From Chitinophagaceae bacterium (GTDB lineage Bacteria > Bacteroidota > Bacteroidia > Chitinophagales > Chitinophagaceae), in assembly GCA_020847395.1 (NCBI GenBank), contig JADLCD010000020.1, positions 1 through 64,000 of the forward strand: DNA of 64,000 nucleotides. Reading direction: 5' to 3'. Every line of letters begins with the position of its first letter. The first letter of the stretch is position 1. This document shows positions 1 to 64,000 of this stretch, piece after piece. The notes under the pieces are model-generated. The model saw only the letters and a program-made list of their open reading frames with translations, was not told the DNA's origin and ran no database searches. The translations under genes were made by a program, and so were the position numbers.

Positions 1-380
1 AAACCCTGGCTATCCGATACCTACCTACCGCTGGTAATAGATTGCGTATGCATTGCTCCAAAAAATAAACAAACTCATTATGAATCCTTACAAATAAACA
101 AAAAATCTTAGCTTAACGACTATGGTGTCTCCACCAGCCAGCGACAATTTTGAATGCACCCCTGGCGCACTACATTTATTAAATGCTTTATTTTTTCATA
201 GCCTTTGTACAGATCGTGTGCAGCAATCTATTGTTAATGTAAAATAGTAATTTTTGAAACTGACTTTAAAAGGAGATCGTTACTGACAAGATAATCCCGA
301 CATAATAACTGTGAAGAAAAATAGTACACGGAGCACGAAGATATTACGGAGGCTTACGGATTTTCTCTCATTACATCAAA
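1..380. other. Left edge, no supported gene
   Basis: No convincing gene begins or ends here. One plus-strand frame is open from base 1 to a stop at about 111 and could be the tail of a gene lying outside the window, but about 36 codons without a recognisable motif do not prove it. The rest is AT-rich with scattered stops in all frames. The small plus ORF starting at 311 overlaps the DUF3500 gene on the other strand and looks like a shadow. Confidence 0.4.
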
Positions 381-1409
381 TCAGGAACTTTTTTTGTGAT
401 GCCCGTTTTTATAATGCTCCAGCAAAGCATCTTCGCCAAAATCATTTTTCAAATCGCGGATCACGGTATGAATATGGTTCGCATTATTCTGTGTATTGTC
501 GTATTCAATAACAATGGTTGGTCCATGTATGCGGTAGTAACAAGGGTTGCCAATACCCCTTTGCTGGGAGCCGGCCCAGGCAAACCGGAGATTTTCCATG
601 CCTGCGTTTTTAATATCCTGTAGCATTTTACCGAATAATTCTTTTTTATAGCGCAACAGGTAAACCTCCAGCAGCTTAAGAAATAGTAATTGCGCTTTTG
701 CACTCAATTCCGTATAACGCACCCCGGCAGGTTGCTCAATCATTGCTTTCCGCATATTGCCTGTTATTATTTCAGAGGGCGCTGTTGTATTTATGATTGC
801 TTTTTTCAATTCCGTATCAGAGAGGCTGTGTAAAAGCTCAAAGCCGGCAGTTGTTTCCTCTTTTAAAATTTCTTTGTTCTTTTGCTTACCGGATTGTACT
901 ACTGCAGGGTTAGACCCCAGGAATGAAGGTGTTCCAGACAGGAGTAAATTGTTATGTGCAGAGAAATTGAAAGAAATATGGTGTCCTTCAAAACGCCAAC
1001 CCCATATACCGGAGGCTGATGGTATTCCAAAAATGGTTAAAAAGTATTTTTCGGGATCACGGTAATGATCATCCGCAGATCTTTTTTCCAGTTCCTTTAA
1101 TAAGATTTCCAGTTGCATAATGGCAGTAATTTTTTCTACTGCGGCATTACTTAGTGAAGCACGCAATAAAGCGAATACCTGTTGCTGCTGAACGCTGTTA
1201 AGCTCATTCATTGCAATGCCTTTTCGGTCATCAAGCGGCACATAGTGAAAGTTGTATCGTTCAGTACTATCGAAAGGCAATACCGCTTTGCTTTTCTGCC
1301 CACTATTGAGCAGTTGAATAAAACGGTTGGCTTCCGTAGTAATGTCCTGTGCCTGAGCAGGTAAATACAATAAACCAATACTGAAAGCGAGAAACCAGTA
1401 ACGAGTCAT
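381..1409 (-). CDS. DUF3500 secreted protein
   Basis: A 342-residue protein with an N-terminal signal peptide (hydrophobic residues 4-17, likely cleavage after AQAQ near residue 21). The body matches the DUF3500 family: a WGWRFEGHHISFNF segment around residues 135-148, and a C-terminal part with FAWAG near 275 and an HIHTVIRDL segment near 315 that precedes the acidic end. DUF3500 proteins are exported and have no established biochemical role. The ATG at 1409 directly precedes the signal peptide. It stands alone, divergent from the RhuM island, with an AT-rich 190-bp spacer between. Family assignment is by pattern recognition; function is not known. Confidence 0.8.
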   Translation of the reverse strand: MTRYWFLAFSIGLLYLPAQAQDITTEANRFIQLLNSGQKSKAVLPFDSTERYNFHYVPLDDRKGIAMNELNSVQQQQVFALLRASLSNAAVEKITAIMQLEILLKELEKRSADDHYRDPEKYFLTIFGIPSASGIWGWRFEGHHISFNFSAHNNLLLSGTPSFLGSNPAVVQSGKQKNKEILKEETTAGFELLHSLSDTELKKAIINTTAPSEIITGNMRKAMIEQPAGVRYTELSAKAQLLFLKLLEVYLLRYKKELFGKMLQDIKNAGMENLRFAWAGSQQRGIGNPCYYRIHGPTIVIEYDNTQNNANHIHTVIRDLKNDFGEDALLEHYKNGHHKKSS

Positions 1410-1597
1410 AGCCTGGGAATTGAGATTGAATATAAAGGATTTTGGGAAAAAGGTTCAAGTATGTGCTGGCAAAGCAACACTAAAATTTTTTCATAAGTAG
1501 GCTCATTCTATTAGCTTTAATATTTTTATTTAATAATAAAAACAAAATCAATTAGTAGTTAAGCTTATTTAATTAAAAATTATATTAATCATTATAA

Positions 1598-1696
1598 AAT
1601 ATAAATTTTGTATACTTTATACTTAGAAAGCTGGAAACTGAATTAAAGGAGGCGCAAAAAGAAATGAATAGTTATTTAAAAGAATTATTAAACTGA
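1598..1696 (+). pseudogene. Possible HsdS C-terminal remnant
   Basis: A short open frame just before the RhuM gene reads ...RKLETELKEAQKEMNSY... and ends at the TGA at 1694-1696, 10 bp before the RhuM ATG. The charged coiled-coil ending in a SYLKELL-like motif resembles the C-terminal helix of type I restriction specificity subunits (HsdS). A stop lies in frame at 1595, so only about 32 codons remain. It could instead be a small leader peptide starting at ATG 1664, which has an AAAGGAGG upstream. The remnant reading is inference, based on the motif and on RhuM genes commonly sitting inside type I restriction loci. Confidence 0.35.
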
Positions 1697-1706
1697 CATA
1701 CAAGTT

Positions 1707-2741
1707 ATGGCTAAGCAAATAAAAAAAGTGCAGGAAGGGTTTAACGAAATACTGCTTTATACCACGCCAAATGGCAAGGTAAAGGTTGAAATTTATTTGC
1801 AGAATGAAACCATCTGGCTAACCCAACAAAAAATTGCTGAGCTTTTTGGGGTTCAACGCCCTGCTGTTACAAAGCACCTGAAAAACATTTTTAACTCAGG
1901 AGAATTGAAGGAAGAACTGGTATGTTCCATTTTGGAACATACCAGTCCTCATGGAGCACTCCGGGGCAAAACACAGGAATCAAAAACAAAATTTTATAAT
2001 CTTGATGCCATTATATCCGTAGGCTACCGGGTAAATAGTTCGCAGGCAACCGCATTTCGTATATGGGCCACGGAACGGCTGAAAGAATACATCATCAAGG
2101 GGTTTACCATGGATGATGAGCGGCTGAAAAACCCCGGTACTATTTTTGGTAAGGACTATTTTGAAGAACAACTGGCCCGTATACGGGATATACGCAGCAG
2201 CGAACGTCGTTTTTATCAGAAGATTACAGACATCTATGCGCAATGCAGCGCAGACTACCGGGCAGATACAGATATCACGCAAAAATTCTTCGCCACGGTT
2301 CAGAATAAATTGCATTGGGCTATTACCGGGCAAACTGCTGCCGAAATTATCCATTCAAGAGCAGACAGCGGAAAAGAAAATATGGGATTGACCACATGGA
2401 AGCATACTCCCCAGGGAAAAATAAGGAAAACAGATGTGGGTATAGCAAAAAATTACCTTAACGAAAATGAGTTGGACGGGCTGAACCGGATTGTTAGCAT
2501 GTATTTGGATTATGCCGAAATGCAGGCAAACAAAGCTGTAATAATGTATATGAAAAACTGGATAGAGAAGCTGGACGCTTTTCTGCAATTTAATGAACAG
2601 CAAATTTTAAAAGATACCGGCAAAATATCGCACGAAGTAGCACTCGCCTTAGCCGAAAACGAATTTGAGAAATTTGACAGTAAGCAAAGCAGCTTGTATG
2701 AAAGTGATTTTGATAAAGCGGTGAAGAAGTTAAAAAAATGA
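1707..2741 (+). CDS. rhuM: RhuM family protein
   Basis: A 344-residue member of the RhuM family, named from a Salmonella pathogenicity island but mostly found in type I restriction-modification loci and other mobile islands. Visible landmarks: an N-terminal HTH-like segment (WLTQQKIAELFGVQRPAVTK, about residues 32-51), the FYNLDAIISVGYRVNS signature near residue 98, and FRIWATERLKEYIIKGF just after it. Length is normal for the family and the frame is intact. It overlaps the metallophosphoesterase start by an ATGA junction, so the two are probably co-translated. A perfect 14-bp hairpin lies inside the coding sequence (separate entry). The molecular role of RhuM is not established; the virulence label should not be taken literally here. 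Confidence 0.88.
   Translation: MAKQIKKVQEGFNEILLYTTPNGKVKVEIYLQNETIWLTQQKIAELFGVQRPAVTKHLKNIFNSGELKEELVCSILEHTSPHGALRGKTQESKTKFYNLDAIISVGYRVNSSQATAFRIWATERLKEYIIKGFTMDDERLKNPGTIFGKDYFEEQLARIRDIRSSERRFYQKITDIYAQCSADYRADTDITQKFFATVQNKLHWAITGQTAAEIIHSRADSGKENMGLTTWKHTPQGKIRKTDVGIAKNYLNENELDGLNRIVSMYLDYAEMQANKAVIMYMKNWIEKLDAFLQFNEQQILKDTGKISHEVALALAENEFEKFDSKQSSLYESDFDKAVKKLKK
1916..1946. repeat. Perfect hairpin inside RhuM gene
   Basis: Two 14-nt arms (ACTGGTATGTTCCA at 1916-1929 and its exact complement at 1933-1946) flank a TTT loop. The stem lies in the coding segment LVCSILEHTS of RhuM. It is not followed by a T-run, so it is not an ordinary terminator. Confidence 0.9.
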
Positions 2742-3496
2742 TTATTCAATACGCATCTGATCTACATTTGGAATTTCCGGAAAACAAAGCTTTTCTGAAG
2801 CTTAATCCTTTACAACCCAAAGGAGAGATGCTCATATTAGCCGGAGATATTGTACCTTTTGCCGTACTCAACAGGCACAAGGATTTTTTTAGCTATGTAT
2901 CAGACCATTTTAAAACCACCTGGTGGATACCAGGCAACCACGAGTACTACCATTTTGATATTGCTGAAAAGCAAGGCAGCTTTAAAGAAAACATTAAGCC
3001 CAATGTGCATCTTGTGAACAATGTACAGGAGATTATCAATGATAGCCGCTTTATATTTTCCACACTTTGGTCAAAAATCAACCCCGGCAAACAATGGTTT
3101 ATAGAAAAAAGCATGAGCGATTTCCAGGTAATAAAATACAAGGGATTTCGCTTTTCCATAGATCGCTTTAACGAGCAGCATGAAAACTGCCTTGCTTTTG
3201 TTACAGAAGCTTTAACCCAAAAACACTCAGGGAAAACAATAGTGGTTACCCACCACGTACCTACGCTGATGCATTATCCAAAACAATATAGAACAAGCGA
3301 ACTGAACGAGGCATTTGCCTTAGAATTGTTTGACCTGATAGAAAAACAGCAACCCGATTATTGGATATACGGACATCACCATAGCAATACCCCGGAGTTT
3401 GAGATTGGCAAAACAAAATTGCTAACCAACCAGTTGGGATATGTGAAATACGGGGAAAACAAAGGATTTGATAAAGGATGTATAATTACAATTTGA
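2738..3496 (+). CDS. Calcineurin-like metallophosphoesterase
   Basis: A 252-residue cytoplasmic metallophosphoesterase. The five metal-site motifs are visible in order: SDLHLE near residue 7, AGDIV near 37, GNHEYY near 68, VVTHHVP near 168 and YGHHH near 212. These predict a dinuclear metal centre for phosphoester hydrolysis, but the substrate cannot be read from sequence. The ATG at 2738 overlaps the RhuM stop (ATGA), and its own TGA at 3494-3496 lies within the open frame of the next gene, so the three genes form one translation-coupled cluster. Sequence style resembles uncharacterised phosphoesterases carried with restriction or defence islands, but that link is inference. Confidence 0.88.
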   Translation: MIIQYASDLHLEFPENKAFLKLNPLQPKGEMLILAGDIVPFAVLNRHKDFFSYVSDHFKTTWWIPGNHEYYHFDIAEKQGSFKENIKPNVHLVNNVQEIINDSRFIFSTLWSKINPGKQWFIEKSMSDFQVIKYKGFRFSIDRFNEQHENCLAFVTEALTQKHSGKTIVVTHHVPTLMHYPKQYRTSELNEAFALELFDLIEKQQPDYWIYGHHHSNTPEFEIGKTKLLTNQLGYVKYGENKGFDKGCIITI

Positions 3497-3572
3497 GTTT
3501 GGCTCAAAGAAAATTAAGTTTGAAATATTTTATTCTAACCGAAAAACCCTGGGTATTTCTGTAACGCCTGAT

Positions 3573-4175
3573 ATGGATGTGTTTGTAAAAGCACCATTGA
3601 ACGGAAGTACAGAAAAGATTAGAACAATTGTAAGAAAAAAAGCAACCTGGATAATAAAGCAGCAAAATTTCTTTCTGGGCTTTTTCCCGAAATCGCCACC
3701 TAAAAAATATATCAGTGGAGAGTCTCATTACTATTTGGGAAGACAATACAAACTGAGAGTGATTAAAGCAAAAAGAAATAATATACATTTTAACGCAAGA
3801 GAAATATTAGTGAGCGTAAAAGAAAGCAGTTCGGCCAAAACTGTTGTAAATATTTGGTATAAAGAAAGGGCTAAAATAAAATTTGCCGAGATTGCAGAAC
3901 CTCTTATTCAAAGATTTAAAAAATATAAAGTAGAGCCAAAATCAATATGGCAACAGGAAATGAATAGAAGATGGGGGAGTTGTACACCCAAAGGAAAAAT
4001 CATTTTGAATCCGGAACTTATTAAGGCTCCGAAGCCTTGCATTGAGTATGTGATCATTCATGAACTTTGTCATTTGGTGCATAAAAATCATACAAAGAAG
4101 TTTTTTGAATTGCAGGTTAAAGAGATGCCTGACTGGGAGAGATGGAAGAATAAGCTGGAGAGTTTGCTTGCATAG
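3573..4175 (+). CDS. YgjP-like zinc metallopeptidase
   Basis: A YgjP-like (DUF45, SprT/M48-related) metallopeptidase domain. The zinc motif HELCH lies at residues 163-167, with a further His in HKNHTKKF, and the family segment RRWGSCTPKGKI precedes it near residue 138. Homologues of this type often accompany type I restriction operons. The start is problematic: the homologous N-terminus (KIKFEIFYSNRKTLGISVTPD) continues in frame upstream of the ATG at 3573 to a stop at 3483, but no ATG, GTG or TTG occurs in that stretch. Translation may begin at a rare codon such as ATT 3513, be coupled to the preceding gene, or the 5' end may have been lost by mutation. Coordinates give the first ATG. Confidence 0.8.
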   Translation: MDVFVKAPLNGSTEKIRTIVRKKATWIIKQQNFFLGFFPKSPPKKYISGESHYYLGRQYKLRVIKAKRNNIHFNAREILVSVKESSSAKTVVNIWYKERAKIKFAEIAEPLIQRFKKYKVEPKSIWQQEMNRRWGSCTPKGKIILNPELIKAPKPCIEYVIIHELCHLVHKNHTKKFFELQVKEMPDWERWKNKLESLLA

Positions 4176-4273
4176 GCATGTCTATAAACAATTTCTTAAG
4201 CCAGGCTACTCTCTAAAAATATAAAAACCCCCGAATGTCATCACGCAGGGATTAATTATATAAACTATATCTT

Positions 4274-5947
4274 TTATCTTCCTTCCGTCACTTCCTGTAT
4301 CGGCCTACCTATGGAGCCGCTTGGCATTTGTATGCGTAATAAGGCGGCTACCGTGGGCGCAATATCCGTCATCCCGGTTACGCGGTTGGTATATCCGGGT
4401 TTTATTTTCCAGCCCATCCATACCAATGGAATATGAGCATCATAGGGATACCATGTGCCGTGTGTTGCGCCTTTAAGGCTGCCGCCTTTCCATGTTGGTT
4501 GAACAATAATGGTATAGTCGCCACTTCTTTTTACGTTATAACCTTTAATAAGCATATCCTTTATAACATCGGGCAGCGGTGCATAACCCAATGCATCATT
4601 GTTTACAACATTGGCAATACCATCGGCTTTTAGCAATTCAGTTCTCACTATGGCATCTAACTGTTTGTGGTCAATGTTTTTCTGGTTTATCTCATCCCAG
4701 TTCATATATAACTGGTAATTGGTGAAAGCCAGGATAGGTTTTTCAAGACCCAATTTTTGTTTCAATACTTCTGTTAATGCACCAGAAAATTCTTTTTCAG
4801 TTATCGCGCCTGATGGCATTTTGTTTTCAAGATAATAACCCGGTGATTCCGCAACACCGTGATCAGCAGTTATAAAATACAGGTAGTTGTTTTTGCCGAA
4901 TTTTTTGTCAAGATAACTGAAGAAGTCTGCAAGGTCTTTATCAAGACGGAGATAATCATCTTCCTGCTCTATAGAGTTTGGCCCGTAAGTATGTCCTATA
5001 GCATCAGGACTTGAAAAACTTACTGCAAGAAAATCAGTGAACTTGCCGCCGCCGAGGTCATATCCTTCTATGGCTGCTTTGGCAAATTCAAAAGTGAGTG
5101 TATTACCATATGGCGTTGTGCGCACGGCGCCATAATTTTTGCCAATAAACTGTTTCAAGTCTTTGGGAAATACAGGCTTTTTTTCGCCATTGGCAGAGCC
5201 TTCATAATCTTTATCGTCTGCTGTGCTTAACGTATACGTATCTATCGGGTAAAGTGTATTCCAGTCATTTTTATAATAAGTGTCAACTATCTTTTTTTCA
5301 TTAAAGCGTTTAGCCCAGTCCGGTAGTTCCTTCATATAATAAGTGCTGGTAATAAAATTGCCATCACCATTATACCAAAATGCCGCTGTAGCCGCATGAC
5401 CGGCGGGTAAAATGGAAGCTCTGTCTTTTATAGCAACGCCTACGGTTTTGCTCTGGTAGTTTGATGCTATGCGTAACTGGTCTGTTACAGTGGTAACAAG
5501 ATTATTATGTGGAGACTGCCCTTTGCCCGGCTTTGCAGAACCAACAATCATGGTGGAATCATCATTAACACAACCTATGTCTTTGCCGGTTTTTCTATCA
5601 AACCAATCATTGCCTACAATACCATGTATAGCAGGCGTTGTGCCGGTATATACGCATGTATGACCACAGGCTGTAATGGTTGGTGAATAATCAATCAACG
5701 TGTTTTCGCAGGAAAAACCATCACGGATTAATCTTTTAAAACCACCTTGTGTATAGCGGTTTTGAAAGCGATATAAATAATCCCAGCGCATCTGGTCAAC
5801 CATCATACCAATTACAATTTTTGGTTGAGATGGCGTAGCAGATGTTGCTTTAGTAGTTTGCTGACTGTAAAGAACATTGGATAATAATAAGCTTAAGCCT
5901 AAAACAAAAGTTAAACGGCTTTGCTGGTTCAATTGTGGTATATGCAT
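4274..5947 (-). CDS. pafA: PafA-type alkaline phosphatase
   Basis: A 557-residue exported phosphate monoesterase of the alkaline phosphatase superfamily, close to PafA of flavobacteria. A signal peptide covers about residues 1-30. Metal and catalytic residues known from PafA can be matched: Asp in MMVDQMRWDY, nucleophile Thr in SPTITACGHT, Asn in GIVGNDW, Lys and Arg in IKDRASILPAGH, Asp and His in PDAIGHTYG, Asp-His in TADHG, and the late His in GATHGTWYP. This Thr-nucleophile, Lys/Arg arrangement is the calcium-independent PafA type that releases phosphate from sugar and other organic phosphates. The start at 5947 was preferred over 5977 because it begins at the signal peptide. It is the last gene of a four-gene phosphohydrolase operon, 57 bp after its upstream neighbour. 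Confidence 0.92.
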   Translation of the reverse strand: MHIPQLNQQSRLTFVLGLSLLLSNVLYSQQTTKATSATPSQPKIVIGMMVDQMRWDYLYRFQNRYTQGGFKRLIRDGFSCENTLIDYSPTITACGHTCVYTGTTPAIHGIVGNDWFDRKTGKDIGCVNDDSTMIVGSAKPGKGQSPHNNLVTTVTDQLRIASNYQSKTVGVAIKDRASILPAGHAATAAFWYNGDGNFITSTYYMKELPDWAKRFNEKKIVDTYYKNDWNTLYPIDTYTLSTADDKDYEGSANGEKKPVFPKDLKQFIGKNYGAVRTTPYGNTLTFEFAKAAIEGYDLGGGKFTDFLAVSFSSPDAIGHTYGPNSIEQEDDYLRLDKDLADFFSYLDKKFGKNNYLYFITADHGVAESPGYYLENKMPSGAITEKEFSGALTEVLKQKLGLEKPILAFTNYQLYMNWDEINQKNIDHKQLDAIVRTELLKADGIANVVNNDALGYAPLPDVIKDMLIKGYNVKRSGDYTIIVQPTWKGGSLKGATHGTWYPYDAHIPLVWMGWKIKPGYTNRVTGMTDIAPTVAALLRIQMPSGSIGRPIQEVTEGR

Positions 5948-6004
5948 AAAATAATAAATATTAAAAGAAGATGGCAATGTAAAGATTTTGTTATTAACTG
6001 AATG

Positions 6005-7330
6005 TTAGTAATCCTTAATATTTACAAGATGATTTTGCCATACTGCGGCTACTCCCGGTTCATTTTCCACGAGTTTATTTTTCTTACCTTTTCTTTTTAC
6101 CAGTTCAAAAGAATCGTACAAAGCGCCGGTTGCAGTATAGCATTTGTACGAAAGTATATCGCCTTCCACTGTTATAAGCTGGTATAGTTGTGTATGTCCA
6201 CCGTTTTTATCCATCCAGTCCTTTTTATTTTCCTCGTACATTTTTGAGCCGGCTACAGATATTACATACATGGTTCCCGAAAACTCCGGCCCATTTTCAT
6301 AAGGAATTTTTTTCATACCTCTTGCATAAGCATGGTCGTGCCCCTGCAGTATCAGGTCAACTTTATATTTATCAAACAAGGGTTTAAAATTATCTCTCAG
6401 CCAGGCATTATCACGGGTTTTGCTGATGGAATATACGGGATGATGAAAAATGATGCAGGTCCATTTGTTGGGATTATTTTTTAACACCGAATCAAGCCAT
6501 AATTTCTGGCTCAATAAATCCTCGGGTACTTCTTCCGCTTCATTGGAGTTTAATGAAATAAAGCGCATGCCCTGTATATCGGTGAAGTATACCGTCTCTT
6601 TCAGTTTTTCTGTTGCAGGCCCATTTTCAGGCAGGTTAAACTGTGGTCTCCACAATGCCGATAAATTGCCATCTTTTGTTTTGGAATATTCATGATTGCC
6701 TGGAGAAGGTATGGCGGGTATCATGGCATGTATAAAATTGCCGCCATAAAATAGTTCACCCCACTCATCATCATTATCGCCGCGGTTAACAATATCCCCG
6801 GCATACATAATGGCATTGGCTTCGGGCATTTTGCCAAATGCCTGCCTTATTACTCTTGGCCATAATGTTTTCATACCAACCTGCACATCACCCATGTATA
6901 TAAAGGAGATTTTATCTCCGGGCTTGCCCGCAGTTTTAATATGAAACCATTCACTCTGGTATTTGTCGTACCCCACGCGATACATATACTTTGTGCCGGG
7001 CGTTAAATTTTTTATTACAATGGAATGATAATAAGCGGAGATATTATTATGCTGAAAAGCAGCAGAAACGGCTTCATGCTTATCTGCTTTTACAATAGCA
7101 GCCGGGTCTGCATTTACCGGCATTATTTCAACAACACCTTTTGTTACGGCGGTTGATGTACGCCATGTAATGGCAACAGATGTTGAAGGGTCTTCTGTTA
7201 CCGTCAATATTATTCTGTCGGGATTTTCCTGCGGGGGAAAAGGATTAGCTGTTTGCTGTGCATATACACATGGCAGCATAAGCATAGTTATTGCCAGCAG
7301 GATACATTTTTGTTTTAATGAAGCAGTCAT
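6005..7330 (-). CDS. Secreted purple acid phosphatase-like enzyme
   Basis: A 441-residue exported metallophosphoesterase. After a signal peptide (to about residue 25) comes an N-terminal fibronectin-like domain (about 30-130, with VAITWRT and KYMYRVG) typical of purple acid phosphatases. The catalytic domain shows the usual metal-binding series: GDVQ near 148, AGDIVNRGD near 178, GNHEY near 212, FHHPVYS near 295 and QGHDHAYARG near 333. The family hydrolyses phosphate esters in the periplasm or outside the cell. The ATG at 7330 was chosen; the frame also permits a TTG one codon earlier. It lies only 5 bp from the preceding gene's stop, so it is surely cotranscribed with the other phosphatases. 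Confidence 0.9.
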   Translation of the reverse strand: MTASLKQKCILLAITMLMLPCVYAQQTANPFPPQENPDRIILTVTEDPSTSVAITWRTSTAVTKGVVEIMPVNADPAAIVKADKHEAVSAAFQHNNISAYYHSIVIKNLTPGTKYMYRVGYDKYQSEWFHIKTAGKPGDKISFIYMGDVQVGMKTLWPRVIRQAFGKMPEANAIMYAGDIVNRGDNDDEWGELFYGGNFIHAMIPAIPSPGNHEYSKTKDGNLSALWRPQFNLPENGPATEKLKETVYFTDIQGMRFISLNSNEAEEVPEDLLSQKLWLDSVLKNNPNKWTCIIFHHPVYSISKTRDNAWLRDNFKPLFDKYKVDLILQGHDHAYARGMKKIPYENGPEFSGTMYVISVAGSKMYEENKKDWMDKNGGHTQLYQLITVEGDILSYKCYTATGALYDSFELVKRKGKKNKLVENEPGVAAVWQNHLVNIKDY

Positions 7331-7335
7331 CAAAC

Positions 7336-8433
7336 TTAATTTTTTATTTCTTTTATAACATCTCCAACCGGGTGATCTGCTTTGTATGTTAATCCTAATA
7401 ACGAAGCGATGGTTTGTGCAAATTGTTTTTGATATAGCTGCATGTCTTTTGATACTTCACCCTTTGCAGCAATACCCGGAGCCATTACGGCAAACCATAT
7501 TTCGTCAGCGCCCGCAATACGTGAACCGTGGCTGGTCCATTGTTCTTTTTTGATGTCTCCACGTCCGTGGTCGCAGGTAATAAGAAGCGCTGTTTTGTCT
7601 TTATATTCGGGAGTGCTTTGTACATAATTCCAGATATCTCCAATCCATTTGTCAAGATTTTTTGTAGCATCCAGGTAATCCTTATACCTGCCTGCATGTG
7701 CCCATTCATCTGTTTCGCCATAAGCTATATAAAGCACCCGTGGCTTCCTGGTTTTTAAATGCTCTATAGCGGCATAATGTGTAAATACATCCATGCATTC
7801 CCCCAATTCAAATGGCTTAAACGAATCTTTAAGCATCGCATTAATCAATAATTCTTTTTCTGTAGGATTTTTTCCGCCTGTAGCATCAAATGCCGCCACC
7901 ACCGGAAAACCCGCGCGTTCTTCATTGAGTATGCGGTTAAAAGCTTCCCATGCGCCAAAGGCTGCTACTTTTCCTTTAAATGCCGGTTGCTGATTAATAT
8001 ATTCCAATACCGTTACATGAGGGTTAGGCTTATATTCATTAGAGTTTACCGCGGTATCAGGATAGCCTGTAAATATTTCGTTATAACCAGGGTAAGAAAA
8101 CCAGTAGGGATTTGCCACGTTTACCTTATTGTTCTTTTCCCTGTTGCCATAAATTTGTCCTTTAGCAGCAAGAGCGTTCCAGAAAAACGGCATTAATTTT
8201 TTCCTTCTTTCCGTAGCGGATTCAGCCCAATAGTTTTTATAGATTTCTGCGCTGTCGCTTTTTCCCTGGTTAAATCTTGCATTGTTTGCAATAGCAGTAT
8301 CCATTCCTTTAAATACTTCCTGCCAGCGTAAACCATCAGAGGTGATGATGATAATATTTTTTATTTCTGTTGTTTTTTGCTGTGCTGCCAACAACGCAGG
8401 AATAATGCATAAAATCAAGAATATTCTTTTCAT
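7336..8433 (-). CDS. Alkaline phosphatase-superfamily hydrolase
   Basis: A 365-residue exported enzyme of the alkaline phosphatase/sulfatase fold, nearest to type I phosphodiesterase/nucleotide pyrophosphatase proteins. Signal peptide about residues 1-18. Metal-site motifs are TSDGLRWQEVF near residue 30, ETDEWAHAGRY near 240, CDHGRGD near 285 and SHGSRI near 298. The probable nucleophile is the Ser in FSYPGYNE near 110, which sets it apart from the Thr-type PafA downstream. Substrate (monoester, diester or sulfate ester) cannot be decided. The start at 8433 is preferred because it opens a clean signal peptide; an upstream ATG at 8478 would overlap the preceding gene. Confidence 0.85.
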   Translation of the reverse strand: MKRIFLILCIIPALLAAQQKTTEIKNIIIITSDGLRWQEVFKGMDTAIANNARFNQGKSDSAEIYKNYWAESATERRKKLMPFFWNALAAKGQIYGNREKNNKVNVANPYWFSYPGYNEIFTGYPDTAVNSNEYKPNPHVTVLEYINQQPAFKGKVAAFGAWEAFNRILNEERAGFPVVAAFDATGGKNPTEKELLINAMLKDSFKPFELGECMDVFTHYAAIEHLKTRKPRVLYIAYGETDEWAHAGRYKDYLDATKNLDKWIGDIWNYVQSTPEYKDKTALLITCDHGRGDIKKEQWTSHGSRIAGADEIWFAVMAPGIAAKGEVSKDMQLYQKQFAQTIASLLGLTYKADHPVGDVIKEIKN

Positions 8434-8447
8434 AAAAATTGTATTGA

Positions 8448-10097
8448 TTATTGAGCGGGGTAATATTTTTCGAGCCATGTAAGCATTTTTGAAAACACAT
8501 CAACTGCGGCGGCGGGGCTCATGCCATGCTTTTCTTCCGGGTAAATTTCAAGTTGCGAAGGAACCTGTAAGTCCTGTAATTTTTTGTACAGATTTTTTGC
8601 CTGGCTCACATCTACCAATGGGTCTTTACCGCCATGAAATAATATGGTAGGCACTGCAGTTTCTTTGGTGAGAAATAATGCCGGGCTTGCATCTTTGGTA
8701 ATTTGTGCATTAACATCTTTTTCGCCGAGAAAATGAATAACGATGTTATCGGCATCGCTACCATCCGGGCGGATAGATTTATCGGTAAGATCCGTAGGCC
8801 CCCAGAGGTCAACCACAGTTTTCACCTGTTTTTTGGTGTCGTGCCCGTAAGCATATAGCATGGCAAGATGCCCACCGGCGCTGCCACCCATCAGCGCATA
8901 TTCATCCCCGTTATATTTATATTTTTTTGCGTTTTTTGAAATGAATTCAATTACTTTCTGTACATCCTCAATCTGTGCAGGAAAACGATTCATGGTATCT
9001 TTTACCAGGCGGTAATTCATGGATGCAACCACATAACCTCGTTTGCCTGCCAGCTCGTCTACCAGTTGTTTGGGAAATTCAGATTTATCTCCGCCACTCC
9101 ATCCGCCGCCGTGTATATAAAGAATAACTTTAGCGCCGGGTTTAAGATCATTAGGTATATAAGCGTCAAATGTATTTTGATTATCGGGTGCATTACCGTA
9201 TTTGATATTTTTTAGTTCCCTGTATGCCTTGTTCCTGTATTTGGCATAAGGGTCAACCTGTGTAAGGTCTCTGCCAAGCCCGTTTCTTAAACCTTTTTCA
9301 GTAAGGTATTTTACCAGCGCAGCAGGGTGATCTGTTTGTATGCCCTGTATTCCTTTTAATAAAGCAGTATGCCATATGTCCGCTTTTTCATCATCACTTT
9401 CCACATCCATCCAAACGGCAACGCCGTTATCATTGGCTGTTGCAATCATGGCTGTATCATTAATATTATCCAGCGCTTCAATCCTGCCCTGGCTCAGAAA
9501 AAAGGAGAGTTGTTCTTTATTGGTTACACCATCAATCACACTTGTTATCAATGGCATTTTAGGAGCTACTGAACGCCATTTTTTATATTGCGAAATGCTG
9601 TTGAGGTAAACTGCTACCTGGTTTTCCATACCGGCAGCCTGTATTTGTGTATAGGTTTCGGTAACATCAGCATCTTTAAAATCAAGATAAATATTAATTT
9701 TTCCTTTACATGCTTTCAATACTTCGGCAAATGTTGGAACGCGGTATATTTTTTTTTCAGATTTATTTTTATCACTCACTTTGAGCGCCTGTATTTGGGC
9801 GAGTGTAAGTTCTTTTACATTTCCTTTGCCATCCGTCATGCGGTCTACAGAAGCATCATGCTGTAAAACGAGATAACCATCTTTAGTTGTGCGAAGATCA
9901 ACCTCCACATAATCAGCTCCGCTTTTTATAGCTTCTTTAATTGAGGCGATGGTATTTTCCGGCACTTTTACATGATCTCCTCTATGGGCAATAACTACCA
10001 GCTTATATTTTGTTTTAGGTAATGATGCCTGCTGATCCTGCGCAAAAATGTTCAGTAAACAAAACCATAAAATAAGTGTTGAAATAATCCTTTTCAT
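8448..10097 (-). CDS. GDPD-alpha/beta-hydrolase fusion
   Basis: A 549-residue secreted two-domain enzyme. Residues 1-20 are a signal peptide. Residues about 32-272 form a glycerophosphodiester phosphodiesterase domain, with the paired motifs AHRGDHVKVPENT and VEVDLRTTKDG, then LQHDAS. Residues about 290-549 form an alpha/beta-hydrolase of the BD-FAE/esterase type: oxyanion HGGGWSGGD, nucleophile elbow GGSAGG, Asp in HGGKDPLVD and His in EEKHGMSP. The obvious combined role is to strip acyl groups from a lipid and then split the glycerophosphodiester, releasing glycerol phosphate for the downstream phosphatases; that pathway is inference. It is the first gene of the minus-strand phosphohydrolase operon. 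Confidence 0.9.
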   Translation of the reverse strand: MKRIISTLILWFCLLNIFAQDQQASLPKTKYKLVVIAHRGDHVKVPENTIASIKEAIKSGADYVEVDLRTTKDGYLVLQHDASVDRMTDGKGNVKELTLAQIQALKVSDKNKSEKKIYRVPTFAEVLKACKGKINIYLDFKDADVTETYTQIQAAGMENQVAVYLNSISQYKKWRSVAPKMPLITSVIDGVTNKEQLSFFLSQGRIEALDNINDTAMIATANDNGVAVWMDVESDDEKADIWHTALLKGIQGIQTDHPAALVKYLTEKGLRNGLGRDLTQVDPYAKYRNKAYRELKNIKYGNAPDNQNTFDAYIPNDLKPGAKVILYIHGGGWSGGDKSEFPKQLVDELAGKRGYVVASMNYRLVKDTMNRFPAQIEDVQKVIEFISKNAKKYKYNGDEYALMGGSAGGHLAMLYAYGHDTKKQVKTVVDLWGPTDLTDKSIRPDGSDADNIVIHFLGEKDVNAQITKDASPALFLTKETAVPTILFHGGKDPLVDVSQAKNLYKKLQDLQVPSQLEIYPEEKHGMSPAAAVDVFSKMLTWLEKYYPAQ

Positions 10098-10438
10098 TTG
10101 GCTGATTTAGGTAAATTATTGTTCGGTTTATTAGGGTAGCATGCAAAATAGTAACTGTTCTCAACTGAGCATAAAAAATACATATTATACTCATGAAATA
10201 ACAGGGATAGTGGTGATAAAGCTACGGTTATCCCGGAATGTTGATGGGTACAACATTTTTTAGGGCTAATTGGTAATTTGAGCTGCTGAAGAAGCAGTCT
10301 CATTCATAATTTAAGGTTGAGATTGCTTCTCCCGCCAGAATATTCATTCATCTCATATCTTCATGCGGGCGGGATCGCAAAGACGAAAAAGAGGTTGCGC
10401 AACACTCAATGCCCAATGCCCAATGCTGACAGCACTAT
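10098..10438. other. Intergenic leader of the phosphohydrolase operon
   Basis: This 341-bp spacer should carry the operon promoter on the minus strand, but no full TTG-N20-TAnnTTTG match was found and no Pho box could be recognised. It contains an imperfect 12-bp inverted repeat (10291-10302 with 10318-10329, one mismatch) that may end transcription of the LuxE-like gene, a TCTCCCGCCA segment at 10328 that recurs near 22985, and a short heptad array listed separately. Confidence 0.5.
10404..10431. repeat. Heptad array, 4 units
   Basis: Four tandem 7-mers of the type GCCCAAT/ACTCAAT/GCTGACA. Read on the minus strand they fit the RGYNNNN pattern of the other arrays in this window. It sits just beyond the stop codon of the LuxE-like gene. 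Confidence 0.6.
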
Positions 10439-11446
10439 TCATATAGCCAACAGGCTGCAGCCGCGCATATCGCTATTATCTATTCTTCCCAATATTTCAA
10501 AACTGCCATCATTATATAGTGTACCTGCATCTTCAGTAGCTATAAAACTGCAGGAATATATATTGGCAAGATCAATAACATTTATAGCGCCTCTTGTTTT
10601 GTTTGATGGAGAAGTGAATATATGCAGCGGGTCTTCTTCATCGCGGATCAGTATCTTCATCCACGGCGGAGTGTAAAATATTCCATCGCCTTTTGAATAG
10701 GCCTGTGAAAGCAGTTCCGTCATTCCGTATTCCGAATGAATATGTGGAACATTAAAAGCTTGCTTCAACTCATTATGCACTTCCTGGCGTGTTATTTCTG
10801 TTCTTCTGCCTTTCATACCTCCCGTTTCCATTATACTGGTATATTGTAAAGGCAGGGGGCATTGTTCTGCAAAATCCAGTAAAGCAAATGTTACCCCTAT
10901 CAATAATGTTTTTTGTTTATTGTTTTCCAGGCTAATAAGTGTGTCAGCCAGTTTCTGTTGCTCATATAAATAAAAACCACTTTTGGGGTGACCGGATAAC
11001 CGGATCAATTCATCAACCATTACTACCAGTGAAGAATGTTGCCGCTCAAGATAGGAGGGAAGTAAACCGATAATACAATATGCCGAGGGGTCGCCATAAA
11101 ACTGTGCAAACCCTTTGCAGAAACTTTTCGTATATATATCCGGTTCTTTTATATAGTGCCTGCTTGGGGTTGTTTGCGTGGTACCGCTGCTTTCAAAAAT
11201 CAGCTTAGCATCAAAATCAGTTGTTTTAACCTGCTGTGTTTTAAAAAGCTGAATTGGTAAAAAAGGAATAGCGTTAATATTGTTTATTGTTTCCGGGTGC
11301 GGATTGGTTAATGAAACAAACTGCCTGTAAGTACTGTTGTGTTCATACTGAAACCGGAAGACTTCCAACGCAACCTTTTCAAATGCTGAAATGTTAAAAT
11401 CAAATAAACCCTGTGCTATGTCGTTATATGATGAAATTTTATTCAA
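10439..11446 (-). CDS. LuxE/acyl-protein synthetase-like protein
   Basis: A 335-residue protein of the LuxE acyl-protein synthetase family, related to adenylate-forming ligases. The motif ESSGTTQTTPSRHYI (near residue 88) is the family's phosphate-binding loop, followed by GLLPSYLERQHSSLV near 128 and HSEYGMTELLSQAY near 240. In bioluminescent bacteria LuxE activates fatty acids, but there are no other lux genes here; orphan copies in Bacteroidota are thought to activate an acyl or aryl acid for an unknown acceptor. Only a TTG at 11446 can serve as start, because a stop precedes it in frame and no ATG is near. It is divergent from a lipoprotein gene 36 bp away. Confidence 0.82.
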   Translation of the reverse strand: MNKISSYNDIAQGLFDFNISAFEKVALEVFRFQYEHNSTYRQFVSLTNPHPETINNINAIPFLPIQLFKTQQVKTTDFDAKLIFESSGTTQTTPSRHYIKEPDIYTKSFCKGFAQFYGDPSAYCIIGLLPSYLERQHSSLVVMVDELIRLSGHPKSGFYLYEQQKLADTLISLENNKQKTLLIGVTFALLDFAEQCPLPLQYTSIMETGGMKGRRTEITRQEVHNELKQAFNVPHIHSEYGMTELLSQAYSKGDGIFYTPPWMKILIRDEEDPLHIFTSPSNKTRGAINVIDLANIYSCSFIATEDAGTLYNDGSFEILGRIDNSDMRGCSLLAI

Positions 11447-11482
11447 CCGGAATATTTACATTTGTTTATTGAATACGGTGTT

Positions 11483-11953
11483 ATGAAAATAAGGATAGCC
11501 ATCATTTTGTTGATTGTAATAGTTGTTTCCTGCGGCAAAGATACATTCAATAGTAAACCTTTGCTTAAACTGAAAGAAACAAGTGGTGATTATGTGCCTC
11601 TCGGAGATAACTATGGCGTTCAGTTTACTTTAGAATATACAGATGCTGAAGGTGATATTGCGGGCGTTCCTATCTACCTTCAAAAACTTTCTTCTTCCGC
11701 CCCCTGTGCCGATAACACCAAAGATCCTACCTATTTAGATAGCAGCTATACTTTGCCAACTGATGTACCGGCAAGTGCAAATCAAAAAGGAGATATTGTT
11801 ATAACTATTTCAGATTTATTACTTAACAGAATTGCCTGTGATCCTTTGGATACTCTTGAGGACGCCACCTTTAAATTTTGGTTTAAAGACCAGGCAGGCA
11901 ATGTGAGCGATACAGTTACTTCTCCTGTTATTAAAATAGAAAAGCAGCCTTAA
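11483..11953 (+). CDS. Small lipoprotein, unknown function
   Basis: A 156-residue predicted lipoprotein. The N-terminus (MKIRIAIILLIVIVVSCGK) is a type II signal peptide with a VSCG lipobox, the acylated Cys being residue 17. The mature part is acidic and beta-rich, with phrases such as EYTDAEGDIAGVPIYL and WFKDQAGNVSDTV that resemble Ig-like or cadherin-like surface domains. No enzyme motif is visible. The ATG at 11483 was preferred over an upstream start at 11462 because it opens the signal peptide. It was probably placed in the outer membrane or periplasm; function is unknown. Confidence 0.8.
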   Translation: MKIRIAIILLIVIVVSCGKDTFNSKPLLKLKETSGDYVPLGDNYGVQFTLEYTDAEGDIAGVPIYLQKLSSSAPCADNTKDPTYLDSSYTLPTDVPASANQKGDIVITISDLLLNRIACDPLDTLEDATFKFWFKDQAGNVSDTVTSPVIKIEKQP

Positions 11954-12066
11954 CATCATTTCTATGTAGAACTTTGAATTTTAGTTCTACTATCTTCACA
12001 TTCATTTCTAATTCTCTTATTATTTTAATTCTTTTAACCGTAACAATAATTTGTATGGGTTTTCGC

Positions 12067-12074
12067 TACATTTG
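12067..12074 (+). promoter_or_regulatory. Bacteroidota -7 element before M42 peptidase
   Basis: TACATTTG fits the Bacteroidota -7 consensus TAnnTTTG and lies 20 bp upstream of the ATG at 12094. A matching -33 TTG at the usual distance is not evident. Confidence 0.5.
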
Positions 12075-12093
12075 AAGTTATAATTCAATATGC

Positions 12094-13203
12094 ATGGCTA
12101 AGAAATCAAAAGAAAAGCTGCAATCAATTTTAAAAGACAGTTCCCATACATTTCTCAAAAATTACCTCAATAATCCTTCGCCTGTGGGCTTTGAAAGCAG
12201 CGGGCAGAAAATATGGCTTGATTATATTAAACCTTATATTGACAGCAGTTATGTTGATCCTTATGGTACAGCGGTAGGCATTATAAATCCTGATGAACCA
12301 TTTAAAGTAGTTATTGAAGCACATGCTGATGAGATAAGCTGGTTTGTAAATTATATAACCGGCGAGGGGCTTATTTACCTGAAGCGTAATGGCGGAGTAG
12401 ATCACCAGATTGCACCTGCAAAACGTGTAATCATTCATGGAAAAAAAGGCCTGGTAAAAGCTGTTTTCGGGTGGCCTGCTATACATACGCGTATAGGTGG
12501 AGGCGATAAAGAAACCCAGCCTAAAGTGGAAAATCTTTTTTTAGATACCGGCGCGAGAAGCAAAAAAGAAGTGGAAGATCTTGGAATACATATCGGCTCG
12601 GTAGTTACATATGAAGAAGGTTTTGATGAATTAGCATATGGCTATTATATTGGCCGTGCAATGGATAACCGCATTGGCGGATTTATGATTGCAGAAGTGG
12701 CGCGTTTGCTGAAAGAAAATAAAAAGAAACTTCCTTTCGGGTTATATGTAGTGAATGCCGTGCAGGAAGAAATTGGTTTGCGTGGCGCTGAAATGATAGC
12801 AAGACGTATTAAGCCTGACTTGGCTATAATTACAGATGTTACACATGATACCACCACGCCAATGATCAACAAAATTATAGAGGGTGATATAGCCTGTGGT
12901 AAAGGACCATCGCTGGCATATGCGCCTGCAGTGCATAATAAATTATTACAGTTGGTGCAGGATGTTGCAGAAAAAAATAAAATACCTGTTCAGCTCAGAA
13001 CATTAAGCCGCAGTACGGGTACTGACACCGATTCATTTGCTTATGCTAATGATGGTTGCCCGTCTGTACTTATTTCTATTCCACTGCGATACATGCATAC
13101 AACCGTTGAAATGCTGCATAAGAATGATGTTGAAAATACCATTAAGCTGATGTATGAAACGGTGTTGTCATTATCACCTAAAACAAAACTCAGTTATATT
13201 TAA
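12094..13203 (+). CDS. M42 family metallopeptidase
   Basis: A 369-residue cytoplasmic aminopeptidase of family M42 (glutamyl aminopeptidase/FrvX/endoglucanase M type). Metal-site motifs appear in order: EAHADE near residue 76, MDNRIGGF near 188, the Glu pair in VQEEIGLRGAE near 227, TDVTHD near 248 and the late His in RYMHTTVEML near 334. M42 enzymes form large tetrahedral dodecamers and remove N-terminal residues from peptides. There is no signal peptide and length is normal. The downstream microprotein starts 2 bp after the stop, which suggests readthrough transcription into the following module. Confidence 0.93.
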   Translation: MAKKSKEKLQSILKDSSHTFLKNYLNNPSPVGFESSGQKIWLDYIKPYIDSSYVDPYGTAVGIINPDEPFKVVIEAHADEISWFVNYITGEGLIYLKRNGGVDHQIAPAKRVIIHGKKGLVKAVFGWPAIHTRIGGGDKETQPKVENLFLDTGARSKKEVEDLGIHIGSVVTYEEGFDELAYGYYIGRAMDNRIGGFMIAEVARLLKENKKKLPFGLYVVNAVQEEIGLRGAEMIARRIKPDLAIITDVTHDTTTPMINKIIEGDIACGKGPSLAYAPAVHNKLLQLVQDVAEKNKIPVQLRTLSRSTGTDTDSFAYANDGCPSVLISIPLRYMHTTVEMLHKNDVENTIKLMYETVLSLSPKTKLSYI

Positions 13204-13205
13204 CC

Positions 13206-13379
13206 GTGCTGAATAACCTTTTATATATTGATCCGGGAAGCGGGAGTTACCTTGTGCAGGTAATTGCAGCGGCTGTGCTTGGTGTTGCATTTTATTTTAA
13301 AACTTTTGTTGCCTGGATCAAATCTCTTTTCCGTAGAAAAAGAAATGCTTCCGGCGAGGAGGAGCAAAAACATGAATAG
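13206..13379 (+). CDS. 57-aa membrane microprotein (DPGSGS type)
   Basis: A short gene starting at GTG 13206, 2 bp after the M42 stop, and ending at TAG 13377-13379. It encodes an LLYIDPGSGSYLVQ motif, one transmembrane helix (about residues 17-35) and a basic tail with RRKRN, then an acidic end EEEQKHE. Its last 8 bases overlap the start of the next gene. The conserved-looking IDPGSG motif directly before a membrane helix, and its placement upstream of a methyltransferase and a sulfatase-like gene, match small proteins I recall from other bacteria in similar settings. Function is unknown; a scaffold or anchor for the neighbouring enzymes is inference. Confidence 0.75.
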   Translation: MLNNLLYIDPGSGSYLVQVIAAAVLGVAFYFKTFVAWIKSLFRRKRNASGEEEQKHE

Positions 13380-14742
13380 CTATACCGTACATCCTTCTTC
13401 CTACCGCGACGCTGCCGGTTTTATATTTGAATATGAGGGAAAGATTTACAGGCAGGTGAATAAAGTTTATTCTGATAATTATACACTGTTACATTCCTCT
13501 GGTTTATATACGGCATTAGTAAAATCAGGAAAGCTTATAACCCACGAAGCAATACAGGAAAACATTACATGCAGTAATGATTGGTATATAACTTTATTAC
13601 CACAACAACTGGCTTTTATTTCGTATCCATACGAATGGTGTTTTGATGAATTGAAAGACGCAGCATTGCTTACGCTTAATATTTTGCGAACATCGCTGGA
13701 TCATGGAATGATATTAAAAGATGCTTCACCATTCAATATTCAATTTGCAGATGGTAAACCTGTTTTTATTGATACACTTTCTTTTGAAAAGTATGATACA
13801 ACAAAGCCCTGGATTGCATACCGGCAGTTTGTGGAATGTTTCGTTGTGCCTCTCGTACTTTCATCGTATACCTCAACGGATTTTATAAAACAATTACAGC
13901 TAAACCCGGATGGTATATCAACTGCTTTTGCAGCTAAAGTGCTTCCTTTTACATGCAGGTTCAGGCTATCTCTTTTGCTGCATATATATTTACCCAATGC
14001 GGTTAAAGGCTCACAACAAAGCAAACCTGCAGTTAACACTTCGTTCTCCAAACAAAAATTGATTAATATAATTTCCAGTTTTACATCACTTATACATTCG
14101 CTTAAGCCGGCTAAGGCGCAATCTGCATGGCGTAATTATTATGAAGAAACTATTTTAAGCAATACCTACCTGGAGGAGAAATTATTGCTTGTAAAAAATT
14201 GGATAAAGGAAGTAGATGCTGATACTGCTATTGACATTGGAACCAATACCGGTATATTCGCGATTGCAGCGGCGGAAAGATTTAAACAGGTTATCGCAAT
14301 AGACAATGATGACCGTTGTGTAAATGACTTATATCTTAAATGTAAGGCAGAAACAATAAAAAATATCCTGCCGCTTTGTGTGGATATCGCTAATCCTACG
14401 CCTGCAATTGGTTGGGCTAATAAAGAACGGGAAGCATTTTTATCAAGACCCGGGGCAGATTTGATTATTGCTTTGGCAGTAATACATCATCTTATAATAG
14501 GAAGAAATATAAGTATGCCCCAGGTTGCAGCATTGTTCAGGCAGATGGGCAAATATATAATCGTTGAATTTGTTCCTAAATCTGATTCTAAAGTTTTGGA
14601 AATGATAAAAAACCGGGAAGATATTTTTTATGATTATAATGAGGAAGGGTTTGAACGAAGTTTTGAGGTTTATTTTAACATCATCCGTAAGCAAAAAATT
14701 AACGGAACAGACCGGGTACTTTTTCTTATGAAAAAAAGATAA
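13372..14742 (+). CDS. Kinase-like plus SAM methyltransferase protein
   Basis: A 456-residue protein. The N-terminal half looks like a degenerate kinase: DHGMILKDASPFNIQF near residue 105 resembles the HGD..P.N catalytic loop, and PVFIDTLSFE near 124 resembles the following DFG-like Asp. The C-terminal part (about 280-456) is a class I SAM-dependent methyltransferase, with motif I AIDIGTNTGIFAIAAAE near 286, an acidic strand end AIDND near 308 and LIIALAVIHHL near 364. The ATG at 13372 overlaps the microprotein stop; a longer frame from 13264 would run through that gene and is unlikely. Substrate is unknown. The overlap and the 4-bp gap to the next gene argue for a joint function. Confidence 0.8.
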   Translation: MNSYTVHPSSYRDAAGFIFEYEGKIYRQVNKVYSDNYTLLHSSGLYTALVKSGKLITHEAIQENITCSNDWYITLLPQQLAFISYPYEWCFDELKDAALLTLNILRTSLDHGMILKDASPFNIQFADGKPVFIDTLSFEKYDTTKPWIAYRQFVECFVVPLVLSSYTSTDFIKQLQLNPDGISTAFAAKVLPFTCRFRLSLLLHIYLPNAVKGSQQSKPAVNTSFSKQKLINIISSFTSLIHSLKPAKAQSAWRNYYEETILSNTYLEEKLLLVKNWIKEVDADTAIDIGTNTGIFAIAAAERFKQVIAIDNDDRCVNDLYLKCKAETIKNILPLCVDIANPTPAIGWANKEREAFLSRPGADLIIALAVIHHLIIGRNISMPQVAALFRQMGKYIIVEFVPKSDSKVLEMIKNREDIFYDYNEEGFERSFEVYFNIIRKQKINGTDRVLFLMKKR

Positions 14743-14746
14743 TAGA

Positions 14747-16291
14747 ATGGGTACAGTTGATTTGCATAAAATAAAGCATTGGCTTCAAACTAAACCCTTA
14801 CATCTTTTTCTGCTGCCGGTATTTTTCATAGTAAATATATATGTACAATATGCAGGGTTGGTAAGTGCAAAAAGTTCAATGGTAATCTTTAGCGGAATTG
14901 CAACTTTTATGCTTCTTCTTTTTTTTGGGTTAAATTATTTTCTGAATAATAAAATAAAGTCGGGTTTAATTACTACTCTTACCGGTATATTGGTATTATA
15001 TACCGGAGATATTAAATCCGGATCTTCGTTGATTTCTGGTTTGCATTTTCTTGAGCATTACCGGTATTTTCTTCCGTTGATTATGCTGCTTTTCTTTTTT
15101 GTTGTATTTAGTATTTATCGTTCAAAAAAAAATCAATTATTTAATTTATACCTGAATGTACTTTTTGTTTTTTATACAATTTTGGCAATAGCGAAGCTTG
15201 GGGCTTTTATAAATGAAACACGTGAGTTTTCGGAGGAACAGAAAGCACAAACAACCCAGGCGAAAGATATGCTGGCAACAGGCAATATTGATAAAAATAA
15301 AATGCCTGATATATTTTTTATAATGCCTGATTGCTATCCTTCAACTTCATACCAGTATGAAATTCTTCAGCAGGATAATAGTTATTTTGATAGTGCGCTT
15401 ATTTCAAGAGGATTTTTTGTAGTATCGGGATCGAGGAGCAATTTTAATCGTACTACTTTTTCCATACCATCAACTATTGATATGAATTACCTGCATTTTA
15501 TTGATACTTCTTTTACTTATCCTGCTATTGAATATTCTAAGGCTTTGGCAATTGCAAAAAAGGCAAGCTTGTTTACTTTTTTAAAAAAGTATAATTATAA
15601 AACCATCAATCTTTCTATTTTCAATCTTGAAGATGCACCTGCATTTACAAAGGAAAATTTTATACGATCATCAGAAGAGGGTATTATCCTCAATAATACC
15701 ATTATAGGCTGCTTTAAAAGAGATTTTTTATGGAGATTAACTGAACCAGCCGCTGCTTTGCCTGGTTATTTGAATAATGAAGCAATTGAACATTTGAAAG
15801 GTTATGAAAAGCATAATGGCAAAGTAATCGATTCTCTTCAATCTATTTTAAATACCACTCAGCGCGATTCAGTTCCGAAAATAATATACCTGCATTTATA
15901 CATGCCACATTACCCATACTTTAATGATTCAGCCGGCAACAGATACCCGGACAGCGATGTTTTTAAAAGAGGAGGAGATGTTGATAAACAAAGATTTGCA
16001 GGTTATATAAAATACACAAACCAAAAACTTTTAAATATTGTAGATAACATATTAAAAAATGTAAAAAGAGAAACTGCAATAGTATTACAAAGCGATCATG
16101 GCTTTGATGATATAGATACATCAAGGCCAAATGATGCTTTCAGAAATTATAAGGCAATTTATTTTAGCGATAAAAATTATACTATGCTTTATGATAGTAT
16201 GAGTAATGTAAATACATTCAGGGTGCTGTTAAACAAATATTTTAATCAACATTTACCTATATTGCCAGATTCAAGCTTCTATATAAAATAG
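14747..16291 (+). CDS. Membrane sulfatase-like hydrolase/transferase
   Basis: A 514-residue integral membrane protein. About five hydrophobic helices fill residues 15-160 (for example FLLPVFFIVNIYV, VIFSGIATFMLLLFFGL and YFLPLIMLLFFFVVFSI). The rest is an extracytoplasmic alkaline-phosphatase/sulfatase fold: PDIFFIMPDCYPS near residue 186, probable nucleophile Thr in NRTTFSIPS near 243, HLYMPHYPYF near 385 and QSDHGFDD near 449. The layout is like lipoteichoic-acid synthase and phosphoethanolamine transferases, which move or remove a phosphate-linked group on envelope glycans or lipids. It is the last gene of the microprotein/methyltransferase module. Confidence 0.83.
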   Translation: MGTVDLHKIKHWLQTKPLHLFLLPVFFIVNIYVQYAGLVSAKSSMVIFSGIATFMLLLFFGLNYFLNNKIKSGLITTLTGILVLYTGDIKSGSSLISGLHFLEHYRYFLPLIMLLFFFVVFSIYRSKKNQLFNLYLNVLFVFYTILAIAKLGAFINETREFSEEQKAQTTQAKDMLATGNIDKNKMPDIFFIMPDCYPSTSYQYEILQQDNSYFDSALISRGFFVVSGSRSNFNRTTFSIPSTIDMNYLHFIDTSFTYPAIEYSKALAIAKKASLFTFLKKYNYKTINLSIFNLEDAPAFTKENFIRSSEEGIILNNTIIGCFKRDFLWRLTEPAAALPGYLNNEAIEHLKGYEKHNGKVIDSLQSILNTTQRDSVPKIIYLHLYMPHYPYFNDSAGNRYPDSDVFKRGGDVDKQRFAGYIKYTNQKLLNIVDNILKNVKRETAIVLQSDHGFDDIDTSRPNDAFRNYKAIYFSDKNYTMLYDSMSNVNTFRVLLNKYFNQHLPILPDSSFYIK

Positions 16292-16312
16292 AAATTCAAT
16301 AATTTGTTATTT

Positions 16313-16729
16313 ATGGCTAATTCAATAATTACTGTAGAAACTACCATTAATGCCCCAATTGAAAAAGTTTGGCAATACTGGAATGCTCCTGAGCATATTA
16401 CAAAATGGTGTGCTGCTTCTGATGACTGGCATGCGCCGGCAGCAACAAATGATTTGCGAACCGGTGGAAAATTTACAACCAGGATGGAAGCCAAAGACGG
16501 CAGTTTTGGTTTTGATTTTGGCGGCGTGTATAATTTGGTTAAACCCAATGAGTATATTGAATATACTATGGGAGATGGAAGAAAAGTGAAAATTAATTTT
16601 TCTGCTGATGGGTCAGCTACAAAAGTTGTAGAAAGCTTTGATGCTGAAACACAGAACCCGGTTGATATGCAAAAAGCCGGCTGGCAGGCAATTCTCGATA
16701 ACTTCAAAAATTATACAGAGCAAAACTGA
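16313..16729 (+). CDS. SRPBCC/AHSA1 family protein
   Basis: A 138-residue START-like (SRPBCC, activator of Hsp90 ATPase-like) protein. The typical opening IITVETTINAPIEKVWQYW is followed by KFTTRMEAKDGS and the C-terminal helix GWQAILDNFKNY. Such proteins have a deep hydrophobic cavity and bind small ligands; in Bacteroidota they are common as uncharacterised single-domain genes. The ATG at 16313 was chosen over a TTG at 16304. It lies 21 bp after the sulfatase-like gene and is convergent with the next gene. Confidence 0.85.
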   Translation: MANSIITVETTINAPIEKVWQYWNAPEHITKWCAASDDWHAPAATNDLRTGGKFTTRMEAKDGSFGFDFGGVYNLVKPNEYIEYTMGDGRKVKINFSADGSATKVVESFDAETQNPVDMQKAGWQAILDNFKNYTEQN

Positions 16730-16732
16730 ACA

Positions 16733-17734
16733 TTACCGGGTTTGCCTGATGTATAGTAATGTTGAACTGTACGGCCGGTTACGTGTATACTTATCATTGA
16801 TAACAAAATATCCATTTTTGTATTTGGCTATACCTTCCCAGTTATAGCCGCGGTATTCAACAGGAAACTCCCATAAAGGCTTCCATATAAAGCCTTTTTT
16901 AGTGTGCTGCACTTCAATCAGCCTGCTATAATCCTGGTACTCGCCGTTAAGTTTAATAAGCTTGTTGTTGGCTGTATCATTTTCAGGAACCCTGTATATC
17001 GTATCTCCGCCACCGCCTTTATAAAAAACATTAAGCGCTGTAAAGTTGTTTTTTTTACCAGTAGTAATATCAGTAATTCTGAAAGGCAACACCTGTTCAG
17101 GAATGGAATCAATTTGAGTATCTGATAGTGTTTTGTCAACCATATATGCATAATTATGCGCAAACAAATTGTATTCAAAAAATAGCACCAGCTTTTTCCC
17201 GGATAACATCATAGACTCAAAGGCGGCATTGTAAATATGGCTTCCATTTGGTTGTAATGGCTTAGCCACAGATAGGCAGGTTTTACTTAAATAAACGGTA
17301 TTGTTTTTCAATTGTCCTTTTAAAATGTAGGCAAAGGGAGAAGGTGTATTTGTTTCAACCGAAAAATAAACCGTATCACGTTTTATCACAAATGCTTCCA
17401 GACCTTCATATACCTGGTTTTGCTGTTTCATTATTGCGGCAAGCGTATCAAGCCCGTCAATCATTATTTTTTCAAACCGGAGCTCATAAGCAGTGTCTTT
17501 CATCGCCCGGTCAAGTTCAGGCAATGAAATGGCGTATATAACAGCTTCTCTTTTATCCTGTATGCGGCATTCAGACAGCAGGTATAGCTTTTTATTAGCC
17601 ACCTGTAAACCGGAGAACTGGTTGTCATAATACGCAATTTCTTTCGGCAGTTTGATATGGTAAATATCAAATAATGCTGTTTGGGCATCTGCACTATAAG
17701 CCAGGAATACAACTGAAAAAAAAATAAGCCGCAT
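16733..17734 (-). CDS. Secreted phytase-like esterase candidate
   Basis: A 333-residue exported protein with a signal peptide (MRLIFFSVVFLAYSADAQ). The body has beta-propeller character: FSGLQVANKKLYLLSE near residue 40, YEGLEAFVIKRDTVYF near 110 and NWEGIAKYKNGYFVIND near 300. That combination resembles the esterase-like activity of phytase family, but identification is tentative and no catalytic residues can be assigned. It is convergent with the SRPBCC gene (3-bp gap) and divergent from the DUF1080 gene, with a perfect 30-bp palindrome in the shared upstream region. Confidence 0.55.
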   Translation of the reverse strand: MRLIFFSVVFLAYSADAQTALFDIYHIKLPKEIAYYDNQFSGLQVANKKLYLLSECRIQDKREAVIYAISLPELDRAMKDTAYELRFEKIMIDGLDTLAAIMKQQNQVYEGLEAFVIKRDTVYFSVETNTPSPFAYILKGQLKNNTVYLSKTCLSVAKPLQPNGSHIYNAAFESMMLSGKKLVLFFEYNLFAHNYAYMVDKTLSDTQIDSIPEQVLPFRITDITTGKKNNFTALNVFYKGGGGDTIYRVPENDTANNKLIKLNGEYQDYSRLIEVQHTKKGFIWKPLWEFPVEYRGYNWEGIAKYKNGYFVINDKYTRNRPYSSTLLYIRQTR

Positions 17735-17765
17735 AATAAAATCAGAGCCATAAATATAATGCTTT

Positions 17766-17795
17766 AATTGCCCTGCCCTTAAGGGCAGGGCAATT
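17766..17795. repeat. Perfect 30-bp palindrome between divergent genes
   Basis: Bases 17766-17780 (AATTGCCCTGCCCTT) are followed directly by their exact complement, with no loop. It lies 32 bp upstream of the minus gene and 86 bp upstream of the plus gene, so it cannot be an ordinary terminator for either. It could be an operator for a dimeric regulator, a 5'-UTR stem or a small mobile repeat. Confidence 0.9.
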
Positions 17796-17880
17796 GTCTT
17801 TAAATTTTGTTAAGTATTATATACCTCTTTTGTTTGTACATTCGCCTCAATTACTTCATTGTATTATTCAAATTGTTTTC

Positions 17881-18828
17881 ATGAAAAAGATTAATAAAAT
17901 CAATGCTTGCTTTTTACTGCTTATAGCAGTACTATTCTCTTCTTTTCAATCCATGGCAAATAATGCCGACCTTGCCCTGCAAGGCAAATGGGATTTAACT
18001 ATTAATGTAGATGGCAAGCCATCTCCTTCCTGGCTTGAGGTATACCACTCCGGCAATAAATGGCTGGTTGGACAGTATGTAGGCATTGTAGGCAGCGCAA
18101 GACCTATTGCTAAAATAAATTTTAAAGATGGTAAAATGAGCTTCACAATCCCGCCACAATGGGAAGAAGAAGAAAATGATGTGGTATTTGAAGGAACATT
18201 GAAAGATGATGTGTTGACCGGTACCGTGGTGGCAGCAAATGGAAAAACATATGAATGGAAAGGCGTTCGTGCGCCACTTTTGTTAAGAACATCTGTACCT
18301 GTTTGGGGAAAGCCTGTAAAATTATTCAATGGCAAAGATCTTACCGGTTGGAAAGCTGTTGGCAGGGAAAATCAATGGAAAGTGGTGAATGGCGTATTAA
18401 CAAGCCCACATTCAGGCGCAAACCTTATAACCGAACAAAAGTTCAACGATTTTAAATTGCATATTGAATTTAAATGCCCTAAAGGAAGCAACAGTGGTAT
18501 TTATTTGCGCGGCAGGTATGAAGTGCAGATTATGGACAGTAAAGGAGAAGTGCCGCAAAAAGATTTGCTGAGTGCTATATATGGTTTTATAACACCTAAT
18601 GAAATGGCCGCTAAAGAAGCCGGTGAATGGCAGTCGTACGATATTATACTGGAAGGCAGAATTGTAACGGTTGTGCTGAATGGCAAAACTGTTATTTGCC
18701 GTGTTCCTATTCCTGGCATTACGGGTGGTGCATTAGATAGCAATGAGGGAGAACCAGGCCCAATCTACATCCAGGGCGATCATGGACCAATTGAATACAG
18801 GAATATAGTTATTACGCCTGCAAAGTAA
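17881..18828 (+). CDS. DUF1080 family 3-keto-glycoside enzyme
   Basis: A 315-residue exported protein. A signal peptide covers about residues 1-24. A small beta domain (about 28-130, beginning ALQGKWDLTINVDG) precedes the DUF1080 lectin-like fold (about 140-315), marked by LFNGKDLTGWKAVG, WKVVNGVLTS, SNSGIYLRGRYEVQI and PIYIQGDHGPIEYRN. DUF1080 proteins act on 3-keto-disaccharides or 3-keto-glucosides in the periplasm. The Tat-exported Gfo/Idh/MocA dehydrogenase two genes downstream could make or reduce the keto sugar. The ATG at 17881 was chosen over 17794 because it opens the signal peptide. Confidence 0.88.
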   Translation: MKKINKINACFLLLIAVLFSSFQSMANNADLALQGKWDLTINVDGKPSPSWLEVYHSGNKWLVGQYVGIVGSARPIAKINFKDGKMSFTIPPQWEEEENDVVFEGTLKDDVLTGTVVAANGKTYEWKGVRAPLLLRTSVPVWGKPVKLFNGKDLTGWKAVGRENQWKVVNGVLTSPHSGANLITEQKFNDFKLHIEFKCPKGSNSGIYLRGRYEVQIMDSKGEVPQKDLLSAIYGFITPNEMAAKEAGEWQSYDIILEGRIVTVVLNGKTVICRVPIPGITGGALDSNEGEPGPIYIQGDHGPIEYRNIVITPAK

Positions 18829-18983
18829 GGTAGTGCCATTGACATCAAAGAATGTTGCTGTATTATCGTGAAAACAGCGACGGGAAATGAACTTTCACGT
18901 ATCACATTTATCATTCAACATGCAATGGTTATATAGTGCAGTATGTATGTTGCATTATTTCTTTAAAAATAAAAAAGAGCATA

Positions 18984-21293
18984 ATGATTTCCTGCAAAAG
19001 ACTATTAACAGGGTTGCTGCTTTGTTATTCGGTAAATCTTTCCGCACAAATAGTTACAAAAGTTACCGAGCCTGCAGAATGGGTTAACCCTTTGATGGGA
19101 ACGGACTCAAAACACAGCTTATCTAACGGTAATACATACCCGTCGATAGCGTTGCCCTGGGGCATGAATATGTGGACGCCACAAACCGGCAAAATGGGTG
19201 ACGGTTGGCAATATCAATATTCAGCAGATAAAATAAAAGGGTTTAAGCAAACACATCAGCCATCTCCGTGGATGAATGATTACGGGCAGTTCAGCATTAT
19301 GCCTGTAACGGGTAAGTTAAGAATTAAAGAAGAAGAGCGGGAAAGCTGGTTTAGCCATAAGGCAGAAATAGTAAAGCCGTATTACTATAGTGTGTATTTG
19401 GCAGACCACGATGTAACCACAGAAATTACGCCTACGGAAAGAGCGGCTGCTTTCCGGTTTACATTTCCGCAAACAGATGGCGCATATGTTGTGGTTGATG
19501 CGTTTGATAAAGGATCTTATGTAAAGATAATTCCGGCAGAACGTAAAATTATTGGTTATTCTACCCGAAACAGCGGCGGTGTGCCTGCAAACTTTAAAAA
19601 CTACTTTATAATTGTGTTTGATAAACCTATTGCCAATGCGGGTATTTTCAGTGGTGATAGCCTCGACCTTACCAAACTCGAAATGCAATCGGAACATGCG
19701 GGAGCAGTTGTTGGTTTTAAAATATTCAGAAAGGGTGAGCAGGTAAACGCGAAAGTGGCATCGTCTTTTATTAGTCCCGAACAGGCTGAACTTAATTTAA
19801 AAGAACTTGGCAACAACAGCTTTGAAGTAATTGAAAAGAAAGGGAAAGATATATGGAATGAAACACTCGGAAGAATATCTGTAGAAGGTGGCACCATTGA
19901 CCAGGTGCGCACTTTTTATTCTACACTATACAGAACCGTTTTCTTTCCCAATAAATTATATGAAAAAGATGCGGCAGGCAATATAATACATTACAGTCCG
20001 CATAATGGTAAAGTGCTGCCGGGCTATATGTTTGGCGGTACCGGCTTCTGGGATACTTTCCGTGCCTTATATCCATTCCTTAATCTTATGTATCCATCTA
20101 TAAATAAAGAAATGCAGGAAGGATTGCTGAATGCTTACAAAGAAAGCGGCTTTTTACCTGAGTGGAGCAGCCCTGGTGCAAGAGCGGTAATGGTGGGCAA
20201 TAATTCTGCGTCTGTTGTATCTGATGCATATATAAAAGGATTGAGAAATTACGACATCAATACTTTATACGAGGCTTTGCTGCACGGTGCAAATACAGAA
20301 GGTCCGAACGGTACCGGTAGAAGAGGAGTGGAGTATTACAATAAGCTTGGCTTTGTGCCTTATGATGTAAATATTAATGAAAACGCGGCAAGAACACTGG
20401 AGTATGCGTATGACGATTTCACGATTTATAAATTAGCGAAGGCGCTCAATCGACCCAAAGAAGAATTGCAGTTGTATGCAAAACGTTCCCAGAATTACAA
20501 AAATCTTTTTGACAAAGAAACGAACCTGATGCGTGGTAAAAATGAAGATGGTAATTTTCAAAAACCATTTAATCCTTTAAAATGGGGTGATGCTTTTACC
20601 GAAGGTAATAGCTGGCATTATTCATGGAGTGTGTTTCATGATATTAAAGGCCTTTCTGATTTAATGGGCGGCAGGGAACGGTTTGTAAAAATGCTTGATT
20701 CAGTTTTTATAATGCCCCCGCTTTTTGATGACAGTTATTACGGCTTTGTTATTCATGAAATAAGAGAAATGCAGATTGCCAATATGGGACAATATGCGCA
20801 CGGCAACCAGCCTATACAGCATATGGCTTATTTGTATAATTATGCAGGCGAGCCCTGGAAAACGCAATACTGGGTTAGGGAGATTATGAACCGTATGTAT
20901 AAAGCAACACCTGATGGTTATTGCGGCGATGAAGATAATGGACAAACATCTGCGTGGTATGTATTTTCTGCCTTAGGATTTTACCCGGTATGTCCTGCAA
21001 CAGATCAGTATGTGCTTGGAGCGCCATTATTTAAAAAAGCCGTGCTTACATTAGAAAATGGCAAGCAGTTTACTATTGATGCGCCGCAAAACAGCGATAA
21101 GGCAAGGTATATACAATTGGCGCAGCTTAATGGTAAAAACCTTGATCAAAACTGGATCAATCATTTTGATATTCAGAAGGGTGGAAGTTTTAACGTGGTG
21201 ATGGGCGTTAAACCTAATACTGTGCGTTGTACCAAAGAAGCCTGCTATCCATATTCTTTTTCAACCAGTGAGGATGCGGCAATATTAAAATAA
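18984..21293 (+). CDS. GH92 alpha-mannosidase
   Basis: A 769-residue exported glycoside hydrolase of family 92, which removes alpha-linked mannose (mainly 1,2) from N-glycans or yeast mannans in a calcium-dependent, inverting reaction. After the signal peptide (MISCKRLLTGLLLCYSVNLS) come the conserved blocks WVNPLMGTDS near residue 34, GTGFWDTFRALYP near 352, GNQPIQHMAYLYNYAG near 606 and GDEDNGQTSAWYVFSALG near 653. Full length for the family. The ATG at 18984 fits the signal peptide; the longer frame from 18936 does not. It lies between the DUF1080 and Gfo/Idh genes, suggesting a glycan-processing set, though no SusC/SusD pair is present. Confidence 0.94.
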   Translation: MISCKRLLTGLLLCYSVNLSAQIVTKVTEPAEWVNPLMGTDSKHSLSNGNTYPSIALPWGMNMWTPQTGKMGDGWQYQYSADKIKGFKQTHQPSPWMNDYGQFSIMPVTGKLRIKEEERESWFSHKAEIVKPYYYSVYLADHDVTTEITPTERAAAFRFTFPQTDGAYVVVDAFDKGSYVKIIPAERKIIGYSTRNSGGVPANFKNYFIIVFDKPIANAGIFSGDSLDLTKLEMQSEHAGAVVGFKIFRKGEQVNAKVASSFISPEQAELNLKELGNNSFEVIEKKGKDIWNETLGRISVEGGTIDQVRTFYSTLYRTVFFPNKLYEKDAAGNIIHYSPHNGKVLPGYMFGGTGFWDTFRALYPFLNLMYPSINKEMQEGLLNAYKESGFLPEWSSPGARAVMVGNNSASVVSDAYIKGLRNYDINTLYEALLHGANTEGPNGTGRRGVEYYNKLGFVPYDVNINENAARTLEYAYDDFTIYKLAKALNRPKEELQLYAKRSQNYKNLFDKETNLMRGKNEDGNFQKPFNPLKWGDAFTEGNSWHYSWSVFHDIKGLSDLMGGRERFVKMLDSVFIMPPLFDDSYYGFVIHEIREMQIANMGQYAHGNQPIQHMAYLYNYAGEPWKTQYWVREIMNRMYKATPDGYCGDEDNGQTSAWYVFSALGFYPVCPATDQYVLGAPLFKKAVLTLENGKQFTIDAPQNSDKARYIQLAQLNGKNLDQNWINHFDIQKGGSFNVVMGVKPNTVRCTKEACYPYSFSTSEDAAILK

Positions 21294-21395
21294 TATTGAT
21301 ATACAATAAGTCTTGCTTTTAAGAAGCGTATTTAATATCTATTTACAATTTATTTAAACATATATACTTACCTTAATGCTAAAATTTCAATAACG

Positions 21396-22844
21396 ATGAG
21401 TAATAAAGTGAAACAAAAGACAAACAATTCCCGCAGAAAATTTCTGCAGAATGCTTCGCTTGCAGCAGCAGGCTATTTTATAGTTCCCCGCCATGTGTTA
21501 GGAAGAGGATTTGTTGCACCCAGTGATAAATTAAATATTGCAGGTATAGGCGCCGGTGGTAAAGGAGAAAGCGATTTGAAATCATTTGCTGAAAGTCCTA
21601 AAGTAAACATAGTAGCGCTTTGTGATGTTGACGATCGCCAGTCTGTTGAATCAAGAAAAAATTTCCCTAAAGCCAACTACTACAAAGATTTCAGGGAAAT
21701 GCTGGCTAAAGAAAAAAATAATATTGATGCATGTTCTATATCTACCCCTGACCATACCCATGCCGTTGCAACATTAGCAGCTATGCAATTGGGTAAGCAT
21801 GTATATACACAAAAACCACTCACACACGATATTTATGAAGCCCGTATTCTTGCAGAAGCTGCAAAAAAATATAAAGTGGTAACCCAAATGGGCAACCAGG
21901 GCGGCTCCGGCGATGGTGTAAGAAGAATGAAAGAATTATATGATGCCGGTTTAATTGGTGATATTGTTGAAGCGCAGGCATGGACTAACCGCCCGATTTG
22001 GCCCCAGGGTGTTGCCAAACCAACAGGTAATTATCCGGTACCCAGTGAACTCGACTGGAATCTGTGGCAGGGAACTGCTCCAAGAGAAGAATATAATCCC
22101 GCTTACCTGCCGTTTAACTGGAGGGGCTGGTGGAATTATGGCACCGGTGCATTAGGCGATATGGCCTGCCATATTATGGATCCTATCTATCGTATATTAC
22201 CAATTGATTTTCCTTCTTCTGCCGAGTGCAGCATTGCCAACCAGTGGACCGGCATGAACCAGGAAGCTAATAATATTGCCAGTTGCCCCGTGGCTTCAAT
22301 CATTCATCTTGAATATCCAAGAAAAGATAAAAAAGGCACAGTGAAAGTATCCTGGTATGATGGCGGTTTATTACCTAAACGTCCTGATGAATTAAAACCT
22401 GAAGAAGACTTTGGAAACTGGGATGGTGGTGTTCTCTTTATAGGAACCAAAGGCAAATTACTGGCAGATTGCTATGGTGCTAATCCAAGATTATTACCAT
22501 TGTCAAAAAATGACAGTGCCAAAGCTGTAAAAGAAACCATTAAACGTGTACCCGAAGGGCACTACCTGCAATGGGTAAACGCCTGTATGGAAGGTTATGG
22601 TAAAGGTGTAACCAGTTCAAATTTTGAATATGCAGGTCCGTTTACTGAAAGCATATTGATGGGTAACCTTGCTATCAGGAGCGCATTATACACCGATCCT
22701 AACGTAAGCGGCTGGGGTAAAAATAAATTTACCGGACGCAAGAAATTATTGTGGGATGCAAAGAATATGAAGGTTACCAACTTTGATGAAGCCAACCAGT
22801 TTGTAAAGCGCCAGTATAGCGAAGGCTGGAGTCTTACACTGTAA
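21396..22844 (+). CDS. Tat-exported Gfo/Idh/MocA oxidoreductase
   Basis: A 482-residue NAD(P)-dependent oxidoreductase. The N-terminus carries a twin-arginine signal (NSRRKFLQNASLAAAGYF), so the enzyme is folded with its cofactor before export. The Rossmann part shows LNIAGIGAGGKGESDL near residue 46 and CDVDDR near 76, then the family's STPDHTHAVA near 114 and KPLTHDIYEA near 138. Periplasmic members of this group oxidise or reduce sugars at C3 and work with DUF1080 enzymes in the keto route for glycoside cleavage. A strong terminator follows at 22874. Confidence 0.92.
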   Translation: MSNKVKQKTNNSRRKFLQNASLAAAGYFIVPRHVLGRGFVAPSDKLNIAGIGAGGKGESDLKSFAESPKVNIVALCDVDDRQSVESRKNFPKANYYKDFREMLAKEKNNIDACSISTPDHTHAVATLAAMQLGKHVYTQKPLTHDIYEARILAEAAKKYKVVTQMGNQGGSGDGVRRMKELYDAGLIGDIVEAQAWTNRPIWPQGVAKPTGNYPVPSELDWNLWQGTAPREEYNPAYLPFNWRGWWNYGTGALGDMACHIMDPIYRILPIDFPSSAECSIANQWTGMNQEANNIASCPVASIIHLEYPRKDKKGTVKVSWYDGGLLPKRPDELKPEEDFGNWDGGVLFIGTKGKLLADCYGANPRLLPLSKNDSAKAVKETIKRVPEGHYLQWVNACMEGYGKGVTSSNFEYAGPFTESILMGNLAIRSALYTDPNVSGWGKNKFTGRKKLLWDAKNMKVTNFDEANQFVKRQYSEGWSLTL

Positions 22845-22873
22845 TATTATAAAATACATTGTAACAGATGATG

Positions 22874-22907
22874 CGGGTTCTGATTTAATCAGAACCCGTA
22901 TTATTTT
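22874..22907 (+). terminator. Rho-independent terminator
   Basis: Perfect 11-bp arms CGGGTTCTGAT (22874-22884) and its complement (22888-22898) with a 3-nt loop, followed by TATTATTTTT. It ends the DUF1080/GH92/Gfo transcript. Confidence 0.85.
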
Positions 22908-22985
22908 TGAAACTAAAATTTCATTTTAAATTATCAGATGCATTTAGTTTATGGCATTTCACCTCATGCCGGTGTGGCATCGTAT

Positions 22986-23002
22986 CTCCCGCCAGGCGGG
23001 AG
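22986..23002. repeat. Short GC-rich inverted repeat
   Basis: CTCCCGCC and its complement separated by one base, in the 120-bp spacer between the terminator and the convergent CDF gene. Half of the same motif (TCTCCCGCCA) occurs near 10328, so it may be a small dispersed repeat. Confidence 0.5.
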
Positions 23003-23024
23003 CGCTCACTTTTACTTTGAGTTT

Positions 23025-24059
23025 TTAACCTTCGGTATATATATCATGCCTCGTATTACGGGAAATGTTATCCACCGTCCATTCTATTCTTTTTTCAAAA
23101 ACAAATTTTCGTACGGTACAATCTTGTTTGTTACAGATTTTGCAGGAAAAATCACAACACCCGTCTGCGTGTACAAAAAATTCAACGGTTTCTCCAAATT
23201 CTTTACGTATTAAAGAAGATAGTGTTTCTATTTCTTCATGTGCTTCTCTTACATTCAAATACCAGGGAACAGTAAGATGACAATCGGTGTGCAATACATT
23301 GCCGAATTTTATTATTCGCAGATTGTGTAAATCAATCCAGTTTATCTTTCGGTTTTGATTAAGTAACTGAACCATTTTCTCCAGCAATTCCCTATCAGCT
23401 TCATCCATTATGCCGGCAATAGAACTTCTTACAATAGTATAACCGGTATACATAATGTAAATGGCCAAACAAATAGCAATAGCTCCATCAAGCCATTTTA
23501 ATGTAGTGAGCCATATTACTATTAAGCCAATAATTATTCCGAGTGTAGACCATGTGTCGCTTTGCAGGTGTTTGCCACTCGCAATTAACGCAAGGGAGTT
23601 ATTGCGCTTGCCTACGCTTACACAATACCTGCCTGTAATTAAATTAATTATTGCGGTTACTGCTACAAGTAAAATACCATAATCAAGTTTTTGCAGCTCA
23701 TGCGGGTAAAAAAAATTATATATTGCCTGGTATATAATTACAATGCCGGCAATAAAAATGAGGCTTCCTTCAACTGCTGCTGATAAAAATTCTGCCTTGC
23801 CATGTCCGTAAGGATGATTACTATCTCTTGGTTTTGCAGCTATATATAAGCTGTATAAACTTATAAAGCCGGCAATAACATTCACCGTGCTTTCCAATGC
23901 GTCAGTAAGGATAGATATTGATTGGGTGATATACCATGCAATGATTTTAATGATGAATAAAATCACTGCTATTAGTGTAACTATTTTCTGTAGCCTGAAA
24001 TTTACTTGTGCCTGTTGCAAAATATCACCTGTTTGGCGCAAATATATTTTTAATTCCAT
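23025..24059 (-). CDS. Cation diffusion facilitator transporter
   Basis: A 344-residue CDF-family divalent metal/proton antiporter of the inner membrane. Six helices are visible; the metal-site motif TDALEST in helix 2 (near residue 53) and HLQSDTWST in helix 5 (near 167) supply the two Asp/His pairs, and HPYGHGKAEF near 82 is the family's cytoplasmic loop. After the usual C-terminal ferredoxin-like domain comes a cysteine-rich tail with pattern CCxxxCxxCxxxxC near residue 310, a likely second metal site. The start is ATG 24059; the codon before it is a TTG. Metal specificity (zinc, iron, manganese) cannot be told from sequence. Confidence 0.9.
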   Translation of the reverse strand: MELKIYLRQTGDILQQAQVNFRLQKIVTLIAVILFIIKIIAWYITQSISILTDALESTVNVIAGFISLYSLYIAAKPRDSNHPYGHGKAEFLSAAVEGSLIFIAGIVIIYQAIYNFFYPHELQKLDYGILLVAVTAIINLITGRYCVSVGKRNNSLALIASGKHLQSDTWSTLGIIIGLIVIWLTTLKWLDGAIAICLAIYIMYTGYTIVRSSIAGIMDEADRELLEKMVQLLNQNRKINWIDLHNLRIIKFGNVLHTDCHLTVPWYLNVREAHEEIETLSSLIRKEFGETVEFFVHADGCCDFSCKICNKQDCTVRKFVFEKRIEWTVDNISRNTRHDIYTEG

Positions 24060-24073
24060 CAAAATAAGGGTAT

Positions 24074-24101
24074 AAAAAAAAGCCCGCCTTATGAGCGGGC
24101 T
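24074..24101 (-). terminator. Rho-independent terminator, minus strand
   Basis: AGCCCGC arms (24081-24087 and 24095-24101) around a short loop; on the minus strand the stem is followed by seven T (24074-24080). It separates the Lys-rich protein gene from the CDF gene. Confidence 0.85.
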
Positions 24102-24121
24102 AATACACCGTTGTTATCAAC

Positions 24122-24421
24122 CTATTGCTTCTTCTCTTTGTTATCTTTGAAACGTTTGTCTGCCGTACCGTCTTTTTTTAAATGTTTGTTTTCCTTATAT
24201 CGTTTATCAGGTGTGCCATCTTTCTTTACTTTTTTTTCGGTACTGCCTGCAGCCGGAGCTGCTGTAGCAGTGGTAGATGTTGCGGCGCTGGCTTGCTGCC
24301 CACTGGCTGCTGCTTGTTTCTTTGCTGTTTTGCTTTTTTCCTGTGCAGGTTTAGTTGTTTGCGCAAACATGGCACCTGTACTGAATGTAAATACTAAAAT
24401 AGCGAGCAATAGTTTTTTCAT
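24122..24421 (-). CDS. Small secreted Lys-rich repeat protein
   Basis: A 99-residue exported protein: signal peptide (MKKLLLAILVFTFSTGAMFA), then an Ala/Thr/Gln-rich linker, then a basic C-terminus with two copies of a KKDGTxDKRxKxNK motif (about residues 65-79 and 81-95). No known domain is recognised. The high charge and low complexity suggest a disordered envelope-binding or nucleic-acid-binding protein; that is only a guess. Similar KKDGTPDxR repeats recur in small secreted proteins of Bacteroidota. The start at 24421 is chosen for the signal peptide. A terminator follows immediately. Confidence 0.7.
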   Translation of the reverse strand: MKKLLLAILVFTFSTGAMFAQTTKPAQEKSKTAKKQAAASGQQASAATSTTATAAPAAGSTEKKVKKDGTPDKRYKENKHLKKDGTADKRFKDNKEKKQ

Positions 24422-24539
24422 ATTTGTATGTTTTAAATAATACACATAATTACGCACACAATCCTGCATGTTGTATTAATCGATTGTTAAGCAGGTTACT
24501 TTTAACAATGGATTTACAACAAATATTAAAAGATAACAG

Positions 24540-24571
24540 TTGTTAGTTTGGTCTGAATTCAACTATTTTTG
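24540..24571 (+). promoter_or_regulatory. Bacteroidota promoter of acyl-CoA dehydrogenase
   Basis: TTG (24540-24542), 21-bp spacer, TATTTTTG (24564-24571), matching the TTG-N19-21-TAnnTTTG consensus. The ATG is 18 bp downstream, leaving a very short 5' leader. Confidence 0.7.
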
Positions 24572-24589
24572 TTTTTAAAATTAATATAT

Positions 24590-25744
24590 ATGCATTTTGA
24601 ATTAAGCGAAGAGCAATTAATGATTCAAAAAGCGGCACATGACTTCGCTATAAATGAATGTTTACCCGGCGTAATTGAGCGTGATGAAAAGCAACAGTTT
24701 CCCAAAGAGCAAATATTAAAGCTGGCTGATCTTGGTTTTATGGGAATGATGGTTGATGAAAAATATGGAGGCGCAGGATTGGATACGGTGAGTTATGTAC
24801 TTGCTATGGAAGAAATCAGCAAAACAGATGCCAGTGTTAGTGTATGCATGAGTGTTAATAATAGCCTGGTATGCTGGGGATTGGAAAAGTATGGTAGTGA
24901 AGAACAGAAACAGCAATATCTTACTCCTCTGGCACAGGGAAAAAAAGATGGAGAACTATATATAGGCGCTTTTTTATTAAGCGAACCTGAAGCTGGTAGC
25001 GATGCTACTTCCCAGCACACTACAGCAGAAGATAAAGGCGATTATTATATTTTAAATGGTACAAAAAACTGGATTACCAATGGCAATAGTGCGAGCGTAT
25101 ATCTTGTAATGGCACAAATGGATGTTTCAAAAGGAAGCAGGGGCATTAATACTTTTATAGTAGAAAAAAATACGCCCGGTATTACTGTAGGCGCAAAAGA
25201 AAATAAACTCGGCATCCGTGGAAGCGATACGCACAGTATTATGTTCCAGGATGTAAAAGTGCCTAAGGCAAACAGGATAGGAGAAGACGGGTTTGGTTTT
25301 ACTTTTGCTATGAAGACCCTTGCAGGCGGCCGGATAGGTATTGCAGCGCAGGCGCTCGGTATTGCATCGGGTGCATACGAGCGTGCAGTTGAATATTCAA
25401 AACAAAGAAAAGCATTTGGTAAAGAAATTGCCCAACACCAGGCTATCCAGTTTAAGCTGGCTGATATGGCAACACGTATTGAGGCGGCGCGGCTGCTGTG
25501 CTTGCGTGCAGCCTGGGAAAAAGATAAAGATATCGACTACACGCTCAGCAGTTCAATGGCTAAGGTATATACTTCAGAAACTGCAATGTGGGTAACTACG
25601 GAAGCCGTTCAGGTTCATGGCGGCTACGGCTACGTAAAAGAATATCATGTGGAACGCATGATGCGCGACGCAAAAATTACTCAGATATACGAAGGCACCA
25701 GTGAAGTGCAGAGAATAGTGATAGGGCGAAGTATATTGAAGTAA
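24590..25744 (+). CDS. Acyl-CoA dehydrogenase
   Basis: A 384-residue FAD-dependent acyl-CoA dehydrogenase. It removes two hydrogens from the alpha and beta carbons of an acyl-CoA and passes electrons to ETF. Visible family signatures: GAFLLSEPEAGSDAT near residue 127, KNWITNG near 157, RGINTFIVEK near 185, GRIGIAAQALG near 247, QAIQFKLADMA near 284 and VHGGYGYVKEYHVER near 340. The catalytic Glu is expected in QIYEGTSEVQ near 364, as in short- and medium-chain enzymes. The ATG at 24590 agrees with the promoter; a TTG at 24569 would start inside the -7 element. Chain-length preference cannot be set. Confidence 0.95.
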   Translation: MHFELSEEQLMIQKAAHDFAINECLPGVIERDEKQQFPKEQILKLADLGFMGMMVDEKYGGAGLDTVSYVLAMEEISKTDASVSVCMSVNNSLVCWGLEKYGSEEQKQQYLTPLAQGKKDGELYIGAFLLSEPEAGSDATSQHTTAEDKGDYYILNGTKNWITNGNSASVYLVMAQMDVSKGSRGINTFIVEKNTPGITVGAKENKLGIRGSDTHSIMFQDVKVPKANRIGEDGFGFTFAMKTLAGGRIGIAAQALGIASGAYERAVEYSKQRKAFGKEIAQHQAIQFKLADMATRIEAARLLCLRAAWEKDKDIDYTLSSSMAKVYTSETAMWVTTEAVQVHGGYGYVKEYHVERMMRDAKITQIYEGTSEVQRIVIGRSILK

Positions 25745-25927
25745 AAGGTTGGAATGATTGCCTGTTTTTATATTATATCTGATTAAGATCATTGAGGTAT
25801 ATTTGATATACTACAGTTGCAAAACCTCCTTTACTGCTATATATTCTTTTACCTGTAGAAATTGTTCTTTGTTGGTTAATAGAGAGAGAACTGCGAAATT
25901 TGCCCTGGCAAAAAATAGCAGCTTAGT

Positions 25928-26590
25928 ATGGCGGTAAATAAAGAAGTATATAACGAACTTAATCATTTCCTTTCGGCAGAAAATGTAACACTTGTTGCTG
26001 TGTCTAAAACAAAACCTGTAAATGATATACAGGCTTTATATGAACTTGGTCAGAGGGATTTTGGTGAAAACTATGTACAGGAAATAACCGAAAAACAGCC
26101 ACTTTTACCCCCAGGTATTCGCTGGCATTTTATTGGGCATTTGCAAACCAATAAAGTAAAATACATTGCCCCTTTTGTTTACATGATACATGGCATTGAC
26201 AGCCTGAAATTGTTGAAAGAAGTGAATAAACAGGCATTGAAGTGTAACAGAGTAATTTCAGTATTACTTCAAATACATATTGCAAAAGAGGAAACAAAAT
26301 TTGGGTTAGATGAAAATGAATTGCAGGAAGTATTACAATATGCAGGCGGGTTAAAAAATGTTGCTATAAAAGGGTTGATGGGAATGGCTTCATTTACCAG
26401 CGATGAAGCAGAAGTGCGTTCCGAATTCAAATACTTAAGTTCACTCTATAAAAAAAATAATAATCTTACCAGTAACCCCTTACCGCTAACCACTCTTTCC
26501 ATGGGTATGAGTGGCGATTATAAAATAGCAATAGAAGAAGGAAGCAATATGGTTCGTATTGGAAGCTTATTGTTTGGTGCAAGAGGCTGA
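25928..26590 (+). CDS. YggS family PLP homeostasis protein
   Basis: A 220-residue PLP-binding protein of the YggS/PROSC family, which buffers pyridoxal phosphate and affects amino-acid pools, without known catalytic activity. The PLP lysine is in VAVSKTKP near residue 27; RDFGENYVQE near 43, WHFIGHLQTNKVK near 68, GLMGMASF near 150 and LSMGMSGDYKIAIEEGSNMVRIG near 193 are the usual family blocks. The length is normal. It is a single gene, convergent with argS, 80 bp apart. Confidence 0.93.
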   Translation: MAVNKEVYNELNHFLSAENVTLVAVSKTKPVNDIQALYELGQRDFGENYVQEITEKQPLLPPGIRWHFIGHLQTNKVKYIAPFVYMIHGIDSLKLLKEVNKQALKCNRVISVLLQIHIAKEETKFGLDENELQEVLQYAGGLKNVAIKGLMGMASFTSDEAEVRSEFKYLSSLYKKNNNLTSNPLPLTTLSMGMSGDYKIAIEEGSNMVRIGSLLFGARG

Positions 26591-26669
26591 TTTAATAATG
26601 AGATGCTGCTAATAATTCTCAAAAAATGTTTTTAGCAAACACTCATATTTTGTGTTAAAACGCTATTGC

Positions 26670-28451
26670 TTACATTCTTTCCGGCACTTCAATACCAAGT
26701 AAAGCCATTCCCGATGCGATAACATTAGCCGTCATGCGGCAAATGCGCAGCCTCAACTGTTTTTTATTTTCTGATTCAGCTTTAAGCACCCGGTGTTCGG
26801 TAACAAAGGAATTAAATGTTTTTGCTACATCATAACAATAATTTACAATCACAGAAGGATTATGTTCTGCAGCCGCCTGCGAAATAATAGCGGGATATTT
26901 TTCGAGCAGGATAATGATATCTTTTTCAAGGTGTAAAAGAGGCTCAGCCAGGCTAAGTTGATATGCTTTATCTTCTGCTTCATTCCGCAATATGGCTTTT
27001 GCCCTTGCATACGAGAACTGTACAAATGATGCAGTGAATCCGTGGAAGTCAATACTCTCTTCAGGGTTAAATACCATTCTTTTTTTAGGATCAACGCGGA
27101 GTATAAAAAACTTCAATGCCGCAAGCCCGATAGTATTGTATAATTTTTTTAATTCATCTTCAGCAAAGTCCTTAACCTTACCCAATTCGGCAGTTTTTTC
27201 TCCTGCTACTTTTATCATTTCATCAACTATATCATCTGCATCCACAACAGTACCTTCACGGGTTTTCATTCTGCCTGTAGGCAATTCCACCATACCATAG
27301 CTTAAATGATATATACCTTCAGAAGAAGGCAATCCTAACTTTTCACAAATCAGTTTAAGCACTTTAAAGTGATAGTTCTGCTCATCGCCTACAACATAAA
27401 TACTCTGATCGTATGTAAACTCCTCGTATTTGTTTACCGCCAAACCAATATCCTGTGTAATATATACTGCAGTTCCATCTTTACGCTGCAATATCTTTTC
27501 ATCTAATCCATCAGCGGTAAGATCTATCCATACGCTGTTATCTTCTTTTTTAAAAAAGATGCCTTTTTTTAATCCATCGTCTACTAGTTTTTTGCCGAGC
27601 AGGTAAGTATCGCTTTCGTAATACATTTTATCAAAATCACTGCCTATTCTTTTATACGTTACTTCAAACCCCTCGTATACCCACCCGTTCATTATTTTCC
27701 AGAGCGATATTACTCCAGGTTTTCCGGCTTCCCAATCCACCAGCATTTGTTGCGCGGCTTTCATAATGGGCGCTTCTTTTTCCGCATCTTCTTTACTCAG
27801 TCCTTTATCCATTAATGTTTTTACTTCCTTTTTATGTTGCTCCCCAAACATCACATAATAATCACCCACAAAATGATCTCCTTTTATTCCTGTACTTTGT
27901 GGTGTAGCGCCATTGGCAAACCATTGCCAGGCAACCATACTTTTACAAATATGTATGCCGCGGTCGTTGGCAATACAGGTTTTTATAATGTAATATCCTT
28001 CAGCTTTCAGTATTTCGGCAATGCTCCAGCCTAAAAAGTTGTTACGCAAATGCCCAAGGTGCAAGGGCTTATTGGTATTAGGAGAAGAATATTCTACAAC
28101 AATTTTTTTGGCATTTTTTTCTTTCCTGCCATAATTTATATCAGTATAGTTGTTGGATAGAACATTGTTCCAGTACGTATCCGAAATGGTAAGGTTTAAA
28201 AAGCCTTTAATAATATTGTATGATGAAAACAGGTGCGGATTCGTGTTTACGAGTTTTTCTCCAAGTGATTTACCCAAGGCATCAGGCGATTGTTTTAAAG
28301 GTTTGAGCAAAGTGAATAATACAACAGTATAATCACCTTCAAATTCCGGTTTTGTTTGATTGACCTGGAAATCCTTAATGCTGCATGTTTGCGCATATAA
28401 TTCTTCCAAAGCCTTAATTACTGCCAATTGTATACCTGGTATAACAGCCAT
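26670..28451 (-). CDS. argS: Arginyl-tRNA synthetase
   Basis: A 593-residue class I aminoacyl-tRNA synthetase that charges tRNA-Arg in the cytoplasm. The ATP-binding HIGH motif appears as HLGHLRNN near residue 119, and the KMSKS site as GRMKTREG near 390. The C-terminal anticodon-binding domain ends with CRMTANVIASGMALLGIEVPERM, the typical ArgS terminus. The start at 28451 is preferred to the longer frame at 28475 because a TATTTTTG promoter element at 28473-28480 would otherwise overlap the coding region. Divergent from the GNAT-like gene. Confidence 0.96.
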   Translation of the reverse strand: MAVIPGIQLAVIKALEELYAQTCSIKDFQVNQTKPEFEGDYTVVLFTLLKPLKQSPDALGKSLGEKLVNTNPHLFSSYNIIKGFLNLTISDTYWNNVLSNNYTDINYGRKEKNAKKIVVEYSSPNTNKPLHLGHLRNNFLGWSIAEILKAEGYYIIKTCIANDRGIHICKSMVAWQWFANGATPQSTGIKGDHFVGDYYVMFGEQHKKEVKTLMDKGLSKEDAEKEAPIMKAAQQMLVDWEAGKPGVISLWKIMNGWVYEGFEVTYKRIGSDFDKMYYESDTYLLGKKLVDDGLKKGIFFKKEDNSVWIDLTADGLDEKILQRKDGTAVYITQDIGLAVNKYEEFTYDQSIYVVGDEQNYHFKVLKLICEKLGLPSSEGIYHLSYGMVELPTGRMKTREGTVVDADDIVDEMIKVAGEKTAELGKVKDFAEDELKKLYNTIGLAALKFFILRVDPKKRMVFNPEESIDFHGFTASFVQFSYARAKAILRNEAEDKAYQLSLAEPLLHLEKDIIILLEKYPAIISQAAAEHNPSVIVNYCYDVAKTFNSFVTEHRVLKAESENKKQLRLRICRMTANVIASGMALLGIEVPERM

Positions 28452-28472
28452 TTCCTGTATTTTAAAGGACTG

Positions 28473-28480
28473 CAAAAATA
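28473..28480 (-). promoter_or_regulatory. Bacteroidota -7 element of argS
   Basis: On the minus strand the sequence is TATTTTTG, a match to TAnnTTTG, 21 bp upstream of the ATG at 28451. The -33 TTG is not at the ideal distance. It decides the argS start. Confidence 0.55.
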
Positions 28481-28552
28481 AGGATATGCCGCTTCAAACG
28501 AAATCAATACCTTTTTTTATGTTATTTTGTGGCACATCGTATTTAAACAGGC

Positions 28553-29674
28553 ATGCAGATTTTAGAAGTAAACAACAATCAAACAAAAAAACTATTTCTT
28601 GATCTTCCGAGGAGATTATATAAGAATGATCCAAACTGGATTTGTCCTCTTGATAACGATATAGCATCGGTGTTTGATCCTGCAAAAAATAATTTTCATA
28701 AACACGGCAAGTGTATCCGCTGGATATTGAAAAATGAAAAAGGAGAAGTTATAGGGCGGATAGCTGCGTTTGTGAATGAAAAAAAAGCATACCAGTTTGA
28801 CCTGCCTACGGGTGGATGTGGTTTTTTTGAGTGTGTTGACAACCAGGATGCAGCCGATTTGTTGTTTGATACGGCTAAAAATTGGCTTACAGCTAATGGC
28901 ATGAAAGCAATGCAGGGCCCCGTTAACTTTGGCGAAAATGATATGTGGTGGGGATTATTGGTGGATGGTTTCAGTATGCCGTATTATGGTATGAATTATC
29001 ATTTGCCCTACTATAAAAGGTTGTTTGAACGGTACGGTTTTAATCCCGCATACGAACAGATATCTAACCGGATAGAAGTGCATAAGCCCTTCCCGGAAAG
29101 GTTTACAAAAATTGCTGAATGGGTTATAAAAAAAACCGGGTATGATTTTGAACACCTGGACAAAACGAAATTTGAAAAATTTGCTGCAGATTTTAAGGAG
29201 ATATATAATGATGCATGGAAGGATTTTGATCACTTTACGCCCATAACAGATATTACCATACGTGAGACTTTTGAAAAGATGAAAGCCATTATGGATGAAA
29301 AGCTGATATGGTTTGCTTATGTAAATGGAGAGCCCGCCTCCTTAATAGTTATAGTACCGGATGTAAATGAACTTATTTATAACCTCAATGGCAAGCTGAG
29401 TATTATAGGAAAATTGAAATTCCTGGTAAATAAAATGAGCAAAAGAAATAAAAGAATGCGAGCAGTTATTATGGGCACTAAACAAAAATTTCAAAAGCAT
29501 GGATTGGAGTCTGCCATGTTTATTAAACTGAAAGAATATGTGCTTCCTTTAAATCAATATGAAGAACTTGAGCTATCCTGGGTTGGAGATTTTAATGCTA
29601 AAATGATTGCTATACATGAAGCTACAGGGGCAACATTTTCTAAAAAACATATTACTTACGCTGTTGTGTTTTAA
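28553..29674 (+). CDS. GNAT-like acetyltransferase domain protein
   Basis: A 373-residue cytoplasmic protein related to YghO-like proteins with an N-acetyltransferase fold. Features: WICPLDNDIASVFDP near residue 29, a GRIAAFVNEK strand near 68, GPVNFGENDMWWGLLVDGF near 122, and a C-terminal GNAT-like half with KMSKRNKRMRAVIMGTKQ near 300 and ELSWVGDFNAKM near 344. The final YAVVF is typical. The family has no proven reaction; an acyl-transfer role is inferred from the fold. It is divergent from argS, with 101 bp between starts. Confidence 0.7.
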   Translation: MQILEVNNNQTKKLFLDLPRRLYKNDPNWICPLDNDIASVFDPAKNNFHKHGKCIRWILKNEKGEVIGRIAAFVNEKKAYQFDLPTGGCGFFECVDNQDAADLLFDTAKNWLTANGMKAMQGPVNFGENDMWWGLLVDGFSMPYYGMNYHLPYYKRLFERYGFNPAYEQISNRIEVHKPFPERFTKIAEWVIKKTGYDFEHLDKTKFEKFAADFKEIYNDAWKDFDHFTPITDITIRETFEKMKAIMDEKLIWFAYVNGEPASLIVIVPDVNELIYNLNGKLSIIGKLKFLVNKMSKRNKRMRAVIMGTKQKFQKHGLESAMFIKLKEYVLPLNQYEELELSWVGDFNAKMIAIHEATGATFSKKHITYAVVF

Positions 29675-29749
29675 AGCAGGTGACTGCTTCTTACCGCCGC
29701 TGTATACATTTAATTCAATACAACCAGAGGACGGGATCGCAATGTATAT

Positions 29750-29782
29750 AGAGTTCCGAACCTTTCAAAGGTTCGGAACTCT
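29750..29782. repeat. Perfect 16-bp inverted repeat in convergent spacer
   Basis: AGAGTTCCGAACCTTT (29750-29765), a single C, then the exact complement. It lies between convergent genes and may be a bidirectional terminator, though no strong T-run follows on either strand. The rest of the spacer to 29903 (TTCTTTGCGAACTTTGC, CCTTTGCGTGAAA) looks like a degraded dispersed repeat. Confidence 0.75.
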
Positions 29783-29903
29783 GCTCACTCCTTCCTTGCA
29801 ACGTTCACAGCAAAGCGGCTTAGCAATGCATTTTTTTCTTTGCGAACTTTGCTCCGCAGCGCCCTTTGCGTGAAACAATATTTTTTAAGCTGGTTTTCTT
29901 ATG

Positions 29904-30749
29904 CTATAGTTCCCTGCTGCTCCAATGCCCGCCGGTTGGTAATATAGTATAACGTTGCAGCAACGCTTTGGCTTTTGCAGCAAATACTTTAGGATCGGCT
30001 GTGTTAAAGCCGAACATATCATAATGGCATGGAATAATATGTTTGATATTAGCTGCCTTTCCTAATCGTGCCGCTTCTTCTGTATTTAAATTGCCGGCAA
30101 CACCCCGCGCAGGATCATTGCCGTTTATTGGGAGCAATGCAAGATCGATATTGAAAGAGGATAAAATATTTTCCATGCCATCATACCATAATGTATCACC
30201 ACTATGATAAATAGTCCATTTACCAAATTGAATGATGTATCCTACATATTTGCATTGCCCTTTTTCGTCGCGATCAATAGTATTATGCGCGGCAGGAATG
30301 GCATGAAAAGTAAAATCACCAATAGTGATTTGTTCACCGTCATTTAATCCTTTTGGAAAATCAGGAGACATTTTTATGCGCTCTGCAACAAAATGCCTGT
30401 TTGCTTCCGGAATAATAAAACTAATACCGGGATTGTTATGGATAACAGGTATCAGCGTTTCTGCATCTAAATGGTCTGTGTGGTTATGGCTTGAAGAAAC
30501 AATCAATATGTCTTTCAATAATTCCGGCTTCATCACCTGCTCACTCATGCGTATATGCGGCTTGTTGGTATCAGCATATTTTTTTGTAAGAGAATCGGAG
30601 AGATAAGGGTCAATCAAAATCCTTTTTCCCTGCCATAATAAAAGATAACCACTCTGGCCCAGCCACCAAATGTGAAAGTGATTTTTGTCAGATTGATATT
30701 GCGCCGCCTGTTGCAGCAATGCTTCGTCTTTTATTATAGCTGGAATCAT
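29904..30749 (-). CDS. UlaG-like MBL-fold metallohydrolase
   Basis: A 281-residue metallo-beta-lactamase-fold enzyme of the UlaG/L-ascorbate-6-phosphate lactonase type. The metal motif is SSSHNHTDHLD (HxHxDH) near residue 85; further ligands are His in AAHNTIDRD near 153, Asp in YHSGDTLWYDG near 182 and His in IIPCHYDMFGF near 240. The opening WWLGQSGYLLLWQGKRILIDPYLSD is typical. It probably opens a lactone or cleaves a phosphorylated sugar derivative in the cytoplasm. It is the last gene of the SDR/ROK/SIS/MetE-like operon and is separated from the previous gene by a repeat array. Confidence 0.85.
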   Translation of the reverse strand: MIPAIIKDEALLQQAAQYQSDKNHFHIWWLGQSGYLLLWQGKRILIDPYLSDSLTKKYADTNKPHIRMSEQVMKPELLKDILIVSSSHNHTDHLDAETLIPVIHNNPGISFIIPEANRHFVAERIKMSPDFPKGLNDGEQITIGDFTFHAIPAAHNTIDRDEKGQCKYVGYIIQFGKWTIYHSGDTLWYDGMENILSSFNIDLALLPINGNDPARGVAGNLNTEEAARLGKAANIKHIIPCHYDMFGFNTADPKVFAAKAKALLQRYTILPTGGHWSSREL

Positions 30750-30761
30750 GTGGAGTATTAG

Positions 30762-30880
30762 TAGTAAAGTGGTAAGATAGTAAAGTGGTAAGATAATAAG
30801 ATAGTAAAGTGGTAAGTTTTACCAAACCTGCAACCTGAAACTTGTAACCTGCAACCTAACTTGTAACCTGCAACCTGCAA
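30762..30880. repeat. Composite array: 8-bp block plus 7-bp block
   Basis: From 30762 to about 30816 octamers alternate between AGTAAAGT and GGTAAGAT. From 30827 to 30880 heptads CCTGCAA, CCTGAAA and CTTGTAA follow (minus strand RGTTNNN). It fills the gap between the UlaG-like and MetE-like genes and would be transcribed within the operon. Confidence 0.85.
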
Positions 30881-30888
30881 CAGACTTT

Positions 30889-31914
30889 CTACAGTTTCTC
30901 CCTCACCTTATTTGCTCCCTTCACCATATTAACAAGCTTTTGCCGTGATGCCCAGCGGGCGGTTTGGCTCAACCCGCAATCCGGTGCAACAGACAATTTT
31001 TCCGCCGGAATATATTGCAGGCATCTTTTTATTCTTTCCACTACATCATCCACCGTTTCTATATAATAATTCTTTACGTCTACAATACCTACAGCTACAT
31101 TCATCCTTTTGGCAAATACCTCAAGCAATTCTATTTCTGCAAATTCACGGTTTGCCATTTCGATATGTACTTCATTTACTTTCAACTCAAGAAAATCAGG
31201 AATCATGGGTTTGATGCTGCGATAACCAACAGGTCTACCTTTAAAATTACCAAAGCATAAATGCGTGGAGAGATTGCATTTACCAACCACCGGTTCAACG
31301 GTTTCGTTGAAAATTTTTGCAAACCGCTTCGTATCTTCTTTGTATGCATAACAACTCATCGAGGGCTCGTCAACAGTAATTTCAGTGCAACCAGCGGCTA
31401 CTAAATCTTCCAGCTCTTTCTGTATAAAGGGAAGCAGCGCTTGTGTTATCGCATATCTGTCTTTATACATTTCATTCGGCAATAATCTTCCACTTAATGT
31501 ATATGGTCCGGGAATGCTGGCTTTAAGTACAGGTCCCTGTGGCGCCAACTTTTTTAACCGCAGGTATTCTTTCACCACACCCAAACCATTTGGTGCGGTA
31601 AGCTTTTCCGTAATATTATGCTTACCGCGCTGGTCATGTGCCGCGGGACCAAATTTTCTTGTTTCTGATTCGTTGGGAGAAATGCCTTTAATATATCCGT
31701 AAAACGAAAGATTAAAATCAAGGCGAGTTTGTTCACCATCGGTAATCACATCAAGTCCGGCTGTTACCTGGTCGTGTATGGCAGCAATAACGGCGTCTTC
31801 AATCATCTCTTCAATATCTGCGGGGCCAAATTGTGATAGGTTTTGTGAACCAAATTCGAGCCAGCCGGGAAAAGGGTAGCTTCCAACTACTGTTGTTCTT
31901 ATGGGCTTTTGCAT
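30889..31914 (-). CDS. MetE-like cobalamin-independent methyltransferase
   Basis: A 341-residue stand-alone version of the C-terminal catalytic domain of cobalamin-independent methionine synthase. Zinc ligands can be matched to His and Cys in THLCFGNF near residue 218, Glu in HIEMANRE near 255 and Cys in PDCGLSQTARW near 315; the opening TTVVGSYPFPGWL and GEQTRLDFNLSFYG are typical. It lacks the N-terminal half of MetE. Short MetE-like proteins may use methylcobamide, another methyl donor or an unrelated substrate, so calling it methionine synthase would be premature. It sits 9 bp from the SIS gene in a sugar-like operon, not with the methionine genes at 50 kb. Confidence 0.85.
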   Translation of the reverse strand: MQKPIRTTVVGSYPFPGWLEFGSQNLSQFGPADIEEMIEDAVIAAIHDQVTAGLDVITDGEQTRLDFNLSFYGYIKGISPNESETRKFGPAAHDQRGKHNITEKLTAPNGLGVVKEYLRLKKLAPQGPVLKASIPGPYTLSGRLLPNEMYKDRYAITQALLPFIQKELEDLVAAGCTEITVDEPSMSCYAYKEDTKRFAKIFNETVEPVVGKCNLSTHLCFGNFKGRPVGYRSIKPMIPDFLELKVNEVHIEMANREFAEIELLEVFAKRMNVAVGIVDVKNYYIETVDDVVERIKRCLQYIPAEKLSVAPDCGLSQTARWASRQKLVNMVKGANKVREKL

Positions 31915-31923
31915 GTCTTTATA

Positions 31924-32706
31924 TTATTTTTTTCCTACGTTTTGATACAATTTTGATAACCTGTGCGCATGCTCATCATACGCGCTTTCAAATAAAATTT
32001 TTGCTTTTTCATTGCCTGCAATACAACCCGCGGTTAATACTTTGGGTGGTTGCCCTGCTGCCGTTAATAATTTTGCTACTGCTGCTTTAATGCAATTTAC
32101 AATTAAAGCACCGCCAATTGTTGAGCCGGGTGATACAGGCGTATCAAGCCCCGGCACATACACCATCGCGTCTCCTTTGGGTGCGCCGGTATCTAAAATA
32201 ATATCTGAAAAATCACCCAGTTTCTTTCCATCTTTTCTTTTGCTGGTTGATGCCTGCGAATGTTGTTTGGTTATAATGGAAACTACTTTTACTTTTTTCT
32301 GTTGCAGTATTTCCGCCACTTCAATGGGCACAATATTACATCCGCTGGAAGATATGATTAAGGCACTGTCTGTTGGTTCAATATCAAAGTTGCGGAGTAT
32401 TCTGTCTGCCAGCCCTTCCACGTTTTCTAAAAACATCGCCTGGCGCTGACCGTTAGCGCCCACAACCAGGTTGTGAAAAGTAAGTGATAATTCAACTATA
32501 GGATTAAACCCCGGAAATGAACCATACCTTGGCCACATTTCTTCAACCATAATCCTGCTGTGCCCTGAGCCGAATACATGCACCATTCTTCCTGCAAGTA
32601 TAGTATCGGCAAAAAGTTGCGCAGCTTTTTCCAATGTTTCTTTTTGCGCTTCAACAGTATCTGTAATTTTTCTGCATTGCTGCAAATAGTCATCTATCAC
32701 ATCCAT
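31924..32706 (-). CDS. SIS-domain phosphosugar protein (UPF0309)
   Basis: A 260-residue SIS-domain protein of the UPF0309 type. The domain spans about residues 35-220 with HVFGSGHSRIMVEEMW, ALIISSSGCNIVPIEVA and VVSIITKQHSQA; the Ser cluster binds a phosphosugar. The N-terminal helix (YLQQCRKITDTVEAQ) is typical of dimeric SIS isomerases. Members are predicted to isomerise, or to release the lactyl ether of, aminosugar phosphates, but this one has no assigned substrate. It lies 9 bp after the ROK kinase gene, fitting a route in which a sugar is phosphorylated and then rearranged. Confidence 0.85.
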   Translation of the reverse strand: MDVIDDYLQQCRKITDTVEAQKETLEKAAQLFADTILAGRMVHVFGSGHSRIMVEEMWPRYGSFPGFNPIVELSLTFHNLVVGANGQRQAMFLENVEGLADRILRNFDIEPTDSALIISSSGCNIVPIEVAEILQQKKVKVVSIITKQHSQASTSKRKDGKKLGDFSDIILDTGAPKGDAMVYVPGLDTPVSPGSTIGGALIVNCIKAAVAKLLTAAGQPPKVLTAGCIAGNEKAKILFESAYDEHAHRLSKLYQNVGKK

Positions 32707-32715
32707 TGCTATATT

Positions 32716-33612
32716 TTATTTTTTTAAAGATTTATGTAATGCAAAACCTGCCGCACCTGCCGCACCGGAATATTCATCAAATATAGCCTGTACTATTGGC
32801 GTACGAACGCCTGAATAATACCACTCAAAAATATTCATGAATGCTGCCAGCGGATCAAACAAATCTTTCCCCGCATGTGCAATACCGCCGCCAAGTATAA
32901 TAATTTCAGGAGAAATAATATTAATAAAAGCAGCAAGCGCAACCGCCAGTTTTTTTACAGACTGCAACCATATATATGTGGCAACTGTATCACCTTTTTT
33001 GTAAGCCTGCAATAAATCATACGTGCTATTGTATTTCCCGAAAGAGCGTTGCAGTATGGTGCAATCACCAATAGCATCTTCCAGGCTCGCCGGCATATTG
33101 GTTACATCTCTTGCATCACTGTCTGCGTTGAGCATTACATGGCCAAAATGTCCCGCCCTGCTTAATAATCCCTGGTGTAATTCGCCATTAATCATTACGC
33201 CACCACCAACGCCTGTGCCTAATGTGAGCATAACAATATTTTTATAACCCTTTCCGGCGCCAAAGCTTGCCTCGGCAATTAATGCGGCATGCGCATCATT
33301 CAAAACCCATGTAGGTGTATTAAGATGGTCTGCCCATGTAAAATTTTCTAAACCGGCAAGGCGACCAGGCATCAGCACTATACAGCTATTATCTTTTCCC
33401 GCAAGCCCCGGCGCTGAAAGCCCTACAGGCAACGTTGTTGAACCTGCTTTTTGCTGCAATATTTTTAATATTGCCGCAACATTGTGTTTCCAGTCTGCTT
33501 CCCGTTTTTCGTTGGTTTGCAGTTGCGCGGTTTCTAATATATTACCTGCATCATCTGCCAATACAGCCTTTATGTTTGTACCTCCAAGGTCTATTCCTAT
33601 AGCTTTGTTCAT
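32716..33612 (-). CDS. ROK family sugar kinase
   Basis: A 298-residue ROK kinase. The phosphate-1 motif IGIDLGGTNIKAVLAD is at residues 4-19, a catalytic-loop region WVLNDAHAALIAE near 102 contains the Asp base, and GTGVGGGVMINGELHQG near 132 is the ROK signature. His in AGHFGHVM near 153 is kept, but the usual CxCGxxGC zinc motif that should follow is absent: only one Cys (in DAIGDCTI) occurs there. The protein may bind zinc differently or not at all. Substrate probably a hexose or aminosugar. Second gene of the operon, about 200 bp after the SDR gene. Confidence 0.88.
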   Translation of the reverse strand: MNKAIGIDLGGTNIKAVLADDAGNILETAQLQTNEKREADWKHNVAAILKILQQKAGSTTLPVGLSAPGLAGKDNSCIVLMPGRLAGLENFTWADHLNTPTWVLNDAHAALIAEASFGAGKGYKNIVMLTLGTGVGGGVMINGELHQGLLSRAGHFGHVMLNADSDARDVTNMPASLEDAIGDCTILQRSFGKYNSTYDLLQAYKKGDTVATYIWLQSVKKLAVALAAFINIISPEIIILGGGIAHAGKDLFDPLAAFMNIFEWYYSGVRTPIVQAIFDEYSGAAGAAGFALHKSLKK

Positions 33613-33640
33613 CGTTTAAATAGTGTTGTTTGTTGAATCG

Positions 33641-33810
33641 GCGGTTAGCTGTGGGCTTTGGGCTGTCAGCTACGAGAGCCGTAAGCAGTGCGGACTGTTT
33701 GTCGATAATCAATGGTCAATAGTCAATAATCGATCACCAATAATCAATTGCTGATGCTGATAGTTAACTCATGGCTCAAAGCCCAAAGCCCAAAGCTCAT
33801 AGCTCACCGC
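33641..33810. repeat. Large nested heptad inverted array
   Basis: Left arm 33641-33671 (units such as AGCTGTG, GGCTTTG) and right arm 33774-33810 (GCCCAAA, GCTCATA) are complementary and both have a 7-bp period. The centre (about 33702-33748) holds a second dialect: GGTCAAT, AGTCAAT, AATCGAT. It fills the space between ROK and SDR genes. Confidence 0.85.
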
Positions 33811-33813
33811 TCT

Positions 33814-34593
33814 CTAACTCACACTCCATCCTCCATCTACATATATTACCTGCCCTGTTGTAAATGTTGAATAGTCCGACATAAAATAGATTGCCAGCCC
33901 TGTTATATCATCCGGCTTTCCTATTCTTCCTCCATCCAAAGGTTGTTTTGTTTTTATGAAAGAAAGAATATTTTCATCATTTGCCGCCCGTTGTGCCATT
34001 GGCGTTTCCACCAATGCAGGCGCTATTACATTCACTCTTATATTATCTTTTGCATAATATGCTGCTACCGATTTACTGAAACCAATTACCGCCGACTTGC
34101 ATGCCGCATATGCATGCGTGCTGAAATAAGCAGGGGAGGGGAAGCTTCCCAGCACTGAGCCCATATTAAGTAAAGAGCCTGCTGTTTTATGTTGTAAAAA
34201 CCACTGCACTGCCGCCTGGTTTGATAACATCATTGAGGTAAGATTCAATTCAAAAGTTTTGTGCCATCCTTCCGGTGTAAGTTCATGCAAAGACCCGTCG
34301 CCCATTTTTCTGCCGCTGCCACCAGCTACATGAAAAAGCCCGTTGAATGAGCCATATGCTTTTTCACACAATGCAATGGCATCTTTAGCGGTCTGCTGTT
34401 GTGTAGCATCAGCAATAACAATTTCTGCATTATTCAGTAAAACTGTTTCTGCGGCTTGTATGTGCTCATCATTTTTACCCACTACCACGATATTAGCGCC
34501 CTGCGCTATAAAAGCCTTTGCCGCGGCCAGCCCCATGCCCGAAGTGCCGCCTATAATCACAACGTTTTTATTGTTTAACCAGCCATTAGTCAT
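33814..34593 (-). CDS. SDR family oxidoreductase
   Basis: A 259-residue classical short-chain dehydrogenase/reductase. The cofactor motif is VVIIGGTSGMGLAAAKAF (TGxxxGxG variant) near residue 11; an Asp near 60 in VIADAT, FHVAGGSG near 84, catalytic Ser in NMGSVLGSF near 135 and YAACK (YxxxK) near 152 complete the active site. The C-terminus YFMSDYSTFTTGQVIYVDGGWSVS is typical. The start at 34593 is favoured because it removes a 15-residue extension not seen in SDRs. First gene of the minus-strand operon; substrate may be the sugar or lactone handled by the downstream genes. Confidence 0.92.
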   Translation of the reverse strand: MTNGWLNNKNVVIIGGTSGMGLAAAKAFIAQGANIVVVGKNDEHIQAAETVLLNNAEIVIADATQQQTAKDAIALCEKAYGSFNGLFHVAGGSGRKMGDGSLHELTPEGWHKTFELNLTSMMLSNQAAVQWFLQHKTAGSLLNMGSVLGSFPSPAYFSTHAYAACKSAVIGFSKSVAAYYAKDNIRVNVIAPALVETPMAQRAANDENILSFIKTKQPLDGGRIGKPDDITGLAIYFMSDYSTFTTGQVIYVDGGWSVS

Positions 34594-34777
34594 AATGAAA
34601 AAGTGATGAAAGATAAACCTAAAGTTTTTTATTACCATACATTTATCGAATGTATCTTCGTTGGATAATAACTTAGTCCCTTAGAAAAGAAAAAGAATAA
34701 AACCCCGTTAATAACCCGTAATAATTGCTTTTGATATTTTAAGCTTTATTATACAAATTACACCCAACCTTTGCATC

Positions 34778-36493
34778 ATGTTTTTTTCTGAGCGTAATTA
34801 TTTAGCTGGCATTACCCGAAAATGGTTTACCGGAAGTATGAGCGTTTTGTGTTTATTGTTGTTTGCATGTCAACAAAAACCCGAGGAGCCCAAGCCTGTT
34901 GAGATTGTTAAGAAACCCGAAGATCTCAACAAAAAAACTTTCGAAAATATAACTTCTATACTGGAATTTGCTTCCGCTAACGGAGGAAAGCTGAACGACA
35001 GCGTGATTTTTACAAGCATGCCTGTAGTAAAAGCATGGTATGCGCAAAAAGACTCTTTGATTACATGGAGTAATCAAAAGGCATGGTTGCAGATGGCAGA
35101 CAGCCTGTTTGATTTTATTAAACACAGTGAAGAATATGGCTTATTCCCGTCAAACTATCACTATGCGCAACTGAATGCCATATTTGAAAAACTAAAAAAA
35201 GATTCTTCTGCTATGCTCGACGCGGCTTTGTGGGCAAGGGCTGATGTGTCGTTTACGGATGCGTTTATGCAGATTGCAAAAGATATTAAGGTTGGCCGCC
35301 TGCAAAGAGATAGCATTACTTTAAGAAAAGATACTTTATTTAATGACTCTTTAGGAATAGCGCTGTTGCAAACAGTTCAAAGGGAAAAAACACTCACACA
35401 GGTATTGCAACAGTTAGAACCCAACTATAAAGGGTATCACGAAATAAGAAGTGTTCTAAAACATTTTCTCGATTCAATGGATAGAAAAGAGTACACTTAC
35501 GTTAACTATCCTTTTGAAGATTCTCTTGAATATATTGCTCAATTGCAAAAACGTTTGTTTGAGGGCGGATATATAAGCTTTGATGATCATGCTGCCGATA
35601 CTGCAGAACTACGGGCTGCAGTAAGAAGCTTCCAGGAAAGTAAAGATTTAAAAGTAGATGGAAAAGCGGGTCCGGCTGTAGTAGCAGAATTAAATAATAC
35701 CGGGATAGAAAAATTCAGGCGTATTGCCATTAATCTCGATAGGTATAAACAGTTACCCGATACTATGCCCGCCAGGTATTTATGGGTTAACCTGCCTGCT
35801 TACAAATTTCAGTTATGGGATAATGATACACTTAAACTTGAGTCGAGAGTAATAGTGGGTAATCCTAAAACCCGCACACCATTACTTACAAGCGAGTTAA
35901 CCAATTATGTAATATTTCCGCAGTGGACTGTTCCCTACAGTATAGTTTTTAAAGAGATGCTGCCGCAGATACAACGCAAGGTAGAATATCTTGATAAACA
36001 AAACCTGATGGTAGTAGATAAGAATGACAGCATTATCGATCCACATACTATTAATTGGTTTAAGCTTAACAAAAATAATTTTTCCTACCAGTTAAAGCAA
36101 CGGGAGGGAGATGATAACTCACTCGGCGTAATAAAGTTCAACTTCAGGAATAAATACAGCGTTTACCTGCATGATACCAATGCCCGTGGTTTATTTTCGC
36201 GAAAGGTTCGTGCGCTTAGTCATGGTTGTGTGCGTGTGCAGGAGTGGAAAAAACTGGCCAATTATCTTGTGCAAAACGATAGCATACGCTATAAGCCCGA
36301 TACCCTGGCTGCCTGGATGAAAAGAAAAGAAAAGCACATGGTGAATTTTTCAAAAAGACTACCTATATATATACGTTACTTCACTGCCGAGGCAAAAGAT
36401 GGCAGTATTGTTCTACATGACGATATATATGCTGAGGATAAAATTGCCCGCAACAGGTATATGGGCAATAGAAAACCAGTTTCCACGTTATAA
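34778..36493 (+). CDS. YcbB-type L,D-transpeptidase lipoprotein
   Basis: A 571-residue L,D-transpeptidase of the LdtD/YcbB type, which forms 3-3 cross-links in peptidoglycan. It is probably a lipoprotein (lipobox LLLFACQQ, Cys near residue 30). A scaffold domain (about 60-240) is followed by a peptidoglycan-binding domain (about 250-310: LQKRLFEGGY, RSFQESKDLKVDGKAG) and the YkuD catalytic domain (about 330-500) with catalytic Cys in ALSHGCVRVQEW near 485. Length matches the YcbB group. An RlpA-like gene follows 108 bp downstream, so both are envelope remodelling functions. Confidence 0.93.
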   Translation: MFFSERNYLAGITRKWFTGSMSVLCLLLFACQQKPEEPKPVEIVKKPEDLNKKTFENITSILEFASANGGKLNDSVIFTSMPVVKAWYAQKDSLITWSNQKAWLQMADSLFDFIKHSEEYGLFPSNYHYAQLNAIFEKLKKDSSAMLDAALWARADVSFTDAFMQIAKDIKVGRLQRDSITLRKDTLFNDSLGIALLQTVQREKTLTQVLQQLEPNYKGYHEIRSVLKHFLDSMDRKEYTYVNYPFEDSLEYIAQLQKRLFEGGYISFDDHAADTAELRAAVRSFQESKDLKVDGKAGPAVVAELNNTGIEKFRRIAINLDRYKQLPDTMPARYLWVNLPAYKFQLWDNDTLKLESRVIVGNPKTRTPLLTSELTNYVIFPQWTVPYSIVFKEMLPQIQRKVEYLDKQNLMVVDKNDSIIDPHTINWFKLNKNNFSYQLKQREGDDNSLGVIKFNFRNKYSVYLHDTNARGLFSRKVRALSHGCVRVQEWKKLANYLVQNDSIRYKPDTLAAWMKRKEKHMVNFSKRLPIYIRYFTAEAKDGSIVLHDDIYAEDKIARNRYMGNRKPVSTL

Positions 36494-36601
36494 TGGCTCA
36501 AAAATTGATTTATGATAACTATACGCTCTAACCCGGCATATAGGTTTTGTACATTCATATATAAAAATCTTTTGTTTGCGAAAGTAATAATCATGTTCGC
36601 C

Positions 36602-37003
36602 ATGAAAAAATGGTTACCTGTCTTTATATCCTTTGTATTACTGTTTACAGTAGCATCGGTACAAAGCCAGCAAAAGAGTGCAGGGAAAAAAGAAACGGTT
36701 TATAAAAAAGAAGGTGTAGCGAGTTATTATGGCGGAAAATTCAATGGTAAGCTGATGGCCAACGGGGAAAAGTTTAATGAAAAGAACCTAACGGCAGCCC
36801 ATAATACACTTTCTTTAGGAACCTGGGTTAAGGTAAGCAACCTTCGAAACAAAAAGTCCGTCATAGTTCAAATTACTGACAGGATGCATCATAAGAACAA
36901 GCGTCTTATCGATGTTTCAAAGGAGGCAGCGCGCAAATTGGGATTTTTAAAAAGGGGTGTAGCAAAAGTGCTGGTTGAAATAGTAGAAAACCCTTATAAT
37001 TAA
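36602..37003 (+). CDS. RlpA-like septal/envelope protein
   Basis: A 133-residue exported protein with a double-psi beta-barrel fold of the RlpA type. Signal peptide MKKWLPVFISFVLLFTVASV; then the family blocks GVASYYGGKFNGKLMANGEKF, LTAAHNTLSLGTWVKVSN and VQITDRMHHKNKRLIDVSKEAA. The catalytic Asp of lytic members would be the one in QITDR, and His in TAAHNTL is present, so lytic transglycosylase activity is possible. No SPOR domain is present, unlike proteobacterial RlpA. The ATG at 36602 was preferred over 36593 and 36512 because it starts at the signal peptide. Confidence 0.85.
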   Translation: MKKWLPVFISFVLLFTVASVQSQQKSAGKKETVYKKEGVASYYGGKFNGKLMANGEKFNEKNLTAAHNTLSLGTWVKVSNLRNKKSVIVQITDRMHHKNKRLIDVSKEAARKLGFLKRGVAKVLVEIVENPYN

Positions 37004-37032
37004 TGAGCAATAGTATAAGTTAATTATTAAGT

Positions 37033-37066
37033 TTTGGAACAATCATAGTCAACCTTTTATCTTTGC
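37033..37066 (+). promoter_or_regulatory. Strong Bacteroidota promoter of ompA-like gene
   Basis: TTTTG (37033-37037), 21-bp spacer, TATCTTTG (37059-37066): a full match to the TTTG-N19-21-TAnnTTTG consensus. The ATG is 25 bp downstream. Confidence 0.85.
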
Positions 37067-37091
37067 ATTACTTAATCAAATTAAAAATTTT

Positions 37092-38435
37092 ATGAGAAAA
37101 CCACTATTAGTTCTTTTAGCTGCTATTATGCTTGGTTCTGTTGTTGCCCAGGAAAATAGCATCAAAAATCCTTACAAAAAAAGACCAGCTTTCGGTTTCG
37201 CTTTTACATTTCATGATTTTCAAACTGCGCAAGATTTAAAAAACACATCCCTTAACCAGGTTTTAAAAGATAAGCAATGGTACAAAACAGGAAGAATGAG
37301 CCCTGGTTTGGCATTGTCTTATTTCCAGGGTCTTACTGATCATTTAGACTTTATGGCCCGTTTAGGTGGTACCTTTACCAGCTATCCTGTTCCTGATAAA
37401 GCTCAAACCGGTAATGATAAATTACTTGCTGAACTTGATGCGAATATCAATGCAAAATTACTCAGTGATAAATATTGGGTATCCCCTTACTTAACTGCCG
37501 GTATTGGCGGTTCACAATGGAGTGGTTACTGGGGTGCTTATGTACCATTAGGCGTTGGTTTGCAGGTAAACCTGCTCGACCAGGCTTATATTAACTTTAA
37601 TGCCCAGTACCGCGTTTCGGTTACTTCTGCAACTACAGCCAATCATTTGTTTTACAGCTTTGGTGTAGCCGGTTCATTATTCGAGAAAAAAGAACCGAAA
37701 GTTATTCCTCCTCCTCCGCCACCTGCTGATACGGATAATGATGGTATTGTTGATTCAATTGATGCATGCCCTGCGGTTGCAGGCCTTGCACAGTTCAACG
37801 GCTGTCCTGATACAGATGGTGATGGCATAGCTGATAAAGATGATAAATGCCCTGATGTAAAAGGTTTGGCAAAATACAATGGTTGCCCGATACCTGATAC
37901 AGATGGTGATGGTATAAACGATGAAGAAGATAAATGTCCTAACCAGGCTGGCGTGGCAAAATACAATGGTTGCCCGATACCTGATACAGATGGCGATGGT
38001 GTAAATGATGAAGAAGACAAATGCCCGGCACTTGCAGGACCTGCAAGCAACCAGGGTTGTCCTGAAATTAAGGAAGAAGTGAAGAAGCGCATAGATGTTG
38101 CTGCCAAGAATGTATTCTTTGCAACAGGTAGCGCTAAACTTTTAGCAAAATCAAACAAATCATTGAATGAAGTTGCAAAAATTCTTTCTGAAGATCCAAA
38201 CCTGAAACTTGATATTGAAGGTCATACTGATAATACCGGTAAGCCTGATAAAAACCAGTTGTTGAGTGAAGCAAGAGCAAAGGCTGTACTTGATTATCTT
38301 ACTACCAAGGGTGGTATTGATGCTAGCCGCCTTACTTCTGCAGGTTTTGGACAGGATCAGCCAGTTGCAGATAATAAAACTGCTGCCGGTCGCGCTAAAA
38401 ACCGCCGCGTTGATTTAAAATTGCACTATAATTAA
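37092..38435 (+). CDS. OmpA-like protein with TSP3 repeats
   Basis: A 447-residue outer-membrane protein. A signal peptide (about 1-19) precedes a beta-barrel-like domain (about 25-205). A PPPPPP linker leads into four thrombospondin type 3 calcium-binding repeats (about 215-325; DTDGDGINDEEDKCP and variants). The OmpA peptidoglycan-binding domain (about 330-447) contains FATGSAKL, IEGHTDNTGKPDKNQLLSEARA and RAKNRRVDLKL. The protein anchors the outer membrane to the wall. Two of the repeats are nearly identical at DNA level with an 87-bp period (37868 and 37955), a sign of recent duplication. Strong promoter upstream and terminator downstream suggest high expression. Confidence 0.95.
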   Translation: MRKPLLVLLAAIMLGSVVAQENSIKNPYKKRPAFGFAFTFHDFQTAQDLKNTSLNQVLKDKQWYKTGRMSPGLALSYFQGLTDHLDFMARLGGTFTSYPVPDKAQTGNDKLLAELDANINAKLLSDKYWVSPYLTAGIGGSQWSGYWGAYVPLGVGLQVNLLDQAYINFNAQYRVSVTSATTANHLFYSFGVAGSLFEKKEPKVIPPPPPPADTDNDGIVDSIDACPAVAGLAQFNGCPDTDGDGIADKDDKCPDVKGLAKYNGCPIPDTDGDGINDEEDKCPNQAGVAKYNGCPIPDTDGDGVNDEEDKCPALAGPASNQGCPEIKEEVKKRIDVAAKNVFFATGSAKLLAKSNKSLNEVAKILSEDPNLKLDIEGHTDNTGKPDKNQLLSEARAKAVLDYLTTKGGIDASRLTSAGFGQDQPVADNKTAAGRAKNRRVDLKLHYN

Positions 38436-38461
38436 TAAAGACGTTTTTGCCTTTTAAAAAG

Positions 38462-38487
38462 TCCCGGTGTAATGCCGGGATTTTTTT
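38462..38487 (+). terminator. Rho-independent terminator of ompA-like gene
   Basis: TCCCGG (38462-38467) pairs with CCGGGA (38475-38480), followed by seven T. Confidence 0.85.
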
Positions 38488-38511
38488 ATGGTTATACCTG
38501 ATTATTTTAAT

Positions 38512-38549
38512 AAAAAAAATGAGCCGTAGTTTTTACGACTCATTTTTTT
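38512..38549. terminator. Bidirectional terminator
   Basis: 11-bp arms at 38518-38528 and 38534-38544 (one mismatch) with an A-run on the left and a T-run on the right. It serves the minus-strand Dps gene and backs up the ompA terminator. Confidence 0.8.
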
Positions 38550-38592
38550 ACAGGTTGTTGCTTTTTTTCCTCAATCCATCTAAAAAATATCT

Positions 38593-39108
38593 CTATTTTA
38601 AATGAACTCTAAGCATCCATGCAGTTTTTTCATGGATCCTTATATTATCAGTAAGAAAGTCTGATGTACCAACATCATTATATTCTTCATCAATTTTTTC
38701 TATTGTTTCGCGTAAAAAGCGAATATGTGCTTCGTGGTCTGTGGCCAGTATTTTCAGCATTTGTTTGGCATCAGTTCCTTCTTCCATGTGTTCCTCCAGC
38801 GTAGCTAATTCTGCAAAGCCCTGTAGTGAGCCAACTGCAAAAAAGCCCAGGTTACGGATGCGTTCTGCTACTTCATCAATAATGGCTTCGAGTTGTTTAT
38901 ATTGGTTTTCAAATAATTCATGTAAGGGTCCAAAATTTTCTCCCTCTACATTCCAGTGAAAATTGCGGGTCTTGAGATATAATACATGTAAATCTGCAAG
39001 ACAGGTTTGCAGCAGCATGGATATATTTTTCAGGTTTTCCGTGCTGATGCCAATTGAAATTTTCTCAGCCTTGGTGGCTTTTGATTTTACTGTAAGTGTT
39101 TTTTCCAT
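38593..39108 (-). CDS. dps: Dps/ferritin-like DNA-protection protein
   Basis: A 171-residue Dps-family protein. The ferroxidase-site motifs are NFHWNVEGENFGPLHELFE near residue 50 and EAIIDEVAERIRNLG near 76, in the usual order; LATDHEAHIRFLRE near 120 and the final KTAWMLRVHLK helix complete the four-helix bundle. Dps dodecamers bind and oxidise iron with hydrogen peroxide and coat DNA during starvation or oxidative stress. The start at 39108 (MEKTLTVKSK) gives a basic N-terminal tail that could bind DNA; the longer frame from 39171 is less likely. Divergent from the subtilase gene. Confidence 0.92.
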   Translation of the reverse strand: MEKTLTVKSKATKAEKISIGISTENLKNISMLLQTCLADLHVLYLKTRNFHWNVEGENFGPLHELFENQYKQLEAIIDEVAERIRNLGFFAVGSLQGFAELATLEEHMEEGTDAKQMLKILATDHEAHIRFLRETIEKIDEEYNDVGTSDFLTDNIRIHEKTAWMLRVHLK

Positions 39109-39178
39109 TGTATAATTGGTTTTAAAAAATTTAAAAGATTGGTCACAATAGTCCTGTAAATAAAATATCATGCCACAG

Positions 39179-39226
39179 AGCTGTCAGCTATCAGCTATCG
39201 GCGGTCAGCTTTCAGCCATTCGCTGT
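39179..39226. repeat. Heptad array, RGCTNNN dialect
   Basis: About seven tandem 7-mers (AGCTGTC, AGCTATC, GGCGGTC, AGCTTTC) in the 305-bp spacer between the divergent Dps and subtilase genes. The remainder of that spacer shows no recognisable promoter or gene. Confidence 0.75.
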
Positions 39227-39413
39227 GGTTTGCCTTATGCCCTTCGCCCCATACCTTCCACCTTTCCCTAAATTTATTTTCAATAATGCTTGCACTTGTA
39301 ATTTTATTTTGCAAGATTTGCTGCTGAACAACAGTCTGTCTCTTACGGAAGCTATATTATCCTCTGTCTTCATTTTTGTTTTTATTCTTCATTTACTATT
39401 TAAAATTTACGTC

Positions 39414-40907
39414 ATGAGAAAAAATCAACTTCTTATTCTCGTAGCTGTTGCTATGATCTATTCTTCCTGTAAGAAAGAAATTAACCTTGATAATGGTTCG
39501 GGTATTTTATTGCATATGCCGCATACAGACAGGGGCTTGATTGTAATTGCCAAAGAAGGTGAAAATATAAGTAATATATCTTCGGCAGTAAGAAGCCTGG
39601 GAGGAAAAGAATTAATGTTTAAAGATATAATTAAAGAACTCGGGCTTATAATTGTTCAAACCCCTGACCCTGGTTTTGCGGAAAAAGCCAGGAGCATAGC
39701 TGGTGTTGAAGCCGTAGCCGTTGATGTGGTAACCAACTGGCGGCTACCGGAGCGCTTTGAAAAAATTAGTAAGGCACAGATGGCATCAGCAACCAAAGGC
39801 AAAAAGCCTGTTGTTAATAATAACCCTTATAGCTTTTTGCAATGGGGTATACAATCTGTAAACGCAGATAAAGCATGGCAGAGAGGATATGCCGGAAAAG
39901 GAGCAAAGGTTGCGGTACTTGATGGCGGATTTATACTGGGCGATAGTGAAATAGCGCCAAACATAATACTTACCCACAGCTTTATTGATGGAGAAATGGC
40001 TGCCTATGCTGCTCCGGCAGGCTTTAGTGCAAGCCATGGAACACATGTTGCAGGCACGATTGCCGCAGCTAATGATGGGGAAGGCGTAATAGGTATTGCT
40101 CCTGAAGCAAAACTGATATTGGTTAAAGTGTTGAGCGACGAAACAGGTTCCGGACCCTGGAGCAGTATGATTAATGGTATTTATTATGCTGCGGTAAATG
40201 ATGCAGACGTTATTAACATGAGTTTGGGTGGAGAGTTACCGCGAAAGGATTTTATTGATGACAATGGAACGCCTGATGACCCCAGTGATGATATGCTGGT
40301 TAGTTATAATAAAGAGATAAAGCCTTTGATTAATGCTATGAACAGGGCAACAGTGTTTGCAAACCTGAAAGGTGTAACGGTATTTGCTGCTGCCGGAAAC
40401 GATGGTTATAATTATGACGTAGAGAAAGATTTTATCACATATCCGGCAAATTGCCTGGGGGTATTGGCTATAGCATCTAACGGGCCATTGGGTTGGGGTT
40501 TTAACCAGGATACTACTTTATACGTGCCTTCTGTTTTCACCAATAGCGGCAAAAAATTTATTTCTTATGGTGCGCCCGGAGGCAATTATAACCTGCCGCT
40601 TTCCAATGCAGTAGCAACAGTTGGCGGCATTACCAATTATGAGTTTGTTTTTAACTGGGTGTTTAATATAGGTGGTATTGATACCGATGCCAATGAATTA
40701 TATTATGTGTGGGAGGTTGGAACAAGTATGGCAACGCCTCATGCCAGCGCCGTTGCAGCGCTGTTGTATGGCAAGTATGGTAAGCGTTGTTCGCCTTTCC
40801 TTGTTGACCAAATATTGAGAGCATCTGCAAAAGATTTGGGCGCAAAAGGCAACGATCGTTTTTTTGGACAGGGGCAAATCAATGCGGGGAAAGCGGTTTC
40901 GTATTAG
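39414..40907 (+). CDS. S8 family subtilisin-like serine protease
   Basis: A 497-residue predicted lipoprotein subtilase (lipobox IYSSCKK, Cys near residue 19). The catalytic triad is Asp in KVAVLDGGF near residue 168, His in SHGTHVAGTIAA near 211 and Ser in VGTSMATPHASAVAALL near 440; the oxyanion Asn is in AAAGNDGYN near 329. A propeptide-like segment (about 40-120) precedes the peptidase domain. It likely acts at the cell surface or in the periplasm. The ATG at 39414 opens the lipoprotein signal; the track-like longer frame from 39225 is spurious. No C-terminal sorting domain is visible. Confidence 0.92.
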   Translation: MRKNQLLILVAVAMIYSSCKKEINLDNGSGILLHMPHTDRGLIVIAKEGENISNISSAVRSLGGKELMFKDIIKELGLIIVQTPDPGFAEKARSIAGVEAVAVDVVTNWRLPERFEKISKAQMASATKGKKPVVNNNPYSFLQWGIQSVNADKAWQRGYAGKGAKVAVLDGGFILGDSEIAPNIILTHSFIDGEMAAYAAPAGFSASHGTHVAGTIAAANDGEGVIGIAPEAKLILVKVLSDETGSGPWSSMINGIYYAAVNDADVINMSLGGELPRKDFIDDNGTPDDPSDDMLVSYNKEIKPLINAMNRATVFANLKGVTVFAAAGNDGYNYDVEKDFITYPANCLGVLAIASNGPLGWGFNQDTTLYVPSVFTNSGKKFISYGAPGGNYNLPLSNAVATVGGITNYEFVFNWVFNIGGIDTDANELYYVWEVGTSMATPHASAVAALLYGKYGKRCSPFLVDQILRASAKDLGAKGNDRFFGQGQINAGKAVSY

Positions 40908-40925
40908 TAAGTAGAGATATAAGTG

Positions 40926-41003
40926 TTGCAGGTTTCAGGTTGCAGGTTACAGGTTTCAGGTTGCAGGTTTCAGGTTGTGCCTTGCAACCTGAAACCTGTA
41001 ACC
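40926..41003. repeat. Heptad hairpin array, RGGTTNNN dialect
   Basis: Left arm 40926-40976 (AGGTTTC, AGGTTGC, AGGTTAC repeated seven times) and right arm 40982-41003 (complementary AACCTGA, AACCTGT). Lies between the convergent subtilase and DUF58 genes. Confidence 0.88.
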
Positions 41004-41045
41004 ATCACACAACATAATCTGCTTTTCAACGCATAACACCATTCC

Positions 41046-42389
41046 CTATATCACCTGCCTCGCTTTTAACTCTATGTATTTATTGATGGCATTTAGGGTT
41101 ACCTGTTGCGGTGTTGTTAGTAAAGAGAGTATGCCATGCTGCTGCAGCTCTTTGGCGATTAGTCTTTTTTCAAAAGCAAATTTATCAGCAATGGTTTTGA
41201 TATAAATGTCTTCAAGATTTTCTGAGGGTTTATCACGCAGTTGCTTCAATTCGGTATTCTCAAAAAATACTACTAATAACAGGTGATGTTTTGCCAGCCT
41301 GCGCAGGTAAGGCAACTGGCGCTGGAAGCTGATGATGGATTCAAAGTTGGTAAATAGTATCAGCAGCGAGCGGCTTTTAATTTTGCTGTGTACATGTGCA
41401 TATAAAGCTTCAAAATCAGACTCTGCAAAATTGGTTTGCTGCCGGTAAAGATTTTCTAAAATCATTTCCATTTGCATGCCTTTACGGTCGGCAGGCAAAA
41501 ATGTTTCGGGTTTGTTGGAGAAGGTGAGTAAACCTGCTTTATCATGTTTAAGTAACGCAACATTTGCCACAACCAGCGATGCATTGATGGCATAATCCAA
41601 TAGTGTTAAACCTTCAAAAGGCATCTTCATATTTCTGCCTTTATCTATGAGGCAATAAATATGCTGGCTCTTTTCATCGGTATAGGTGTTCACCATAATA
41701 TCACCCTGGCGGGCAGTTGCCTTCCAGTTTACTTTCTTGTAATCATCGCCCAGCACATATGCTTTTATCTGTTCAAATTCAGTACTGCTACCTAATTTAC
41801 GCAGGCGGCGCACCCCTGTTTCATTTAACCTGTTGGTAAACGCCAGCAATTGATAGCGCTTCAACTGCTGAAAAGATGGATAGGTGGGAATGACTGTATG
41901 CCGGTCAAAAATAAACCTGCGTTCAGCAAATCGTAGCGGGCTTGTAACAAATACATTAATTGCGCCAAAATCATATTCACCTCTCTGCAGCGGGCGTAAT
42001 GTATAGTTGATATGATGTTCGTGGCCGCCTTTAATTATCGTATTTCTTTTCCAGTTATATTGCTGAAACTGGAAAGGCAGTTCATCAATAACTATCACCC
42101 TGGCAGTAAATGAGTAATTGTTTTGTAGAATAAGATGAACAGGATTTTCATCACCATTGCTGAATCTTTCCGCGGTATGTCTTTCTGCATTAAAGCCATT
42201 GCGGCGACTGTATAATACCAGTATATCAATCAGTATAATAATGCCCAGCAATAATAAAACGGCAACAGCAATATTATACAACGGCTCCACAAAAAATGAA
42301 ATGATAAAAAGCAAAACTATAGCGGCAAGTACCGTATAGGTTCTGCGGGTAAGTTGCAATGAAAGATAAAAGTGCTTCAGCCTTTTCAA
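41046..42389 (-). CDS. DUF58 domain protein
   Basis: A 447-residue membrane-associated protein with two N-terminal helices (about 20-60) and a C-terminal DUF58/von Willebrand A-like region. Family marks are GSSTEFEQIKAYVLGDDYKKVNWKATAR near residue 198 and TDEKSQHIYCLIDKGRNM near 236. DUF58 proteins pair with MoxR ATPases; the MoxR hexamer probably remodels or loads metal/cofactor on a vWA-containing client. The start is TTG 42389: no ATG is in frame near it. It is the last gene of the SpoIIM/DUF4129/DUF4350/MoxR/DUF58 operon, 4 bp after MoxR. Confidence 0.9.
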   Translation of the reverse strand: MKRLKHFYLSLQLTRRTYTVLAAIVLLFIISFFVEPLYNIAVAVLLLLGIIILIDILVLYSRRNGFNAERHTAERFSNGDENPVHLILQNNYSFTARVIVIDELPFQFQQYNWKRNTIIKGGHEHHINYTLRPLQRGEYDFGAINVFVTSPLRFAERRFIFDRHTVIPTYPSFQQLKRYQLLAFTNRLNETGVRRLRKLGSSTEFEQIKAYVLGDDYKKVNWKATARQGDIMVNTYTDEKSQHIYCLIDKGRNMKMPFEGLTLLDYAINASLVVANVALLKHDKAGLLTFSNKPETFLPADRKGMQMEMILENLYRQQTNFAESDFEALYAHVHSKIKSRSLLILFTNFESIISFQRQLPYLRRLAKHHLLLVVFFENTELKQLRDKPSENLEDIYIKTIADKFAFEKRLIAKELQQHGILSLLTTPQQVTLNAINKYIELKARQVI

Positions 42390-42393
42390 AATT

Positions 42394-43371
42394 TTATCTC
42401 GGTATTTCTAAAGAATGAATAATTTCTTTTATTACATCATCTTCTGTTCCTCCTTCCATTTCTTTTTCAGGAGTAAGCATAATACGATGCCTTAATACAG
42501 GAGTGGCTATTTCTATAATATCATCAGGCGTTACAAAGTCGCGGCCCTGCATAGCCGCAATGGCTTTAGCCGCCATCATTATTGCCAGCGATGCTCTTGG
42601 AGATGCGCCGAGATAAATGGATTTATGCGAACGTGTTGATGTTACCAGCTTTGCAATAAACTGCAAGAGCTTTTCTTCAATCAATACCTGTCTTACCTGT
42701 TTCCTCAGTTCACTAATGTGCTGCCCGGTAAGTACTTCACCCATACCGGAAATAATATCTTCACTCGCTGTTTGATGAAAGCGGGAGAGTATGCGTACTT
42801 CTTCTTCTTCAGTAGGATAGGGAACGGAAATTTTAAACAAAAACCTGTCTAACTGTGCTTCCGGTAAACGATAGGTTCCTTCCTGCTCCACAGGATTTTG
42901 AGTAGCCAGTACCATAAACGGACGCTCCATAATATGTGAGTATCCATCTACCGTAACCTGTTTTTCTTCCATTACCTCAAACAGTGCAGCCTGCGTTTTT
43001 GCAGGGGCGCGGTTTATTTCATCTACCAATACTATATTGCCAAATATAGGCCCGCGTTTAAATTGAAAGCCTCCCTCTTTTGGATTGAATATAGAAGTAC
43101 CCAAAACATCAGAAGGCATGAGGTCTGGCGTAAATTGCACTCTCGAAAAATGCAACGCTATGCATTTGGCAACAAGCCTTGCCGTAAGGGTTTTAGCCAC
43201 ACCCGGCACACCTTCAATCAGTACATGCCCATCTGCAAGTAAAGCGGCAACAATCAGTTTTACCATCTGTTCCTGTCCCACAATTACTTTACCTATTTCT
43301 GCACGCATTTTCATAACGGCATCATGCAATTCTGTAAGGTCGGTGCGGGGCGTAAAAATGTTTTCTTCCAT
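42394..43371 (-). CDS. MoxR family AAA+ ATPase
   Basis: A 325-residue MoxR-type AAA+ chaperone. Walker A is GVPGVAKTLTARL near residue 58, Walker B is NIVLVDEINRAPAKTQAALFEVMEE near 120, and sensor 1 is VLATQNPVEQEGTYRLPEAQLDRF near 162; SPRASLAIMMAAKAIA near 265 contains the sensor 2 Arg. The start is an ATG, unlike the neighbouring genes. It lies 2 bp after the DUF4350 gene and 4 bp before DUF58, so translation is coupled. Works on the vWA-like DUF58 partner. Confidence 0.96.
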   Translation of the reverse strand: MEENIFTPRTDLTELHDAVMKMRAEIGKVIVGQEQMVKLIVAALLADGHVLIEGVPGVAKTLTARLVAKCIALHFSRVQFTPDLMPSDVLGTSIFNPKEGGFQFKRGPIFGNIVLVDEINRAPAKTQAALFEVMEEKQVTVDGYSHIMERPFMVLATQNPVEQEGTYRLPEAQLDRFLFKISVPYPTEEEEVRILSRFHQTASEDIISGMGEVLTGQHISELRKQVRQVLIEEKLLQFIAKLVTSTRSHKSIYLGASPRASLAIMMAAKAIAAMQGRDFVTPDDIIEIATPVLRHRIMLTPEKEMEGGTEDDVIKEIIHSLEIPR

Positions 43372-43373
43372 TA

Positions 43374-44597
43374 TTAAGCGGTTTTATAAAATTTTTCAAG
43401 CAGTTCATAAAATTCTGTTACCTGCTGGTCGTGAACAGCAGCTTCAGTATTTACAAAAGTTATATGATCAACAATTGATTGTATTAATACCGGGGATGCG
43501 CCTGATTTGTTGGCAAGCTTTGTTACAAACTCAGCATCCATTGTGCCCGTATTTATTTTATAATGATTGTATACATGCTCTGTGAAATATACACTCATTT
43601 TCTGACAAATATTTTTGTTATCTCTTTTTTGAAAATATAATCGTCCTATTGTTTTTACAAATTCAAGCAAGTCGTTTTTATGGGCTGCAATACGTGGAAT
43701 TTGCCGCTGGTTTCTTTTTAATCCCAGCAAAACAAATATGATTAATCCTGTTAGGGCGGTATAAATGGCAGCCCTGAAGGATTTTTGTTCCATTAAAATT
43801 CTGAAGGGAGAAGGGTCTTTTGGTAAATTATATGCGGGCTTATGCAGGAAATATTCATCCCAGGCAATCCTGTTAATACCTGGAGATATGGCTGATAATA
43901 ATTGATTGTAATGCGCCATATTATCTTTATGCAGCAAAAAATAATTGCTGAATGTAAGCGGAGCGCCGTGAATATAAAAGCTACCCTCGCCTGCTTTTAC
44001 ACGAAGCATCAGTGCGCTGCTATCCTGCAAACGTTCAAGCACATAACTCATGGTAGAATCGAAAGAAGTAAAATAACTCAGTACTCTTCTGCCAGGATAT
44101 TGATAGTGATTTGTTTTTTGCACAAAAGGCGGTTGCATAAGCCATACATCAAATGTATCAAGTCCTGAACTGTTGAACTGGTTAAAACCGCTAAAATCAA
44201 TCATTGAGTTGAAGTGAAAAAAATCCTGTGCGGCATTATTAAATTCGCACGAAGAAATAAATACATCATTACCGAGGCTTACAAAATGAAACAGTTCGCG
44301 TAACTCATCTTCGCTGGGATTAAATGTTTTGGTAAGAATAAACAATGCCTGGTTGCTGGTATCATAGGTTAAAACACTATCTTCCCATAACCCGGGTGCT
44401 TTTTTATTCAACGTTATTTGTGATTGCGGAAATAAGTGATTGAGGTTGTTATATGCTACATATGCACCATAAGGTATCTTGTCTTTTTTATTCAGTGTTA
44501 TGCGTTGGTCAAAGCTTTTACCGCTGCCACCAATAAGTAAGATGATAATTAAAAGCAGCAATACTGCCCCAATAATATATGGTAGCGCTTTTTTCAC
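43374..44597 (-). CDS. DUF4350 membrane protein
   Basis: A 407-residue membrane protein. One helix near the N-terminus (ALPYIIGAVLLLLIIILLIGG), an extracytoplasmic domain of about 230 residues with features of DUF4350 (GAYVAYNNLNHLFPQ, VSLGNDVFISS, IHGAPLTFSNYF), a second helix near 280 (AIYTALTGLIIFVLLGL) and a cytoplasmic tail. The protein starts with GTG at 44597, which overlaps the preceding stop (GTGA). It is part of the conserved MoxR operon of Bacteroidota. Function is unknown; its domain layout suggests a periplasmic sensor or partner of the DUF58/MoxR pair. Confidence 0.85.
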   Translation of the reverse strand: MKKALPYIIGAVLLLLIIILLIGGSGKSFDQRITLNKKDKIPYGAYVAYNNLNHLFPQSQITLNKKAPGLWEDSVLTYDTSNQALFILTKTFNPSEDELRELFHFVSLGNDVFISSCEFNNAAQDFFHFNSMIDFSGFNQFNSSGLDTFDVWLMQPPFVQKTNHYQYPGRRVLSYFTSFDSTMSYVLERLQDSSALMLRVKAGEGSFYIHGAPLTFSNYFLLHKDNMAHYNQLLSAISPGINRIAWDEYFLHKPAYNLPKDPSPFRILMEQKSFRAAIYTALTGLIIFVLLGLKRNQRQIPRIAAHKNDLLEFVKTIGRLYFQKRDNKNICQKMSVYFTEHVYNHYKINTGTMDAEFVTKLANKSGASPVLIQSIVDHITFVNTEAAVHDQQVTEFYELLEKFYKTA

Positions 44598-45463
44598 CAG
44601 CTTATAGATGTTTTATTGTATACCTGCATAAATTCTTCTACAACATTCCTGTATTGCTCCTGCGTAACGGCTATTTCGCCATACCAGGCATATTCGTAGT
44701 TGCGTGTAACTTTAAAAAATGCCGCATAAAATGGTTTGCCATATAATTGGGTAAGATACTCCATGTTGGTAGCATCGTGTGTATATTTTATCAGCTCTTG
44801 TTGCGAAAACATTTTTAATAGATGCAGGTAATGAAAGCGAATAGCCAGGCGATAATCCTGGTTTTTCTCTGCCTTTTGAATTTCTGTTTTAAGGTCGGTT
44901 GTAAAGATATCTTCAACATCTCCCTCCTGTTTTGTTCTGCTAATTACCGGCCCTTTCGACGAGCCCCAGATATTCATATGATTTTTTGAAAGGAACCATA
45001 TTACCGCAGATAAAAACCCAAGAATAATCAATATCCACAAAATAGTACTGAAAACATTGTTGTTTAAGAGCCTTGCAAGCCATAATAAAAATTTTTCCAG
45101 CCAGGAACCTGATTGCTGTTTCTTCTTTTCGTGCAAATCTTTGTTGGCATACCAGAAATCATCATCATTCTTTAAATGTTCTGTAATTGAATCCGGAACA
45201 GCTCTCCATTTAAATACAGAAGAATCGTATATCGAAGTAGTATCTTCTTTCCGAAGAAAATACATAGTGTCATCATGTTTGTTATAGTATTCATCTTCAT
45301 CATTATATGACGAATCGGTTAAACCTTTTGTAATACTATCCAGGGTTTGCTCAATAGTATCTTTTACCGCTGCAGGAATTGAATCTTCATCCTGCGCAAA
45401 GCAGGGCGCTGCTATTGTGCAAAGCAGAAAAATGGAAAGTATATGTAAGCAGCATTTATACAC
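44594..45463 (-). CDS. DUF4129 domain protein
   Basis: A 289-residue exported membrane protein: signal peptide CCLHILSIFLLCTIAAPCFAQ, an acidic Asp/Ser/Thr-rich extracytoplasmic part, one helix near residue 142 (IILGFLSAVIWFL), and a C-terminal DUF4129-like domain (QDYRLAIRFHYLHLLKMFSQ, then YTHDATNMEYL). In other operons this family sits beside transglutaminase or MoxR genes. No ATG is available: candidates are TTG 45469 and GTG 45463; GTG gives a clean signal peptide. Overlaps the SpoIIM-like gene by about 8 bases and the DUF4350 gene by 4. Confidence 0.8.
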   Translation of the reverse strand: MYKCCLHILSIFLLCTIAAPCFAQDEDSIPAAVKDTIEQTLDSITKGLTDSSYNDEDEYYNKHDDTMYFLRKEDTTSIYDSSVFKWRAVPDSITEHLKNDDDFWYANKDLHEKKKQQSGSWLEKFLLWLARLLNNNVFSTILWILIILGFLSAVIWFLSKNHMNIWGSSKGPVISRTKQEGDVEDIFTTDLKTEIQKAEKNQDYRLAIRFHYLHLLKMFSQQELIKYTHDATNMEYLTQLYGKPFYAAFFKVTRNYEYAWYGEIAVTQEQYRNVVEEFMQVYNKTSISW

Positions 45464-46427
45464 CGGCAATAGTTTCGGTAGCTGTTTTCAACCTGCGTTG
45501 AACCCTTACCGGGTAAATAATGTAATACCAGATAATATATGAAGCAGACATCAGCAATATAAATGCGCTAAGCCATTGCGGCATAGTATAATACCTTGTT
45601 ATAAAGCCTTCAAAAAATGCGGCAACAACAAATACAGGTATAAGGCTTACTAATATTATAACACCATCTTTCGCTCCTCGTAAAAAAGCCTGTAATCTTG
45701 TTCCTGTGCCGTGAAACATCCATCCTTTACCGAGCACTACACCTGCAGCACTGGCAATAACGATGGCACTAAGCTCAAGCGTGCCGTGAATAAAAACAGT
45801 AAGTATAGATTGCATGCCCAAACCTTTGGAAAAGAACATATGCTCAAAAGCGCCCAATCTTACTCCCTCATTTAATAAAGACAAAATAACAGGAAAACAC
45901 AATACAATGCCTCTTGCAAAATAGGTAAAGGAAACAAAAATGTTGTTCAGCATAATACCGAGCCACATCATCAGCTCGTTACCTTCTGCATATACGCCAA
46001 AAGGTTTACCATTTTCTATATTTTCTTCGGTCATATTTACATAGCTGTCGCTAAGCATCTCTCTTACAAAGCTTTCATCATGTTTGGCGGAATAAAACCC
46101 CACTATAAAAAATACAATGAATAGTACGGCGCAAAACAGCAGCACGCCCTGGTGTTTTCGTACCGTAAGCGGAACCGTATATTTCCAGAATTCAGCAATG
46201 CGGTTACGATCTTCTTTACGATTTTGGTATATGCTCATATAAGTTTGCGATGCTCTGGCGTTTAAGTATCGCGTAACCCTGCTGTGAGGGTAAAAGGTTT
46301 TGGCATACGAAAGATCGTCAACCATCTGGGTAAACTCAACCGCCATCTCATCAGGATCGTCAGAAGGAAGGTGTTGATTCTTTAGCCAGCGGTCTTTGTT
46401 CTTTTTTATGAATAAGGCTTCGCGCAA
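45456..46427 (-). CDS. SpoIIM-like membrane protein
   Basis: A 323-residue polytopic membrane protein related to stage II sporulation protein M, present in non-sporulating Bacteroidota. The N-terminal cytoplasmic segment (REALFIKKNKDRWLK) is followed by helices near 105 (GVLLFCAVLFIVFFIVGF), 160-190, 220-245 and 290-310, with FIHGTLELSAIVIASAAGVVLG the family signature near 214. An in-frame stop directly precedes TTG 46433; TTG 46433 or TTG 46427 must be the start, and the latter matches the family N-terminus LREALF. First gene of the operon, divergent from the RDD gene. Confidence 0.88.
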   Translation of the reverse strand: MREALFIKKNKDRWLKNQHLPSDDPDEMAVEFTQMVDDLSYAKTFYPHSRVTRYLNARASQTYMSIYQNRKEDRNRIAEFWKYTVPLTVRKHQGVLLFCAVLFIVFFIVGFYSAKHDESFVREMLSDSYVNMTEENIENGKPFGVYAEGNELMMWLGIMLNNIFVSFTYFARGIVLCFPVILSLLNEGVRLGAFEHMFFSKGLGMQSILTVFIHGTLELSAIVIASAAGVVLGKGWMFHGTGTRLQAFLRGAKDGVIILVSLIPVFVVAAFFEGFITRYYTMPQWLSAFILLMSASYIIWYYIIYPVRVQRRLKTATETIAGV

Positions 46428-46507
46428 GGGCAATTAAATTTGCTTCAATATAAATAAATACTTAACATCGTTTAATAACAGGACAAAAAAAATATTATTG
46501 CATAGCA

Positions 46508-47299
46508 ATGAGTAAAATTAATATCTCAACCAGCTTTAATATAGACCTGGAGTTTGAAGGGGCTCAATTTCATGTAAGAATGTTTGCATGGATACTGGAT
46601 TTCATCCTGCAGGTATTTTACCTGATCATAGTGTCTAACCTGTTTGGGCTATTTAGCGGCATAGCCACTTCCGGGTATGATATATGGGCTTTCAGGTGGC
46701 TGATTATGTTGCCGGTATTCACTTACCACCTGTTTTGCGAAATATTATGGAACGGGCAAAGCGTTGGAAAGCGGTTGCTGGGGTTAAGGGTTGTGAACGA
46801 TAATGGAGGGAAAGCGTCATTAGGACAGTATATGATCAGGTGGTTGCTCCGATCTTCCGATCTTACATTACCCTTAATTATACTGGCAATGATGTTTGGC
46901 GACATGGGTATTTTAAAAGCCCTGTGGATTACGGTTTTGATGTTTATTGCCGACCTTATTTTGATTGGTACTACCAAACAAGGTAAACGCCTGGGTGATC
47001 TTGCTGCGGGTACAATGCTGATAAACGTTAAACCAAAAGGTAATCTGGAAGAAACCATTTTTATGGAAGTGGAACAGAGCTATACGGCGCAGTTTCCGCA
47101 GGTTATGCGGCTAAGCGACAGAGACATTAACACCATTAAAGGCATTATAGACACCGGAAGAAAAATCGGCAACTATCAAATGGTTGAGAATGCTTCCCTA
47201 CGCATTAAAAATGTATTGGGCATAGAAACAACATTATCTCCATTTGATTTCCTGGATACTTTGTTGAAGGATTATAATTATTTGTCTACGAAAGGGTAA
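46508..47299 (+). CDS. RDD family membrane protein
   Basis: A 263-residue RDD-domain membrane protein. The RDD signature is in MFAWILDFILQVFYL near residue 25, then two further helices (LIMLPVFTYHLFCEIL and TLPLIILAMMFGDMG) and the conserved GQSVGKRLLGLRVVNDNG near 84. The C-terminal 90 residues are soluble and cytoplasmic (RLSDRDINTIKGIIDTGR). RDD proteins are thought to transport ions or osmolytes. It is divergent from, and regularly found with, the SpoIIM/MoxR operon in Bacteroidota, implying a shared role in envelope or stress function. Confidence 0.9.
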   Translation: MSKINISTSFNIDLEFEGAQFHVRMFAWILDFILQVFYLIIVSNLFGLFSGIATSGYDIWAFRWLIMLPVFTYHLFCEILWNGQSVGKRLLGLRVVNDNGGKASLGQYMIRWLLRSSDLTLPLIILAMMFGDMGILKALWITVLMFIADLILIGTTKQGKRLGDLAAGTMLINVKPKGNLEETIFMEVEQSYTAQFPQVMRLSDRDINTIKGIIDTGRKIGNYQMVENASLRIKNVLGIETTLSPFDFLDTLLKDYNYLSTKG

Positions 47300-47429
47300 G
47301 TTAAGTTCATAGCGTTTGGGGTGTACCACCGGCGTGTTTTTTACCGAAATTATTTTGTGTACGCATTAGTATATGTTACTTTGTGTAATCTCATTTGTAT
47401 AATCTTAATAATATTACCCCTGGCATACT

Positions 47430-48545
47430 ATGGCATTAAAAACAACTCAACCTTCTGAGCGATTATATTCTCTTGATGCTTTACGCGGTTTTGATATGTT
47501 CTGGATTATGGGTGGAGAAGGCATTATAGAATCGCTTTCTAAATCAACAGGTTCTTCTTTTTGGAAAGGCTTTGCAGAAGAGCTAACACATCCTGGATGG
47601 AATGGCTTTCATTTTTATGATCTTATTTTCCCCTTATTTCTTTTTATAGCAGGTGTAGCTACTCCTTACTCCGTAGGCAAGGAACTGGAAAAGGGCAAAA
47701 CCAGGCAACAACTTTTGTGGCGGGTAGTAAAAAGAGGATTGATACTGGTACTCTTTGGTGTAATTTACAACAACGGTTTACAACTTCATGCGCTATCTGA
47801 AATACGGTTTGGAAGTGTACTTGGGCGTATAGGGCTTGCCTATATGTTTGCTAATATCATAGCATTATATTTTAAAGATCGTGCACAGGTAATATGGTTT
47901 TTTGCAATTATTATTGGCTATTGGTTATTACTGAAGTTTACATCGGCACCCGGTTTTCCCACCGGCGACCTAACTATGGAAGGTAATTTTGCTTCTTATA
48001 TCGACAGGCTTATCATGCCAGGCAGATTATTTCTCGGTATTCACGATCCTGAAGGATTAGCAAGTACAATACCTGCCGTAGCTACAGGTTTACTGGGCAT
48101 TATTACAGGAAATTTTTTGAAAAAGAATCAGCTTGCCCAGGGCAAAAAAGTTTTGTATATGCTTGCCGCCGGTGTTGTATTTATCATTGTAGCACATATT
48201 TGGGATCTTGATTTTCCTATTAATAAAAATCTGTGGACAAGCTCATTTGTGCTGAATGTGGGAGGGTATAGCCTGATATTGCTGGCGGTTTTCTATTATA
48301 TTATTGATGTGCAGGGATATAAAAAATGGGCTTTCTTTTTTAAGGTTATTGGTATGAATTCTATTTTGATTTACATGTCTGAACACTTTATTGACTGGAA
48401 TTATTCTACCACTGCATTTTTTAAATGGGCTGAACAACTTGCCGGAATGCCTTATAGTATTGTGGTTTCGGCTATAGGTTATGTTTTAATAAAATGGGCA
48501 GCTTTATATTTTCTTTATAAGAAAAAAGTTTTTTTAAGAGTATAA
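47430..48545 (+). CDS. DUF5009/HGSNAT-like membrane acyltransferase
   Basis: A 371-residue multi-pass membrane protein of the DUF5009/heparan-alpha-glucosaminide N-acetyltransferase group. The opening RLYSLDALRGFDMFWIMGGEG is the family signature, followed by HPGWNGFHFYDLIFPLFLFIAG near residue 53; the His and Asp in that segment are candidates for acyl transfer. About ten helices are visible. Family members acetylate sugars with acetyl-CoA across the membrane, but the acceptor here is unknown. A bidirectional terminator follows. Confidence 0.88.
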   Translation: MALKTTQPSERLYSLDALRGFDMFWIMGGEGIIESLSKSTGSSFWKGFAEELTHPGWNGFHFYDLIFPLFLFIAGVATPYSVGKELEKGKTRQQLLWRVVKRGLILVLFGVIYNNGLQLHALSEIRFGSVLGRIGLAYMFANIIALYFKDRAQVIWFFAIIIGYWLLLKFTSAPGFPTGDLTMEGNFASYIDRLIMPGRLFLGIHDPEGLASTIPAVATGLLGIITGNFLKKNQLAQGKKVLYMLAAGVVFIIVAHIWDLDFPINKNLWTSSFVLNVGGYSLILLAVFYYIIDVQGYKKWAFFFKVIGMNSILIYMSEHFIDWNYSTTAFFKWAEQLAGMPYSIVVSAIGYVLIKWAALYFLYKKKVFLRV

Positions 48546-48585
48546 ATATTTTGGTATAATACCCGTTCTTAAATAGAACGTTTTA

Positions 48586-48620
48586 ATAAAGCCCCCACCA
48601 TTAATGTGTGAGGGCTTTAT
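48586..48620. terminator. Bidirectional terminator
   Basis: ATAAAGCCCCCAC (48586-48598) pairs with 48608-48620 apart from one mismatch, flanked by A/T-rich runs. It lies between the convergent DUF5009 and PepSY-like genes. Confidence 0.8.
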
Positions 48621-48631
48621 TTATAAGGTTA

Positions 48632-49198
48632 TTATACCATTTCTTTAAAAAAGCTGATATTGCCATTTTTTGATACCATCAATATAAGCTTTTTGCCAGG
48701 CTCACTCAACTCTACAAAATAATTATCTGCATCATCAAACTGGGTGCCGTATAAAATCATATCTGTATCGTTACTTTCATTATCATCATATAATATTACC
48801 CTGTCTATTTTATAATTACTGTATTTTTTGTTGATGTGCTCCTGCGCGTTTTTAGGTAAGTCGGCAAATGTTTTGGGAATAACAGTGCCTACAAGCTTTG
48901 AGTTAAAATCATAAAATGCCTTTTGGGTTATTCCATTTTGTATAAAAACAGCTTCATCAAAGTAGCCGCTTCTTGTCCAATGCACATTCGGAACATTGCC
49001 AAAATCAATATTGAACTGGTCTTTAGATTGAACACTTACATCTTTTCCTTCCAGCTTCCTTAAACTCTTTCTTTCTGTTTTTTCTTCTTTTTTTAATTCT
49101 TTAATATCCTTTCTTGCTGCAATTTCCTTTTGGGTTTGCGCCTGAGTTGCAGTCATCACTAAAAAAGTGGCTGCTGCTAAAACTATTATTTTTTTCAT
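48632..49198 (-). CDS. Secreted PepSY-like protein
   Basis: A 188-residue exported protein: signal peptide MKKIIVLAAATFLVMTATQAQ, a charged Lys/Glu-rich helix (about 22-55), and a globular part with VPNVHWTRSGYFDEAVFIQNG and GTQFDDADNYFVELSE. The pattern of a Trp-centred strand, then a helix LPKNAQEHINKKYSNYKIDRVIL, resembles PepSY-like domains common in Bacteroidota. No enzyme motif is present. Probable periplasmic protein, possibly a binding or inhibitory partner; function is unknown. It forms a single-gene unit. Confidence 0.65.
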   Translation of the reverse strand: MKKIIVLAAATFLVMTATQAQTQKEIAARKDIKELKKEEKTERKSLRKLEGKDVSVQSKDQFNIDFGNVPNVHWTRSGYFDEAVFIQNGITQKAFYDFNSKLVGTVIPKTFADLPKNAQEHINKKYSNYKIDRVILYDDNESNDTDMILYGTQFDDADNYFVELSEPGKKLILMVSKNGNISFFKEMV

Positions 49199-49435
49199 TT
49201 TTTAAAAATTTATGTTGTGTAATAACTGTTTACAATGTAAAGCTATACCTGTAGTTTAATGATCTAAACATAGAAAAGTTATGAAGGCAAATAGTATCGG
49301 TGAATGGGCGAAAGGATGTTTTAAAGTTTTGAACCATGGAGGCAGGCAGGGGAGAACAACAGGAAGATACACGGCGTTTTGGTTGCGGGCTTTGATAATA
49401 AAACAATAGGATACGACCTGAAAATGTGCGAACGT

Positions 49436-49471
49436 AAAAAAATAGGCTGCCTGTAAAGTCGGGCAGCCTAT
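49436..49471 (-). terminator. Terminator of the metY-metX-hom operon
   Basis: ATAGGCTGCC (49442-49451) pairs perfectly with 49462-49471; on the minus strand the stem is followed by a T-run (A-run at 49436-49442). It lies 22 bp past the hom stop. The rest of the 49199-49435 spacer shows nothing recognisable. Confidence 0.9.
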
Positions 49472-49492
49472 AGTTATTAAGAATGAAAATAT

Positions 49493-50749
49493 TCAATCCA
49501 ATATCCCCGCCAGTTCCAGGCTCTTCTTTTTTAATTTTCTTATCTCTATATCTTCTATAATCGCATCTGGTGCAAGAATAAGTGAAACATTATTTTCTTT
49601 CCACCAGGTATTTTCTTTCAGTTCTTTAAAGCGAAGCACACCAACAAGATATTTTCTTTCGCCGGCATGCCATTCCTCAATCCATTCAAATTTATCGCGG
49701 GGTATTGTTTTCCAGTCATCAAAACTTACATAGGTGCGAACATAAAAATCATCGGTGAGCTGCTGCGGGTTGTGATGGTACAGCTTTTTATATTCGTAGC
49801 GGTAATCGTAGCGCAATGCAGAAATATCACTCAATACTGCAGATGCGGTGGGGAAACTACCTGCACCTTTTCCATAAAAAAATTGTTTATCAGCAAATGA
49901 GCTTTCAATAACAACACCATTAAATTCATTCTTTACAAAAGCCAACGGATCATCGTGCGTAACAAACTGTGGCAATACAAATGCCGCCACTTTGCCATTG
50001 TTCAGCTTTTTTGCCTGCGCTACTAATTTTATTTCGTGATTTTTTTCTTTGGCCACCGCAGCATCAGTCAGTTTAATATTTTGTATACCATTGAATACAA
50101 TATGTTCGGGCTTTTCTACAATACCATATGCATGTGTAAGCAAAAAAGTCCATTTGTTCAGCGCGTCCCAGCCATCTACATCCAATACAGGATCGGCTTC
50201 GGCAAAACCCAATTGCTGGGCAAGTATCAATGCCTGTTTGAAGTCGAGTTTATCTTCAAACATTTTGGTGAGAATAAAGTTCGTTGATCCGTTAACGATA
50301 GCACGGATAGAATGCAGTAAATCATTATCATAATATTCTTCAAGGTTGCGGATAACAGGAATAGAAGCACAGGCTGCAGATTCGCATAAAAAAGGCTGGT
50401 TATAATTTTTCTGCAATGCAAGAATTTCAGGCAAATGTTCAGCAATCATTTTTTTGCTGGCACTCACTACTGCTTTGCCATTTTTTAAGGCTGTAGAAAC
50501 AATTTCAAAAGCCGGCTCAGATTCATTAATCACTTCCACAATTACATTTATTTCAGGATCGTTTAGCAGGCTGAAACGGTCTGTAGTAAACAAACTTTCC
50601 GGCGCGTTTCTTTTTTTACCTGCGTTCTTTATACAAACTTTTTTTATGGTAGCCTGTAATGATGGTGTTTGTTCAAGCACTTTATATAATCCTTCGCCTA
50701 CCACACCAAAACCAAATAACCCTATCGTTAATTGCTTATGCGCATCCAT
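49493..50749 (-). CDS. hom: Homoserine dehydrogenase
   Basis: A 418-residue NAD(P)-dependent homoserine dehydrogenase, which reduces aspartate semialdehyde to homoserine for methionine and threonine synthesis. The Rossmann motif LFGFGVVGEGLYKVLEQ is at residues 11-27; VVSASKKMIAEH near 95, SAACASIPVIRNLEEYYDN near 122, GSTNFILTKM near 149 and VDGWDALNKWTFLLTHAYG near 190 (with the catalytic Asp/Lys pair) are the conserved blocks. There is no fused aspartokinase domain, unlike ThrA. Third gene of the SAM-riboswitch-controlled operon, 4 bp after metX; this ties branch-point control to methionine demand. Confidence 0.94.
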   Translation of the reverse strand: MDAHKQLTIGLFGFGVVGEGLYKVLEQTPSLQATIKKVCIKNAGKKRNAPESLFTTDRFSLLNDPEINVIVEVINESEPAFEIVSTALKNGKAVVSASKKMIAEHLPEILALQKNYNQPFLCESAACASIPVIRNLEEYYDNDLLHSIRAIVNGSTNFILTKMFEDKLDFKQALILAQQLGFAEADPVLDVDGWDALNKWTFLLTHAYGIVEKPEHIVFNGIQNIKLTDAAVAKEKNHEIKLVAQAKKLNNGKVAAFVLPQFVTHDDPLAFVKNEFNGVVIESSFADKQFFYGKGAGSFPTASAVLSDISALRYDYRYEYKKLYHHNPQQLTDDFYVRTYVSFDDWKTIPRDKFEWIEEWHAGERKYLVGVLRFKELKENTWWKENNVSLILAPDAIIEDIEIRKLKKKSLELAGILD

Positions 50750-50753
50750 TGTA

Positions 50754-51821
50754 TTAATGATTTATGATTTTTAAATAACTTAAAACGTCTTCGCGTATAA
50801 AGTTGCGTAATGCCTGTTCAATTTTTTCATATTCCAGCAAAAAACCGTCATGACCATACAGCGACTCTATCAATTGGTATGCAGCGCCGGGTATACCATC
50901 TGCAATCTTTATTTGTTCTTCCGGCGGAAAAAGCAAATCGCTGGTAATACCTATCACCAGTGTTTTGGCGGTAATGCGGCGCAATGCCTCTTCTGCAGAG
51001 CCTCTTCCCCTGCCAAGGTCATGCGCATCCATACCCTGCCCTAATCGGTAATAGCTAAATGCATTGAAACGGTTTGCTAATTTTTCACCCTGGTAACGCT
51101 GGTAACTTTCTGCAGCTTCGCCACCAAAGTTGTGCGATACTGGCCAGGCTGTTTTTTTATCACGCGGCTGTGTTAAATTATAGGTATCGTAACTCCTGTA
51201 ACTTAAAAGTGCAACGCTTCTTGCGGCTTTCATACCGTTAATGCCAGCTTCCTGCGTATTGGTTTGCCAGGTGCCATCGGTTTCAATACACATGCGTTGC
51301 GACGCATTCAGTGCAATGCCCCAGGGCGAATGTTGCGCATTGGTAGCAAGCGCTATCACATGTTCAAACAATTGTGGTTCTTCAACCGCCCACTCCAGCA
51401 ACTGTTGCCCGCCCATTGAACCGCCAATACCAATATATATCTTCTCTATACCGAGAAAATCTTTTAATGGTTTGTAAGCTCTTACCATATCTCTTGTGGT
51501 GAACAACGGAAAGCTGTGATACCATCTTTCGCCGGTTGCCGGATTTATTTCCAGCGGGCCAATACTCCCGTAACAACTGCCTGGCATATTCACACAAACA
51601 ATGAAATATTTGGCAGGATCAAAAAATCTTCCTTCGCCTATCAACCCCGGCCACCAGTCTGCGGGGTTGCTGTTAGCAGTAAGCGCGTGAAAAACCCATA
51701 CTACATTATCCTTTTTGGCATTTAATTTTCCCAACGTGGTATATGCTAAATGATACCCGGGTAATATAGTGCCGTTTTCCAGCGTAAACGATTGCTTGTA
51801 TTCAAAAACCTCTGTCGCCAT
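50754..51821 (-). CDS. metX: Homoserine O-acetyltransferase
   Basis: A 355-residue alpha/beta-hydrolase-fold enzyme that transfers acetyl from acetyl-CoA to homoserine. The nucleophile Ser is in IGIGGSMGGQQLLEWA near residue 134; the triad is completed by Asp in GITSDLLFPPEEQ near 305 and His in YGHDGFLLEYEK near 334. HALTANSNPADWWPGLIGEG near 45 and ARSVALLSYRSY near 201 are further MetX marks. Specificity for acetyl rather than succinyl is assumed from the family. It lies between metY (155-bp gap filled by a repeat array) and hom (4-bp gap). Confidence 0.94.
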   Translation of the reverse strand: MATEVFEYKQSFTLENGTILPGYHLAYTTLGKLNAKKDNVVWVFHALTANSNPADWWPGLIGEGRFFDPAKYFIVCVNMPGSCYGSIGPLEINPATGERWYHSFPLFTTRDMVRAYKPLKDFLGIEKIYIGIGGSMGGQQLLEWAVEEPQLFEHVIALATNAQHSPWGIALNASQRMCIETDGTWQTNTQEAGINGMKAARSVALLSYRSYDTYNLTQPRDKKTAWPVSHNFGGEAAESYQRYQGEKLANRFNAFSYYRLGQGMDAHDLGRGRGSAEEALRRITAKTLVIGITSDLLFPPEEQIKIADGIPGAAYQLIESLYGHDGFLLEYEKIEQALRNFIREDVLSYLKIINH

Positions 51822-51851
51822 GCTTTAAGAGTCTTGTTAATAATTGGGTGT

Positions 51852-51974
51852 TTCTGGTTTGGGGTTTGTAGTTTATAGTTTGAAGTTTCAGGTTACAAGT
51901 TCCCGGTTAGCATTTCGCGAATGTTTTCTAACTACTAACCATAAACCATAAACTTCAAACCATAAACTATAAAT
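51852..51974. repeat. Heptad hairpin array, AGTTTNN dialect
   Basis: Left arm: eight gapless heptads from 51856 to 51911 (GGTTTGG, AGTTTAT, AGTTTGA, GGTTACA and others). Right arm from about 51930 to 51974 carries the complementary set (AACCATA, AACTTCA, AACTATA). It fills the gap between metY and metX inside the operon. Confidence 0.9.
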
Positions 51975-51976
51975 TT

Positions 51977-53721
<1,745 letters not shown>

Positions 53722-53754
53722 AAAAAAACTCTTCCAGCAGGTCATCGGAAGAGC
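53722..53754 (-). terminator. Riboswitch expression-platform terminator
   Basis: On the minus strand, an AGCTCTTCC arm pairs with GGAAGAGT and is followed by a run of seven T (53722-53728). It lies 44 bp past the SAM-I aptamer and would stop transcription when SAM is bound. Confidence 0.88.
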
Positions 53755-53797
53755 TTAATATATTATTGAAGTGGTATAATATCAGCTGGTCTTCTGA

Positions 53798-53913
53798 CTT
53801 ATCTGTCACGCCTTAGCGTGATGGAGTTGGCACCTTTCCCCATACCGCATGTAGCGGCACGGAACAGGTTGTCAAGGCTTCATTGGGCCAGTCCCTCAGC
53901 CTTTCTTGATAAG
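53798..53913 (-). promoter_or_regulatory. SAM-I riboswitch aptamer
   Basis: The minus strand reads through every conserved SAM-I element: P1 5' strand CTTATCAAGA, GAGGGACTGGCCC and TGAAGCC with GACAACC, then AAGGTGCCAACTCC, and P1 3' strand GATAAG. The aptamer binds S-adenosylmethionine and shuts off the metY-metX-hom operon through the terminator just downstream. Confidence 0.96.
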
Positions 53914-53933
53914 CGATTTTTAAAGAACTGGCG

Positions 53934-53966
53934 CAAAGGTAAATGCAAATCTTTTAAAAATTCAAA
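53934..53966 (-). promoter_or_regulatory. Promoter of the metY riboswitch transcript
   Basis: On the minus strand TTTG (53963-53966), 21-bp spacer, TACCTTTG (53934-53941): a full Bacteroidota promoter match. Transcription would begin a few bases before the aptamer. Confidence 0.8.
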
Positions 53967-54006
53967 AAAATATTAGAATGACGGAAGAAAATAAAATTAT
54001 AGTTAT

Positions 54007-54014
54007 TATCTTTG
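54007..54014 (+). promoter_or_regulatory. Probable -7 element of cys operon
   Basis: TATCTTTG matches TAnnTTTG and lies 160 bp upstream of cysH. No -33 TTG is at the usual distance, which suggests the promoter needs an activator. Downstream are an AT-rich TTTAGTAGAATAATAAA segment and a heptad array. Confidence 0.5.
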
Positions 54015-54115
54015 TCCACCAGTTTAGTAGAATAATAAAAATTCGCTTTGATGGGGAAATGAGCGACCATGTATCTGCCACCAGCTTTGGGCCTTAAAGA
54101 AAGCAGGCACCTGGT

Positions 54116-54151
54116 GGCTGATACCTGAAAGCTAATAGCTGACAGCTAATA
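54116..54151. repeat. Heptad array, AGCTNNN dialect
   Basis: Five tandem units (GGCTGAT, ACCTGAA, AGCTAAT, AGCTGAC, AGCTAAT) ending 25 bp before the cysH start. Confidence 0.75.
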
Positions 54152-54175
54152 AACTACCCATCAACTAAGTGTACT

Positions 54176-54910
54176 ATGACTCAGACGGATCCACAAAGCG
54201 AAATTCAACGAATTTCACAATTAACACAAAGTGCTGACATTGCTCAGAACCTGCGCTATATTGCGGCGCAATATCCTGGTGAAGTAATTTTTTCTACCAG
54301 TTTCAGTTGGGAAGACCAGGCAATTGCTCATATCATATTCAGTGAAAACCTGGATATACAGGTGTTTACTTTAGATACCGGCCGTATGTTTCCTGAAACC
54401 TATTCTACCTGGAGCCGCACGCTGGAAAAATACAATCAGCCTATTACTGCATACTATCCTGACGCCCTTTTATTACAAAAATTTATTGCTGAAAAAGGGC
54501 CCAACAGCTTTTATGAATCTGTAGAGAACCGCAAACAATGCTGTCATATACGTAAAGTAGAACCTTTGCAAAGAGCATTGAAAGGAAAGAAAGTATGGAT
54601 CACCGGCATACGTGCAGAGCATTCACCTAATCGTCATGACATGACGCAGGTAGAATGGGATGGTTCCAATAATGTAGTAAAGTATCACCCGATTTTGCAT
54701 TGGACAATGGATGAAACGATTGCTTTCGTCAATAAAAATAATATTCCTTACAACCCTTTGCATGAAAAAGGATTTGTAAGTATAGGATGCGCACCCTGCA
54801 CAAGAGCTATCCGCCCCGGCGAAGATTTCAGAGCCGGAAGATGGTGGTGGGAAGATGCATCGAAAAAGGAGTGTGGTTTGCATGTGCATGAAGAAGTTAA
54901 AAGTTTATAG
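54176..54910 (+). CDS. cysH: APS/PAPS reductase, iron-sulfur type
   Basis: A 244-residue assimilatory adenylyl-sulfate reductase. Cys pairs at residues 122-123 (RKQCCHIRKVEPL) and 205/208 (SIGCAPCTRAI) form the [4Fe-4S] site that marks the APS-reducing type, and the catalytic Cys is 233 in KECGLHVHEE. The PP-loop fold opens with IFSTSFSWEDQAIAH near 38, then FTLDTGRMFPETY near 64. It reduces APS to sulfite and AMP with thioredoxin; no APS kinase gene is seen in the operon, which agrees with direct use of APS. First gene of the cys operon. Its stop codon (TAG 54908-54910) falls inside a heptad array. Confidence 0.95.
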   Translation: MTQTDPQSEIQRISQLTQSADIAQNLRYIAAQYPGEVIFSTSFSWEDQAIAHIIFSENLDIQVFTLDTGRMFPETYSTWSRTLEKYNQPITAYYPDALLLQKFIAEKGPNSFYESVENRKQCCHIRKVEPLQRALKGKKVWITGIRAEHSPNRHDMTQVEWDGSNNVVKYHPILHWTMDETIAFVNKNNIPYNPLHEKGFVSIGCAPCTRAIRPGEDFRAGRWWWEDASKKECGLHVHEEVKSL

Positions 54911-54961
54911 TTTACAGTTTATAGTTTGCGGTTTTCAAAACCATAAACCTCAAACTCCAAA
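54901..54961. repeat. Heptad hairpin array overlapping cysH stop
   Basis: Left arm 54901-54931 (AGTTTAT, AGTTTAC, AGTTTGC) includes the last codons and stop of cysH; right arm 54937-54961 is complementary (CATAAAC, CTCAAAC). It fills the cysH-cysD junction. Confidence 0.88.
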
Positions 54962-54972
54962 TTATTTAATAA

Positions 54973-55881
54973 ATGAGCATACATCATCTTGATTATTTAG
55001 ACGAGCTGGAGTCGGAAGCGATTCATATTTTTCGTGAAGTAGCGGGGCAATTTGAAAAGCCTGCATTATTGTTTAGCGGAGGAAAAGATTCTATTGTACT
55101 GGTGCATCTTGCATTGAAAGCATTTCGTCCCGGCAAATTTCCTTTTCCTTTAGTACATATTGATACCGGGCATAATTTTCCTGAAGCATTGGAGTTCCGC
55201 AACCAACTCGCAGAAAAAATAGGAGAGAAGCTGATCGTAAGAAAAGTAGAAGATACCATTAAAGCGAAAAAGCTTACTGAGCAAAAAGGAAAATTTGCCA
55301 GCCGCAATCAATTGCAAACATATACATTGCTCGATACTATTGAAGAGTTTGCATTTGATGCATGCATAGGTGGTGCAAGAAGAGATGAAGAAAAAGCAAG
55401 GGCGAAGGAAAGAATATTTTCTGTGCGAGATGAGTTTGGCCAGTGGGATCCTAAAAAGCAACGCCCTGAATTGTGGAATACTTATAACGGTAAAATCAAT
55501 AAGGGAGAAAATGTTCGGGTGTTCCCCATCAGTAACTGGACAGAGCTTGATGTATGGAATTATATTCGCCGTGAAAAAATTGAACTGCCTTCCATATACT
55601 TCGCTCATGAAAGACGGGTGCTGGAATATGAAGGACAATATGTAGCGATTTCTGAATTTATCCGCATTGATGAAACTGATGTGATCATTAATAAAAAAGT
55701 ACGTTACCGCACTGTGGGCGATATGACCTGTACCGCCGCTGTTGCCTCTGACGCATCTACTATTGATGATATCATCAGCGAAATTATTGCTACCAAAACC
55801 AGTGAACGTGGCGAAACAAGGATTGATGATAAAGTATCAGAAGCAGCGATGGAGGACAGGAAGAAGAATGGGTATTTTTAG
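54973..55881 (+). CDS. cysD: Sulfate adenylyltransferase subunit 2
   Basis: A 302-residue PP-loop ATPase, the catalytic subunit that joins sulfate and ATP to give APS. The PP-loop is LLFSGGKDSIVLVHLALKA near residue 32; HIDTGHNFPEALEFRN near 65, CIGGARRDEEKARAKERIFS near 130, RVFPISNWTELDVWNYIRRE near 180 and SIYFAHERRV near 205 are the usual blocks. Normal length. It acts with CysN, whose GTPase activity drives the reaction. Flanked on both sides by heptad hairpin arrays. Confidence 0.96.
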   Translation: MSIHHLDYLDELESEAIHIFREVAGQFEKPALLFSGGKDSIVLVHLALKAFRPGKFPFPLVHIDTGHNFPEALEFRNQLAEKIGEKLIVRKVEDTIKAKKLTEQKGKFASRNQLQTYTLLDTIEEFAFDACIGGARRDEEKARAKERIFSVRDEFGQWDPKKQRPELWNTYNGKINKGENVRVFPISNWTELDVWNYIRREKIELPSIYFAHERRVLEYEGQYVAISEFIRIDETDVIINKKVRYRTVGDMTCTAAVASDASTIDDIISEIIATKTSERGETRIDDKVSEAAMEDRKKNGYF

Positions 55882-55886
55882 ATAGG

Positions 55887-55947
55887 AGTTCCAGGTTGCA
55901 GGTTACAAGTTGCACAACTTGAAACTTGAAACCTGGAACTTGCAACC
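55887..55947. repeat. Heptad hairpin array, AGGTTNN dialect
   Basis: AGTTCCAGGTTGCAGGTTAC-type units on the left arm (55887-55912) pair with complementary AACTTGA and AACCTGG units on the right (55915-55947). Cys operon junction between cysD and cysN. Confidence 0.88.
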
Positions 55948-55970
55948 AAAAACTTATAATTAAATTAATA

Positions 55971-57215
55971 ATGGACATATTAAGATTCATAACCGCAGGA
56001 AGTGTTGATGACGGTAAGAGCACACTTATTGGCCGCTTATTATACGATAGTAAAAGTATAATGATTGATCAACTGGAAGCGATTGAAAAGCAAACCAGGA
56101 ATCGTGAAGATGGTGAGATAGACCTGGCATTGCTCACTGATGGATTACGCGCTGAAAGAGAACAGGGTATTACCATAGACGTGGCATATAAATATTTCAC
56201 TACACCAAAACGTAAGTTCATTATAGCTGATGCTCCCGGTCATATACAATATACCCGTAACATGGTTACCGGCGCTTCAAACTCTGATCTTATAATAATA
56301 TTGGTTGATGCACGCAATGGAGTAGTTGAGCAAACACGCAGGCATTCTATCATCGCTTCATTGCTGAATATGCCGCAGGTGATTGTTGCGGTAAACAAAA
56401 TGGACCTGGTTGATTATTCGCAGGACGTATATAATAATATAGTAATTGAATACGCTGATCTTGCAAAAGCATTAGGGCTTGAAGATATTACCTATATACC
56501 CATCAGCGCTTTGAACGGTGATAATATTGTTGAAAAATCTGATGTTTTTTCATGGTATGATGGGCCGTCTTTATTGCACCTGCTGGAAAATGTGGAAGTA
56601 GAAAAAGCGATTAATCTTAATCATGCAAGATTCCCGGTGCAATATGTCATCCGCCCTCAAACAGAAGAACTGCACGATTATCGCGGATACGCGGGTAAAA
56701 TTATCAGCGGTATTTATAAAAAAGGAGATAAAGTAACGGTGCTGCCCTCCGCCACTGCTGCTACTATTCAAAAAATTGAAACAGATGGTGGTAAAGAAGT
56801 GGAAGAAGCTTTTGCGCCACAGGCTGTTGTATTGCATCTTGAAGATGATGTTGATGTAAGCCGCGGTGATGTAATTGTATTGCATAAAGATGTTCCGCAA
56901 ACTTCGCAGGAGCTTGAAGTATTACTCTGCTGGATGGACAATAAGCCATTGGTACCCGGCAATAAATACCTGTTGCAAATCAACAGCACAAGAGTGAGAA
57001 GCGTAGTAAAAGATATTGAATACAGGCTTGATGTTAATTCACTGGAAAGGAAGTATTCACCTGACCAGGTAGGATTGAACGATATAGTAAAAGCAACAAT
57101 AAAAACTGCGCAGCCTGTTGTGTTTGATAAATACAAAGCGCTGAGAGCAAATGGTGGAGCAATATTGATTGATGAAACAAGTAATGTAACAGTAGGGGCG
57201 TGTATGATACAGTAA
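55971..57215 (+). CDS. cysN: Sulfate adenylyltransferase subunit 1
   Basis: A 414-residue EF-Tu-like GTPase that powers CysD. G-motifs: G1 SVDDGKSTLIGRLLYD near residue 12, the REQGITIDVAYKYF switch I near 66, DAPGHIQYTRNMVTGAS near 85 and NKMDLVDY near 142. Domains 2 and 3 follow (for example VIRPQTEELHDYRGYAG near 233). No C-terminal APS kinase domain is fused, unlike CysNC proteins. The ATG at 55971 is chosen; the frame opens earlier at 55926 only because it runs through the repeat array. Confidence 0.95.
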   Translation: MDILRFITAGSVDDGKSTLIGRLLYDSKSIMIDQLEAIEKQTRNREDGEIDLALLTDGLRAEREQGITIDVAYKYFTTPKRKFIIADAPGHIQYTRNMVTGASNSDLIIILVDARNGVVEQTRRHSIIASLLNMPQVIVAVNKMDLVDYSQDVYNNIVIEYADLAKALGLEDITYIPISALNGDNIVEKSDVFSWYDGPSLLHLLENVEVEKAINLNHARFPVQYVIRPQTEELHDYRGYAGKIISGIYKKGDKVTVLPSATAATIQKIETDGGKEVEEAFAPQAVVLHLEDDVDVSRGDVIVLHKDVPQTSQELEVLLCWMDNKPLVPGNKYLLQINSTRVRSVVKDIEYRLDVNSLERKYSPDQVGLNDIVKATIKTAQPVVFDKYKALRANGGAILIDETSNVTVGACMIQ

Positions 57216-57231
57216 AAGGTTGAAGGTAGAA

Positions 57232-57333
57232 AAAGTTGCAGGTTACAGGTTTCAGGTATTCAAACTAAAAACCTGTAAACAAAATGTAAGCCGTAACCTG
57301 CAACTTGTAACCTGAAACCTGCAACCTGCAACC
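57232..57333. repeat. Heptad hairpin array, AGGTTNN dialect
   Basis: Left arm about 57239-57264 (GCAGGTTACAGGTTTCAGG-like) and right arm about 57289-57333 (AACCTGC, AACTTGT, AACCTGA). Occupies the cysN-cysE gap. Confidence 0.88.
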
Positions 57334-57359
57334 ATGCATCCACCATATACCTTAAAACA

Positions 57360-58169
57360 TTGGCACAAAATAAATTCATACAACAACTGGCAGAAAGAAA
57401 GAAAAAAACCTTTCTGACTTTTCCTGACAGGGAACTGGCAAAGCTTTTTATTGATGATTTATTTGCTTTGCTTTTTTTGCCGGCTACGTTGCGCCAGCAA
57501 AATACTTACGAGCTCGAAAAAGCTTTCGAATCTTTGAAGAGCCATTTGTCAACATTGATATATGAAGTATTGCGTGATGGCAAAGCAGCACAAAAAGCCG
57601 CGGATGATTTTTTTGAGGGACTTCCTGGTGTATATAATACTTTACTGAAAGACGCGGAAGCTATATTAAAATTTGATCCTGCCGCAGCATCAGTAGAAGA
57701 AGTGATTGTTGCTTACCCCGGGTTTTTCGCAACTGCCGTATACAGGTTCTCCAACCAGTTGTGGAAACAGGAAATAAGCATTTTGCCAAGATTGCTTACC
57801 GAATATGCACACAGCAAAACAGGTGTTGATATTCATCCCGGCGCAAGCATCGGTGAATCATTTTTTATAGATCACGGAACGGGTATTGTAATTGGGGAGA
57901 CTACCGTAATTGGTAAAAACGTAAAGATATACCAGGGCGTTACTATCGGTGCTTTAAGCGCTTCCCGCGAAAAGGCCATAGGTAAAAGGCACCCGACTAT
58001 TGAAGATAATGTGATCATATATTCCGGCGCTACTATTCTGGGCGGTGAAACAGTTATTGGCAAAAACAGTGTGATCGGCGGTAATGTCTGGTTAACAAAT
58101 AGTGTTCCGGCAAATGTGATGGTAGAACACAAGAGTGATATCACTCAAAAAGAAAAAAAGACAGCTTAG
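57360..58169 (+). CDS. cysE: Serine O-acetyltransferase
   Basis: A 269-residue serine acetyltransferase with the long N-terminal helical region of the EpsC/Bacteroidota type. It transfers acetyl from acetyl-CoA to serine for cysteine synthesis. The left-handed beta-helix (about 150-250) is marked by GVDIHPGASIGESFFIDHGTG, VVIGETTVIGKNVKIYQGV and PTIEDNVIIYSGATILGG; the catalytic His/Asp pair lies in FIDHGTGIV. The only plausible start is TTG 57360, because the nearest upstream ATG (57334) is out of frame. The cysK partner is not in the window. Confidence 0.92.
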   Translation: MAQNKFIQQLAERKKKTFLTFPDRELAKLFIDDLFALLFLPATLRQQNTYELEKAFESLKSHLSTLIYEVLRDGKAAQKAADDFFEGLPGVYNTLLKDAEAILKFDPAAASVEEVIVAYPGFFATAVYRFSNQLWKQEISILPRLLTEYAHSKTGVDIHPGASIGESFFIDHGTGIVIGETTVIGKNVKIYQGVTIGALSASREKAIGKRHPTIEDNVIIYSGATILGGETVIGKNSVIGGNVWLTNSVPANVMVEHKSDITQKEKKTA

Positions 58170-58191
58170 CAATAAACCTTTCAATGGAATT

Positions 58192-59040
58192 ATGCAAGAA
58201 CTAACTAATATACGGGGAAAAGTGATACTGGCAGCGGCCGGTCCCGGCGATCCTGAGCTGATAACGGTAAAGGCTACGCGCTGGTTACAAAAAGTTGATG
58301 TTGTATTAACAGACAGGCTGGTGAGTAATGATATTCTTACATTGTATGTAAATCCTTCTGCTGAAATTATATATGTAGGCAAACAATGCCGCAAAGGAAA
58401 TTCCACACCGCAGGAAACCATCAATGAATTAATGTGTACGCATGCACTTAGTGGAAAATTAGTAGTGCGTTTAAAAGGTGGTGATGTGTCTATCTTCTCC
58501 AATATACTGGATGAACTGCAGGTATTGAAAGAGAACAATATCGCTTATGAAATAGTTCCTGGTGTTACTGCTGCGCTTGGCGCTGCCGCATATGCAGGCA
58601 TTCCATTAACAGCACGTGGCTATTCAACTGCGGTAAGGTTGATGACTTATTATAAAAGTGATATTGTGCCGGATGATTACTGGAAGGAGTTGGCATCTAC
58701 AAAAGATACACTTGTATTTTATATGTCTGCTGAAACAGTAGAAGGTATCGTATCTAAATTGATCCGCAACGGTGTAAGCAAGGATACTTTTATTGCTGTG
58801 ATTGAGCAGGCAACAACACCGCTGCAACAGGTGCATGCAGTAAATATATATGACTTTGAAAAAATACAGGATACCCCGTTTCTTTCTCCGTCATTGGTAA
58901 TTGTGGGCAGGGTTGCAGCGCTGCACAATGAATTTGCATGGCTGGGAAACAGTGAAGAAAGAGCGCATTATTTTAAACCTGTAGCAACTATTCCGAACAA
59001 TTTAAACAATAATAAGAAAGCCAATGTTAGCAGAGCATAG
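58192..59040 (+). CDS. cobA: Uroporphyrinogen-III C-methyltransferase
   Basis: A 282-residue SAM-dependent methyltransferase (SUMT) that makes precorrin-2, the siroheme precursor needed by sulfite reductase. Landmarks: VILAAAGPGDPELITVKA near residue 11, LTDRLVSNDIL near 38, YVGKQCRKGNSTPQETIN near 61, VRLKGGDVSIFSN near 91 and PGVTAALGAAAYAGIPLTARGYS near 125. The ATG at 58192 gives the normal N-terminus; a longer frame from 58135 overlaps cysE. It overlaps cysJ by 17 bp. Confidence 0.94.
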   Translation: MQELTNIRGKVILAAAGPGDPELITVKATRWLQKVDVVLTDRLVSNDILTLYVNPSAEIIYVGKQCRKGNSTPQETINELMCTHALSGKLVVRLKGGDVSIFSNILDELQVLKENNIAYEIVPGVTAALGAAAYAGIPLTARGYSTAVRLMTYYKSDIVPDDYWKELASTKDTLVFYMSAETVEGIVSKLIRNGVSKDTFIAVIEQATTPLQQVHAVNIYDFEKIQDTPFLSPSLVIVGRVAALHNEFAWLGNSEERAHYFKPVATIPNNLNNNKKANVSRA

Positions 59041-60733
59041 ACTAAAAGCTTTTCAGGAGCTGGTAACACAATCATCCCGCGAGGAGCTGATATGGATGAA
59101 TGGTTTTTTAGCAGGACTGGTATCCGCTGAAGAAAAAGCTGCCGGGGCAGGAAATGCTGCAACACCAGTGTCAACAGTTGCTCGGGTAAACAAAATATCT
59201 GTTTTGTTTGGAACAGAAACCGGTAATTCCAAAAAGGTAGCTACTGAATTTGCTGCACAGGCAAAAAAACAGGGTATCAATGTTAAACTTACTTCGCTTG
59301 ATCAATATCGTGTGAATGATTTGTCTAAAGAAGAATATGCCTTCCTGGTGATCAGCACACAGGGCGATGGCGAACCGCCGGCTACAGCTAAAAAATTTTA
59401 TGATCATATTCACCAGCAGAATATTGCACTTGATAAAATGAAATTCAGTGTGCTGGCATTGGGTGATAGTTCCTATCCGTTGTTTTGCAAAGCCGGTGAA
59501 GACGTGGATGGACAGCTGATTAGATTAGGTGCTAAACGTATTGTGCCTTTACAAAAATGCGATACGGATTATGCGGAAGATGCAGCCTTCTGGTTCAGCA
59601 ATGTAATGAAGGCATTGAGCGAAGGCGGAGCCGGCACTGCTGTATCGCCTGTGGTAGCCAAGCCTGCTAAAGGAAAGAAAAATCATACCGGTACTATACT
59701 GGCTAATGTCAATCTTAACGATCGTGATTCAAATAAACAAACGCATCATATAGAAATTGCTATAGAAGATGACGTTTATTATGAGCCAGGCGATTCAATC
59801 GGGTTTATTCCTCATAATAAAAAAGAAACAGTTGATGCTATACTGGCTTTAACAGGTACAGATGGAGATACTGCTATTGAATTCAGGAAAGAGAAATATA
59901 CCATAGCGGAAGCGCTTGCTAAAAAAATCTGCATAGTTCACTTACCTGAAAGGGTAGTAAGGCAATATGCAGCAATTACGCAGCAGGAAATTCCTGATAC
60001 AAGAATTGATTTGCTCGACTTGCTAAGAATTTATCCTGTAAAAGATGCGGCACAATTTGAGCAGGTGTTGCATATTCTTGAGCCTGTAGCGCCACGATTG
60101 TATTCTATCTCATCTTCGCTGCAGGCACATAGTGGCGAAGTACATATTACTGTTGCAAGAGACAGGTTTACTGTAAATAATGAAGTGAAATACGGGCAAT
60201 GCTCAGATTTTCTTTCACAACTGGCAGTTGATTCAACGGTTGATTTTTACGTGCACAAAAACAGCCAGTTTAAATTACCTGCGCCTGATAAAGATGTGAT
60301 CATGATTGGTCCGGGCACCGGCGTTGCCCCTTTCCGCTCTTTTATAGCAGAAAGAGATGCGGTAGCAGCAACAGGGCGCAACTGGCTTTTCTTCGGGGAT
60401 CAGAAATTTACTGCTGATTTTTTATACCAAACAGAAATTCAAAACTGGGCTGATACCGGGGTGCTGTCAAGAGTTAATCTTGCTTTTTCGCGGGATCAAA
60501 GATCCAAGTTATATGTGCAGCATAAAATGCTTGAACAGGCAGCGGAATTGTGGAACTGGATTGAAGGTGGAAGCTATATCTATATATGTGGCGCAAAGGC
60601 GCCAATGAGTGTGGATGTAGAAAATACTTTACTGCAGATCATTGAACGATACGGCGGTAAATCTGTTGGTGAAGCAGTAGTATTTCTTGATCATTTAAAA
60701 GAGCAGGGAAGGTTTTTGCTGGATGTGTATTAG
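59024..60733 (+). CDS. cysJ: Sulfite reductase flavoprotein subunit
   Basis: A 569-residue NADPH-cytochrome P450 reductase-type diflavin protein. After a short N-terminal helical extension (about 1-60) comes the flavodoxin domain (SVLFGTETGNSKKVATEF near 62, TQGDGEPPATAKKFYDH near 112), then the FAD domain (RLYSISSSLQAHSGEVHITV near 360) and the NADPH domain (MIGPGTGVAPFRSFIAERD near 427, ending FLLDVY). It delivers electrons from NADPH to CysI. The reading frame starts inside the cobA end (17-bp overlap), suggesting translational coupling. Confidence 0.94.
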   Translation: MLAEHRLKAFQELVTQSSREELIWMNGFLAGLVSAEEKAAGAGNAATPVSTVARVNKISVLFGTETGNSKKVATEFAAQAKKQGINVKLTSLDQYRVNDLSKEEYAFLVISTQGDGEPPATAKKFYDHIHQQNIALDKMKFSVLALGDSSYPLFCKAGEDVDGQLIRLGAKRIVPLQKCDTDYAEDAAFWFSNVMKALSEGGAGTAVSPVVAKPAKGKKNHTGTILANVNLNDRDSNKQTHHIEIAIEDDVYYEPGDSIGFIPHNKKETVDAILALTGTDGDTAIEFRKEKYTIAEALAKKICIVHLPERVVRQYAAITQQEIPDTRIDLLDLLRIYPVKDAAQFEQVLHILEPVAPRLYSISSSLQAHSGEVHITVARDRFTVNNEVKYGQCSDFLSQLAVDSTVDFYVHKNSQFKLPAPDKDVIMIGPGTGVAPFRSFIAERDAVAATGRNWLFFGDQKFTADFLYQTEIQNWADTGVLSRVNLAFSRDQRSKLYVQHKMLEQAAELWNWIEGGSYIYICGAKAPMSVDVENTLLQIIERYGGKSVGEAVVFLDHLKEQGRFLLDVY

Positions 60734-60828
60734 GATTTGAAATTTGATATTTCAAATTTGAAATATCAAGATTTACCGAATATCCGGCATTTTATTAATA
60801 TCAAATTTCAAATCTCCAATTTCAAATA
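60734..60828. repeat. AT-rich inverted array, TTTGAAAT dialect
   Basis: Repeated blocks of ATTTGAAAT, GATATTTCAAA and the complementary AAATTTCAAAT, forming a long potential hairpin. It fills the cysJ-cysI gap right up to 4 bp before the cysI start. Confidence 0.8.
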
Positions 60829-60832
60829 ACTT

Positions 60833-62500
60833 ATGTCTGAAAAAAACAACCTGTCGTCAACCGAGCACATTAAAATGAAAAGTGACGGTTTACGGGGTAC
60901 TTTGAAAGAAAGCTTGAAAGATGAAATAACCGGTGCTATCCGTGAAGATGACCGGGCGCTGGTGAAATTTCATGGAATGTACCAGCAGGATGATCGTGAC
61001 AGGAGGGAAGAACGTAGTGCAAAAAAACTGGAGTGGTTATATTCTTTTATGATCCGCCTGCGTATACCCGGAGGTTTTATTACTTCGGAACAATGGGAAG
61101 CTTTGCATCATATTGCCGGGGCACATACAACCGGTGTAATTAAAATTACGACCAGGCAAACGGTACAGTTACATGGTATTTTGAAATCGCACGTAAAGCC
61201 AACTATACAGGCATTTAATACGGCAAAATTAGATTCCATATCCGCCTGTGGCGACGTAAACAGGAATGTAGTATGTGCGGCTCATCCTAAATTTTCTGCC
61301 CTGCACGAAGAAATATTTGAATATTCTCATAAGCTAAGCCAGTTGGCAAAGCCCAAAACAAAAGCTTATTATGAAGTGTGGTTAGATGAAAAACCACTTG
61401 GAGATAGAGAAGCGGAGGAAGATCCTTTATACCAGGACAGGTATTTACCGCGTAAATTCAAAATAGGCATTGCTATTCCGCCTACCAATGATGTAGATGT
61501 ATTTGCCAATGATTGCGGGTTGATAGCCATTGAAGAAAACGGGAAACTGGCAGGGTTTAATATACTTGCCGGTGGAGGAATGGGTGCAACACATGGCAAC
61601 GCCGCAACTTATCCAAGATTGGGAACTGTGCTTGGTTTTGTACCCGCCGGGGAAAAAGTATACAAGGCAGTATACGAAATGATTACAGTACAGCGCGACT
61701 ATGGTAACCGCAGCGACAGAAAATTATCCCGGCTTAAATATACACTTGATAACATGGGTGTTGAAGCCTTTAAAGCGGAACTGGAAAAACGTTGCGGATT
61801 TACACTGGAACCTGAACGTTCGTACAAATTTACCGGCAGAACTGATTTTTACGGGTGGCATAAAAATCATGAAGACAAATGGTATTATACCGCGTTTATT
61901 GAAAATGGCAGGGTTCATGATGATGAAGCATTGCCATTAAAAACTGCGTTTCTTGAAATAGCGCTTTTACGGAAATGCAACTTCAGGTTTACCTGTAACC
62001 AGAATTTAATTGTAGCTGATGTAAGTGAAAAAGATAAAGCGGAGATACATGCCATTCTTGATAAGTATGGTATTATTAAAGAAACAGAACAAGCTACTCC
62101 TTTACGCAAAGAAGCTATTTCCTGTGTAGCTTTCAATACCTGTCCGCTTGCGCTTGCAGAAGCACAACGCTACCTGCCGGCATTGCTCAGTAAAATGGAG
62201 CCGATCATGCATAAGTATGGTCTTGATGATGATAATATCAGCGTACGCATGACCGGTTGCCCCAATGGTTGTGCAAGACCATATGCTGCTGAAATTGCTT
62301 TTATTGGTACCTCATACGGGCATTATAACCTGCAGATAGGAGGCGACAGGGAGGGAACAAGATTAAACAAATTGTATAAGGAAAGTTTAGGCGAAGAAGC
62401 TATTTTGAACGAACTTGACGGGCTGTTAAAAACATACAGCAAAGACCGTCAGCCGGAGGAAACTTTTGGTGATTTTGTAATGAGGGAGGGGTTGGTTTAA
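60833..62500 (+). CDS. cysI: Sulfite reductase hemoprotein subunit
   Basis: A 555-residue siroheme/[4Fe-4S] hemoprotein that reduces sulfite to sulfide by six electrons. Siroheme-binding basic segments: GVIKITTRQTVQLHG near residue 97 and GDVNRNVVCAAHPKF near 138. The four cluster-ligating Cys are split as expected: CVAFNTCPLALAEAQRYLP near 430 and MTGCPNGCARPY near 475, where the last Cys bridges to siroheme. Family length is normal. The stop at 62498-62500 is followed at once by a cytosine-free octamer array. Confidence 0.95.
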   Translation: MSEKNNLSSTEHIKMKSDGLRGTLKESLKDEITGAIREDDRALVKFHGMYQQDDRDRREERSAKKLEWLYSFMIRLRIPGGFITSEQWEALHHIAGAHTTGVIKITTRQTVQLHGILKSHVKPTIQAFNTAKLDSISACGDVNRNVVCAAHPKFSALHEEIFEYSHKLSQLAKPKTKAYYEVWLDEKPLGDREAEEDPLYQDRYLPRKFKIGIAIPPTNDVDVFANDCGLIAIEENGKLAGFNILAGGGMGATHGNAATYPRLGTVLGFVPAGEKVYKAVYEMITVQRDYGNRSDRKLSRLKYTLDNMGVEAFKAELEKRCGFTLEPERSYKFTGRTDFYGWHKNHEDKWYYTAFIENGRVHDDEALPLKTAFLEIALLRKCNFRFTCNQNLIVADVSEKDKAEIHAILDKYGIIKETEQATPLRKEAISCVAFNTCPLALAEAQRYLPALLSKMEPIMHKYGLDDDNISVRMTGCPNGCARPYAAEIAFIGTSYGHYNLQIGGDREGTRLNKLYKESLGEEAILNELDGLLKTYSKDRQPEETFGDFVMREGLV

Positions 62501-62502
62501 TT

Positions 62503-62702
62503 TGGGAATTTGGGAATTTGAAAATTTGAAAATGTGGGAATTTGAAAATGTGGGAATGTGAGAATGTGGGAATGTGAGAATGTGGGAATGTGAGAATGTG
62601 GGAATGTGAGAATGTGGGAATTTGAAAATGTGGGAATGTGAGAATGTGAGAATGTGGGAATGTGGGGATGTGGGAATGTGGGAATGTGGGAATGTGGGGA
62701 TG
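62503..62702. repeat. 25 gapless octamer repeats, TGRRRATK
   Basis: Twenty-five consecutive 8-bp units from 62503 to 62702, without insertion or deletion: TGGGAATT, TGAAAATT, TGAAAATG, TGGGAATG, TGAGAATG and TGGGGATG. Positions 3-5 vary only between G and A, and position 8 between G and T. The plus strand has no C from 62464 to 62708 (245 nt). There are no spacers, so it is not a CRISPR array. Confidence 0.95.
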
Positions 62703-62775
62703 TGGAAGCAAAAGTTTTAGATTTATTCAACAGATGATGGTAATATACACTTATATTTATTATAACTGAAGGCAG

Positions 62776-62846
62776 GTGACTGATAGCTATGAGCTCAGGG
62801 CTCACAGCCTACAGCCGATAGCCGATAGCTGACACCTGAAAGCTCA
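62776..62846. repeat. Heptad array abutting a start codon
   Basis: About nine heptads (AGCTATG, AGCTCAG, GGCTCAC, AGCCGAT, AGCTGAC and others) run directly into the ATG at 62847. No conventional ribosome site is seen between array and start. Confidence 0.8.
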
Positions 62847-64000
62847 ATGCAAATGACAGGAACAACAATCATAAAAGAAACGAATCAACTCTTCCCGGTT
62901 TTTTTAAAACTGGAGCAATTGAGGCTGCTGATTATCGGCGGGGGGAATGTTGGCGTTGAAAAGCTGAATGCGGTATTATCCAACTCACCTGCCACGCAAA
63001 TTAAAATTGTTGCATTGCAGGTAAGTGATGTTATTCGCGCCATTGCAGAACGGCACGATAATATAGTGGTGATTGAAGAGGCTTATTCAGCAAAACACCT
63101 GGATAATATAGATATCGTGATTGTTGCGGTAGATGATAAATCGCTTGGAGCACAGATTAAAGCCGATGCGCAAAAGCGCGGTTTGCTGGTAAATGTTGCC
63201 GATACACCGGAGCTATGTGATTTTTATCTGGGTTCTATTGTGAAGAAAGGAAATCTTAAAGTAGCGGTTTCTACCAATGGCAAATCGCCCACCATCGCTA
63301 AAAGAATAAAGGAAACATTAAATGAAGTATTACCTGAAGAGTTAGATGAAGTGCTGGATAATATGGAAGTGATACGGAAAAAGATGAACGGCAATTTCGC
63401 GAAGAAGGTGCAGGATCTGAATCATATTACCAAAACACTTTCGCTCAGGGATAATATTGAGGAAAAAAGCAACGGGGAAAAACAATGGAGGCGCATAGCT
63501 ACCTGGTGTTTGTTTGCTTTCTTCTTTATGTTTGTGGGTTATTTCATATTATCTTATTTACCGTTAGGCAGTTTAACAGATACCATTAAAACCGGCTTCG
63601 CCAGTTTAGACAGTAAGTTTTACTGGATGATTGCTGCGGGATTTCTGGCACAATTGGTTGATGGCGCTTTGGGTATGGGATATGGTGTGGTATCAACAAC
63701 AGTATTGATGTCGCTCGGTGTAAATCTTTCTGCTATCAGTGGCAGTATACATACTGCCGAAATGTTTTCGAGTGGTGCTTCCGGTTACAGTCATTATAAA
63801 TTTGGTAACGTAAATAAAAAATTGTTCAAAGCGTTGCTGATACCCGGCATCATCGGCGCAGTATTAGGCGCTTTCCTGCTTTCCAAATTTGGCGACACAT
63901 ATGGAAATTATATCCGCCCGCTGATTGCCACCTATACCATGTTGCTGGGTTTGCGTATACTCATCATAGCTTTCCGAAAAAAAAATAACAAACCCAAAAA
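62847..64000 (+). CDS. Siroheme synthase domain-TSUP fusion (partial)
   Basis: The frame is open from ATG 62847 (or 62853) to the window end, about 384 residues, with the C-terminus missing. Residues about 12-160 form a CysG N-terminal-like precorrin-2 dehydrogenase/ferrochelatase domain (LRLLIIGGGNVGVEKLNAVL near 26, IVIVAVDDKSLGAQ near 90, LLVNVADTPELCDFYLGSIV near 113, VAVSTNGKSPTIAKRIKE near 139). After a helix near 215-235 comes a TSUP/TauE-SafE domain (GFLAQLVDGALGMGYG near 268, SAISGSIHTAEMFSSGASG near 293). The first half would finish siroheme for CysI; the second half likely moves sulfite or sulfate across the membrane. Confidence 0.9.
   Translation, partial: MQMTGTTIIKETNQLFPVFLKLEQLRLLIIGGGNVGVEKLNAVLSNSPATQIKIVALQVSDVIRAIAERHDNIVVIEEAYSAKHLDNIDIVIVAVDDKSLGAQIKADAQKRGLLVNVADTPELCDFYLGSIVKKGNLKVAVSTNGKSPTIAKRIKETLNEVLPEELDEVLDNMEVIRKKMNGNFAKKVQDLNHITKTLSLRDNIEEKSNGEKQWRRIATWCLFAFFFMFVGYFILSYLPLGSLTDTIKTGFASLDSKFYWMIAAGFLAQLVDGALGMGYGVVSTTVLMSLGVNLSAISGSIHTAEMFSSGASGYSHYKFGNVNKKLFKALLIPGIIGAVLGAFLLSKFGDTYGNYIRPLIATYTMLLGLRILIIAFRKKNNKPK

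Follow-up and report, generated by a model that had tools for sequence, protein, structure and literature searches.

Facing arrays of seven-base repeats between genes in a Chitinophagaceae genome and its relatives

What leaves short tandem units, in many different sequences and often as two opposed arms, in the gaps between the genes of a single bacterial locus? The window, by which we mean the whole 64,000-nucleotide stretch that was analysed (G000:C20:1-64000), comes from a 5.17-Mb genome whose nearest named relatives are Chitinophagaceae MAGs, Terrimonas sp. NS-102 and Agriterribacter humi. Among long simple sequence repeats of 5-11 bp, heptanucleotides are the commonest class in most genomes (Mrazek et al. 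2007, cited in PMC4679880 and PMC4692102), although those repeats are long and regular whereas the arrays described here are mostly degenerate. In Xanthomonas, GGGAATC or (GGGANTN)n heptads, in which unit positions 1-4 and 6 are conserved, form facing pairs, of which two genomes have 70 and 75, and the GGGGA(T/C)T heptad of Nostoc shows few such pairs (PMC4692102). TAACTGA direct repeats occur in Beggiatoaceae, cyanobacteria and five Bacteroidetes, mostly in one orientation and before start codons (PMC4679880). An earlier reading of the window (the original prediction) had suggested that such arrays were undescribed in Bacteroidota, which is too wide given the heptamer repeats in those five Bacteroidetes and the facing pairs in Xanthomonas. 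In the literature searched we found no description of multi-type facing arrays from Bacteroidota and, as far as those searches go, what is new is the occurrence of many unit types side by side, an orientation rule based on counts from many genomes, two arms that are independent of each other and the change of unit type at orthologous gaps.

Arrays in the window and their units

Thirteen named sites make up the starting material. They are given here by window coordinates, with no strand assigned.

10400..10426: three to four units of CAATGCC (G strand GGCATTG), directly after the palindromic GGTTGCGCAAC; reached by 0 of 1000 shuffles
30760..30881: facing pair, G arm with the 16-mer TAGTAAAGTGGTAAGA (8-bp step), C arm (AACCTGN)n
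33641..33812: arms of GGCTTTG/AGCTNTC and, inside, a GTCAATA part, together occupying the 201-bp gap between an SDR and a ROK gene
39179..39216: AGCTNTC array with divergent Dps-like and S8 peptidase genes on either side
40925..41003: facing pair (GTTNCAG)n / (TGNAACC)n with convergent genes on either side
51850..51973: facing pair GTTTNNR / YNNAAAC between metX-like and O-acetylhomoserine sulfhydrylase genes
54111..54147: weak GCTNANA array ahead of a PAPS-reductase-family gene; 6 of 1000 shuffles
54894..54961: facing pair AGTTTAT / AAACYNC, entering the preceding coding end; 20 of 1000 shuffles for the intergenic part
55888..55946: facing pair RGTTNCA / TGNAACY between cysD-like and cysN-like genes
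57235..57333: facing pair GGTTNCA / TGNAACC, 3' of the cysN-like gene
60735..60827: left arm ATTTGAA and right arm AATTTCA, ahead of the sulfite reductase gene
62499..62705: about 26 units of the 8-mer AATGTGGG/AATGTGAG, immediately 3' of the sulfite reductase stop codon
62785..62850: 7-mer array of GAGCTNT type

Arrays sit within what, from Pfam hits, we read as a sulfate-assimilation operon. The window also holds an 87-bp tandem repeat (2.5 copies, 37806-38026) within an ORF at 37092-38435.

The strict 7-bp (or 8-bp) step claimed for these sites is real. Identity at lag 7 in the intergenic DNA of the window is 0.324, compared with 0.279 in 200 Markov-1 resamples (z 8.1), so that shuffled DNA does not give the same peak; lags 14 (z 6.7) and 21 (z 6.4) likewise stand above the resamples, and coding DNA of the window has a lag-7 identity of 0.256. 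When each of the 13 sites was compared with 1000 shuffles of its own, none reached the site in 10 cases, two did so at 60.8 kb, six at 54.1 kb and 20 at 54.9 kb, where the array extends into the preceding gene and the test covered the intergenic part alone; 12 of the 13 sites were thus reached by at most six shuffles. As a control, 24 other intergenic regions of the window of at least 60 bp gave p<0.01 in one case and p<0.05 in two. At a segment score of at least 12 the step was seven at 11 sites and eight at two, and lags 5, 6, 9, 10 and 11 yielded no tract of that score at the 13 sites. Eight-base units make up part of the 30.8 kb site and the array at 62.5 kb. Lag-7 tracts are almost confined to non-genic DNA, with none in 160 kb of coding DNA of the genus and five in 912 kb from other Chitinophagaceae.

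CRISPR arrays consist of repeats of some tens of base pairs with unique spacers between them. The arrays here are built of 7- or 8-bp units joined head to tail and, as predicted, are not CRISPR. An Rfam scan placed no family on them, its sole match being a SAM riboswitch outside the arrays (RF00162, window 53796-53915, minus strand, 77.6 bits), upstream of the O-acetylhomoserine sulfhydrylase and metX-like genes.

Clustering bears out the prediction of a multi-type family and resolves at least nine unit types. The nine commonest clusters, read on the G strand, are ATTTGAR, GTTTRTR, TRGTSAA, GTTDCAR, GTDGTAA, NAGCTNT, AGGYRTA, GARTTAK and GTSARAY, and all except GTTDCAR span more than one of the genera clustered. 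The single RGYTNNN consensus first proposed fits GTTNCAR, AGCTNTC and RGTTTAT but does not describe ATTTGAR, TRGTSAA, AGGYRTA or GTDGTAA. Each unit combines several fixed columns with one or two free ones: across 117 arms (those of at least 28 nt with unequal G and C), 74% of unit differences fall in two of the seven columns, compared with 57% if they were scattered. The G strand of these arms is poor in C (8.7%), and the free base of GTTNCAR is A in 15 cases, T in 13, G in 13 and C in one.

Orientation, pairing and placement of the arms

In neighbouring arms of opposite sign, the left one is rich in G and poor in C and the right one rich in C, on whichever strand the region is read, with a ratio of 51:1. 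Among 257 distinct tract regions we counted 99 neighbouring arm pairs, comprising 51 with G left and C right, one reversed (in a 1.2-kb gap of G015), 18 with two C arms, seven with two G arms and 22 that include a neutral arm; these counts and the arm tests below exclude L050, of the species sampled as G014, L040 (G013) and 12 Weeksellaceae loci, and gene limits throughout are longest-ORF calls. The rule takes no account of gene direction, holding at convergent (4:0) and divergent (3:0) junctions, and for paired arms it is close to absolute. A search of 18 whole genomes with one unit type gave 67 facing matches at 45 loci in 10 of them and the reversed order in none; matches were counted genome-wide, intergenic or not, and five of the genomes had been picked for known presence of the unit. 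Within G000, one pattern had 105 matches and the same pattern read backwards had none. Lone arms are looser, since 101 obey the rule and 38 do not: the ratio is 67:13 for arms at most 15 nt from their closest gene edge and 30:21 for those further off, and of the more distant arms whose closest edge is a stop codon, six obey and 16 do not.

These properties place the arrays close to the heptads of Xanthomonas and Nostoc, with which they share a mostly intergenic seven-base step, a G strand by the 5' ORF whatever the direction of that ORF, overlap with stop codons and facing pairs (PMC4692102); in our arrays, lone arms follow less strictly. The make-up of fixed and free unit positions is also similar to that in Xanthomonas. 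However, the same source describes one unit of G-quadruplex type in each organism studied, whereas here there are at least nine types, mostly without G triplets, which differ at orthologous gaps; none of ten unit clusters corresponds to (GGGANTN)n or GGGGA(T/C)T with G-quadruplex potential.

The two arms of a region tend to share their unit type, though only modestly. For 37 arm pairs in which both arms have lag 7 and the gap is below 150, the mean unit distance between arms is 1.59, against 2.03 when right arms were permuted within genomes (27 pairs; 118 of 5000 permutations as low) and 2.15 between other regions of one genome. Arms lie within one position of each other in 17 of the 37 own pairs, 21 of 72 combinations from other regions of the same genome and 115 of 1332 others, and 20 of the 37 pairs differ at two or more unit positions. 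Beyond unit type we found no excess complementarity. In 20 pairs tested against swapped partners of the same type, own arms scored 14.50 and swapped arms 15.12, with the own arm higher in 10. Tests within a single type gave 11.44 for own and 11.48 for swapped arms at 18 loci of the genus (2751 of 5000 permutations reach the own value) and 12.61 and 12.20 at 18 G089 loci (819 of 5000), with seven loci of G173 and two of G185 excluded. Folded as RNA, five of six arrays beat their shuffles (z -4.2 to -7.3; the sixth, z -1.3), and since there is no base-level tuning past the unit type, these stems follow from the unit type itself. The opposed arms of the original prediction are therefore present and most of the folded arrays are better than chance, but the idea of stems kept by pairing is not supported. 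For the same reason, copying of one arm from its partner by foldback is rejected, as is the idea that inner units are younger than outer ones, the unit match being 0.672 for inner and 0.669 for outer units (n=51).

Arrays crowd against gene ends. In the 212 of 257 regions that span at most 400 bp with a gene on both sides, of 221 cases at stop codons, the array edge lies within 10 nt in 123 and the array enters the coding end in 56; the corresponding counts for start codons are 61 of 203 and six, and random placement would give 29%. It is possible to see the arrays as hairpins selected to end transcripts or to stabilise mRNA, with slippage providing only the raw material. The folding result and the proximity to stop codons speak for this account, as does the report that in Xanthomonas G4-forming heptad repeats coincide with transcript starts or stops more frequently than control repeats do (PMC4692102). 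We nevertheless regard it as unlikely. Swapped arms pair as well as own arms do, and a hairpin with its C arm on the left should fold equally well, yet this order is found in one of 52 pairs and in none of 18 genomes. Moreover, the arrays lack the combination of a G+C-rich stem and a following T tract that marks an intrinsic terminator: no T-rich tail was found beyond the C arms (0.318 compared with 0.305), and between 50 and 63 kb there are 13 terminator-like sites against 12.4 in shuffles, including one that overlaps the 54.1 kb array. A putative sulfate-assimilation operon has arrays inside it, and 174 of the 257 regions, neutral arms included, have a single arm.

Turnover and spread among relatives

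Comparison with relatives revealed the length and type variation that the original prediction expected at these junctions. At four junctions of the sulfate-assimilation cluster the unit type differs between relatives in the same gap. Before sulfite reductase the left arm is ATTTGAA in the window, AGCTNTC in L022 and GGTTNNN in L020 and L021, and an AATTTCA-like right arm adjoins the start codon in nine of 10 rows, being missing in L028. The AGTTTAT array ahead of cysD (54.9 kb) is kept with point changes in L022 and L023 and partly in L027, and L020 and L021 have the ATTTGAA type there; relatives bear other unit types in the cysD-cysN gap as well. The close relatives L020 and L021 differ in the cysH-cysD gap by the loss of one 7-bp unit and two A bases. 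At the SDR-ROK junction, in all eight readable relatives (L204, from G005, being unreadable there), the ROK start codon lies 23-29 nt past the (E/D)GQ codons of the SDR gene, and in G008 no stop intervenes. In G000 the gap is 201 bp and the SDR gene stops ahead of the (E/D)GQ codons, which this genome lacks; in our reading, an array of about 200 bp probably took the place of a short spacer and a gene end. The TAACTGA repeats resemble this picture in being intergenic heptamers with other heptamers alongside and with relatives that have shorter spacers and lack them, but they have one unit sequence, and no facing rule was found in the available description (PMC4679880). The TAACTGA unit is absent both from the arrays of the window and from the unit clusters.

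Arrays are plentiful in seven of the 11 genomes of the genus sample (G000-G010; G011 lies outside it), G000 included, and near chance in four. In the sampled stretches, lag-7 tracts number 35 in G000 (0.4 in shuffles), 25 in G003 (0.6), 30 in G014 (0.0), 22 in G015 (1.0) and 10 in G020 (0.4); lag 8 ranks second, with 11 tracts each in G015 and G020. Other members of the family gave none (G013, G017), one (G016), two (G012) or three (G019), the sample of G018 being too small for a count. The low-density genomes G001, G007, G009 and G010 together have one tract, against 0.6 in shuffles. Absence is not complete in three of them: a lower threshold with lag 8 included brings up five regions in G007 and one each in G009 and G010, and G009 bears one clear array at L200, outside the density sample.

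Heptad arrays are spread through the class, but the GTTNCAR unit does not stand out among them. The GTTNCAR pattern is found in 22 of 395 genomes of the class and its backwards-read control in 21, and outside G000 the two have 101 and 170 matches, so GTTNCAR is not special outside the genus and its class-wide spread as a particular unit is ruled out. Sharing of units across genera is moderate, with similarity of at least 0.75 in 13 of 3683 pairs compared with three when columns were permuted, and units of G000 and G015 at distance one or less are near chance. Within G000 units do recur, since 4.8% of 210 pairs are at distance 0 compared with 0.14% after permutation, although some of these pairs share one gap.

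Plain replication slippage on neutral intergenic DNA, with seven as a favoured slip length, was proposed for heptanucleotide repeats by Mrazek et al. (cited in PMC4679880 and PMC4692102). The 7-bp unit lost between L020 and L021 is what slippage would produce, as are the 14-bp higher-order units seen in G000 (for example at G000:C153) and the identity of adjacent free bases in 18 of 85 cases, and the near-confinement of tracts to DNA outside genes fits a neutral origin. By itself, however, slippage gives no 51:1 orientation and leaves the recurrence of the same unit within G000 unexplained, and we consider it improbable as the full account.

Still more doubtful, to our mind, are quasi-palindromic mobile elements moved in trans, with each unit type representing a family. 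Such elements would agree with the 105 forward and zero backward matches in G000, and a palindrome holds its facing order whichever way it is inserted. Against this, the longest block common to two loci is 29 bp in G000, which we judge to be within reach of unit type alone, conserved ends were not seen at the arrays, and the sole empty site, at the SDR-ROK junction, has lost flank sequence. Copying of long blocks between loci is likewise rejected, since shared blocks do not exceed 29 bp in G000 or 31 bp in G014, and the longer matches in G003 and G008 represent one place found twice.

Possible origins of the arrays

The best explanation, which we advance tentatively, is repeat synthesis on 3' ends that point into the gap. 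A recurrent process at the level of DNA would deposit units of seven, less often eight, bases on the strand whose 3' end points inward, possibly during the repair of a break or gap, with joining afterwards; synthesis, break and joining are all inferred. With a newly made strand that is poor in C, treatment of both ends would produce a G-rich left arm and a C-rich right arm. Free unit positions would be drawn independently in each arm, and arrays would persist where genes tolerate them, near and into stop codons, to be lost, extended or replaced. An orientation blind to gene direction, independent letters in the two arms, the loss of a gene end and the lack of terminator features point to a maker acting on DNA 3' ends rather than to selected hairpins, and the arrays resemble a regulatory signal less than they do the scars that repeat production would leave behind. 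On the other side of the balance, the genes examined (Ku and RVT_1) supplied no enzyme, the sharing of unit type between arms is modest, the predicted difference between inner and outer units failed and lone arms are looser.

Ku-dependent end joining is rejected as the driver. All seven Ku-positive genomes of the genus sample have arrays, with a density in intergenic DNA of 3.8 to 18.6 tracts per 10 kb, and the Ku-negative G001, G007, G009 and G010 are near chance; on a tree built from one gene, with 11 rows that include G011 but not G007, Ku absence needs at least two changes and does not form one clade. Outside the genus, however, Ku is neither necessary nor sufficient: five of 11 Ku-negative genomes have lag-7 tracts (L029, L068, L074, L076 and L078), and 21 of 28 Ku-positive genomes have none in the single stretch sampled from each. 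A reverse transcriptase is also rejected as driver, with no RVT_1 match in the array-rich G003, G006, G008 and G014, although divergent enzymes could escape such a search. Bacterial reverse transcriptases that produce tandem-repeat DNA exist, and by this analogy a divergent one may be the maker. DRT10, a telomerase-like enzyme, makes short tandem-repeat DNA, but with a 9-nt unit and protein-primed cDNA in the main system studied (PMC12632851, preprint), and the array-rich genomes here lack RVT_1.

A relative of the 3'-end reading, which we hold to be highly speculative, takes the arrays as fossil end-to-end fusions, in which C-poor repeats of seven or eight bases with one or two free positions would have capped 3' ends at breaks before the capped ends fused head to head, a geometry comparable to that of fused telomeres.

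Synthesis at inward-pointing 3' ends remains the reading that we prefer. The near-absolute rule for paired arms, blind to gene direction, agrees with that reported for a different heptamer in another phylum, and its occurrence in two phyla points to a shared bacterial form of repeat-making beyond slippage alone. The old puzzle of why the step is seven bases and why it is found in gaps can thereby be put to the test as a matter of DNA ends and of how they are repaired, and the rule also affects the interpretation of spacer evolution and of gene ends in Bacteroidota.

Several array centres have a GTTGTGC(C)(N)TGCAAC-like apex in common (window 40970-40990, G000:C60:13574 and G000:C126:30170). 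REP and REPIN elements pair a conserved palindrome with a REP-associated transposase. A REP-like recurrent palindrome, AAACCTATAAGGTTTGCCG...GGCAAACCTTATAGGTTT, lies in gaps of L120, L139 and L028, in L120 between heptad arms, and palindromes of the CCTGCCTGCCGGCAGG type are found inside or adjoining heptad arrays in L025 and L193.
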